From Flavobacteriaceae bacterium (GTDB taxonomy: Bacteria; Bacteroidota; Bacteroidia; Flavobacteriales; Flavobacteriaceae): DNA of 41,153 bases. Below the pieces are notes generated by a model. It was not told where the DNA came from and did no database searches. It saw only the letters and a list, made by a program, of their open reading frames with translations. The translations under genes were made by a program, and so were the position numbers. Below, one piece after another: positions 1 through 41,153 of this stretch. How positions within the stretch are numbered: position 1 is the first letter of the stretch; each line of letters opens with the position of its first letter. The stretch spans positions 1 to 41,153 of the forward strand of contig PAAD01000041.1 in NCBI GenBank assembly GCA_002698745.1, in the 5' to 3' direction.

Positions 1-128
1 GCTTCTGTAATATCTAAATCCGTATCGTGAACAAAAACCATACGACGTATCGTTGCAGGCTTAACTCCTACTCTGTTTTCAAGTAGACTAAGCTGTTGTT
101 TTACGGCACGTTTGGCAAAAAAATTCAT
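1..128 (-). CDS. N-terminal fragment of a DUF6913-like hypothetical protein (cut by window edge)
   Basis: An open frame on the minus strand begins with ATG at 126-128 and runs off the left edge without a stop, giving 42 codons. The visible protein starts MNFFAKRAVKQQL and then has a basic stretch. It resembles the N-terminus of small flavobacterial proteins of the DUF6913 type that sit next to ligA, but so short a piece cannot prove the family. No catalytic motif is visible. A TACTTTTG box (134-141, read on the minus strand) ends only five bases before the ATG, so transcription would start almost at the start codon. The gene lies downstream of ligA in the same direction but is separated from it by 88 bases, and it probably has its own promoter. 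Confidence 0.55.
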   Translation of the reverse strand, partial: MNFFAKRAVKQQLSLLENRVGVKPATIRRMVFVHDTDLDITE

Positions 129-133
129 CGTTA

Positions 134-141
134 CAAAAGTA
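134..141 (-). promoter_or_regulatory. Candidate -7 box for the edge gene
   Basis: Read on the minus strand, this is TACTTTTG, an exact match to the Bacteroidota -7 consensus TAnnTTTG. No clear TTTG is seen at the -33 position. The box ends five bases before the ATG at 128, which would give a leaderless or nearly leaderless message. Confidence 0.4.
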
Positions 142-216
142 GTGTTTTCATAAGAGGTGGTCGCATGACCACAGCAATATATTATAAAAAACTAACGGTT
201 TGTTACAAACACAACA

Positions 217-2217
217 TTAGGAACTTATAAGGGCATCCAATTCTTGTTCAGAAATGATGCGAACACCCAAGCTTTCGGCTTTGGTCTTCTTGGCAGGGCC
301 CATCTTATCACCAGCAACCAAATAGGTGGTGTTTTTTGAAATAGAAGAAGAAATCTTTCCGCCATGCTGTTCGATAGCAGCCTTTAGTTCGTCTCTAGAA
401 TATTTACTAAAAATACCCGACACCACAAAACGCATATCTGCAAGTGTGGTTGAAGTGGGTTGAGACGAAACAGCTGCTTCGAGTTGAACGCCAGAGGCAC
501 GTAATTGTGAAATAACAAAAAGGTTGTGTGTATCTTGAAAAAAAGCGACAACACTTTTAGCAATACGTGTTCCAATCTCATCAACAGCTTCCAAGGCTTC
601 GACATCAGCTTGCATCAAAGCATCAATTGAACCAAAGTGTTGTGCCAACTTCTTTGCGACAGTTTGACCCACATAGCGAATACCCAAACCAAACAATACA
701 CGATGGAAGGGAATGATTACAGACGCTGCAATAGCCTCTAAAATGTTATGTGTAGATTTTTCGGCTAACCGCTCAAGCGATATAAGATCTGCCTTAGTAA
801 GGGTGTATAAATCCGCATAGCTATTGATGCGGTAGTTTTTAATTAGCAGCTGGATGGTTTCAGCGCCCAGACCGTCAATATCCATGGCTTTTCTGGAAAT
901 AAAATGTACCACACGACCCACGCGCTGCGGCAAACAGTCAACCAAGTTAGGACAATAGTGCTGTGCTTCATCTGGATTTCTTATTAAAGGGGTGCCACAG
1001 GAAGGACAGTTGCTTGCGTATTGGATGGCTTGGCTGTTGGGCAAACGCTTACTGTGATTGACAGAAGTTATCTTAGGGATAATTTCACCTCCTTTCTCGA
1101 CAAAAACTGTATCATCGAGATGCAGTCCAAGTTCTGCAATAAAATCTGCATTGTGTAATGATGCCCGCTTGACCACGGTACCACCCAACAATACGGGTTT
1201 TAATTGAGCCACAGGGGTTATGGCCCCTGTTCGTCCTACTTGATATAACAAATTTTCCAGTTGAGTTTCAACAGCCTCTGCTTTAAACTTATATGCCATG
1301 GCCCATCGGGGTGACTTGGCTGTATAGCCGAGTTGATCTTGGTATTCCAGTTGGTTAACCTTAACCACTACCCCATCAATTTCGTAAGGCAAATGGCTGC
1401 GTTCTTCTTCCCAATGATCCAAAAAGGCAAAAACATCTTGCATATTTTCGGCATGCACAAAGTGCTTAGGTACATTGAAGCCCCATCTTTTAGCTGCTTG
1501 CAGGGTCGCTAATTGGGTGTTAAATAGTCTTCTGTGGGTAACAATTTGAAAGAGAAAACAATCCAAGGGACGGGCTGCCACCAACTTGCTGTCTTGCAGT
1601 TTTAAACTACCAGATGCAGTGTTTCTGGGGTTCATATAAGGTTCTTCGCCCTGGGCTAGGCGTTGTTTATTCATCTGAATAAAGCCCGCCAAAGGCAAAA
1701 TAATTTCTCCTCTTATAACAAAACGTTGCGGCACATCCAAAGCTGTAATTTGCAGGGGAACACTGTGGATGGTCTTGATATTTTGAGTTACTTCATCGCC
1801 TTGAAAACCGTCACCACGTGTGAGGGCTTGCACGAGCTTCCCATCTTCATAGGTCAGGCTGATTGAAGCCCCATCATATTTTAACTCACAGGTATAATCC
1901 AAGGATTCCACGCCTATTTTTTTACACATACGCTGCTCCCAATCCAACAAATCCTGTCTGTTGTAGGAGTTATTTAAAGAGTACATACGGTGTTCGTGAG
2001 TAATGGTGTTAAAGTTTTTGGTCACGGCACCGCCCACACGCTGGGTGGGTGAATTGGCATCAAAAAGTACAGGATTTGCATCTTCAAGCGCTTGGAGTTC
2101 AGCCAACTTTTCATCAAACTGACGATCAGAAATAAGAGGTGAATCTTCTATATAATAGCGTCGGTTGTGCTCGTTTAGCTCAGTCCTTAATGCATGTATT
2201 TTTTCTGCTGTATTCAT
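217..2217 (-). CDS. ligA: NAD-dependent DNA ligase LigA
   Basis: This gene encodes the NAD+-dependent DNA ligase that seals nicks during replication and repair in the cytoplasm. The protein is 666 residues, normal for the family. In order it shows the NAD-binding Ia region, the adenylation domain with active-site lysine in KYDG (Lys113), an OB-fold region, a four-cysteine zinc finger (CPSC then CPN..DC, around residues 400-425), helix-hairpin-helix repeats, and a C-terminal BRCT domain with the typical SISKNTTYLVAGD stretch. The frame opens two codons earlier with a TTG at 2223, but the ATG at 2217 overlaps the prmC stop as ATGA and is the better start. The gene is therefore translationally coupled to prmC. 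No key residue is missing. Confidence 0.97.
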   Translation of the reverse strand: MNTAEKIHALRTELNEHNRRYYIEDSPLISDRQFDEKLAELQALEDANPVLFDANSPTQRVGGAVTKNFNTITHEHRMYSLNNSYNRQDLLDWEQRMCKKIGVESLDYTCELKYDGASISLTYEDGKLVQALTRGDGFQGDEVTQNIKTIHSVPLQITALDVPQRFVIRGEIILPLAGFIQMNKQRLAQGEEPYMNPRNTASGSLKLQDSKLVAARPLDCFLFQIVTHRRLFNTQLATLQAAKRWGFNVPKHFVHAENMQDVFAFLDHWEEERSHLPYEIDGVVVKVNQLEYQDQLGYTAKSPRWAMAYKFKAEAVETQLENLLYQVGRTGAITPVAQLKPVLLGGTVVKRASLHNADFIAELGLHLDDTVFVEKGGEIIPKITSVNHSKRLPNSQAIQYASNCPSCGTPLIRNPDEAQHYCPNLVDCLPQRVGRVVHFISRKAMDIDGLGAETIQLLIKNYRINSYADLYTLTKADLISLERLAEKSTHNILEAIAASVIIPFHRVLFGLGIRYVGQTVAKKLAQHFGSIDALMQADVEALEAVDEIGTRIAKSVVAFFQDTHNLFVISQLRASGVQLEAAVSSQPTSTTLADMRFVVSGIFSKYSRDELKAAIEQHGGKISSSISKNTTYLVAGDKMGPAKKTKAESLGVRIISEQELDALISS

Positions 2218-3059
2218 CGACAATGTGCACGTATAAACCGTGGGTTTGTTCTAAAATCGTTTTGAAGTACAATATCGGAAAATCTTGCTTGTGTTAAAAG
2301 TAAATAAAGTGTTTTCATAAGCGGGGCATGTCCTTCTAAATAAATACTGCCCTTAGTATTTAGCTGCTTGGCTGCATAATTTATAATATGTTCATAAAAT
2401 ATTAATGGTGATGACTCCGAAACAAAAATGGCGTGCTCGGGTTCTCGCAGTACATGTGCTGCGGTATGTGCTTTTTCTGACTCGGGTACATAGGGTGGAT
2501 TTGATACAATTATGTCCCAATTGGTGTTGGGCAGTTGTGCACCTAAAATATCAACAACTTCAAAATTGATAGTTACGCTATTTTTTTTGGCATTGTGTTT
2601 GGCTGTTGCCAAGGCATCTAAATCAACATCCCAAGCCGTAACTTTCCAGTTTGGGCGGGCTTTCTTTAGGGCTATTGCCACACAACCACTACCTGTTCCA
2701 ATGTCAAGCACATTAAGGGGTGCTTCATTATCGTACGCTGACAACAACCAATATACCAGCTCTTCTGTTTCGGGTCGGGGAATAAGCACTCGTTCGTCTA
2801 CTTCAAGCACAAGGTCTGCGAACACAACGGCACCTATTATATATTGTATGGGTTCATTTTTTTGAAGCTCTTTCAATGCGGCTATAAATTGTGCTTCTTT
2901 TTCAGGAGACAATGCTTCATCAAGATTGAGTACAACCTGCGCGGGTGTGAAATTTAAATAAGCTTCACACAACATTTCAAAATACACACCAATTTCATCT
3001 TGGGTGTACTGTGATGAAAGTAACTTCAGAAATTGTGCTCTAATTTTTTTTACTGTCAA
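2214..3059 (-). CDS. prmC: Peptide chain release factor N5-glutamine methyltransferase PrmC
   Basis: PrmC (HemK) methylates the glutamine of the GGQ motif in release factors RF1 and RF2, using S-adenosylmethionine. The 281-residue protein has an N-terminal helical domain and then a Rossmann methyltransferase domain. That domain shows the SAM-binding LDIGTGSG (residues 118-125) and the substrate-binding NPPY motif (187-190), which together mark the family. The start is TTG at 3059. No ATG lies nearby in frame and the family alignment expects the protein to begin here, so a TTG start is likely. It precedes and overlaps ligA by four bases, forming a two-gene operon. It diverges from ribD across about 70 bases. 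Confidence 0.95.
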   Translation of the reverse strand: MTVKKIRAQFLKLLSSQYTQDEIGVYFEMLCEAYLNFTPAQVVLNLDEALSPEKEAQFIAALKELQKNEPIQYIIGAVVFADLVLEVDERVLIPRPETEELVYWLLSAYDNEAPLNVLDIGTGSGCVAIALKKARPNWKVTAWDVDLDALATAKHNAKKNSVTINFEVVDILGAQLPNTNWDIIVSNPPYVPESEKAHTAAHVLREPEHAIFVSESSPLIFYEHIINYAAKQLNTKGSIYLEGHAPLMKTLYLLLTQARFSDIVLQNDFRTNPRFIRAHCR

Positions 3060-3086
3060 AGTGGGTCAATTGTAAATGAAAACTGC

Positions 3087-3113
3087 TTTGCAAGGAGATA
3101 TTTGATATTTTTG
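3087..3113 (+). promoter_or_regulatory. Candidate promoter of ribD
   Basis: TTTG at 3087-3090 and TATTTTTG at 3106-3113 match the Bacteroidota -33 and -7 elements, but the 15-base spacer is shorter than the usual 17-23. The leader to a TTG start at 3132 would be only about 12 bases. Confidence 0.4.
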
Positions 3114-3131
3114 CTAAAATACACATTCCCG

Positions 3132-4172
3132 TTGCATCCAACCCACGATAATTATATGCGCCGCTGTTTGGTCCTTGCTCAAAAGAGCTTTGGTCACACC
3201 TATCCCAATCCAATGGTGGGCGCGGTAGTGGTCAAGGATGGAAAAATTATTGGTGAGGGCTGGCATCAAAAAGCGGGGGATGCACATGCCGAGGTAAATG
3301 CCTTGAGTAAGCTTTCGAACAAAGAATTGATAGACGCCACTTTATATGTAAACCTAGAACCCTGTTCACATCATGGCAAAACACCTCCCTGCTGTGATTT
3401 GGTTTTGGCAAAGGGCATTAAAAAAGTAATCATAGGGGCCAAGGACCCCAACCCAAAGGTGGCCGGACGTGGTGTTGCAGCACTAAAAGCGGCAGGTGTT
3501 GAGGTCATTAGCGGCGTACTAGAAGCTGACTGTTTGGAATTGAATAAGAGGTTTTATTGCTTCCATACCAGAAAGCGACCTTATATTATATTGAAGTGGG
3601 CACAGACGGGAGATGGCTATATAGCACCTAAAGACTACAAAATAGGTAAGGTGTTTTGGATTAGTGATGATGATAGTCAACAACTAGCACACCGTTGGCG
3701 AGCTGAAGAACATGCCATATTGGTGGGTAGGAAAACAGTAGTAAATGACAACCCAAAACTAACCACAAGAAAATGGAAGGGTACCAATCCGATTAGACTT
3801 GTCATTGATCCCAGCAATAGCATAGATGAAAACGCACATATACTAAATGGAGATGCGAAAACAGTGGTTTTCAACAACAGCCTCACCAAAAAAGAAGCAA
3901 ATGTCAATTGGGTAAGTATAACGAACCCAGAAATTTTAAACGGTATCCTGAATTGGTGCTCCAATAATGAGATTCAATCCATCTTAGTTGAAGGGGGAGC
4001 TGCGACAATTTATGAATTCTTGAAATCAAATTTTTGGGACGAATGCCGTGTTATCGAGACTCCCAAATTAATGGGAAATGGCTTGAAGGCTCCGATGCTA
4101 CCTAAAGGAAAAAAAATATCAAAAAAAATTGTAGGAGATATACTACACCTTATTTTAAACGAAAGATATTAA
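3132..4172 (+). CDS. ribD: Riboflavin biosynthesis deaminase/reductase RibD
   Basis: RibD carries out the second and third steps of riboflavin synthesis: deamination of the pyrimidine product of GTP cyclohydrolase II, then NADPH-dependent reduction of the ribosyl side chain. The N-terminal half is a cytidine-deaminase fold with the zinc ligands HAEVNAL and PCSHHGKTPPC. The C-terminal half is the reductase domain (ILKWAQTGDGYIA, then LVEGGAATIYEF). The open frame extends back to 3033, but that part overlaps prmC and has no family similarity. TTG at 3132 gives MHPTHDNYMRRC, which fits the family N-terminus. The ATG at 3156 is the alternative. The 3' end is followed by a long gene-free stretch. 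Confidence 0.93.
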   Translation: MHPTHDNYMRRCLVLAQKSFGHTYPNPMVGAVVVKDGKIIGEGWHQKAGDAHAEVNALSKLSNKELIDATLYVNLEPCSHHGKTPPCCDLVLAKGIKKVIIGAKDPNPKVAGRGVAALKAAGVEVISGVLEADCLELNKRFYCFHTRKRPYIILKWAQTGDGYIAPKDYKIGKVFWISDDDSQQLAHRWRAEEHAILVGRKTVVNDNPKLTTRKWKGTNPIRLVIDPSNSIDENAHILNGDAKTVVFNNSLTKKEANVNWVSITNPEILNGILNWCSNNEIQSILVEGGAATIYEFLKSNFWDECRVIETPKLMGNGLKAPMLPKGKKISKKIVGDILHLILNERY

Positions 4173-4738
4173 GTAAGAGGTTGAGGTGTTTGATAATATG
4201 CAAGGTTTGCTGGACAATGAAGTCCACAAGCAAAATTATAATAGTAGCATAATCTTTCAGCTAATTTTAATCACAAAGAAAAATCAATAAAGTTTTATTC
4301 TACAGCTAACGACGGTTAAATAAAATACATGTTCTCAAAGTTAAGTTGCTTACTGTTAGGTTTGGAAATATAGACCAGCAATTGTAAAATTCATAAATTT
4401 ATAAATCGCAATAACTAAAAACTGTTTTTTAACCATATAGTTATTGAAAGCTCCATAACTTATATATATATTTTTGTTTTGCAGAATTTCGATTGGGTTT
4501 TTCTAAAAATTATAAAAAAGGTATAAAATGTAATATATTTCTTACCTGTTGTAAGACTTTAATGTCAAAATATAGCATCTATTAAGAGTCATAATATGCA
4601 CAAAACTTTCTAAAAATTCAATAGTAAAAGCACTTTTTTTTAAAAAAAAATAAACACATATTTGTCATGTGAGATTAAAAAACTATAACTCCCCAATTTT
4701 ATACAATTAATTTTCACACCAAAACTTATCAACCAATA
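4173..4738. other. 566-base AT-rich gene-free region between ribD and dnaA
   Basis: No convincing gene is seen on either strand; a 92-codon frame opposite the dnaA start looks like a shadow. Visible elements are: an imperfect stem-loop at 4206-4234 (TTTGC-TGGAC paired with GTCCA-GCAAA, three-base bulge) that lacks a T-tract; a short hairpin CTTAC-CTGTT-GTAAG at 4541-4555; and a 12-base direct repeat TTTCTAAAAATT at 4500-4511 and 4607-4618. There is only one weak DnaA-box-like word, TTATCAACC at 4726-4734. The region therefore does not look like a classical origin with clustered DnaA boxes, though its position before dnaA keeps the question open. Confidence 0.7.
4444..4476 (+). promoter_or_regulatory. 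Candidate promoter of dnaA
   Basis: TTG at 4444-4446 is followed after 22 bases by TATTTTTG at 4469-4476, a full match to TAnnTTTG. It would give a long leader of about 260 bases before dnaA. A weaker CATATTTG at 4657-4664 lies closer to the gene and could be a second promoter. Confidence 0.4.
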
Positions 4739-6172
4739 GTGAAAATGAAAAAAAACGCTCAAAACGTTTGGGGTAATTGTTTGAATTTTTTTAAAGATAA
4801 TATTCATAGCCAAGCTTTTAAGACTTGGTTTGACCCCGTAAAGCCATTGAAATTGAATGGTAATGCCCTTAGCGTTGAAGTTCCAAGTAAATTTTTTTAC
4901 GAGTGGCTCGAAGAACACTACGTTGAAATTCTAAAAGTTGCATTGACAAAAGAACTTGGCCAAGGGGCAAGGCTTGTTTATGTTATCCGAATGGAAAATA
5001 CATTTGGCAACAAGCAAGCATTTACGGAAAGTATTCCAAGTCAAAATCTAGGACGTATAAAAGTACAAAATGTTGAAGCACCCTTGCAAACCCAAAGTAC
5101 CGAACTTAAAAACCCCTTTGTAATCCCAGGTATAAGAAACCTCAAAGTGGAATCACAATTAAATCCGAGCTATAATTTTGATAGTTTTTTAGAAGGTGAT
5201 GCCAACCGACTTGCAAGATCAGCAGGTATTGCAGTAGCCAACAAGCCTGGTGGAACCTCTTTCAATCCCCTACTCATTTTTGGCGGTGTTGGTCTTGGTA
5301 AAACACACCTTGCACATGCTATAGGAGTTGACATAAAAAGTAAATACCCAGAAAAGACTGTTTTGTATATATCAGCAGAGAAATTCACACAACAATACAT
5401 AGAAGCAGTTAAGAAAAATACACGAAACGATTTTATTCACTTCTACCAAGTTATGGACGTCCTAATTATAGATGATGTTCAATTCTTTTCTGGAAAGACA
5501 GGAACACAAGACGTTTTTTTCCATATTTTCAATCACCTACACCAAAACGGTAAACAAGTCATATTGACTTCCGATAAAGCGCCGGTAGATATGCAAGACA
5601 TTGAGCAACGTTTATTGTCACGATTTAAGTGGGGACTTTCAGCTGAATTACAACGCCCTGACTACGAAACACGCGTTTCAATACTAAAAAATAAATTATA
5701 CCGTGACGGAGTTGAAATGCCTGATGAAATCATCGCTTTTGTTGCCAAGTCAGTCAAAACAAATGTTCGCGAACTTGAAGGTGCGATTATATCTCTCATT
5801 GCACAGGCTTCTTTTAACAGAAAGGAAGTTAACATTGATTTAGCTAGACAAATCGTTGAGAAGTTTGTACGCAATACTAAACGTGAAGTTTCTATCGACC
5901 ATATTCAAAAAGTTGTGTCAGAATACTTTCAAATGGACGTTACCACGCTACAATCGAAAACTAGAAAGCGCCATATTGTACAAGCCAGACAATTAGCTAT
6001 GTTCTTTGCAAAAAAAATGACCAAAGCTTCTTTGGCAAGTATTGGCTCTAAAATTGGACACCGCGATCACGCTACCGTGCTCCATGCTTGTAAAACTGTT
6101 GACAACCTTGCATTTACCGACAAGCAATTCCGTAAATATGTGGACGATTTAAACAAGAAACTTTCCAATTAA
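4739..6172 (+). CDS. dnaA: Chromosomal replication initiator protein DnaA
   Basis: DnaA is the AAA+ ATPase that binds DnaA boxes and opens the origin. The 477-residue protein has the N-terminal DnaB-interaction domain (VWGNCLNFFKDNI), a variable linker around residues 90-140, and the AAA+ core. The core carries Walker A GGVGLGKTH (182-190) and Walker B VLIIDDVQFF (241-250), followed by the arginine-finger region. The C-terminal helix-turn-helix DNA-binding domain has the DnaA signature IGHRDHATVLHA (about 439-450). The start is GTG at 4739 or ATG at 4745, two codons later; the sequence does not decide. The following phosphatase gene starts three bases after the stop, so the three genes dnaA, phosphatase and methyltransferase probably form one operon. 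Confidence 0.97.
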   Translation: MKMKKNAQNVWGNCLNFFKDNIHSQAFKTWFDPVKPLKLNGNALSVEVPSKFFYEWLEEHYVEILKVALTKELGQGARLVYVIRMENTFGNKQAFTESIPSQNLGRIKVQNVEAPLQTQSTELKNPFVIPGIRNLKVESQLNPSYNFDSFLEGDANRLARSAGIAVANKPGGTSFNPLLIFGGVGLGKTHLAHAIGVDIKSKYPEKTVLYISAEKFTQQYIEAVKKNTRNDFIHFYQVMDVLIIDDVQFFSGKTGTQDVFFHIFNHLHQNGKQVILTSDKAPVDMQDIEQRLLSRFKWGLSAELQRPDYETRVSILKNKLYRDGVEMPDEIIAFVAKSVKTNVRELEGAIISLIAQASFNRKEVNIDLARQIVEKFVRNTKREVSIDHIQKVVSEYFQMDVTTLQSKTRKRHIVQARQLAMFFAKKMTKASLASIGSKIGHRDHATVLHACKTVDNLAFTDKQFRKYVDDLNKKLSN

Positions 6173-6175
6173 GGC

Positions 6176-6631
6176 ATGACAACTAAGGTCCTAATGGTGT
6201 GCTTAGGTAATATCTGTCGCTCACCAATAGCTGAAGGTATAATGCGCAAACTCACCAACGATCAAGATTTTATAATTGATTCTGCTGGTACGGCCAACTA
6301 CCACATAGGAACAGCACCTGACTACAGAAGTATTGCCATTGCTGCACTACACGATATTGACATCAGTGGGCAAAAAGCACGACAACTTACCCCAGCTGAC
6401 ATAGACGCTTTTGATCACATATTGGTCATGGACGAAGAAAATCTTTCCAATGCAATAGCTATGTGCTCCTCCGAAAAACATCGCGATAAAATTTCACTTA
6501 TTACCGCAGCAAGTGAGGTAGATACGCCATACATTCCCGATCCATATTACGGAGAAGATGATGGTTTTGCTCGTGTTTATGAACTGCTGCATGATTGTTG
6601 TAAGAATTGGTTGAAAAAATACACCAAATGA
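6176..6631 (+). CDS. Low-molecular-weight protein tyrosine phosphatase
   Basis: This cytoplasmic enzyme removes phosphate from phosphotyrosine or similar small phosphomonoesters. The 151-residue length is typical. The phosphate-binding CX5R loop is present at the N-terminus as CLGNICRS (Cys9 nucleophile, Arg15). The general-acid aspartate lies in the DPYYG motif near residue 122. The ATG follows the dnaA stop by three bases, and the stop overlaps the next start as ATGA, so it is translationally coupled on both sides. The physiological substrate cannot be read from the sequence. Confidence 0.93.
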   Translation: MTTKVLMVCLGNICRSPIAEGIMRKLTNDQDFIIDSAGTANYHIGTAPDYRSIAIAALHDIDISGQKARQLTPADIDAFDHILVMDEENLSNAIAMCSSEKHRDKISLITAASEVDTPYIPDPYYGEDDGFARVYELLHDCCKNWLKKYTK

Positions 6632-7347
6632 GCACAAAAACATCAGGCCGCCTTTTTTTAATTCCAAATGTATTGGGAGATACGGCCCCACTCGAAGTAA
6701 TACCTATATCTGTTAAAAAAACCGTAGAAGCCCTGCGTTGTTTTGTCTTTGAGAAAGAAAAAGCAGGCAGGGCGTTTGTCAAAAGTATCAGTCCAAACAC
6801 ACCCCAAGACAGCATTACAGTTCACATTCTTAATAAATTTACAAATGAAGACGATCTGGCTGCCATGCTCCTTCCCCTTCAAAACGGCGAGGACATGGGG
6901 CTTATTACAGATGCAGGTTGCCCAGGCGTTGCAGATCCAGGTGCAACACTTGTAGCACAAGCGCATATCAACAATATTCGTATTATACCTTTAGTAGGAC
7001 CTTCTTCTATAATATTGGCAGTAATGGCAGCTGGACTGAACGGCCAATCTTTTGCCTTTAACGGCTATTTACCAATAGATAAGAATGAACGAAAAAAGGC
7101 CATTAAAAAGTATGAGAAAAAATCCATTGATCTAAACCAAACACAAGTGTTTATAGAAACTCCCTATCGCAACAATACACTATTAGATGAATTAAGTAAG
7201 ACTTTAAAGCCTAAAACATTACTTAGTGTGGCCTGTGACATCACGCTTCCTACAGAGTTTATCATGACAGTAACTGCCGAGGTATGGCGAAACAACAAAA
7301 AAAACTTACACAAAAGACCAGCCGTTTTTTCTTTGATAGGAGCTTAA
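6628..7347 (+). CDS. SAM-dependent methyltransferase of the RsmI/tetrapyrrole methylase family
   Basis: The 239-residue protein belongs to the tetrapyrrole-methylase-like superfamily, whose RsmI branch methylates 16S rRNA at C1402. Recognisable segments are LITDAGCPGVADPG, PLVGPSSIILAVMAAG with the family's glycine-rich turn, and FIETPYRNN, which in RsmI members forms part of the active site. It is shorter than classical RsmI (about 280) and starts differently (RLFLIPNVLGD), so it is a Bacteroidota paralogue rather than certain RsmI. The open frame reaches back to 6607, but ATG at 6628 overlaps the phosphatase stop and is preferred. It converges on mltG, and the two stop codons overlap. Confidence 0.88.
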   Translation: MSTKTSGRLFLIPNVLGDTAPLEVIPISVKKTVEALRCFVFEKEKAGRAFVKSISPNTPQDSITVHILNKFTNEDDLAAMLLPLQNGEDMGLITDAGCPGVADPGATLVAQAHINNIRIIPLVGPSSIILAVMAAGLNGQSFAFNGYLPIDKNERKKAIKKYEKKSIDLNQTQVFIETPYRNNTLLDELSKTLKPKTLLSVACDITLPTEFIMTVTAEVWRNNKKNLHKRPAVFSLIGA

Positions 7348-8378
7348 CGATAAATGTTTTTTTTACGTAACCAACGTGTATACTCTTTTTTATTTTTATT
7401 ATGTTTTGAGAGATTAGTCGCAAACAAATGATAGCCACTCCGACTTGGGTCCGCAACAAAGTATAAATACTTATGATTAGTAGCAAATAGAACTGCATCA
7501 ATGGCACTCAGATCTGGCATTGTAATGGGTCCTGGAGGTATCCCTTTATTAAGGTAAGTATTGTATGGAGATCTGATTTTTAAGTCCGAATAAAGCACTC
7601 TTCTTATGTCCATGTCATAGTTATTTGCTTTACGCATCAATGCATAAATTACAGTTGGGTCGGCTTGAAGTCGCATACGTTTACGCAGTCGATTGAGGTA
7701 TACCCCTGCAACCAAAGGTCGCTCATCCACACGGTAGGATTCTTTATGTACCACAGCGGCCAAAGCTATAACTTCCTCACGTGAAAGTTTTATTTTTTTG
7801 CGTGCCGCCTCTCTCTTAGTTGTCCAAAAAGCCTTGTATTGCCTTAGCATCCTGTCTCTAAATTGCTCTGCAGTAATGTTCCAAAAAACATCATAAGAAT
7901 TTGGTAAGCAAATGGACAAAACATTGTCTTGTGTCAAACCGTTTTCGTGTAAAAAATCTACATCGTAAAATGCTTGCATGATGGCAAAACTGTCTGTTTC
8001 TATCTTTTTATCAATATATGCAGCCAAATGCATCAAAGTATTTTGGTTGTTAAACGTTAGACGAATGGGTTTGTTTTCTGATCGTAATTGGTTAATCAGC
8101 TCGTTGTTGTTCATGCCTTTATCAAAGACAAAACGTCCTGGCATGGGCATGTATCCTTTGCGAATAGCAGCTTGTTGGAAAAAATCGAAGCGTTCAACCA
8201 CTCGAGCAATAGTATCATAAGCTGCAACATTGGTATCTGAAGAGGGAATAAACACTTCTTGTTTAGGGGATTCAAAAGCTGTATTGGAAACAAAAAATAC
8301 CCTGTATAAATGAAATATAAATATACTGCAAACAAGAAATCCCAATAACAGCACCGCTATAAATATGCGTTTAATCAT
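7344..8378 (-). CDS. mltG: Endolytic murein transglycosylase MltG (YceG-like)
   Basis: MltG cleaves nascent peptidoglycan strands at the inner membrane and is thought to terminate glycan chain growth. The 344-residue protein has one N-terminal membrane helix (IFIAVLLLGFLVCSIFIFHLY), a LysM-like part, and the YceG catalytic domain. That domain shows the glutamate in VHKES, the QADPTVIYAL stretch, SPYNTY..GIPPGPI, and the C-terminal YLYFVADPSRSGYHLFA block, all family hallmarks. The frame opens at 8396, but ATG at 8378 shares one base with the dapF stop (TAATG) and is the likely start. It is the downstream gene of a dapF-mltG operon. Confidence 0.93.
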   Translation of the reverse strand: MIKRIFIAVLLLGFLVCSIFIFHLYRVFFVSNTAFESPKQEVFIPSSDTNVAAYDTIARVVERFDFFQQAAIRKGYMPMPGRFVFDKGMNNNELINQLRSENKPIRLTFNNQNTLMHLAAYIDKKIETDSFAIMQAFYDVDFLHENGLTQDNVLSICLPNSYDVFWNITAEQFRDRMLRQYKAFWTTKREAARKKIKLSREEVIALAAVVHKESYRVDERPLVAGVYLNRLRKRMRLQADPTVIYALMRKANNYDMDIRRVLYSDLKIRSPYNTYLNKGIPPGPITMPDLSAIDAVLFATNHKYLYFVADPSRSGYHLFATNLSKHNKNKKEYTRWLRKKNIYR

Positions 8379-9163
8379 TAGATTGTTATTTCCCATTTTC
8401 CACTGAAAACTGGTATGGCAGGACCTTGAAGCACTACTGACTCATATTTATTAGAAGTGGCTGAAAAAGAAACGGTCAATACCCCCCCTTTGGTTTGTAC
8501 ATTAATTTTTTCTGCGTTGATACGCTTACTTAAGTGTCCACCTATGGCTGCTGCAGTAACGCCTGTACCACACGAAAGCGTTTCTGCTTCAACGCCACGC
8601 TCAAAAGTGCGGACGTACAAGCCGTCAGCTGCGATAACTTCAACAAAATTTACATTGGTGCCATCTGCATGGTATGGAGCGCCGTGAGCAATAGCTGCTC
8701 CAGACGTTGCTACGTTTACGGCAGCCACATCATCGACAAAAGCAATGTGATGAGGTGATCCCGTATCTATAAAAAGGTCTTTTTCACGTATTTCCCAATG
8801 GGAAACGTCATGTAATGAAAGGGCTATCTCTTCACCAACAAATTTAGCTTGATGTAAGCCATCAGCCGCGCAAAAAACAACATGTTTTTGAGTAAGCCCT
8901 AATGAGTTGGCATAGTGAATGGCACAGCGAGCGCCGTTACCACACAAACTGCCTTCATGGCCGTTGGCATTAAAATAACGCATAAAGAAATCCGAGGTGG
9001 TATCAGATTCTATTGCAATAAAACCGTCTGCACCAATTCCATAATTACGTTGACAAATCTGTGCAATAAGGGCGTGGTCTTTAATAGGGAAACTACTATC
9101 GCGATTGTCAATTACCACAAAGTCATTTCCAGTACCCTGATATTTTACGAATGAAATAATCAT
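8378..9163 (-). CDS. dapF: Diaminopimelate epimerase DapF
   Basis: DapF converts LL-diaminopimelate to the meso form, used for lysine and peptidoglycan. The 261-residue protein has the N-terminal YQGTGNDFVVID motif. Both catalytic cysteines are present: Cys74 in GSLCGNGARC and Cys198 in LSCGTGVTA. The frame opens two codons upstream with TTG at 9169, but ATG at 9163 is better. A TATATTTG box ends three bases before this ATG. The gene is followed with a one-base overlap by mltG. The product is cytoplasmic and nothing in it is unusual. Confidence 0.96.
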   Translation of the reverse strand: MIISFVKYQGTGNDFVVIDNRDSSFPIKDHALIAQICQRNYGIGADGFIAIESDTTSDFFMRYFNANGHEGSLCGNGARCAIHYANSLGLTQKHVVFCAADGLHQAKFVGEEIALSLHDVSHWEIREKDLFIDTGSPHHIAFVDDVAAVNVATSGAAIAHGAPYHADGTNVNFVEVIAADGLYVRTFERGVEAETLSCGTGVTAAAIGGHLSKRINAEKINVQTKGGVLTVSFSATSNKYESVVLQGPAIPVFSGKWEITI

Positions 9164-9166
9164 GTG

Positions 9167-9174
9167 CAAATATA
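9167..9174 (-). promoter_or_regulatory. Candidate -7 box of dapF, next to the start codon
   Basis: Read on the minus strand the bases are TATATTTG, an exact TAnnTTTG match. It ends three bases before the dapF ATG, so a transcript from it would be leaderless. No good -33 TTTG is seen. Confidence 0.4.
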
Positions 9175-9198
9175 GCCAAATTCAATAGTGAGTTTATT

Positions 9199-9250
9199 GT
9201 TAAAAATGCGTTAAATGACTTTTAACTCAAAAACAGTTGTTATACTTTTG
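9199..9250 (+). promoter_or_regulatory. Promoter with inverted repeat upstream of the DegP-like protease
   Basis: TACTTTTG at 9243-9250 matches the -7 consensus. Nineteen bases upstream, TTTT at 9220-9223 sits where -33 is expected. The inverted repeat GTTAAAA (9199-9205) and TTTTAAC (9220-9226), with 14 bases between, overlaps that -33 position and could bind a regulator. Confidence 0.4.
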
Positions 9251-9274
9251 AATGTAACATTTAATTGAATTGCT

Positions 9275-10660
9275 ATGAAATCATTATTTAAATACTCGGC
9301 AGTAGCCCTAGGCGCTGCTTTTCTAACGCTACTGGGATATCATATTACCCATGAACAAACCGTTGTTTACAAACCTCTACAACCAAATACCATAAATACC
9401 AATTTTACACCTAATACCACGACAAAAGCCATAAGCACAGATTTTACCACTGCCGCCGAAAAAACAATTGATGCAGTTGTGCATATCATCAATACCAGTA
9501 TTGAAACAGAGCAGAGATCCAGGAACTTTATGGAGTACTTCTATGGAAGAAGCTCACCTGAATACCCACGTGTAGGTATGGGCTCTGGAGTGATTGTTTC
9601 ATCTGATGGCTATATCATAACCAACAACCACGTTGTTGAAGGGGCCACAACACTTGAAATTACCACCAACAATAATAAAAAATACGAAGTCGAAGTTATT
9701 GGGAAAGATAAAAATGCAGATATCGCCGTACTTAAAATAAAAGGGGACTATAACTTTCCTTATGTGCGTTTTGCCAACTCTGACAACACAAGAATTGGGG
9801 AGTGGGTGTTGGCGGTTGGAAACCCCTATAACCTAAACTCCACAGTTACTGCAGGCATTATTAGTGCCAAATCGAGAGATTTTAGCGATTATGACAATAA
9901 AAACCAATCATTTATACAAACCGATGCTGCTGTGAATTCAGGAAACAGTGGTGGTGCATTAGTCAATTTAAACGGAGATTTAATTGGCATCAACACGGCC
10001 ATTACTACCAACGGTATGGGTACTTTCATTGGTTATTCATTTGCTGTACCCAGCAACATAGCTCGAAAGATATTTGAAGATATTGTAGAATACGGCAATG
10101 TACAAAAAGCACTTTTGGGCGTTAATGGAAATGGACTTAATGCAAGTTTTGCAGAAGAACTTGGTATACAAGAAACTGAAGGCTTTTATGTTGCAGGGCT
10201 GGAAATAGGTATGGGCGCTCAAGAGGCTGGTATTAAAAAAGGTGATGTCATAATTCGTATTGACGATGCATTAATAAGAAAATTTTCAGACCTAACGGGC
10301 TACCTTGGATCTAAGAGACCTGAAGATATTGTTGATGTTACCGTTTTTAGAGAAGGTGAAAAACTATTAATTCCTGTAAAATTAAAGAGAACCCCTTTTA
10401 TAAACTATTATGGCATGCGCTTACGTGATATGTCTAATAAAGAACTTGAAAATTATAAAATTAAAAGTGGTGTATATATTTCAGGGGTTCAAAATAGAAG
10501 ATTATCTATTAGGGGGATTAAAAAGGGACATTTGTTGATTTCTGTTAATGGTGAATCAATATCATCCAAAGACGATGTTTTAGCACTTAACGAAGAAAGT
10601 ATTAACGAACTCGAATTTATGAACACAAATGGAGAAAAAATGCGATTTATTTTTGAATAA
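9275..10660 (+). CDS. DegP/HtrA-family periplasmic serine protease with PDZ domains
   Basis: This is a trypsin-like S1C protease that degrades or refolds damaged envelope proteins. The 461-residue protein begins with a signal segment (residues 1-22). The catalytic triad is intact: His119 in ITNNHVV, Asp149 in NADIAVLKI, Ser225 in NSGNSGGAL. A first PDZ domain covers about 275-365, and a second, less typical one covers about 370-461. It is transcribed away from dapF and lies 41 bases before trmD. Base composition drops sharply within the gene: 60-base lines up to 10320 are mostly about 40% G+C by hand count, while lines from 10321 on are about 23-32%. DegP versus DegQ cannot be decided from the sequence. 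Confidence 0.93.
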   Translation: MKSLFKYSAVALGAAFLTLLGYHITHEQTVVYKPLQPNTINTNFTPNTTTKAISTDFTTAAEKTIDAVVHIINTSIETEQRSRNFMEYFYGRSSPEYPRVGMGSGVIVSSDGYIITNNHVVEGATTLEITTNNNKKYEVEVIGKDKNADIAVLKIKGDYNFPYVRFANSDNTRIGEWVLAVGNPYNLNSTVTAGIISAKSRDFSDYDNKNQSFIQTDAAVNSGNSGGALVNLNGDLIGINTAITTNGMGTFIGYSFAVPSNIARKIFEDIVEYGNVQKALLGVNGNGLNASFAEELGIQETEGFYVAGLEIGMGAQEAGIKKGDVIIRIDDALIRKFSDLTGYLGSKRPEDIVDVTVFREGEKLLIPVKLKRTPFINYYGMRLRDMSNKELENYKIKSGVYISGVQNRRLSIRGIKKGHLLISVNGESISSKDDVLALNEESINELEFMNTNGEKMRFIFE

Positions 10661-10701
10661 CTTATTATTTAAAAACCGATGCTTTCATTTAAATTTATTT
10701 T

Positions 10702-11370
10702 ATGAGAATTGACATTATTAGCGTAGTTCCGGATATCATTCGTAGTCCATTTGAGGGGTCAATTATGAAGCGTGCACAAGATGCCTGCTTGGCTGACATA
10801 AATTTTCATAATCTTAGGGACTACGCTTCAAATAATTACAAACAAGTAGATGACTACCCATATGGAGGTGGCGCTGGGATGGTAATGATGATAGAACCCA
10901 TAGATAAATGTATTAAAGCACTTAAAAATTGTAGAGATTATGACGCAATAATTTATATGACACCTGATGGTGAAGTTTTAAATCAGGGGATTGCTAATAA
11001 ATTATCTTTGTTAAATAACATTATTGTATTATGTGGACATTATAAAGGAGTAGATCAACGTGTCCGTGACATTTTTGTAACCCATGAACTTTCAATTGGA
11101 GATTATGTTCTTTCTGGTGGTGAATTAGCAGCAGCGGTACTGTGCGATAGTATTATAAGACTTATTCCAGGTGTACTTGGGAATGAGACATCTGCCCTAA
11201 CAGATTCATTTCAAGACGGCCTGCTAGCTCCTCCAATTTATACACGTCCAGCAAATTATAAGGGCTATAAAGTACCGGAAATTCTTCGGTCAGGTAATTC
11301 CCTAGAAATAGATACTTGGCGTGAGGACCATGCTATAAAGAAGACAAAAGAGAAAAGACCTGATTTATAA
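10702..11370 (+). CDS. trmD: tRNA (guanine-37-N1)-methyltransferase TrmD
   Basis: TrmD methylates G37 next to the anticodon and prevents +1 frameshifting. The 222-residue protein matches the SPOUT family: MRIDIISVVPD start, the DDYPYGGGAGMVM loop, the knot region LCGHYKGVDQRV, and SIGDYVLSGGELAA. It ends shortly after GNSLEIDTWRE, so it lacks the longer C-terminal extension of some homologues, as is common in Bacteroidota. In many bacteria trmD is directly followed by rplS. Here rplS is 23 kb away, on the other side of the glycan island. The gene is convergent with the GH2 gene, 14 bases between stops, with no obvious terminator. Confidence 0.95.
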   Translation: MRIDIISVVPDIIRSPFEGSIMKRAQDACLADINFHNLRDYASNNYKQVDDYPYGGGAGMVMMIEPIDKCIKALKNCRDYDAIIYMTPDGEVLNQGIANKLSLLNNIIVLCGHYKGVDQRVRDIFVTHELSIGDYVLSGGELAAAVLCDSIIRLIPGVLGNETSALTDSFQDGLLAPPIYTRPANYKGYKVPEILRSGNSLEIDTWREDHAIKKTKEKRPDL

Positions 11371-11384
11371 AAAAAATAAACTGA

Positions 11385-13805
11385 TCAATCTATGGTTAAG
11401 TAAGTTCCCTTAAAATTTTGACCCAAAACCATAACTTTAATTGGTGATTTATTTGAATTACGAATTACTTCAATAGAAGCTTTTCCATTTGCCATTTCAA
11501 TTACTTCACTACCATTGGGAGTTCCCATTGACTTGTAGGCCTTACCACCTGATAAACATTGAAAATATACACGATCCTCATAATCTAAACAACGAAGTCC
11601 TTTATTATCACGAGCCGTTGCAGTAATTAAATAATTCCCGCTTTCTAAAATTTTATATTTTAAACTAAGACTTGTTGCTTTACCGTTTTTCGAGTAACGA
11701 TAATTAACTTTTAAACTATCCTTAACAACTAACCCATTTTTACTTATTCCTCTTGATACAATTATATTTTCACCTTCAACAAAACTAATATCCCAATTTA
11801 AACCAGATGCAGGAAAGGCCTCAATATTACGTTGTTTCAAACCCATACTTTTTCCGTTTAAAAACAACTCAACTTCGGGGCAGTTACTGTAAACACTTAC
11901 TTGGCGTTTTAATCCTTTTGGGCCTTGGCGCTCAGTCCAAGTATGTGATTCAATATACGTAAATGGGGTAGTATCGTTCCAATAGCTTTTAAATACATAA
12001 TAAGCATCTTTTGGATTATTGTTCCTATCAACTAATCCTTTCTGATTTAAATAAGGAATTGGATTTTCTGGACGTAAAGGTGTGCCAAAATCCTTAAAAG
12101 CCCATTGAGCATTTCCAACAAAATTATTATCATTTTCGCTAATTCTTAAATACCAATCAAAAAGATCAACAATATAGTTTTCACTCCAATCACCTAACTT
12201 AGCGATATTTGCTACCTCATTTTGAAAAACATCCTCTTCCCATCCGTCTGGTGGTATTTTACCATCTCCAGTAATTGGGTTTTCAGTATGCCTTCCAACA
12301 TGACTTGACCCCCCATATTCTGCATGTAAAAAGTGTTTATATTCTTTTTTAGACTTTTCTATTGCTTTTTGATAACTTTTATAACTACCAGAATACCATC
12401 CAGACCAAATTGAAGGGGAAAAAACATCAACAATATCTGAACCTTCATAAAATCTTCGAATGGCAGTTTTTCTTGTTTGGTCTAACTCATGTGCATAACT
12501 ATTTAATTCCTTTAAAAATAACTTTGTTTGTTCAATATTTTTTCCGTTCTCAAAGTCAGGAAGCCAAGAAATCTCATTTCCCAATGACCAAATTATGATA
12601 CTTGGATGATTAAAGTTTTGTTGAATTATTTCTCTCAACATTTTTTTTGTATTTTTTTTCCATACATTATTTCCTAATCCACCTCTACACCAAGGCAATT
12701 CATCCCATACCAACAATCCAAGCTCATCACAAGCCCTGTAAATTTCAGGATCTTGAGGATAGTGAGCTAATCTTACAAAGTTTGCTCCCATATCTTTAAT
12801 AAGTTCTATGTCATAACGGTGTTGTTCATTGCTCATAGCAGCGCCTACACCAGCATGTTCTTCGTGTCTATGAGTTCCTCTTAACTTTAATTGTTTTCCG
12901 TTTAAATAAAAAGCACCATAGTCTTTAAACTCAAACCAACGAAACCCAACTTTTTCAACAACCTTATCAATAATAACTCCATTATCAATAAGTTCAATAA
13001 TTAGTTTATACAAGTAGGGGCTTTTAGTGTCCCATAAATTTGGGTTTGTAATAGAATCGAATTGAATAAGTGAATTGTTTTTTGTTACATCAAATATTTT
13101 TGAGATTACTTCACCACCAGTATCATCATTTAGGGTGGCTTTAACACTCAAATCGTTTTTTATTTTTTTTGAAATATCAAAATTAACAGCGAGTTTGGCG
13201 TTTAATTCTGAAACTTCAGGTGTTGTGATTTTTATATTTTTAATATGTTGGGTTGGTAGGTTTAGAAGAAATACATCTCTTGTTATACCGCCGTAAATAA
13301 AAAAATCACTTTTTTGTGAAGGAATAATTTCTGGATCATACCCATTGTTTACATAAACCATTAATTCATTATTTCCTTGTTTTATGTTATTTGTAACATC
13401 AATAGTAAATCCAATGTAGCCTCCAATGTGTCCCCCTACCTTAACGCCATTTAAATAAATTGTAGATGAAATATTGACACCTTCAAAATATAGCTGGTAT
13501 ATAGATCCAGATTTTTTTGAGGATAGTTTCAGATTTTTTTTATACCAACTACCACTTCTTCGATAACCAGGTTGGGTGTCAAGAACGTCCGTTGAATTCC
13601 ACGTATGTGGTAATTGAATAGATTGCCAGTCTTTATCAGCTAATACATCATCAATATTTTTTAAATCCTTCTCAAGGTATTGCCAATCCGTGTTTAAATT
13701 GGTTGTTTCTCTAAATTTATTATTGGAATTGACATCGCAGGAATTAATAAATAAAATAAAATAAAATAAAAAAATGAGCTTAATAAGGGTTAGTAATTTA
13801 TTCAT
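11385..13805 (-). CDS. Glycoside hydrolase family 2 lipoprotein (beta-galactosidase/glucuronidase-like)
   Basis: The 806-residue protein carries a lipoprotein signal with Cys23 (FINSC). It then has the GH2 jelly-roll sugar-binding domain (LPHTWNSTDV; about 55-190), an immunoglobulin-like domain, and a TIM barrel with LRGTHRHEEH. The catalytic acid/base is Glu411 in WSLGNE and the nucleophile is Glu496 in HAEYGG. C-terminal parts resemble DUF4982 (VELFLNGKSMG) and a further Ig-like domain. WSLGNE is more like beta-galactosidases, while NQKG late in the barrel resembles the NxK motif that binds the carboxylate in glucuronidases, so the sugar is uncertain. No acidic run follows Cys23, which suggests a periplasmic anchor. 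It is the last gene of the uronate operon, 64 bases after the aldolase. Confidence 0.85.
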   Translation of the reverse strand: MNKLLTLIKLIFLFYFILFINSCDVNSNNKFRETTNLNTDWQYLEKDLKNIDDVLADKDWQSIQLPHTWNSTDVLDTQPGYRRSGSWYKKNLKLSSKKSGSIYQLYFEGVNISSTIYLNGVKVGGHIGGYIGFTIDVTNNIKQGNNELMVYVNNGYDPEIIPSQKSDFFIYGGITRDVFLLNLPTQHIKNIKITTPEVSELNAKLAVNFDISKKIKNDLSVKATLNDDTGGEVISKIFDVTKNNSLIQFDSITNPNLWDTKSPYLYKLIIELIDNGVIIDKVVEKVGFRWFEFKDYGAFYLNGKQLKLRGTHRHEEHAGVGAAMSNEQHRYDIELIKDMGANFVRLAHYPQDPEIYRACDELGLLVWDELPWCRGGLGNNVWKKNTKKMLREIIQQNFNHPSIIIWSLGNEISWLPDFENGKNIEQTKLFLKELNSYAHELDQTRKTAIRRFYEGSDIVDVFSPSIWSGWYSGSYKSYQKAIEKSKKEYKHFLHAEYGGSSHVGRHTENPITGDGKIPPDGWEEDVFQNEVANIAKLGDWSENYIVDLFDWYLRISENDNNFVGNAQWAFKDFGTPLRPENPIPYLNQKGLVDRNNNPKDAYYVFKSYWNDTTPFTYIESHTWTERQGPKGLKRQVSVYSNCPEVELFLNGKSMGLKQRNIEAFPASGLNWDISFVEGENIIVSRGISKNGLVVKDSLKVNYRYSKNGKATSLSLKYKILESGNYLITATARDNKGLRCLDYEDRVYFQCLSGGKAYKSMGTPNGSEVIEMANGKASIEVIRNSNKSPIKVMVLGQNFKGTYLTID

Positions 13806-13869
13806 AGCACATACGTTAAAAAAGGCTTTACTTTTAGTTTTAGGAACGCTATAATTAGCATAACAAGAG

Positions 13870-14556
13870 CTACTTTGAATTATTATAATTTTTTTTCAGA
13901 AGTCTTATGATATTCAAAGATTTTTTTGTTTGATCTTCAATTTTTTTATAATTATACAATCCCTTATCATTTTTTGACATCAATTTTGAACCCATACCTA
14001 CACAAACAACACCAGCATCAAACCATGATTTAAGGTTATCTTTGGTTGGGCTAACACCTCCTGTCGGCATGATACTTGTCCAAGGTTGAGGAGCTAATAC
14101 ACTTTCAACAAAATTAGGGCCATAAGTACTTCCAGGAAATAATTTTACAATCTCTGCGCCAAGTTCTTCAGCATCAGCAATTTCTGTAAGAGTTCCACAA
14201 CCAGCAGACCAAAGAACTTTTCTGCGATTACACACAATTGCTATATCTCTCCGTAGTACAGGAGTAACAATAAAGTTAGATCCTAATGACATATATAAGC
14301 TTGCCTGTGAAGCATCTGTAATTGAGCCGACTCCTAAAATCATCTCAGGCAATTTATCCATTGCATATTTAGATAGCTCACCGAAAATCTCATGAGCATA
14401 ATCACCTCTAGAAGTAAATTCCATAAGTCTTGCGCCACCCTTATAACATGCGTTAAGTATATTTTTTGCTATTTCTAAATCACTGTGAAAGAACAAGGGA
14501 ACCATACCAGTTTCATTCATCTTCTGTATTACTTGAATTCTTGTAAATCTTGCCAT
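13870..14556 (-). CDS. KDPG aldolase (2-dehydro-3-deoxy-phosphogluconate aldolase)
   Basis: This class I aldolase splits 2-keto-3-deoxy-6-phosphogluconate into pyruvate and glyceraldehyde 3-phosphate, the last step of hexuronate breakdown. The 228-residue protein has the catalytic pair expected for the family: Glu46 in LMEFTSRG and Schiff-base Lys138 in VKLFPG. The phosphate-binding MPTGGVSPT segment follows. Some related enzymes cleave other 2-keto-3-deoxy sugar phosphates, but its place behind uxuA and uxaC supports the KDPG role. It follows DctM by 14 bases in the same operon. No KDG kinase gene accompanies it here. Confidence 0.9.
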   Translation of the reverse strand: MARFTRIQVIQKMNETGMVPLFFHSDLEIAKNILNACYKGGARLMEFTSRGDYAHEIFGELSKYAMDKLPEMILGVGSITDASQASLYMSLGSNFIVTPVLRRDIAIVCNRRKVLWSAGCGTLTEIADAEELGAEIVKLFPGSTYGPNFVESVLAPQPWTSIMPTGGVSPTKDNLKSWFDAGVVCVGMGSKLMSKNDKGLYNYKKIEDQTKKSLNIIRLLKKNYNNSK

Positions 14557-14570
14557 TTTTTTATTTTAAT

Positions 14571-15869
14571 TTATAAATTAAACTGTTTAGGCAACCACAA
14601 ACTTAGATCTGGAAAATAAGTTACTAATAATAAAGCAACAATCATTGCTAAATATAATGGTAATAAAGGTTTTACTACTTTTTCTATTGTTGTATTTGCA
14701 ATTCCAACACCTACAAATAATACTGATCCTACAGGTGGAGTACATAAACCAACACAAAGGTTTAAAATCATTATAATACCAAACTGAATTGGGTCAATTC
14801 CTAATAAATTTGTGACAGGAAGAAAAATTGGTGTAAAGATTAAAACAGCTGGTGTCATATCCATAAATACTCCAACAAAAAGTAATATTATGTTAATGAT
14901 TAATAAAATCACAATTTTATTGTCACTGATACTTAACAGTATGTCACTAATATTTTGTGGAATGTTTTCATAAGACATCACCCAAGACATGCTCATAGAG
15001 GCGCCTACCAATAACATAACTATTGCCGTTGTCACAGATGAATCTAAAAGAATATTTGGAAGGTCTTTAAAACTGATTTCTTTGTACCAAAAACCTAAAA
15101 TAAGTGCGTATAAAACAGCTATGGCAGAAGCCTCTGTTGCAGTAAAAACACCAATAACTATACCGCCAATAATAATTATTAACAACATTAGGCTTGGAAA
15201 TGCATTAATAAAAGTTTTAAATACTTTTTTAGCTGAACTAACTTCACCAACCCTGTATGTATTTTTTTTAGCCCAAACATAGGCGACAAACATCAAAAAT
15301 AATCCAGTTAAAATTCCAGGTATATATCCAGCTAGAAATAATGCAGCAATAGAGACTCCTCCACTGGCTAAAGAATATACAATTAATATATTACTTGGTG
15401 GAATTATTAAACCTGTTGTTGAAGATGTAATATTTACAGCAGCTCCAAACTCTTTTGAATACCCATCCTTTTCCATTTCGGGTCCTAAAATACTTCCTAT
15501 AGCTGAAGCAGATGCCATTGCTGATCCAGCTATAGCTCCCATTAACATTGCAGAAACAATATTTATCAATGCTAAGCCACCGGGAAAAGAGCCTATTACA
15601 GCCCTGGCAAAAGCAATTAACCTAATCGCAATTCCCCCTTTATTCATGAGCTGACCAGCTAAAATAAAAAATGGTATTGCTAGCAAAGCAAAGCTATCAA
15701 GTCCCGAGGCTATCCGCTGGGATATTGTAGTAGTAGCTGGAAATAGTGAAATACTAGCAAGAATTGTGAGTAAAGATGAAATTGCAATAGACCATGCAAT
15801 AGGAACACTTAGTGCTAATAAAAATAAAAAGCTGGTAATTAAAATAATAACAGGGAATAATTCCATCAT
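14571..15869 (-). CDS. dctM: TRAP transporter large permease subunit DctM
   Basis: This is the large membrane subunit of a tripartite ATP-independent periplasmic transporter, which uses the sodium or proton gradient to import organic acids. The 432-residue protein is almost wholly hydrophobic, with 11-12 predicted membrane segments. It has typical family stretches such as LLAIPFFILAGQLMNKGG, SAIGSILGPEM and LNLCVGLCTPPVG. It lies five bases after the small subunit gene. With uxaC and uxuA in the same operon, the cargo is most likely glucuronate or another hexuronate (inference). Confidence 0.93.
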   Translation of the reverse strand: MMELFPVIILITSFLFLLALSVPIAWSIAISSLLTILASISLFPATTTISQRIASGLDSFALLAIPFFILAGQLMNKGGIAIRLIAFARAVIGSFPGGLALINIVSAMLMGAIAGSAMASASAIGSILGPEMEKDGYSKEFGAAVNITSSTTGLIIPPSNILIVYSLASGGVSIAALFLAGYIPGILTGLFLMFVAYVWAKKNTYRVGEVSSAKKVFKTFINAFPSLMLLIIIIGGIVIGVFTATEASAIAVLYALILGFWYKEISFKDLPNILLDSSVTTAIVMLLVGASMSMSWVMSYENIPQNISDILLSISDNKIVILLIINIILLFVGVFMDMTPAVLIFTPIFLPVTNLLGIDPIQFGIIMILNLCVGLCTPPVGSVLFVGVGIANTTIEKVVKPLLPLYLAMIVALLLVTYFPDLSLWLPKQFNL

Positions 15870-15874
15870 ATCGA

Positions 15875-16333
15875 TTAATTATTTAAAATATCTAATAATT
15901 TATAGAAGATAATTATCAATCCCGAAATAGGTATTACTACATAAACCAATGCTAATGGAATTTGTAGTGCAGGTGAAAACTGTTCAAGTGTGTAAGTAAT
16001 ATAAACTAATCTAGAACCTCCGATTACAAAAGTTGTAAAACAGAAAATAATAACTATAATGTTTATAACTGTTTTTAGTTTATCTTGATTTTCTTTATTT
16101 AATTTCGTTGGAAGTATGTCAATGGCTACATGCATTCTTTTCCCCGAAACATATGCTGCGCCTAAAATACTCAACCAAATCATTAGATATCTAGCTAATT
16201 CATCGGTAAATGAACTTGGGCTAATAAGAACAAATCTAGAAAAGACTTGCCAAAGTACATTTAATACCATGACCCCCATAATAAGACTCAAAAAGTAACC
16301 TAATATTCTATTTACTCTTGTTCTAAAATTCAT
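15875..16333 (-). CDS. dctQ: TRAP transporter small permease subunit DctQ
   Basis: The 152-residue protein has four predicted membrane helices, as usual for DctQ, and the conserved FTDELARYLMIWLSILGAAY block near residues 42-61. It joins the large permease in the inner membrane. Its ATG overlaps the stop of the binding-protein gene as ATGA, and five bases separate it from dctM, so all three subunits should be made together. The family is weakly conserved, but the context makes the call safe. Confidence 0.9.
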   Translation of the reverse strand: MNFRTRVNRILGYFLSLIMGVMVLNVLWQVFSRFVLISPSSFTDELARYLMIWLSILGAAYVSGKRMHVAIDILPTKLNKENQDKLKTVINIIVIIFCFTTFVIGGSRLVYITYTLEQFSPALQIPLALVYVVIPISGLIIIFYKLLDILNN

Positions 16334-17310
16334 TCAACAGCTTTAATTTCGTTAATTAACGAAAAAATATTTTTTTGATTGATATAAGACTTATACATAT
16401 CGTTAACTTTTAATTCAAATCCAGATTTATCTGGAATTATAACAGTAACTCCAGATTTTTTAACTTCCTCAAGAGCTTCTTTTTCAGATTTTAACCACAA
16501 TAATCTTTGATGTTTTACAGAATTATCAACTGCTTTCTGCAGCCATTGTTTTTGACTTTTACTCAAATTTTTCCACACATGTAATCCAATTAAAATTACG
16601 TCAGGTACTGATGTATGTTCATCTAGCGTCAAAAACTTACATACTTCGTAATGTCTGGACAAATAAAAACTAGGTGGATTATTTTCAGCACCATCTACAA
16701 CTCCTTGTTGTAAAGAGGTATACAACTCGCCCCAAGAAATAGGAGTGGGTGATCCACCAAGATATTTTACCATATTCATAGCAGTAGCACTTTCCATCAC
16801 TCTAATTTTTAGCCCATGTAAATCACTTGGATTAAAAATCGGCTTTTCTTTAGTGTAAAAACTTCTACTTCCAGAGTCATAGTAACCCAAACCTTTCAAA
16901 CGATATTTTTCACTTTCATTCAATAAATTTTTTCCAATGGGTCCATCCAAAACCTTAAATAAATGTTCTTTACTTCTAAATAAAAAAGGAAGGCCAAATA
17001 TTTTCATGTCAGGTGAAAAGTTTTCCATTACAGCGGCTGAAACTTTTGTCATTCCTAAACTACCTATTTGAAGCAACTCTAAAAGCTGTCTCTCTGTTCC
17101 TAATTGCTGATTTGGGTAAATCTCTAATTTCATTGAGCCTTCAGATATTTTATCTAAATCATGAGCCATGTATTCCATAGCCTTATGCACAGGATGACTT
17201 ACATCCATTCCATGAGCCATTTTAATGATTTTTTTTTGAGATGAGTTTTGACAAGAGGCAAGCCCCAATAAAATTAAAACAAAAAATGAAATATTTATTG
17301 ATTTAAACAT
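16330..17310 (-). CDS. dctP: TRAP transporter substrate-binding lipoprotein DctP
   Basis: This is the extracytoplasmic solute receptor of the TRAP system. It has the DctP fold with GLKIRVMES, whose arginine binds the substrate carboxylate in this family. The ligand-site segment GGSPTPISWGELYTSLQQGVVDGAENN follows. The N-terminus is a lipoprotein signal ending LLGLASC (Cys20 counted from the ATG at 17310), whereas most Gram-negative DctP proteins are soluble periplasmic proteins. An upstream ATG at 17322 adds four residues and overlaps uxaC; the one at 17310 follows the uxaC stop directly and is preferred. Hexuronate is the likely ligand from context. Confidence 0.92.
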   Translation of the reverse strand: MFKSINISFFVLILLGLASCQNSSQKKIIKMAHGMDVSHPVHKAMEYMAHDLDKISEGSMKLEIYPNQQLGTERQLLELLQIGSLGMTKVSAAVMENFSPDMKIFGLPFLFRSKEHLFKVLDGPIGKNLLNESEKYRLKGLGYYDSGSRSFYTKEKPIFNPSDLHGLKIRVMESATAMNMVKYLGGSPTPISWGELYTSLQQGVVDGAENNPPSFYLSRHYEVCKFLTLDEHTSVPDVILIGLHVWKNLSKSQKQWLQKAVDNSVKHQRLLWLKSEKEALEEVKKSGVTVIIPDKSGFELKVNDMYKSYINQKNIFSLINEIKAVE

Positions 17311-17311
17311 T

Positions 17312-18721
17312 TTAAGAGTCATTTAATGAAAAATAATCTAGAGCATTATAATAACTTATATCAGCTAATATTTTGCCTATGAAAGGCATGTCATTTGGCA
17401 ATAATCCTTTTTCTATTTCATCTCCAAATAAATTACAAAGAATTCGTCTAAAATATTCATGCCGCGGAAAAGACAAAAAGCTTCTGGAATCAGTAAGCAT
17501 TCCAATAAAGGAGCTTACCAAACCCATATCAGATAATACGTTTAATTGATTTTCGATCCCGTTTTTTTGATCTAAAAACCACCAAGCAGCACCAAACTGC
17601 ACCTTTCCTTTAACAGAACCATCATTAAAATTTCCAGACATTGTTACAAACACTTCGTTATGAATAGGGTTTGAGTTATAGAGGATAGTTTTGGTTAGTT
17701 GATCCGTTTTGTCTAAATAGTCTAGGAACTTTGATAAACTTAATGCTTGAGGAAATTCGCCAATTGAATCAAATCCTGAATCTCTACCAAGCTTTTTTGT
17801 TAGTCTTGTATTAACAGATCTTATAGGACCTAAATGAAATTGTTGTACCCACCCTAATTTATGGTAAGTTTTAGTTAAATATTTTAGAGTTTCACATTTG
17901 AAATAATAAATTTCATCTAAATTAAGGTTTTTATGATTTTTTAATTTGTTGAAAATATTATCAATGTTATGAGCGCCTGTTTCAAAATATGGAAGATATG
18001 TTAGACCATGATCCGAAATTCGACAACCATTTTTATGAAAATACATAATTCTATTGCTTATTGCATCTAATAGGTCATCAAAAGATTTAATTTGAATATT
18101 AGAAGATTGTTCTAATTTCTGTAAATATTTTGAATAACTTAAGGAGTTTTCAACTGAAAAAAGCTTATCAGCTCTGAATGACATTTTCATTTCGAACGAA
18201 TCATCTTCCTTTAGGAGTTTTTGATGATATCTCAAATCATCAATTGGATCATCTGTCGTACAAATAAATTTTACTTTTTGTTGTGATAATAAACCTTTGG
18301 TAAAATATGAACTTTCACAAAGTTTTTCAGAAGTATTTTTATAAATTTCTTTAGCATTATTTTCATCCAACAAACTATTGATGCCAAAATATCTAAGAAG
18401 CTCCAGATGAGACCAGTGGTAAAGTGGATTACGTACTGTCTTATTAACAACTGCTGCCCATTTTATGAATTTTTCTACATCTGATGCATTCCCAGTAATA
18501 TATTTTTCGTCAATACCCAAAGTTCGCATGGCTCTCCACTTATAGTGATCATCCTCAAGCCATAATTCAGTTATATTTTTGAATTTCCTATTTAAGGCTA
18601 TGTCTTTTGGCGGTAAATGATTGTGATAATCAATTATAGGTAGATCTTTTACAAAATCATGATACAATTTTGAAGCTGTTTTACTATTTAACAAAAAATC
18701 TTCTGTAATAAATGTTTTCAT
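17312..18721 (-). CDS. uxaC: Glucuronate (uronate) isomerase UxaC
   Basis: UxaC converts D-glucuronate to D-fructuronate, or D-galacturonate to D-tagaturonate, in the cytoplasm. The 469-residue protein is of standard length. It shows the metal-binding DYHNHLPP (His33, His35) near the N-terminus, the [11 protein letters not shown]-like [13 protein letters not shown] stretch, [14 protein letters not shown], and a C-terminal block with [19 protein letters not shown]. The start ATG overlaps the uxuA stop by four bases. With uxuA and a mannonate-type reductase alongside, the glucuronate branch is favoured over galacturonate. Confidence 0.96.
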
Positions 18722-19902
18722 GAAAATTCTACGCTTTTTAGAAGACCGAATTTTAATCCTCGTAGTTCTGCTAGTCCTTTTAATCTTCCAATACCTGAAT
18801 ATCCAGGGTTTGAGGTTTTTTGCAGATCATCCAGCATTTGATGGCCATGATCTGGTCTCATTGGCATTCTTGTATCTATTCTTCCATTTAATTTTCTAAT
18901 TTTTTGTTCTTTTAAAAGAGCCTTTAAAACTCCATACATGTCCACATCGCCCTCTAAATGATTTGCCTCATAAAAATTCCCTTTATTGTCTCTTTTTGTA
19001 CTTCTTAAATGAACAAAATGAATTCTATCTCCCAAACGTTCTACCATACCAACTAAATCATTATCACGCCTTACACCAAAAGATCCAGAACAAAAGGTTA
19101 GACCATTATTATTACTATCTACAGCATTATAAATATCTATTATATCCTGTTCTGTACTAACAATTCTTGGTAACCCCAAAATAGGATATGGTGGGTCATC
19201 TGGGTGAATACTCATAAGAATTCCAGATTTCTCAGCATATGGAATTATTTGGATTAAAAAATAAAATAAATTTTCTTTTAATTTCTTTGAATCAATATTT
19301 TTATATGTACTTAAAATTCTATTAAATTCTGCTAATGTGTAGCCTTCTTCTGCTCCAGGCAGACCAGCAATTATATTTCTAACAAGCTTTTCTTGATTCT
19401 TGAATGTTGTTTTTTTTAAATATTCTTTTGCTAAAGTCTTTTGATTATCGTCATAATCCTCTTCTGCCCCAGGGCGCTTTAATAAAAGTAATTCAAATGC
19501 TGCAAAAGCACTAGACTGAAACCTTAGAGCTCTTGAACCGTCTTCAAGTTCATAATTTAAATCAGTTCTAGTCCAATCAAGTACAGGCATAAAATTATAA
19601 CAAACTATATCTATACCACATTTACCAAGGTTTAATAATGTGGTCTTATAATTTTCAATATACATTTTATAATTACCTGACTTAGTTTTTATATCCTCAT
19701 GGACAGGGACACTCTCAACAACAGACCAGGTTAAACCTGCTTGTTCAATTGTTTGTTTTCGCTTATTAATATCTTCTATACTCCAAATTTCTCCATTAGG
19801 AATATGATGTAAAGCAGTAACAACACCAGTTGCACCAGCCTGCTTTATATCCGATAGTTTTACAGGGTCTTTCGGCCCATACCAACGCCAAGTCTCTTCC
19901 AT
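18718..19902 (-). CDS. uxuA: Mannonate dehydratase UxuA
   Basis: UxuA dehydrates D-mannonate to 2-keto-3-deoxygluconate, using a divalent metal. The 394-residue protein begins METTWRWYGP-like (here [13 protein letters not shown]), a hallmark of the family. Other markers are [37 protein letters not shown] with metal-site histidine and aspartate, and the C-terminal [12 protein letters not shown]. It follows the SDR gene by 43 bases and overlaps uxaC. Because mannonate arises only from fructuronate, its presence points to glucuronate as the sugar handled. Confidence 0.97.
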
Positions 19903-19945
19903 TAGTAAATCAATAGTTAATATAAATTTTCATTAAGAATTCAAA

Positions 19946-20773
19946 TTATACTCCACTGTATGCTGAAAAACCACCATCAATTGGAATTACAACACCAGTC
20001 ACAAAAGATGAATTATCATCACATAAATATAAAGTTGAACTTACAATGTCCTGTGCATTACCGAACCTTCCCATTGGTGTTTGATTGAGTATTTGGTTTC
20101 CGCGATCAGTTAAACTTCCATCTGAATTAGTTAATAGGGCTCTATTTTGATCTGTCAAAAAAAAGCCTGGTGCTATAGCATTAACACGAATACCAACTTT
20201 AGAAAAGTGTACAGCCAACCATTGTGTAAAGTTTGTGATAGCTGCTTTTGCACCACTGTAAGCTGGTATTTTTGTTAAGGGGGTAAAAGCATTCATAGAA
20301 GAAATATTAATAATACAACTATTATCTGTTTCTATCATGTCTTTCGCAAAAACCTGACATGGCAATAGTGTTCCAATAAAATTTAAATCAAAAACAAACT
20401 TTATGCCTTCTACATCAAGATCAAAAAAAGTTTTAAAATCATTTGAGTCATTGTTTAAATCTTCAATTGTGAAATGGGTATTGGATGTTGTGCCTAAAGG
20501 ATGATTACCACCTGCGCCGTTAATTAAAATATCACAGAGTCCAAATTCTTTATTGATAATATGTTTGGCATTTTCTAAAGATTCTTTATCAAGAACATTG
20601 GCAGAAATGGCAATTGCGTTGCCTCCTTTAGAATTTATTGTATTTACTATTTTATGAGCTGCTTTTTCATTCAAATCTAATACAGCAACCTTGAAATTAT
20701 TTTTTGAAAAAGCAAAAGCAAGCTCACTACATAAGACTCCGCCTGCGCCTGTTAAAACAACAACTTTACTCAT
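19946..20773 (-). CDS. SDR-family D-mannonate oxidoreductase (fructuronate reductase)
   Basis: This short-chain dehydrogenase most likely reduces D-fructuronate to D-mannonate with NAD(P)H, replacing the unrelated long-chain UxuB of E. coli. The 275-residue protein has the cofactor motif TGAGGVLCSE (8-17), the NGAGGNHPLGTT segment typical of the mannonate-reductase branch, catalytic Tyr172 and Lys176 in YSGAK, and serines in NISSM. It is the first gene of the uronate operon and directly upstream of uxuA, which supports the role. A different keto-sugar acid substrate cannot be excluded from sequence alone. Confidence 0.85.
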   Translation of the reverse strand: MSKVVVLTGAGGVLCSELAFAFSKNNFKVAVLDLNEKAAHKIVNTINSKGGNAIAISANVLDKESLENAKHIINKEFGLCDILINGAGGNHPLGTTSNTHFTIEDLNNDSNDFKTFFDLDVEGIKFVFDLNFIGTLLPCQVFAKDMIETDNSCIINISSMNAFTPLTKIPAYSGAKAAITNFTQWLAVHFSKVGIRVNAIAPGFFLTDQNRALLTNSDGSLTDRGNQILNQTPMGRFGNAQDIVSSTLYLCDDNSSFVTGVVIPIDGGFSAYSGV

Positions 20774-20830
20774 TTTTTATATGATTATATCTAAAAGATG
20801 TTGAAGCAATATACAAATTTTTAATATATT

Positions 20831-20844
20831 CGTGTACGCACACA
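20831..20844 (+). promoter_or_regulatory. LacI-type operator between the uronate operon and lacI-family gene
   Basis: The sequence CGTGTACGCACACA is an imperfect inverted repeat (half-sites GTGTAC and GTGTGC, with a central CG), as is usual for LacI-family operators. It lies 58 bases before the SDR gene and 84 bases before the regulator gene. Nearly the same word occurs inverted at 34442-34455 before susC, with 12 of 14 bases identical. Repeated use only at these two promoters makes a shared operator likely. A TATTTTTA box (20850-20857, minus strand) just outside would place the site at the transcription start of the uronate operon. Confidence 0.7.
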
Positions 20845-20927
20845 ATTAATAAAAATATTCAAAAAATCCATGTTGTTTTGGGTATAACACAGATAACTCA
20901 TAAAGCATATAAGATTCAGAATTATAT

Positions 20928-22010
20928 ATGATTACAATTAAGGATATAGCAAAATTGGCAAATGTTTCTGATGGTACTGTTGATAGAGTTATTCATAACA
21001 GAAAAGGGGTTTCGCCAAAAACTGCAGAAAAAGTTAAAAATATTTTAAAAGAAAATAATTTTTTACTTAACCCAATAGCTAGTGCATTGGCTACAAAAAA
21101 AAAATATAGAATTGCTTGTTTAATTCCGAAAAGTGACAAAAAAAATCAATTTTGGAAATCTCCAAACTTAGGTATCCTTAAAGCTAGAAAAGAGGTAACA
21201 AGATATGGACTTCAAATTGATATAGCCCATTTTGACCAATATGACTCTAAATCTTATTTAAAGAAATTTAAAATACTTCAAAAAAATAAACCAGATGCTT
21301 TTATAATAGCTCCGGTGTTTAGTAATGAGACAGCTTTTATTGCTAAAGAATTAGAAAATAATAGCATTGAATATATATTTATTAATATCGATAATAAAAA
21401 ATATAAAAATATTGCTTTTATCGGACAAGATTCACAAAGAGCAGGATTTGTTGCTGGTAAGCTAATGAGTTTAGGTTTACCTAAGAATAGTAAATGTGGA
21501 GTCGTACAATTTCGTCAAAGTTTAATAGATCATAAAGCAATATCAAATAGAATAAGTGGGTTTAACAACTACTTAAAAGAACACAGAAATGATATAAAAA
21601 CCAAATTAATTAAAATAAGTTTAAATGATAAAAAAAATGATTTAACTAAAATAAAATCATTTTTAAATTCAGCTAAAACTGTTTCGGGCATTTTTGTACC
21701 CTCCAGTAGAGCCTCGTATATAGCATCATTATTACCCGAATATGTTAATACATCTAATTTTAGCATAATAGGATATGATACGACTGAAGACAATATCTTT
21801 TATCTTAAAAATGATAAAATACAGTTTATAATTTCGCAAAGATCTTTCAATCAAGGATATGAAGCTGTACATATAATTTCAGATTTTTTGATTCAAAAAA
21901 AGGTTCCTCAAAAAAAAACATATTCACCAATACAAATAATAATTAAAGAAAATGTCGATTATGATAGCAGAAATAAAAAAACTTTTATTAATGAACTTTC
22001 AAATCAATAA
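20928..22010 (+). CDS. LacI-family transcriptional regulator
   Basis: The 360-residue protein has an N-terminal LacI helix-turn-helix (MITIKDIAKLANVSDGTVDRVIHN, 1-24) with a hinge region and then a periplasmic-binding-protein-like sensor domain (from about residue 63). It probably binds the palindrome at 20831-20844 and its copy before susC, and releases it when a uronate-pathway intermediate binds (inference). It is divergent from the uronate operon. The PhoD-like gene downstream starts within its last 20 bases, so regulator and phosphatase are cotranscribed. The coding sequence is very AT-rich. Bacteroidota glycan loci are more often controlled by hybrid two-component, SusR-like or ECF regulators. 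Confidence 0.93.
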   Translation: MITIKDIAKLANVSDGTVDRVIHNRKGVSPKTAEKVKNILKENNFLLNPIASALATKKKYRIACLIPKSDKKNQFWKSPNLGILKARKEVTRYGLQIDIAHFDQYDSKSYLKKFKILQKNKPDAFIIAPVFSNETAFIAKELENNSIEYIFINIDNKKYKNIAFIGQDSQRAGFVAGKLMSLGLPKNSKCGVVQFRQSLIDHKAISNRISGFNNYLKEHRNDIKTKLIKISLNDKKNDLTKIKSFLNSAKTVSGIFVPSSRASYIASLLPEYVNTSNFSIIGYDTTEDNIFYLKNDKIQFIISQRSFNQGYEAVHIISDFLIQKKVPQKKTYSPIQIIIKENVDYDSRNKKTFINELSNQ

Positions 22011-23463
22011 AAAAATAATTTTAGGTTTAATTATTGCTTTAATATCATTTTCGTGTTCCTCTGTGAAAGAAAATGAAGATGGCCCTTATTTTGGCAATGG
22101 TTTTAAAAATGGCTGGGCAGATCAAAGTTCAATATCAATCTGGACCAGACTTACAAAAAATCCAGATCTTAATAAAAATGGAGTTAAATTTTTAGACATG
22201 GAATTAGACAAAAAGACATTGAACAAAAAGGCAAAAAAACCAAACTTTTTAATACCAAAACAAATTCCTGACGGCTATACTATTGAAGAAATGGAGGGTG
22301 CAATGCCTGGGATATTAGGAGAAGTAAAATTAAGTTATTACCAAAATGATCATTCAAAACGAATTCATACAGATTGGGAAATTGTTGACACCAATAAAAA
22401 TTTTACAAATCAATGGAAATTAGATGGTTTATTGTCAGGTACTAAATATAATATTGAATTATTGGCAAGAAATATTAATACAAAATTGATTACCGATACA
22501 CTAAAAGGCGAATTTATAACAGCTCCTGACTCAAATCAAATTAAAGCTATTCAGTTCGGTATAGTTAGTTGTCATGATTATGGCAGAAAAGATCGTGAAA
22601 ACGGCCATATGATATACGAGTCTCTAGCTAACAAAAATCTAGACTTTTATGTACATACTGGGGATATAACATACTATGATGCCTCCAACCCACATAGTTT
22701 TACTGAAGAATTGATGCGATTTAAGTGGGACCGTTTATTCGCCTTACCTCTTCAACGAAAATTCTTCACAAAAACTACAACTTATTTTCAAAAAGACGAT
22801 CATGATGTTTTATGTGATGATTCCTATCCAGGAATGGTTTACGGAGATGTGTCGTTTGAAAGAGGACTTGAGATTTTTGATAAAGAACAATTTCCATCCA
22901 ATGAACATCCATACAAAACAATAAGGTGGGGTAAAGATCTTCAAGTTTGGCTTCTTGAGGGAAGAAATTACAGAAGTAAAAATACAGATACTGACGGACC
23001 AGAAAAGACAATCTTAGGAAAAATTCAAAGAGATTGGCTTTTTTCTACATTAAATCAATCTGATGCAGCATTTAAAATTATTATTAGTCCAACTCCAATA
23101 CTTGGGCCGGATCGTCCGAAAGGTAAAAATGATAATCTTTCAAATAAGGCTTTCAAATATGAAGGTGATTTGGTAAGGAGTTTTATCAATAAACACAAAA
23201 ATATTTATATATGTAGTGGAGACAGACATTGGCAATATGCCACCCATTATGATGGCACCAACCTTTGGGAGTTTGGTAGCGGTCCCGGTGCTGACAAACA
23301 TGCCAATGGATGGGATCAAAATAATAAATTAAAAGAACACCATTTTTTGAGAGTTAAGGGCGGGTTTTTATTAGTAGATATTTATCGTGAAGATAATAAT
23401 GTAAAAATAAAGTTTTCACATTGTGACGTTAATGGTGTTGTAGTAAATGAAAAAGTATTTTAG
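21991..23463 (+). CDS. PhoD-like metallophosphatase lipoprotein
   Basis: The protein is 490 residues from the ATG at 21991, with a lipoprotein signal ending in LISFSC (Cys22). The open frame reaches back to 21952, but that part lacks signal character. It then shows PhoD (alkaline phosphatase D) metal-site segments: FGIVSCHDYG, FYVHTGDITYYD, QKDDHDVLCDDSYPG and CSGDRHWQYATHYDG. The family are metal-dependent phosphomonoesterases or phosphodiesterases, usually exported. The gene overlaps the regulator gene and converges on the beta-glucuronidase gene with six bases between. In this setting it may remove phosphate or phosphodiester groups from the glycan; that is inference, and general phosphate scavenging is the alternative. 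Confidence 0.85.
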   Translation: MNFQINKKIILGLIIALISFSCSSVKENEDGPYFGNGFKNGWADQSSISIWTRLTKNPDLNKNGVKFLDMELDKKTLNKKAKKPNFLIPKQIPDGYTIEEMEGAMPGILGEVKLSYYQNDHSKRIHTDWEIVDTNKNFTNQWKLDGLLSGTKYNIELLARNINTKLITDTLKGEFITAPDSNQIKAIQFGIVSCHDYGRKDRENGHMIYESLANKNLDFYVHTGDITYYDASNPHSFTEELMRFKWDRLFALPLQRKFFTKTTTYFQKDDHDVLCDDSYPGMVYGDVSFERGLEIFDKEQFPSNEHPYKTIRWGKDLQVWLLEGRNYRSKNTDTDGPEKTILGKIQRDWLFSTLNQSDAAFKIIISPTPILGPDRPKGKNDNLSNKAFKYEGDLVRSFINKHKNIYICSGDRHWQYATHYDGTNLWEFGSGPGADKHANGWDQNNKLKEHHFLRVKGGFLLVDIYREDNNVKIKFSHCDVNGVVVNEKVF

Positions 23464-23469
23464 ATATTA

Positions 23470-25287
23470 TCAGTAATTATTTTCACTTAAGTAAAATTCT
23501 TTCAATGTAAAAAAAGCTTTCTTTTTTAATCCTTTTTCAGAAATAAGCCCTTTTCTATTAAAATCTTTTTGAATTCTTCTTAAATGACGCCTATGAGATC
23601 GAAAGTCCATTAAAATCCATGGGGAGACTCCAGCTAAAAAATCAATATTCCTCATCATCTCAATATTATTAACATAGACAGCATTCTGATATTCCTCTGT
23701 CCAACGTTCACCTGGATCGCCATGTAATCCTTGCAAAGCTCCACCACCAACCTCACTAATTATGATTGGTTTATTATATAAATTTCTCCATTGCCACTTT
23801 GAGCATGATTCTGGTGAACCGCCATACCAACCACAATAACTATTTATTCCTAAAACATCTACATAATTTCCCAACTGATCTTCAATAAGCTTAACTTTAT
23901 TACCACTATTGTGAGTATTAGATGCTGCAGTAACTAAACGAGTCTTATCCAATAATTTAACACGTTTTGCCAAACGTGATAAAAAATCTAAACGACTATC
24001 TCCCTCTGGAGTTTCATTGGCAATTCCCCATAATATTATTGAAGCTCTGTTTTTATCTCTAGCTACCATTTCTGTGAGCTGTGTTTCAGCACTTTTATAA
24101 GTGTCTGGGTTTTCAAAAAGAACTGTCCAGTATACTGGAATTTCAGACCATACTAATAACCCCATTTTGTCAGCTAATCGTACCATTGTTTCACTGTGTG
24201 GATAATGAGCCAATCTTACGTAATTACAACCTAAATCCTTTGCCCAATTCAATAAAACTTTACACTCCTCTTCAGAAGTAACCCTACCAGTTTTAAAAGG
24301 AGCCTCTTCATGTATACTAATACCTTTTAAAAATATTGGTTTTCCATTTAATAAAATCTCATACCCTGAAGTCTCTATTGTTCTAAACCCTATATCATCA
24401 CTTATTGAATCTGTAGAAGATTTTATATTGAGCTTGTAAAGTTTTGGGTTTTTAGGAGACCACAATTCAGGTTTGGCCCTAAATTCAAAAGAAGCAAATC
24501 CATTAGAGGCAACAATTGAAAATTTCTTATTTAATTCAGGAATTTCAATTATTACATCATTATTATTTTTATTTGACAAAGTTACCCAACCCTGAATATT
24601 GTTTTTTTTATTTTTAATAAAATTAATTCCATAATCGACTATATGGTTGTTGGGTACATTTATTAAATGAACAGAACGTGTGATACCCCCATAATTCCAC
24701 CAATCTGTATTAATTGTTGGAATGGCTTCACGTTTACGCTTATTGTCAACTTTTACAATTAAATGGTTGTCTTTTTCTTTTAATTTTCCAGAAACATTAA
24801 ACTGAAAAGGGGTATAACCCCCTTTATGTTGGCCAAGTAATTCGCCATTAAGGTATACTTTTGCCTCATAATTTACAGCTTCAAAATAAAGGAAAGATTT
24901 TTCATCAAACTTTTCTATAAAATCGAAAGTTTTTTTATACCAAATAGTACCCTCATAATAATAGAGCTTTTCCATTTGAGTATTCCAATCCCCTGGTACC
25001 ATTAACTGATAATCTGTATCAAAATTATATTCAATCAAATCAGATTTATTTTTCATTTTTGAATTTTTGAAAAAAGCTTTTTTGCCTTTGTGAGGGTCTA
25101 ACCAAAGGTTATAAAATCCATTTTCTAAGGGATCTATTATGACTTGCCAAAGTCCATCTAAACTTTCTTTATCACGGGACTCTATATTTTGTAAAACGTA
25201 TGTACTTTTTGATATTTCGTGCTGTGCGTTCAATGCAAATAAATTGACACATAATACCATAATCAACATTGTATTTAAATTTCTCAT
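23470..25287 (-). CDS. Glycoside hydrolase family 2 beta-glucuronidase
   Basis: The 605-residue protein begins with a signal peptide (cleavage near ALNAQ) and has no lipobox, so it is probably soluble in the periplasm. It has the GH2 sugar-binding domain (up to about 210, with NTDWWNYGGITRSV), an Ig-like domain and a TIM barrel. The acid/base is Glu425 in WGIANETPEG and the nucleophile is Glu512 in IISEVGGG. Near the C-terminus NRKG (Asn577, Lys579) matches the NxK motif that recognises the glucuronate carboxylate in E. coli GUS. Length and motifs fit a beta-glucuronidase releasing terminal glucuronic acid. It is the last gene of the susC operon, four bases after the esterase. Confidence 0.9.
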   Translation of the reverse strand: MRNLNTMLIMVLCVNLFALNAQHEISKSTYVLQNIESRDKESLDGLWQVIIDPLENGFYNLWLDPHKGKKAFFKNSKMKNKSDLIEYNFDTDYQLMVPGDWNTQMEKLYYYEGTIWYKKTFDFIEKFDEKSFLYFEAVNYEAKVYLNGELLGQHKGGYTPFQFNVSGKLKEKDNHLIVKVDNKRKREAIPTINTDWWNYGGITRSVHLINVPNNHIVDYGINFIKNKKNNIQGWVTLSNKNNNDVIIEIPELNKKFSIVASNGFASFEFRAKPELWSPKNPKLYKLNIKSSTDSISDDIGFRTIETSGYEILLNGKPIFLKGISIHEEAPFKTGRVTSEEECKVLLNWAKDLGCNYVRLAHYPHSETMVRLADKMGLLVWSEIPVYWTVLFENPDTYKSAETQLTEMVARDKNRASIILWGIANETPEGDSRLDFLSRLAKRVKLLDKTRLVTAASNTHNSGNKVKLIEDQLGNYVDVLGINSYCGWYGGSPESCSKWQWRNLYNKPIIISEVGGGALQGLHGDPGERWTEEYQNAVYVNNIEMMRNIDFLAGVSPWILMDFRSHRRHLRRIQKDFNRKGLISEKGLKKKAFFTLKEFYLSENNY

Positions 25288-25291
25288 TTTA

Positions 25292-26056
25292 TTAATTATT
25301 TATAAATTCAAAATATTTTTTTGCAAATCTTTTTCCAATTTCAATTTGTGAGTCCCTATTAAAATGAATTGAATCACCAAGATGGGGTAAATCCGTAACT
25401 TCAATAGACATTAAATTGGGAACATGATTATTTAAATTTGAAATAATATAATTTATACTATCAGAAGTGTTCTTCCAATTTCCGATTTCGGATACAAAAA
25501 TTGGAACTTGTGATGAATTTAAATCATTTCTAAGGTTTTGTACGAATAATTTAAATCGTTGTGTATATTCAAACCACTCTTTTCTGTCAGCTGAGCCCTG
25601 AAGCCATAAAATTCCTTTTAAATTACCGCTTTTTTGAGCTTGTAAGACACGGATTACTGCCTCATTGTAAAGCAAACTACCTTTTTTCCATTCTTTAATA
25701 GAGGTGCCACCCCTAGCATTAACAACTAAACCTATTTTTTTTTCTTTCTTCACAATTTCTTTGGCAAAAGTCCAAGATGGACCAATTTGTTGCATACCTA
25801 TTTTCTTACGAACTGTTGAAAATCTATTCAAAGGGTTTTTTGCAGGCTCCCATTCCTGATTTTCATTAAACAAAAAAACGTTATTAATAACTAAAGTGTC
25901 GCTATTTGTCATAACAGCTCTGCCGGCCATATTAGATTGACCAATAGAAAGAAAAAAAGGTATTTTTTCGTAAGATTGATTTTTAATAAAATCAGTTTTA
26001 CATGAAATTAAAAATATTAATAAGCAAATTAATTGAATATTATTGTTGTTTTTCAC
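25292..26056 (-). CDS. SGNH-type carbohydrate esterase (SASA/DUF303) lipoprotein
   Basis: The 254-residue protein has a lipoprotein signal ending FLISC (Cys19). It shows the SASA-type sialate O-acetylesterase/CE6-like motifs: nucleophile Ser41 in SIGQSNMAGR, the oxyanion segments NARGGTSIKEW and LWLQGSAD, and the Asp228/His231 pair in GDSIHF. The start is GTG at 26056, because no ATG precedes the signal peptide. Members of this family remove acetyl groups from sugars such as xylose or sialic acid. Here the likely role is deacetylation of the imported glycan so that the GH2 enzymes can act. It lies 18 bases after the PpiC-like gene. Confidence 0.85.
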   Translation of the reverse strand: MKNNNNIQLICLLIFLISCKTDFIKNQSYEKIPFFLSIGQSNMAGRAVMTNSDTLVINNVFLFNENQEWEPAKNPLNRFSTVRKKIGMQQIGPSWTFAKEIVKKEKKIGLVVNARGGTSIKEWKKGSLLYNEAVIRVLQAQKSGNLKGILWLQGSADRKEWFEYTQRFKLFVQNLRNDLNSSQVPIFVSEIGNWKNTSDSINYIISNLNNHVPNLMSIEVTDLPHLGDSIHFNRDSQIEIGKRFAKKYFEFINN

Positions 26057-26074
26057 TTCAATATGGTTTAAAAT

Positions 26075-27133
26075 CTATAAAAAATTATCCTTTGAAATTG
26101 AGTTGTAAATTTCTTTGTTTATCACTAGTCTTGTGTTTTTTATAATATGCTTAATTAACATATCAAACTCAGAGTTTTGATAATAATTCAAAACTTGTTT
26201 TTTAACTTTTTCATATGGGTAGTATTTTTTATTTGATAAATAATCAAGTCTTATTATGAAGGTTCCCTCCTGGGCTTTTAACACTTTAAATTCTCCGATA
26301 TTTAATTTTAATAGACTTTCTCTAATTATCTTATCAGGGTTATCTTCTCCGAAAATTGGGATAGAATCATGAAAAACTATTTTTTTATACTCGCCAAGGG
26401 GATATTTTTTTTCTAAGGAATTATTCAGGCTGAATCCTTTTTTCAAATAATTTTTAACTTCTTGAATTCTTTTTACTGCTAGATTATTGGGTAATTTACT
26501 GTGGTTAAATCCAAAAACAACTCCTTCAATCTTTTCATTATATGAAAATTGTTTTGATTTTATTATTTCATAATATTCTTTTAAAAGCTTTCCGTCAATC
26601 TTAAATTGAGTTTTCGCAAGCTTTTCCTTTAAACGTAGTTTAATATTACTGATTAAGTAGTTATGGTAACTAAACATGTCAATAGTAATAGCTCCATAAA
26701 TTATTTGACCATTACTATTTTTTTGTGTTCTTGATTTATTATAATCCTGCCATAGGATTTTGAAATTTTCAAAATTAAAATGATTAATAATATTATTCTC
26801 TTTTGCTAATTTTAAAATAGCTCGTGTTTCCATGAGCTGATTTTCCGTTTTTGTCTTGATATAATCTAATGGGGTAATACCATCAATTGTAGTTTCCCAA
26901 AATTTATTTGAATTTTCTAAGCCAAAATTTAAATAAAAATGATTGTAAGTAAATGCTATATTTTTTTTTAGATGGAATAAGTATTGTTCCCATTTTATTT
27001 CATGGCCATCGATCAAGAGTGTTACACTTTTATCATCTATTTTATTTTTTTTTGTAAAACCTGACTCACTGTTGCAAGAATTAAAAAAAAATAAAATTCC
27101 CAATAAAATAAGAGAATGTTTTAACACTTTCAT
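26075..27133 (-). CDS. SurA/PpiC-like peptidyl-prolyl isomerase-type lipoprotein
   Basis: The 352-residue lipoprotein (Cys20 in FFNSC) has a long helical N-terminal part (about 35-190) like the SurA chaperone domain. A parvulin-like part follows (about 195-315), with FSYNEKIEGVVFGF, LKKGFSLNNSLEKKYPLGEY and LKLNIGEFKVLKAQEGTFIIRL. The parvulin core is divergent, so isomerase activity is uncertain and a chaperone-only role is possible. It sits between the beta-helix and esterase genes, with 18 bases on each side, inside the sus operon. A dedicated foldase for exported island proteins is a reasonable inference. No general sur-type housekeeping neighbours are present. Confidence 0.65.
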   Translation of the reverse strand: MKVLKHSLILLGILFFFNSCNSESGFTKKNKIDDKSVTLLIDGHEIKWEQYLFHLKKNIAFTYNHFYLNFGLENSNKFWETTIDGITPLDYIKTKTENQLMETRAILKLAKENNIINHFNFENFKILWQDYNKSRTQKNSNGQIIYGAITIDMFSYHNYLISNIKLRLKEKLAKTQFKIDGKLLKEYYEIIKSKQFSYNEKIEGVVFGFNHSKLPNNLAVKRIQEVKNYLKKGFSLNNSLEKKYPLGEYKKIVFHDSIPIFGEDNPDKIIRESLLKLNIGEFKVLKAQEGTFIIRLDYLSNKKYYPYEKVKKQVLNYYQNSEFDMLIKHIIKNTRLVINKEIYNSISKDNFL

Positions 27134-27151
27134 ATAAAATTAAGAAACAAT

Positions 27152-28699
27152 TTAATTAGGGTACTCAAAAGCACCTATATCAGGATTGTCATTATAAAGA
27201 GGATTACCCCAAAAGTCTTTACCTCCATTATTGTCAATTATTTTGCCTATTCCTATTAGAGGAGAATTTTGTTTTAATTGGTATCCTGTTAAAATATTGG
27301 GGTACTGACTCCACTCAATGTCGCTAATTCCTTCATTTGGATTTACAAAAAGAGGATTTGAAGTTGTGTAATTTTCACCTTTTGGACTAATATTATAAAA
27401 ACAATTATTACTAAAATTAACCATACTTCCGATCTGACCCCAATTTGATCCAGGCTCTTCAAAGTAAAATATATTATTATAAAAATCAGTATTAAATGCA
27501 GTTCTTGCAGCTCCTCCTGAACCAAACACACTCAGTTTTATTCCTGCTTTAATAAAGTGAGTATTATTATAAATTAATGCTTTTGTCATTCCTGTTCTAT
27601 TATTAAATCCAAAAAAATAAATTGCAGTGTCATCATTCTCAGATATATTATATCTAATTACAACATTTTCATTTACAGCTCTTTTCATAATTCCAAAACC
27701 CCATTGATTATCATGGCTGTAATTATATTGTATTAAAGTGTTTTTAGAGTTATAATCTGCATCAAATCCACCCCTGTCCATATCACCAGGGCCTTTATTT
27801 CCATAAGCTTCATTAAACTGTATTTTAACACCAATAGTATTAAAACAAAACACACTGTGACCAGTATCATACCTACTTGAGTTAATTAGTGTATTATGTT
27901 CAACAATTGCTCCATCACTTGCCCTTATAATCATATTATTTCGTCCAGTATTACTTATAATATTTCCTCTTATAATAATATTTAGTGATGGATACCTTGA
28001 ATTTGAAGTGATTGAGGCATAAGATGATTGATTAGCAATTCCTAAACCACCAACATTATCAATAATATTATTTTCAATTCTTAAATCATTGTATCTAGAG
28101 GGATCATTTCCAAAAGCTGTCATATAAATCCCACCTGTAGTTTTGGTGGCCACCTTTCCATTAACATCATGTATATAGCAGTCTCTTATGTAAATGTGTT
28201 TAGCTTCAATTCCACCAGCTTCATCCAACTGTCCTAAAATGGCCCAAAGGTCCCCTTGATAGTTAGAATTCCCGTTTGTATTTGTTAACTCAAGATTATT
28301 TATTTCCCAAAATTGAATATTTTTAAGCAAAAGTGTAGCACCACTATTAGTTGTAGCACCACCACCATTAATTATTGGCTTACCACCCTCTCCATATTGA
28401 TCCAATATAATAGGGCTACCGTCATTTCCGGAACCTTTTAATTTCAATTGGCCATTCCACACCTCACCTGATTTAAAGAATAATTTATCACCAGGCGAAA
28501 ATGTAAAGGATGAAACTTTATACAAAGTTTTCCATGCAGATTCTGGGCTATTTCCTGAATTTGAGTCACTTCCACCAGAGGCATCAACATAATATTGGTT
28601 TTTAATTTCAATATTTGTATCTATAAAGTCACTAGATGATTCAGTACCACAAGCAAATAACATCAGAAGGAAAAAATTCATTAGAATAATGTTTTTCAT
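27152..28699 (-). CDS. Right-handed parallel beta-helix lipoprotein, candidate polysaccharide-degrading enzyme
   Basis: The 515-residue lipoprotein (Cys17 in LFACG) starts with YYVDASGGSDSNSGNSPESAW, a common opening of secreted beta-helix carbohydrate-active proteins. It continues as repeated short strands rich in N-x-I/V and NN turns (about 120-430), including DRGGFDADYNSKNTLIQYNYSHDN. The end GNPLYNDNPDIGAFEY is also typical. The fold is shared by several polysaccharide lyase families, GH28-like hydrolases and C5-epimerases. I cannot assign a family or catalytic residues. It is the only candidate endo-acting enzyme in the operon. It follows a 98-base gap after the binding lipoprotein gene. 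Confidence 0.75.
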   Translation of the reverse strand: MKNIILMNFFLLMLFACGTESSSDFIDTNIEIKNQYYVDASGGSDSNSGNSPESAWKTLYKVSSFTFSPGDKLFFKSGEVWNGQLKLKGSGNDGSPIILDQYGEGGKPIINGGGATTNSGATLLLKNIQFWEINNLELTNTNGNSNYQGDLWAILGQLDEAGGIEAKHIYIRDCYIHDVNGKVATKTTGGIYMTAFGNDPSRYNDLRIENNIIDNVGGLGIANQSSYASITSNSRYPSLNIIIRGNIISNTGRNNMIIRASDGAIVEHNTLINSSRYDTGHSVFCFNTIGVKIQFNEAYGNKGPGDMDRGGFDADYNSKNTLIQYNYSHDNQWGFGIMKRAVNENVVIRYNISENDDTAIYFFGFNNRTGMTKALIYNNTHFIKAGIKLSVFGSGGAARTAFNTDFYNNIFYFEEPGSNWGQIGSMVNFSNNCFYNISPKGENYTTSNPLFVNPNEGISDIEWSQYPNILTGYQLKQNSPLIGIGKIIDNNGGKDFWGNPLYNDNPDIGAFEYPN

Positions 28700-28753
28700 A
28701 TTTATTTTTATGGGTGTTATTAAATTTTAAAAAATAAAACTTCAACTACAATT

Positions 28754-28776
28754 TAAATAAACGTAGTAAATAAACG
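28754..28776. repeat. Tandem 10-base direct repeat in the gap before the beta-helix gene
   Basis: TAAATAAACG occurs at 28754-28763 and again at 28767-28776, separated by TAG. It lies in the only sizeable gap (98 bases) inside the susC operon. It might be a binding site or mark an internal promoter or processing site. In AT-rich DNA chance cannot be excluded. Confidence 0.35.
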
Positions 28777-28797
28777 CTTCTAAAAATTAATAAACAA

Positions 28798-29748
28798 TTA
28801 TTTAGCTATAACTGAAAGATCTTCGAGCGAAATAGTTCTACCTGTACTATTGTAAGAATATTGAAAAGTCATCTGAAAATTACCATCAGTATCTGCTATA
28901 CCAGTTCTTATTTTATTATGATATTTGGTTTTATCATTATTACCCCAATTCTCATAAGCATCTTCAGTGTCGCCTGTTATAGTAACATCTAGTGATCTCT
29001 CCGAGGTACCTCCTGGACGGATCCAATATGAAACCTCATAATTTCTATCTGCTTCAAGACCAATTAAATTTACAGTTACACTTGATGTCTCTCCAACTAT
29101 CCGGAGTGCATTACCACAACCTGAATACTGTAAGGCTGAACCATCGGCACATTTTGGAAATTGCGCATTTACCCGAATCCTACTTTCGTTATTACCAGCC
29201 TTGTTTAAAACATAAGTTGCCATAACTGATGAGTGTAATTCATGGGAACCCTCCAAAATAGCGGTTGTAGCTGGTGTGTTATGATCTAAACCAAATTCCA
29301 TATCATTAAAGTAAATTTGAGTTTCAACAGGCAATGGCTCAGGTTCAACCACATTAGCAATAACATTAATTGTTTTTGAAATATCTCCGGAACTTAATTC
29401 AATAGTTCCATTAACTCCGACTTGAGCCTGATCTCTGCTAGGAGAAAAAATTATTTCAGCAGAGTTATTAATATTAGCTGCTGGGAAAAGAGTTTTGGTT
29501 ATAGACATTCTGTCGCCAGATACATTTAATGTTATTGGTAGATTTAGGCCTGAACCTTTAACATTAAAAGATTTGGTTCCAGCTGAACCGGCCGGTACGT
29601 CTCCAAAGTCTATGGTTTCCCCAGAAACTATACTAATTTCAGGTGTTATTATATTATCATTATCATCACAAGAAAAAGTCATTAAAATGAATGGTAACAT
29701 CATGAATGCTTTTGCGTAATTACTTTTTTTAATTATTAACATTTTCAT
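28798..29748 (-). CDS. Putative surface glycan-binding lipoprotein with Ig-like N-terminal domain
   Basis: The 316-residue lipoprotein has Cys27 (TFSC) followed by the acidic stretch DDND, like Bacteroidota surface-export signals. The first half (about 40-130) reads like an ASPM-SPD-2-Hydin Ig-like domain (DFGDVPAGSAGTKSFNVKG). The second half (about 140-316) is beta-rich with YEVSYWIRPGG and resembles carbohydrate-binding modules. No catalytic motif is seen. It comes five bases after susD, where SusE-like surface glycan-binding proteins are usually encoded. The start may be ATG 29748 or ATG 29742. Confidence 0.75.
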   Translation of the reverse strand: MKMLIIKKSNYAKAFMMLPFILMTFSCDDNDNIITPEISIVSGETIDFGDVPAGSAGTKSFNVKGSGLNLPITLNVSGDRMSITKTLFPAANINNSAEIIFSPSRDQAQVGVNGTIELSSGDISKTINVIANVVEPEPLPVETQIYFNDMEFGLDHNTPATTAILEGSHELHSSVMATYVLNKAGNNESRIRVNAQFPKCADGSALQYSGCGNALRIVGETSSVTVNLIGLEADRNYEVSYWIRPGGTSERSLDVTITGDTEDAYENWGNNDKTKYHNKIRTGIADTDGNFQMTFQYSYNSTGRTISLEDLSVIAK

Positions 29749-29753
29749 AAATT

Positions 29754-31457
29754 TTAATATCCAGGGTTATTTTGTATTGGGTTATCCAAATTGGAATCAA
29801 TAAATTCTTGTGGTATGGGATAAAGCTTATCTCTTTCAATAATTTTACCAGAAGCATTTATGTTGTATAAATTTGTTCTTTCTATCCATTTATTAGTTCT
29901 TAAAAGAGTATAACGTCTCTGTTCCTCAGAAAATAATTCACGAGCGCGTTCATCTAAAATAAAATCAATTGATATATCGCTGGCACTAATTAAAGGTGCA
30001 TTTGCTCTGGAGCGCAAATCATTGATGTATTGAGCAGCACTCTGATCATCACCACTCAAATGATATGCTTCAGACAATAATAAATATGTGTCTGCAAGTC
30101 TTAAATAAACCTGATCGTTATATGATCTTGAAAGTCTATCTGAAGCAGGCTCATTGCTGTCAATTACATTATTTGTATCAAAAGCCCACTTCATAGTAAA
30201 AGGTCTAAAACGATCCCCAAGAGGGTCAATAGGGCTAAAATCCAGTGTGATTACGTCTCCAATATTTCCAGCACTCGATGGGTCATTTGCAATAACAGTG
30301 AAAAAAGTTCGCCATGAATATATTCCACCTCTGTCATCATTTGTCTTTAAAAGTCCATAAGCATCTCTTTCTCCATACAAATCAAGCATAAATTTAGTGG
30401 CTGATAAACGAGTATTCCCTCTACCACCACGGGCAACAGTTACCTCTAAACCTTTGGCGCCACCACTCGAACTACTGTATTCACTGGTTAACCAGCGTCT
30501 CATAATATTGTGTCCCTCACCACCTTCAACCTCAAATGCATGCTGGAATACCCATAAAGCTTCATTGTTACCTTCACTAGGATTCGAATTTCCATCTAAA
30601 AACATATCGGTGTAGGGAGTACCATTATTGGAGGCGTTAACTCCGTACCTAAAATTAATTAATGATTTAGGCCCATTAATAGCAGCTAGCGCAGTTGTAA
30701 TGGCTCTGTCGTAATCCTGCTCAATAATTAAAAGTTCAGTTAAGTAATGTTGGGCAACTGCCCTTACAATTTTACCATTAGAAGTGTGATTTTCAGGCAA
30801 ATACTGTGCAGCATATTCTAAATCCTCTTTCATCTTTTCTCTAATTTGATCAACAGGTGTACGATCCCAATCTAATCGAACATTTTCACCTAGTGACTCT
30901 TCCACATTTAATGGAACATCACCAAATAAAAAAGTTAAATGTCTGTAACACCAGGCTCTTAAGGTTCGAGCCTCACCAATGATCCTTCTCAAAGAGTCTT
31001 CGTCAATACCCAGATCAGTACCTTGACTTTCAGCTCTATTGATTATTGTATTAGCACCATTAATCATTCTATACAACCAATTCCAAGTCCTAGTAAAATA
31101 TGTTTGTGAACTAGACCCAATAACATCATCACCCCAGTCATTTAAAAATCTCTCGGATCCCCATGGTCTATTTCCATATGCAATGTCTGTGCCTCCAAAC
31201 ATCATTGATGCAGTCAAATTATTTGAAGTACCTATTGATGTACTACTAGTTGGAACACCTGCTCGTTCAGCTCTTGCTAAGGCATACAGAGAATTTAATC
31301 CAGCATCAAATCCTTGTTCGTCTACATATAAATTGTCAGGTGCTATAAAATCACGTGTTTCTTGATCCAAAAAATCATCGTTGCAAGAAAAGAATGTAAA
31401 TAACATCAGCAACAAGATTATATTTCCCTTTTTACTAAAATTTAAGTAGTTTTCCAT
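29754..31457 (-). CDS. RagB/SusD-family outer-membrane glycan-binding lipoprotein
   Basis: SusD proteins bind glycan at the cell surface and form the lid of the SusC channel. The 567-residue protein has Cys25 (TFFSC) followed by NDDFLDQE, a typical SusD start and surface-export signal. It has TPR-like helices and the family ending PIPQEFIDSNLDNPIQNNPGY. The open frame extends six codons upstream to a GTG at 31475, but the ATG at 31457 gives the better signal peptide. It follows susC by 26 bases. The ligand cannot be read directly; the neighbouring genes suggest a glucuronate-containing glycan. Confidence 0.95.
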   Translation of the reverse strand: MENYLNFSKKGNIILLLMLFTFFSCNDDFLDQETRDFIAPDNLYVDEQGFDAGLNSLYALARAERAGVPTSSTSIGTSNNLTASMMFGGTDIAYGNRPWGSERFLNDWGDDVIGSSSQTYFTRTWNWLYRMINGANTIINRAESQGTDLGIDEDSLRRIIGEARTLRAWCYRHLTFLFGDVPLNVEESLGENVRLDWDRTPVDQIREKMKEDLEYAAQYLPENHTSNGKIVRAVAQHYLTELLIIEQDYDRAITTALAAINGPKSLINFRYGVNASNNGTPYTDMFLDGNSNPSEGNNEALWVFQHAFEVEGGEGHNIMRRWLTSEYSSSSGGAKGLEVTVARGGRGNTRLSATKFMLDLYGERDAYGLLKTNDDRGGIYSWRTFFTVIANDPSSAGNIGDVITLDFSPIDPLGDRFRPFTMKWAFDTNNVIDSNEPASDRLSRSYNDQVYLRLADTYLLLSEAYHLSGDDQSAAQYINDLRSRANAPLISASDISIDFILDERARELFSEEQRRYTLLRTNKWIERTNLYNINASGKIIERDKLYPIPQEFIDSNLDNPIQNNPGY

Positions 31458-31483
31458 TTTTAAAAATTTAATCACTTTTTATA

Positions 31484-34414
31484 TTATAATTTAATATTCA
31501 TTCCAAAAACAAATTCTTTTTGAAGTGGTGCCCCGAACTGACTATCTAACTCAGGATCAAGTCCACTCCAATTTGTAATTGTAAATAAATTCCGAGCGGT
31601 TAAATACACTTTTAAGTCAATATTATTTAGTTTGAATAAACTGTCATCTAACTTATATGACAATGTAATATCTTTAATTCTTACAAAATCTGCACTTTCA
31701 TAAAATTGTACACCATGAACGTTTGCTCGCACAATACCATCATTTCTATAAAAGGTATTAATGGGATTTTCAACACTCCAAAATTCTTGTACAAACGTAT
31801 TCCTTTGTACTCCGCCGAAAACATTAGTGCTTCTAGTTGTATTTCGTTTTGTAACCCCTTCTACACCATGGATAAATACATCCAATGAAAAGTTTTTGTA
31901 CTTAAAGGTATTTGTTAAACCCCACGTAAATTTTGGATCCCTTTGACCCAGAAAAACTCTATCATCACTTGATATTGTTAAATCACCATTTGCATCCAGA
32001 ACTTTAACATCCCCTGGAATTGCGTCTGGTTGGGCTGAACCAGAAGTATCTTGTCCAGTTTGCCAAATGCCATCAAACTTTAAACCATAATTAATCCTAA
32101 TTGGTTGGCCAATAAACAAACTATTTGCTACATCATCTTCATCTCCGCCTTGAAGAGAAACAATTTCATTTTTGTTATATGAAAAGTTACTGTTAGCAGA
32201 CCATTTAAAATCTTTAGTATCCATAATAAATCCACTAATTGCAGCCTCTACTCCAAAGTTTTTTGTGTTAGCAACATTATCAATAATTCTTCTTATTCCC
32301 TGTACTGATGGAATAAGTTTGTTTAGTAAAAGGTCTGAGCTTTCAGACTGATAAGCATCTAATGATATTTGAAATCTATTATTCAACAATCCCATGTCTA
32401 TTCCTATGTTATAGGTAGCTGTAGTTTCCCATGTTAAATTGTTGTTTCCTAAAACTAGTGGAATATAACCTGGGGCTGTTACGTCACCATCTAAATATGA
32501 AAGGTCATCTAACCTTGCTAAATTAGCAACAGAGCTAATATCTTGATTTCCACTTTCACCATAGGTGAGCCGAAATCTTAAGTTATTTACAACATTATTT
32601 TCAGGAAAAAAAGATTCGTTACTGACATTCCAACTAAAACCAGCAGAAGGGAAAACTCCATATTTGTTATTATCACCAAAACCAGTGTATCCATCTCGCC
32701 TCAGAGTAAAGGTAGCTAAATATTTGTCATCAAAGTTATAATTTAATCTACCCATTTGTGAAATAAGGGTTTCTTGATCAAAAGATTGGCTAACCTCTTT
32801 GGGAAGTGTAGCAAGATTCATTTGAAAGTATGTTAAAACATCACTAGAAAAGCCTTTCCCAACAGTTTCATGTTTTTCGTAAGTTATTTTTTGTGCACTG
32901 TATAAACCAGTGAAATTTATATTGTGCTTCCCAAAAGTTTTTTTATAATTTAGTATATGTTCAATTAAGAAATTTTCATTTACTATATTTTCTACAATCG
33001 CTTCACCATTTACAAGATTTCCCCTTGCTGTATCTCTACCCCAGTAGGTCCTTTCATTTCTGTTTGAATATTCCACTCCAGTGTTTAACTTATATGATAA
33101 TCCTGGAATAAATGGAGTTTTAATCTCAATATAATTAGCCGTAAATATCTTATTATTTATATTACTATTGTCTGCCAAAGTAGGTGCAAGCGGATTAGTA
33201 AAATATTGTTCTTCAGGCCAAGGGTAAAGGGTCAAACTACCATCAGGATTATAAGCATTCGTTAAAGGGTTAGTAAAATATGCACCAGCAGCATTTGAAC
33301 TAAAAGATGGAGATAATCCTGACCTGTCTATATAAGATAATTGAGTATTTGTTCCAAATTTAATATTCTCATTAATGTTAAAAGAAACATTTGTTCTCAA
33401 AGTTGCTCTTTGAAATTTATCATTTATAGCAATTCCTTGAACATCTTGATATCCTAATGAAATATAATAATTTGCATTTTTACTTGCCCCTGAAACAGAA
33501 ATATTGTGCTCTTGCTTCTGTGCTGATCTTGTCGCAAGATCAAGCCAATTTGTTGTTTTACCTGCCATCAAGTTATCTATCTCAGTCTGTGTTAGCTCCC
33601 CAGGTTCCCTAACCTCTTTGAATCCAGCAAATCCTTGTCCCTGATAAACCTCTGGAATATGTGCAATTTCATTGACCCCACTGTATCCTGAATAAGAAAT
33701 TATTGGTTTTGAACTAACTCCTTTTTTGGTTTCAATAAGAATTACGCCGTTCGAACCACGAGAACCATAAATTGCCGTAGAAGATGCATCCTTAAGAATA
33801 GTAATTGACTTTATATCTGAAGGATTAATATCAGAAATACTTCCCGAATAGGGAATTCCGTCATAAACAACCAATGGAGAGTTTGAAGCACTAATAGAGT
33901 TTCTACCTCTAATAAGTATACCAACATTATTTCCTTCAGCATTAGCAGTATTTGTATTTATTGTAATTCCTGGTAACGAACCTTGAAGTGCTTGACGAAA
34001 GTTAGTGTTTGTTTTTTCTTCTAATCTTTCAGGTGAAATCACAGAAACTGAACCAGTCAAATCATTTTTACGTTGGGTTCCATAACCAACTAAAACTACC
34101 TCATCTAGCTCAGAAACATCAGGCACCAGAGCAACATTAATTGATAAATTAGAACCTATTAAAATTTCTTGACTTGTAAAACCAATATAGCTAAACACCA
34201 AAATATCACTAGTCTTAGCAGAGATACTGAAATTTCCATCAAAGTCTGATGTTACACCTCTTGAAGCTCCTTTGACAATTATATTGGCACCAACTATAAA
34301 TTCGCCAGTTTCAGAATCAGTTATTTTACCACTAATTGTTGTTTGTTGAGCAATTAAAACTTGTAAACCAAGTATAATTAATGATGAAATTAATAAACAA
34401 AATTTAGTCTTCAT
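31484..34414 (-). CDS. SusC/RagA-family TonB-dependent outer-membrane transporter
   Basis: This is the outer-membrane channel that imports oligosaccharides, powered by TonB. The protein is about 976 residues. It has a signal peptide (cleavage near LIAQQ), a carboxypeptidase-like regulatory domain (about 25-110), then the SusC plug with VVLVGYGTQRKNDLTGSVS and TILKDASSTAIYGSRGSNGV. A large beta-barrel ends in FVFGMNIKL with the expected aromatic-rich tail. An ATG two codons upstream (34420) is less likely than that at 34414. It heads a seven-gene operon. The leader contains the operator at 34442-34455. Confidence 0.96.
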   Translation of the reverse strand: MKTKFCLLISSLIILGLQVLIAQQTTISGKITDSETGEFIVGANIIVKGASRGVTSDFDGNFSISAKTSDILVFSYIGFTSQEILIGSNLSINVALVPDVSELDEVVLVGYGTQRKNDLTGSVSVISPERLEEKTNTNFRQALQGSLPGITINTNTANAEGNNVGILIRGRNSISASNSPLVVYDGIPYSGSISDINPSDIKSITILKDASSTAIYGSRGSNGVILIETKKGVSSKPIISYSGYSGVNEIAHIPEVYQGQGFAGFKEVREPGELTQTEIDNLMAGKTTNWLDLATRSAQKQEHNISVSGASKNANYYISLGYQDVQGIAINDKFQRATLRTNVSFNINENIKFGTNTQLSYIDRSGLSPSFSSNAAGAYFTNPLTNAYNPDGSLTLYPWPEEQYFTNPLAPTLADNSNINNKIFTANYIEIKTPFIPGLSYKLNTGVEYSNRNERTYWGRDTARGNLVNGEAIVENIVNENFLIEHILNYKKTFGKHNINFTGLYSAQKITYEKHETVGKGFSSDVLTYFQMNLATLPKEVSQSFDQETLISQMGRLNYNFDDKYLATFTLRRDGYTGFGDNNKYGVFPSAGFSWNVSNESFFPENNVVNNLRFRLTYGESGNQDISSVANLARLDDLSYLDGDVTAPGYIPLVLGNNNLTWETTATYNIGIDMGLLNNRFQISLDAYQSESSDLLLNKLIPSVQGIRRIIDNVANTKNFGVEAAISGFIMDTKDFKWSANSNFSYNKNEIVSLQGGDEDDVANSLFIGQPIRINYGLKFDGIWQTGQDTSGSAQPDAIPGDVKVLDANGDLTISSDDRVFLGQRDPKFTWGLTNTFKYKNFSLDVFIHGVEGVTKRNTTRSTNVFGGVQRNTFVQEFWSVENPINTFYRNDGIVRANVHGVQFYESADFVRIKDITLSYKLDDSLFKLNNIDLKVYLTARNLFTITNWSGLDPELDSQFGAPLQKEFVFGMNIKL

Positions 34415-34441
34415 ATACATTATGTTAGTTTTTTTAGTAAG

Positions 34442-34455
34442 CGTGCGCGTACACG
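34442..34455 (-). promoter_or_regulatory. LacI-type operator in the susC leader
   Basis: Read on the minus strand the bases are CGTGTACGCGCACG, a near-perfect inverted repeat that matches the site at 20831-20844 in 12 of 14 positions. It lies 27 bases upstream of the preferred susC ATG and about 45 bases downstream of the -7 box, where a bound repressor would block elongation or initiation. Confidence 0.7.
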
Positions 34456-34500
34456 TTATTTAAAAATAGTTAATTAATTTTTTGTTACCATGTGCTTACC

Positions 34501-34508
34501 CAAATATA
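34501..34508 (-). promoter_or_regulatory. Candidate -7 box of the susC operon
   Basis: Read on the minus strand this is TATATTTG, an exact TAnnTTTG match. No TTTG is seen 19 bases upstream, so the promoter may need an activator or be weak. Transcription would start near 34495, giving a leader of about 80 bases that includes the operator. Confidence 0.45.
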
Positions 34509-34590
34509 GAAATCTTTTTTTAAATGACTTAAATCTTATTTTTTGTTAAATTTTAAACCTATTAATTATTAAAATAGCATGATCATCATT

Positions 34591-34621
34591 TTTGTCAAAT
34601 AAACTATAAAATGTATATTTG
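34591..34621 (+). promoter_or_regulatory. Promoter of rplS
   Basis: TTTG at 34591-34594 and TATATTTG at 34614-34621 are separated by 19 bases, a perfect Bacteroidota promoter. The leader to the ATG at 34687 is about 60 bases. It gives rplS independence from trmD. Confidence 0.7.
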
Positions 34622-34686
34622 CAACTGCTTTTAAACCACTGGCGAGGTACGTGAATGTTTCTAAGCTAAAATCAAATTATAAAAAC

Positions 34687-35040
34687 ATGGAGTCTTTACT
34701 ACAATATGTTCAAGACGAATTTGTGCCAAAAAATAAAATTCCGAGCTTTCAAGCTGGAGATACCATAACCGTTTATTATGAAATTAGAGAAGGGAACAAG
34801 GTACGTACCCAGTTTTTTAAAGGAGTGGTTATTCAAATTAAAGGAAGCGGTGCTACTAAGACCTTTACTATTCGCAAAATGTCAGGTACTGTAGGTGTAG
34901 AACGTATATTCCCAATTAACCTTCCTGGCATACAAAAAATAGAAGTGAATGCTCGTGGAAAGGTACGTCGCTCACGTATTTTCTATTTCCGTGATCTAAC
35001 TGGTAAAAAAGCACGTATTAAAGAGCGTAAAGACAAATAG
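34687..35040 (+). CDS. rplS: 50S ribosomal protein L19
   Basis: L19 lies at the interface of the ribosomal subunits. The 117-residue protein matches flavobacterial L19 throughout: MESLLQYVQDEFVPKNKIP start, AGDTITVYYEIREG, RTQFFKGVVIQIKG, GVERIFPINLPGI, and the basic end. The open frame extends 12 codons upstream to 34651, but ATG 34687 gives the exact family N-terminus. It is followed by a strong intrinsic terminator and preceded by its own promoter. The usual upstream partner trmD is 23 kb away. Confidence 0.97.
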   Translation: MESLLQYVQDEFVPKNKIPSFQAGDTITVYYEIREGNKVRTQFFKGVVIQIKGSGATKTFTIRKMSGTVGVERIFPINLPGIQKIEVNARGKVRRSRIFYFRDLTGKKARIKERKDK

Positions 35041-35081
35041 GTCTTATACTCTGTTTAAAGATTTTTTGTTACAAACTCAAC

Positions 35082-35116
35082 ACAGCAGTTCAAAATATTT
35101 TACTGCTGTTTTTTTT
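35082..35116 (+). terminator. Rho-independent terminator after rplS
   Basis: An eight-base perfect stem, ACAGCAGT (35082-35089) with ACTGCTGT (35102-35109), encloses a 12-base loop and runs into eight T residues at 35109-35116. It ends the rplS transcript 42 bases after the stop codon. Confidence 0.85.
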
Positions 35117-35132
35117 AGACCTAACCTGGGTG

Positions 35133-35140
35133 TATATTTA
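35133..35140 (+). promoter_or_regulatory. Weak -7 box of icd
   Basis: TATATTTA matches seven of eight consensus bases, 20 bases before the icd ATG. The T-tract of the terminator falls at the -33 position. The call rests mainly on the preceding terminator, which means icd needs its own promoter. Confidence 0.35.
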
Positions 35141-35160
35141 CGCCTATTAAATTAATAATC

Positions 35161-36390
35161 ATGGCTAAAATCCACGTAGAAAACCCAGTAGTTGAAATCG
35201 ATGGAGATGAAATGACACGTATCATTTGGGATTTCATCAAGCAACAACTTATTCTACCATACTTAGATGTTGAATTATTGTACTACGATCTAAGCGTTAC
35301 CTCGCGTGATAAAACCGGCGATCAGATTACTATTGATGCGGCGGAAGCCATAAAAAAATACAATGTTGGTATCAAGTGTGCTACCATTACACCAGACGAA
35401 AACCGCGTGAAAGAATTTGATCTTAAAGAAATGTGGCGCTCACCCAATGGAACCATCCGAAATATTGTAGGTGGAACAGTATTCCGCGAACCCATTATAA
35501 TGAACAACGTACCCCGCTACGTACAAGGTTGGACACAACCCATCTGCATTGGACGTCATGCTTTTGGTGATCAATACCGCGCGACCGACGCGGTAATAAA
35601 AGGCAAAGGAAAGCTCACTATGACTTTTACTCCTCAAGACGGTAGTGAAGCCAAAACATGGGAAGTATACAATTTTCAAGAAGGAGGTGTTGCAATGAGT
35701 ATGTACAATATCGACTCGTCCATTTACGGATTTGCTCGTTCATGTATGAATCGTGCCATTAGTAAAAAATGGTCCTTATACCTATCTACCAAAAACACCA
35801 TAATGAAAGCATATGACGGTCGTTTTAAAGATATTTTCCAAGAGGTATTTGAAAACGAATTTATAGACCAGTTTGAAGCCTTGGGTATTATTTACGAACA
35901 CCGTCTTATTGACGATATGGTGGCTGCAGCCATGAAATGGAGTGGAGGGTTTGTGTGGGCTTGTAAAAATTATGATGGAGATGTACAGTCCGATACCGTA
36001 GCCCAAGGCTTTGGTTCACTAGGCCTGATGACTTCTACACTGGTAACTCCTGATGGTAAAACTCTGGAGGCAGAAGCTGCACACGGTACTGTGACCCGTC
36101 ACTACCGCCAACACCAACAAGGAAAAGAAACCTCCACCAATCCCATTGCGTCTATTTTTGCATGGACACGTGGATTGGCACACCGCGGCAAATTGGATAA
36201 CAACCGTGACTTGATAGATTTTTGCACAAAACTTGAAGAGGTTTGTATTCAAACCGTAGAAGGTGGTCAAATGACTAAAGATCTAGCCATGCTTATACAT
36301 AAAGAAGAAATGACACGTGAAGACTATTTGTCAACTCAAGATTTTCTAGCTGCTATTAAAGAAAATTTAGACAAGGTATTAGCTGCATAA
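35161..36390 (+). CDS. icd: NADP-dependent isocitrate dehydrogenase, eukaryotic-type
   Basis: This TCA-cycle enzyme oxidises isocitrate to 2-oxoglutarate with NADP+. The 409-residue length and sequence are those of the homodimeric type II family shared with eukaryotes: [49 protein letters not shown] (substrate-binding serine and asparagine), [12 protein letters not shown], and the NADP site [31 protein letters not shown]. No residue is missing. It lies behind the rplS terminator, and the TonB receptor gene begins 33 bases after its stop without a visible terminator. Confidence 0.97.
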
Positions 36391-36423
36391 GCTGGGTTGC
36401 GTATCTTTGAAAAAAATGCTTTG

Positions 36424-38766
36424 ATGCGCTACATCACCACCCTATTGATGTGTGTAGGTCTAACTAACTATGCTCAATCCTACACCCTAAGCGGAACCCT
36501 AAAGGCTGCCGATACCCAAGAAACCTTGCTGGGTGTTACAATCTATGCGGAAGGCACATCACTGGGTACGGTAAGTAACAACTACGGTGTGTATTCACTT
36601 ACACTTCCTGAAGGTACTTATCAAATCATCTATCAAAATATTGGATTTGAAATAAAGCGTACCCAAATTAACCTAAACCAAAATTTGAAATTGGATATAA
36701 ACCTTGCCATACAAAGCGAAGTGCTAGAGGAAATAGTAGTCACAGAAGACATTGAACGCATACAAATGCGTTCCCCTGAAATGAGCATCAATCGATTGTC
36801 GGCTAAAACCATAAAGCAAACACCAGTAGTGTTTGGTGAATCTGACGTGCTAAAGACGATACAATTACTGCCCGGTGTAACCAGTGCAGGCGAAGGAGCA
36901 TCGGGTTTTAACGTACGTGGTGGTGGTGCGGACCAAAACCTTATTTTATTAGACGAAGCCACCATATTTAATTCCTCTCATCTGTTTGGGTTTTTTTCTG
37001 TTTTTAACTCAGATGCAATAAAAGATATCCAACTATATAAAGGAGGGATACCCGCTACCTACGGGGGAAGGGTTTCATCTGTACTACGAATCGATCAAAA
37101 AGAGGGTGCCAAAGACCGCTTACGCTTTAATGGTGGAATAGGCGCTGTATCAAGTCGTGGTTTACTAGAAGGACCGCTCGGAAAAGGTTCTTTTCTCTTG
37201 GCAGGAAGGGGAACCTATGCCCACCTTTTTCTAAAAGCCTTTGACCAACCAAACTTGGCCTATTTCTATGACCTGAATACCAAAATCACTCTGCCCATAG
37301 ACGACAAAAACCGCCTGCTGCTTTCAGCATACTTTGGGCGTGACGTGGTGGCCTTTGATGATACATTTACAAACTCTTACGGCAATACATTGTTAAACCT
37401 GCGATGGAACCGAATTTTTTCCCCTAAAGTATTTGGAAACCTATCGCTGATTTACAGCAACTACTACTACGGACTCGCACTAGACTTTGTTGGCTTCGAC
37501 TGGGATTCTGGAATTCAGAATTTTAATGTTAAATACGATTTGAGTTATAACATATCTAAAAAGATTAGCTTGGAAACAGGATTACAAGGCACCTACTATA
37601 GTTTTAATCCTGGGTATATACAGCCCTTAACCGACACTTCAGGATTTAATAATGAACAGTTGCAAAATAAGTTTGCCGCTGAGGCGTCTATATATTTAAG
37701 TGCCAAACACGACATTTCAACCAAACTGGCGCTACACTACGGCCTTCGTATAAATCAGTTTAATCGCTTGGCACAATCTGGTCTTTTGGAATATGCAAAT
37801 GAACAACCCATTACTTATGAGGCAATCTTAGGCATCTACCAACAAGGCATTCCCTTAGGTTTCTACAGTAAAAATGAGAGCAAACAAAACTATACCAATA
37901 TAGAACCCCGCATTACCCTTGCTTACCGTCAAGAACGAAGTGCTTGGAAAGCGAGCTATCAGAGTATCAACCAATATTTACACCTTATTTCAAACACCAC
38001 CTCTCCCACACCTTTAGACGTATGGACACCCAGTGGACGCTACCTCAAACCTCAACAGTCGGTCCAATGGGCATTGGGATATGTAACGGAAAAAGAAAAC
38101 GGCAATTCACTCGAAGCCGAAGTTTTCTACAAACACACTGACAATAGGTACGACTACATAGATGGCGCAGAATTGGTTGCCAATGAAGCCATTGAACAAA
38201 TATTACTTCCCGGTACCGCAAGGGCCTACGGGCTGGAAATCTTGTTCAAAAAAATTGAAGGAAAAGTCACGGGAATGGCAGGTTATACCTGGTCTCGTGC
38301 CGAACAAAAAACACCTGGAGTGAAAGCCAATGAGCCCGGAATCAACCAAGGAGATTGGTACCGATCAGCCTATGACAAAACCCATGACCTAAGTTTAATC
38401 TTAAGCTATAATCAAAGTAAAAAATGGAAGTGGGATGCAAATGCGATACTGCAAACGGGCCAACCCATTACCTATCCACTGGGGCAATATGAATTTATGG
38501 GGACTCGTGTACCGAGCTTTGGACAACGCAACGGACAAAGACTGCCCACTTACCACCGCATAGATATTGCCGCAACGCTGACTCCAAAAAAACAACAAGA
38601 CAAAAAAATAAAAGGCAGTTGGGTATTTGGTATTTACAATATTTATAATCGTAGAAATGCTGCTACCATCAGCTTTAAGCAAGATCCCGAAACAGGAAAA
38701 AACCAAGCCTATAAACTATCCATATTTGGTATTATTCCATCTGTAACTTATAACATACGCTTCTAA
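36424..38766 (+). CDS. TonB-dependent outer-membrane receptor with carboxypeptidase-like domain
   Basis: The 780-residue protein has a signal peptide (MRYITTLLMCVGLTNYAQS), a carboxypeptidase-regulatory-like domain (about 20-100), a plug with FNVRGGGADQNLILLDEATIFN, and a beta-barrel ending in VTYNIRF. It is shorter than SusC and lacks a SusD partner. Instead a DUF4249 lipoprotein gene follows with a one-base overlap, a pairing common in Flavobacteriia. The frame opens at a TTG at 36397, but ATG 36424 starts the signal peptide. The ligand is unknown. Confidence 0.92.
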   Translation: MRYITTLLMCVGLTNYAQSYTLSGTLKAADTQETLLGVTIYAEGTSLGTVSNNYGVYSLTLPEGTYQIIYQNIGFEIKRTQINLNQNLKLDINLAIQSEVLEEIVVTEDIERIQMRSPEMSINRLSAKTIKQTPVVFGESDVLKTIQLLPGVTSAGEGASGFNVRGGGADQNLILLDEATIFNSSHLFGFFSVFNSDAIKDIQLYKGGIPATYGGRVSSVLRIDQKEGAKDRLRFNGGIGAVSSRGLLEGPLGKGSFLLAGRGTYAHLFLKAFDQPNLAYFYDLNTKITLPIDDKNRLLLSAYFGRDVVAFDDTFTNSYGNTLLNLRWNRIFSPKVFGNLSLIYSNYYYGLALDFVGFDWDSGIQNFNVKYDLSYNISKKISLETGLQGTYYSFNPGYIQPLTDTSGFNNEQLQNKFAAEASIYLSAKHDISTKLALHYGLRINQFNRLAQSGLLEYANEQPITYEAILGIYQQGIPLGFYSKNESKQNYTNIEPRITLAYRQERSAWKASYQSINQYLHLISNTTSPTPLDVWTPSGRYLKPQQSVQWALGYVTEKENGNSLEAEVFYKHTDNRYDYIDGAELVANEAIEQILLPGTARAYGLEILFKKIEGKVTGMAGYTWSRAEQKTPGVKANEPGINQGDWYRSAYDKTHDLSLILSYNQSKKWKWDANAILQTGQPITYPLGQYEFMGTRVPSFGQRNGQRLPTYHRIDIAATLTPKKQQDKKIKGSWVFGIYNIYNRRNAATISFKQDPETGKNQAYKLSIFGIIPSVTYNIRF

Positions 38767-39563
38767 TGAAAAAAATAATATGCGTATTGGGATTGCTATT
38801 TATAGGCTGTGAGGATCCAATAGATGTTAAGCTGCCAAAGGTAGAAAACAAACTGGTGATAGATGCCATGCTTTGGCGCAACATTGGTGAAACCTCAGGA
38901 ACTTTGAAAGTAATTATATCCCGAACAACAGACTATTTTAATGACGAAGTGCCACTAGTATCTAATGCAACAGTATCACTTGAACTATCCGATATGCTTT
39001 ATATGGCGCAAGAAGTTCTGCCAGGGAATTACAATTTGTACAACATTGACATGAACAAAACCGACAACTTTACAATCCACTTAACGGTTGATAACAATAC
39101 CTACACAGCTACAGAATCATTAGTGTTGTCAACTCGACTTGACAGTGTGATACAAGGTGAAAATACGCTTATTTCGGGGGACCAAGTTGAAGCAATCGTA
39201 ACCCTCACTGACAGACCTGAAACTGGTAACTACTACCTCATAGATTTTGGTTACAACAACCTATTTGTCACACGAGATGAGTTTTATAATGGCAATCAAA
39301 TTAGTTTTTCGTTTTTTTACGACAAATATTTTCCAAAAAATAACCCAACCCCCATTTACCTCATGGGCGTAGATAAGGACTATTATACCTACATGCAAAT
39401 CTTGATATCCCACGCAGGGCAAGACGGCGGCGGCCCATTTGCGACGGCTAATTCCACCCTACGTGGCAATATCCAGAACACCAACAACAATAATGACTTC
39501 CCATTGGGCTATTTTAGGGTCGTGGAACGAGACAGTGTTATCTTTACAGCCGTAGGAAAATAA
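38766..39563 (+). CDS. DUF4249-family lipoprotein
   Basis: The 265-residue protein has a lipoprotein signal with Cys15 (LLFIGC) followed by EDPIDVKLP, an acidic start typical of DUF4249 and of surface-exported lipoproteins. The rest is beta-rich with no catalytic motif. Its ATG overlaps the receptor stop (TAATG), so the two are translationally coupled and probably act together at the outer membrane, the lipoprotein as lid or binding partner. The substrate is not known for this family in general. Confidence 0.85.
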   Translation: MKKIICVLGLLFIGCEDPIDVKLPKVENKLVIDAMLWRNIGETSGTLKVIISRTTDYFNDEVPLVSNATVSLELSDMLYMAQEVLPGNYNLYNIDMNKTDNFTIHLTVDNNTYTATESLVLSTRLDSVIQGENTLISGDQVEAIVTLTDRPETGNYYLIDFGYNNLFVTRDEFYNGNQISFSFFYDKYFPKNNPTPIYLMGVDKDYYTYMQILISHAGQDGGGPFATANSTLRGNIQNTNNNNDFPLGYFRVVERDSVIFTAVGK

Positions 39564-39565
39564 AC

Positions 39566-39784
39566 ATGAACAAAAAAAATCTCTTTCGTGGTCTTCATAC
39601 TATGGCATACGCCGTTGTATTGGCGTTTATTGGCCCTACCGTACTGACTTCTGCCTTTAAAAATCAAGAGCACCCAATGTATATCCCCGTTCTAGGAGTT
39701 GCCATACTGATGTGTACTGCGTCAATTGCACTGGGTTTTTGGGGGATCCGACTGATAGTCAAAGGACTTTTTGGAGAAGAATAA
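39566..39784 (+). CDS. Small membrane protein, DUF6095-like
   Basis: The 72-residue protein has two predicted membrane helices (about 12-30 and 40-66), separated by a short polar loop with KNQEHPMYIP. It resembles the small flavobacterial DUF6095 proteins, which are often encoded just before thrS, as here. Function is unknown. It starts two bases after the DUF4249 stop, so it is likely in the same transcript. Confidence 0.75.
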   Translation: MNKKNLFRGLHTMAYAVVLAFIGPTVLTSAFKNQEHPMYIPVLGVAILMCTASIALGFWGIRLIVKGLFGEE

Positions 39785-39824
39785 GCCAACAAACAAGCAA
39801 AAAAAGATTAAGCCACAAAAGTGC

Positions 39825-39854
39825 TTGACCTATCCCACAATCCGCTTATATTTG
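39825..39854 (+). promoter_or_regulatory. Promoter of thrS, next to its start codon
   Basis: TTG at 39825-39827 and TATATTTG at 39847-39854 are 19 bases apart and match the Bacteroidota consensus. The -7 box ends seven bases before the ATG at 39862, so the transcript should be leaderless or have only a few untranslated bases. Confidence 0.6.
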
Positions 39855-39861
39855 TTGCTCG

Positions 39862-41153
39862 ATGAGTACAACAATTGATATATGTTTGCCCGACGGGGCA
39901 ATTAAGCAAATGCCAAGCGGCATCACACCATTTGAGGTAGCGCAATCCATAAGCGAGGGCCTAGCGCGTGCACTAATTTCAGCATCCTTCAAAGGAATAA
40001 CCGTAGAAGCAACTACCCCGCTTCAAGAAGACGGTGAGCTTGTATTTTATACCTGGAATAATGAGGAAGGCAAAAAAGCTTTTTGGCACTCCAGTGCACA
40101 CCTCTTAGCTCAAGCGCTAGAAAAAATGTATCCGGGAATCAAACTCACCATAGGCCCTCCCATTGACAGTGGTTTCTATTACGATATCGATCCGGGTGAA
40201 AACAACATTTCAGAAAAAGACCTTCCCGTAATTGAAAAACGCATGATTGAACTAGCAAGAGGAAAACACGCCTTTACCTTGCGCTCAGTTACTAAAGCCA
40301 AAGCACTTTCGTATTATAAAGAATTAAGAAACGAATACAAGATAGAACTTATTGAAAGCTTGGATGATGGCAGCATCACTTTTTGCGATCACGACGACTT
40401 TACCGATCTCTGCCGCGGTGGACACATTCCGAATACCGGTATGATCAAGGCTGTAAAACTTACCAATATCGCAGGTGCTTACTGGCGGGGCGACGAACAA
40501 AATAAGCAGCTTACTCGTATTTATGGGGTGTCTTTTCCTAAGCAAAAACTGCTAACAGAATACCTGGAAATGCTGCAAGAAGCAAAGAAACGCGACCACC
40601 GTAAACTTGGTGTAGAACTTGGTCTATTTACCTTTTCCAACAAAGTAGGACAAGGCCTGCCGCTTTGGCTGCCCAAAGGAGCTGCACTGCGCGAAAGACT
40701 CGAGCAGTTTTTGCGTAAAGCACAAACCAAAGCTGGCTATGAACAAGTCGTAACTCCTCACATTGGACAAAAAGAATTGTATGTGACATCTGGTCACTAT
40801 GAAAAATATGGCGCAGATAGCTTTCAGCCCATCAATACACCTGCGCAAGGAGAAGAATTTTTGCTTAAACCCATGAATTGCCCACACCACTGCGAAATTT
40901 ACAATGCCACGCCTTGGAGCTACCGCGACCTACCTGTCAGACTTGCCGAATTTGGTACGGTTTACCGCTATGAACAAAGCGGTGAGTTGCACGGACTTAC
41001 AAGGGCACGTGGCTTTACACAAGACGATGCACATATTTTCTGTACGCCAGAACAACTCAATGAAGAGTTTATGGGCGTTATTGATTTGGTACTCTACGTG
41101 TTTAATGCCTTGGGATTCAGCGATTTTAAAACCCAAGTATCGGTACGTGACCC
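39862..41153 (+). CDS. thrS: Threonyl-tRNA synthetase ThrS (5' part, cut by window edge)
   Basis: The frame opens with ATG at 39862 and runs off the right edge, giving about 430 codons of a usual 640 or so. The visible part contains the N-terminal TGS domain (about 1-62, IDICLPDGAIKQMPSG), the editing domain with zinc-type motifs HSSAHLLAQAL and DLCRGGHIPNTG, and the start of the class II catalytic core with KPMNCPHHCEIY and RYEQSGELHGLTRARGFTQDDAHIF. No frameshift is seen. It attaches threonine to tRNA-Thr and clears mischarged serine. The start codon is fixed by the TGS domain and by the promoter just before it. Confidence 0.96.
   Translation, partial: MSTTIDICLPDGAIKQMPSGITPFEVAQSISEGLARALISASFKGITVEATTPLQEDGELVFYTWNNEEGKKAFWHSSAHLLAQALEKMYPGIKLTIGPPIDSGFYYDIDPGENNISEKDLPVIEKRMIELARGKHAFTLRSVTKAKALSYYKELRNEYKIELIESLDDGSITFCDHDDFTDLCRGGHIPNTGMIKAVKLTNIAGAYWRGDEQNKQLTRIYGVSFPKQKLLTEYLEMLQEAKKRDHRKLGVELGLFTFSNKVGQGLPLWLPKGAALRERLEQFLRKAQTKAGYEQVVTPHIGQKELYVTSGHYEKYGADSFQPINTPAQGEEFLLKPMNCPHHCEIYNATPWSYRDLPVRLAEFGTVYRYEQSGELHGLTRARGFTQDDAHIFCTPEQLNEEFMGVIDLVLYVFNALGFSDFKTQVSVRD

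Follow-up and report, generated by a model that had tools for sequence, protein, structure and literature searches.

Exchange of gene cargo at hotspots by homologous recombination in the flanking core genes has been described for other bacteria (2017, PMC5635113). Such hotspots hold cargo between two core genes without a mobile element, their content differs among relatives, and a recombination signal is present in a flanking core gene. The locus described here is like them, having conserved flanking neighbors, variable content and a recombination signal in its left flank. It differs from them in that the statistics given there are within species, whereas the present case follows a single event with a donor from beyond the sampled genus, and in that the breakpoint here lies inside a gene and is placed on one side only. 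We regard it as a clean new example of a known process, in which flanking core genes recombine and the content between them is exchanged; among the papers listed by a literature search, none, judged by title, treats an island at the trmD-rplS site. The cargo resembles the polysaccharide-utilisation loci (PULs) of Bacteroidota, in which one locus holds a SusC/SusD pair, glycoside hydrolases, an esterase and a regulator, but it differs from these in its site between trmD and rplS and in a block that also holds a full uronate-catabolic pathway along with a TRAP transporter.

The window (the whole stretch of DNA that was analysed, 41,153 nt) is contig PAAD01000041.1 of assembly GCA_002698745.1 from a Flavobacteriaceae bacterium; the assembly is a metagenome draft of 65 contigs that is 77% complete with 2.68% contamination. 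Gene trmD ends at 11,370 and rplS starts at 34,684, and the ∼23 kb between them is filled by 17 open reading frames (ORFs) no shorter than 120 aa, of which 15 lie on the minus strand and two on the plus strand. An earlier reading of the sequence alone (the sequence-only reading) had counted sixteen carbohydrate genes here; that number is too low, and the 17 include proteins other than sugar enzymes (the LacI regulator and the LnbY-like, PhoD-like and lipoprotein-like proteins). Two extra ORFs that appear at a 90 aa threshold (14,989–15,282 and 31,039–31,365) lie antisense within dctM and susD, respectively, and were left out of the count.

Elsewhere in the family the two flanking genes are close neighbors. 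In 129 of the 143 genomes of other Flavobacteriaceae genera that have both, they lie no more than 2.4 kb apart, in the same order and on the same strand (median 182 bp), and the gap is only 867, 824 and 1678 bp in the three nearest relatives, G152, G153 and G159, respectively. Because these genomes keep the genes close, the adjacency is ancestral and the island is new; ancestral non-adjacency is rejected by the same 129 genomes. Of the other members of the genus, 13 have both genes; six of these carry them within 1.7 kb of one another, and this island adjoins trmD or rplS in none of the 13 (in six of them the genes sit on separate contigs and only the parts adjoining each gene are visible). 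Other species of the genus also differ in what the site holds: G162 has 8.5 kb of different genes in the interval, and G156 and G158 have differing content beside trmD or rplS, their intervals being split over contigs. Short-gap relatives and other cargo at the same site, both of which the sequence-only reading had proposed to look for, are thus present, and neither of the observations that it had named as contrary to its view, the same island in all close relatives or an ancestral separation of the two genes, was made.

On the left, the foreign tract starts within the degQ-like protease gene (9,275–10,660, plus strand) at ∼10,113, between the protease domain, which ends at residue 259, and the PDZ domain, which begins at residue 281 (Pfam). 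This gene is a mosaic, native to about codon 280 and imported beyond it. The break maps to 10,112–10,114 (MaxChi 85, 0 of 2000 permutations; G153, used as a control, likewise gave a low permutation count, with 14.9 and 1 of 500), and identity and third-position G+C both step inside the gene. When sites are counted as uniting this genome with its near relatives, private to it, or uniting it with G162, the numbers are 99:27:25 before the break, 24:72:36 in degQ past the break and 24:62:34 in trmD (10,702–11,370, plus strand). Across the break, sites shared with near relatives and with G162 shift from 99:25 to 48:70 (Fisher p 3.8e-10 for this contrast). Both the remainder of degQ and the whole of trmD appear to stem from a lineage that does not belong to the sampled genus. 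The TrmD protein is 81.5% identical to those of its congeners, which are 86.3–89.6% identical among themselves, and it is 73.9% identical to those of 50 genomes of other genera, against 73.7–76.4% for the congeners; these 50 are the best matches to this TrmD, which may slightly favor it in the comparison. TrmD is thus not fast-evolving, and so trmD probably arrived with the island.

Trees of the left core genes and of the right genes group this genome with its near relatives (support 100/100 and 100/99.7), and TrmD trees place it outside the other genus members (98/81 and 90/74, the latter weak). Four of five AU tests did not reject a grouping of TrmD and the degQ end with the near relatives (p 0.138, 0.313, 0.058 and 0.146); the fifth, for a wider group, gave p 0.039. 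Since most of these tests, made on short proteins, fall short of significance, the argument depends on the break, the site patterns and the comparison of TrmD identities. The same AU results would suit a native degQ end and trmD that had undergone rapid evolution, or a drift towards low G+C, next to the island. Such an origin is nevertheless highly improbable: TrmD has a normal identity to other genera, the step is sharp and falls within one gene, and the sites shared with G162 rise along with the private ones. A scan for promoters and terminators beside trmD did no better than shuffled sequences.

Base composition changes as well. At third codon positions, degQ has a G+C of 0.29 and trmD one of 0.24 (0.36–0.50 and 0.36–0.53, respectively, in congeners), and this step, which starts upstream of trmD, is more telling than the low G+C of the island itself. 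The latter is 0.24–0.39 per kb, compared with 0.37–0.45 in the flanks (one flank window, 4,001–5,000, has 0.29) and 0.384 in a 310,846-bp sample from 19 other contigs of the genome; it is weak evidence alone, because another contig of the same genome, carrying two SusD genes, is also low (0.33–0.35). The island's tetranucleotides are unlike those of its immediate flanks (correlation 0.38), as might be expected if a metagenome assembler had changed organism within degQ and returned ahead of rplS, which would make the island another bacterium's. Such a chimeric contig would yield an identical mosaic, and the draft state and contamination of the assembly are in keeping with it. We nonetheless consider it unlikely, as it requires the assembler to have switched twice, at matching positions left and right, the assembly has just one trmD, and exact runs shared in degQ with G152 and G153 (only stand-ins for the native sequence) do not exceed 35 nt, which offers an assembler little. 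Furthermore, the island's tetranucleotide correlation with the sampled genome is 0.70, within the 0.47–0.80 spanned by the genome's own contigs.

Conjugative elements are known carriers of PULs in Bacteroidota, and an integrative element or transposon could have brought the island and lost its genes and ends later, as traces of such ends can vanish over time. However, Pfam reveals neither an integrase nor a transposase in the 17 island ORFs, the window has no tRNA or tmRNA gene, and no direct repeat of at least 20 nt joins the two island ends (region 9,000–36,500), in line with what the sequence-only reading had noted; the hallmarks expected of an integrative element are thus absent. Insertion of such an element would, moreover, leave degQ and trmD native, and neither is, so that this origin is very unlikely.

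On the right, the crossover is bracketed between 34,420, the right-hand limit of susC, and ∼34,690 (bracket 34,421–34,690), with the native site pattern resuming from ∼34,692. Gene rplS (34,684–35,040, plus strand; Pfam Ribosomal_L19 and site patterns) and icd are native, the icd counts being 80:42:19 in the order used above. An L19-Flavobacteria leader (Rfam RF03130, 32.1 bits against a cut-off of 31.5) lies at 34,633–34,660 on the plus strand, and its five private changes are a mere hint of right-flank recombination; MaxChi finds no significant break on this side (127 of 2000 permutations).

A glucuronate-type PUL probably entered by homologous recombination within the core genes on either side, as part of one imported tract of ∼24.6 kb. 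A single event would have brought trmD and the island together from a donor that already had the island beside trmD, and the DNA may have been taken up by transformation or in some similar way, although neither ComEC nor DprA turned up in this genome, which is incomplete. Recombination at shared flanks, as first proposed, is supported on the left, where degQ is mosaic and trmD foreign; on the right, because the crossover is only bracketed, homology is inferred, and it would fall within the L19 leader or at the beginning of rplS. This view is refined in one respect: the event probably exchanged a stretch including trmD and the short native gap, rather than inserting DNA between native flanks that stayed intact. 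The locus would then preserve a near base-level trace, made up of an intragenic breakpoint, a foreign housekeeping gene carried along and native genes beyond, of a large sugar-use locus reaching a small-genome flavobacterium without a mobile element. No close donor was found among 397 family genomes by DNA, either for the uxaC-phoD block (best-scoring 71%) or for the degQ end with trmD (best-scoring outside the genus 73%). Relatives of uxuA in named genomes reach 72% with only partial synteny among the best 80 of 587 matches. This explanation predicts that a sister lineage carries the trmD allele next to the island, and it suggests a general search for odd core-gene alleles adjoining islands. 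More tentatively, the trmD-rplS interval of this genus might be an exchange slot, in which handles in the flanking genes move metabolic loci between genera without a mobile element and an essential tRNA-modifying enzyme hitchhikes.

The SusC/SusD pair with carbohydrate-active enzymes (Pfam, NCBIfam) marks the island as a PUL, and its gene families suggest that it is of glucuronate type and serves a uronic-acid-containing glycan. SusC (31,484–34,420; TIGR04056 above cut-off) and SusD (29,754–31,475; Pfam SusD_RagB), which like the genes below are on the minus strand unless stated, would bind and import the glycan. It would be cleaved by two GH2 enzymes, one β-glucuronidase-like (11,385–13,805; Pfam GH2; PDB 6d1p 1.2e-181, 6d7j 1.8e-177) and one β-uronidase-like (23,470–25,287; PDB 6d1n 1.6e-212), a GH136-type β-helix enzyme (27,152–28,699) and a SASA carbohydrate esterase (25,292–26,056; Pfam). 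Uronate would be taken up by the TRAP transporter DctM, DctQ and DctP (14,571–17,322; Pfam) and converted by glucuronate isomerase UxaC (17,312–18,721; PRK02925), a D-mannonate oxidoreductase of the SDR type (19,946–20,773; PRK08277), mannonate dehydratase UxuA (18,718–19,902; TIGR00695) and a KDPG/KHG aldolase (13,870–14,556; PRK07114), the last four all above cut-off; no KDG kinase is among the island genes. The two plus-strand genes encode a LacI-family regulator (20,928–22,010) and a PhoD-like phosphatase family protein (21,952–23,463), both by Pfam, and a lipoprotein-like ORF (28,798–29,748) has no Pfam or NCBIfam match.

The GH136 lacto-N-biosidase LnbX works with a partner, LnbY (PMC7335108). 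The GH136-type protein of the island is homologous to solved GH136 enzymes (PDB 7v6m, E 1.7e-41, and four lacto-N-biosidases), and its Asp308 and Asp315 align with the acid/base-nucleophile pair of the E. ramulus enzyme. Adjoining it is an LnbY-like ORF (26,075–27,133) that matches NF047894 over residues 38–189 (9.6e-12; 45 bits, under the curated cut-off of 400); a PDB search with this protein gave no match at E up to 1. Compared with the LnbX–LnbY system of PMC7335108, the likeness lies in a β-helix predicted by sequence, catalytic-type aspartates seven residues apart and the adjoining LnbY-like gene, and the difference in the flavobacterial uronate PUL setting, a shorter protein and scores below curated cut-offs (53 bits against 2500 for the NCBIfam LnbX model). 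Lacto-N-biosidase activity is putative. Structure predictions run without an alignment had mean pLDDT of 34 and 33 and were not used. A GH136-type enzyme and an LnbY-like partner gene are now placed in a flavobacterial sugar-use locus.

A search through uxaC for the same island elsewhere in the genus found related loci, but not this island, at the places inspected. The gene occurs in four of 17 genus genomes including this one, those of the other three genomes being 53–59% identical and on other contigs. TRAP genes adjoin uxaC at the three places inspected (twice in G162, once in G153), and G153 has a homologue of one GH2 enzyme (GH2a, 70%) near it. Other Flavobacteriaceae also have uronate/TRAP blocks.

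The DNA considered here is one entire contig (C63, 41,153 bp) of a draft genome (below, the focal genome) of 1.49 Mb in 65 contigs that is 77% complete. Left of the island lie, in order, ligA, prmC, ribD, dnaA, a phosphatase gene, rsmI, mltG, dapF, degQ (9275-10660, + strand) and trmD (10702-11370, +), and right of it rplS (34684-35040, +), icd, a TonB receptor gene and a DUF4249-like gene; the names degQ, rplS and icd were checked by Pfam and the others read from translations. The island between trmD and rplS, a polysaccharide-utilisation locus (PUL), contains 17 ORFs (Pfam and NCBIfam). They encode enzymes of a uronate route (KDPG aldolase, glucuronate isomerase, mannonate dehydratase and D-mannonate oxidoreductase) with TRAP DctM, Q and P proteins, two GH2 proteins whose nearest PDB structures belong to the beta-galactosidase/beta-glucuronidase group, a SASA esterase, a beta-helix enzyme that groups with GH136 in the PDB search, an LnbY-like protein, SusD, SusC, a LacI regulator, a PhoD-like protein and a lipoprotein-like ORF without family assignment. 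The sequence-only reading saw no integrase, transposase, tRNA or flanking repeat, and this is borne out: Pfam found no mobile-element domain in the island ORFs, and the window search found no tRNA or end repeat at the island. An AT-rich gap immediately before dnaA (4173-4738; G+C 0.29 in the window 4001-5000), a possible replication origin, lies only 6 kb from the island.

The survey of trmD-rplS spacing covered 148 other genera of the family, each represented by a single genome (149 genomes with the focal one). TrmD was found in 144, L19 in 145 and both in 143 of the 148; in 129 of these 143 the genes are on the same strand and at most 2.4 kb apart (median 182 bp), in five they share a contig but are distant or opposed, and in nine they are on separate contigs. 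Of 17 genomes of the genus, including the focal one, the same 14 have both TrmD and L19 (the TrmD of G164 is interrupted by a contig end), on one contig in eight and on separate contigs in six. The gap is 514-1678 bp in G150, G151, G152, G153, G155 and G159, and 8,502 bp in G162. These surveys show trmD-rplS adjacency to be the ancestral state, and the island is absent from the nearest relatives, G152, G153 and G159; thus neither case named earlier as contrary to a gain, an island in all close relatives or ancestral non-adjacency, was encountered.

Other content occupies the site in some congeners. A small protein with a Por secretion C-terminal sorting domain is encoded in the G159 gap, and by eye similar small ORFs lie in the G150 and G155 gaps; the G162 interval encodes OmpA and F5/8-type C domain proteins. 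In G158 an OmpA protein adjoins rplS and repeat proteins lie at contig ends, and in G156 the trmD side encodes a UDP-sugar dehydrogenase, a NusG-like protein and a GT4, and the rplS side a fucosidase and a sulfatase. As trmD and rplS are on separate contigs in both G156 and G158, a single interval there is an assumption. In G157 and G163 (stretches L067, L068, L075 and L076) trmD and rplS each have other housekeeping-like neighbours, arranged alike in the two genomes (judged by eye in G157, by matching ORF sizes and order in G163), which suggests a rearrangement break at this site. In four more distant congeners (L060, L069, L072 and L077) an ORF of 179-184 aa separates degQ from trmD; the one that was read, in L072, resembles by eye an ORF6N/KilA-type DNA-binding protein.

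By amino acid identity the flank genes compared, except TrmD, group the focal genome with G152, G153 and G159. The focal TrmD is 79.3% identical to those of these three, which are 92.3% identical among themselves and 87.8% to more distant species. The change begins inside degQ. The focal gene, compared in windows of 120 nt, has 77-89% nucleotide identity to G152 and G153 as far as 10,114 (80-93% between these two), whereas at 10,115-10,654 the values are 58-69% (74-85%) and through trmD 64-78% (78-91%); the step in degQ coincides with a drop in third-position G+C, from 0.30-0.43 to 0.20-0.23. Taking G162 as outgroup, a placement supported by trees, we counted sites that join the focal genome to its relatives, sites private to it and sites that join it to G162. 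The counts are 99:27:25 for degQ before 10,115, 24:72:36 after it, 24:62:34 for trmD, 24:11:6 for rplS and 80:42:19 for icd. The break found by MaxChi (chi-square 85, 0/2000 permutations) falls at 10112-10114, near codon 280, after the protease domain and ahead of the first PDZ domain (Pfam); the controls gave 9.1 (34/500) with G152 and 14.9 (1/500) with G153 as focal. The G153 signal (L063) lies near the trmD 3′ end and perhaps marks a further exchange at this site.

A chimeric contig would mimic this mosaic pattern, and the tetranucleotide pattern of the island is indeed unlike that of its immediate flanks (0.38). A chimera is improbable, as it needs two switches, the assembly has a single trmD, and the island's tetranucleotide value of 0.70 lies inside the 0.47-0.80 range of the focal genome's own contigs.

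A fast-evolving trmD would be distant from everything, but the focal TrmD is distant only from its own genus. It is 81.5% identical to its congeners, which are 86.3-89.6% identical among themselves, and its mean identity to 50 other-genus genomes (47 genera by our count) is 73.9%, inside the 73.7-76.4% range of the 12 congeners with full-length TrmD; the 50 are the best matches to the focal TrmD, which mildly biases the comparison towards it. Trees of the left core genes and of the right genes place the focal genome with its near relatives (support 100/100 and 100/99.7). In the TrmD tree it branches outside the 13 other members of the genus, at 98/81 when 51 outgroup rows are used and at 90/74 with 14; for want of an outgroup, the degQ-end tree gives no inside or outside placement. 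AU tests did not reject holding the focal sequence with its near relatives (p 0.138, 0.313, 0.058 and 0.146), and gave p 0.039 for the wider group that includes G162; with these values the tree tests do not by themselves prove import.

At the right junction the near-relative site pattern runs from ~34,692 onward in rplS and throughout icd, and MaxChi found no clear break in the right region of the focal genome (8.4, 127/2000 permutations). From the susC end (34,420) to ~34,692 only the L19 leader aligns well. Five private sites at 34605-34660, against one shared with the relatives and two with G162, weakly hint that the leader may have been part of the import, with the crossover at the rplS start. 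The L19-Flavobacteria ribosomal leader (RF03130) matches at 34633-34660, barely over the gathering score.

Most simply, crossovers in the conserved flanks would have replaced a native stretch (degQ end, trmD and a short gap) with a donor stretch of degQ end, trmD, PUL and perhaps the rplS leader. The same model appears in Oliveira et al. 2017 (PMC5635113), where many hotspots without mobile elements are described as having more recombination in flanking core genes. Third-position G+C is 0.14-0.24 in the degQ end, trmD and the PUL alike, which fits one donor genome, although PULs elsewhere in the focal genome are likewise low in G+C. No close donor was found among 397 family genomes. The route of DNA entry is one that we infer. 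Searches of the 17 genus genomes, which are incomplete drafts, detected ComEC in 12 and DprA in 11, and neither in the incomplete focal genome; natural competence is reported for two Riemerella species and not, under the same conditions, for Flavobacterium johnsoniae. The ComEC match of G156 (G156:C65:29035-29772) contains four in-frame stop codons, and the uptake gene may thus be disrupted in that genome.

The GH136 assignment (27152-28699, - strand) is the least expected part of the cargo. The protein has five distinct matches among solved sequences, of which four bear the name lacto-N-biosidase, and its Asp308 and Asp315 align (by hand, to printed alignment letters) with D568 and D575, which in the E. 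ramulus enzyme are described as acid/base and nucleophile (PMC7335108). According to the same paper activity depends on a partner subunit; here the LnbY-like gene (26075-27133, -) adjoins the enzyme, with a match below the curated cut-off. Of the 397 family genomes, 20, including the focal one, have a GH136-type match at E 1e-20 or better. The best two other homologues, 71% and 66% identical, are in two other genera, each with an LnbY-like gene within a few kb. At 26075-28699 a GH136-type enzyme and an LnbY-like gene lie side by side within a flavobacterial uronate PUL.
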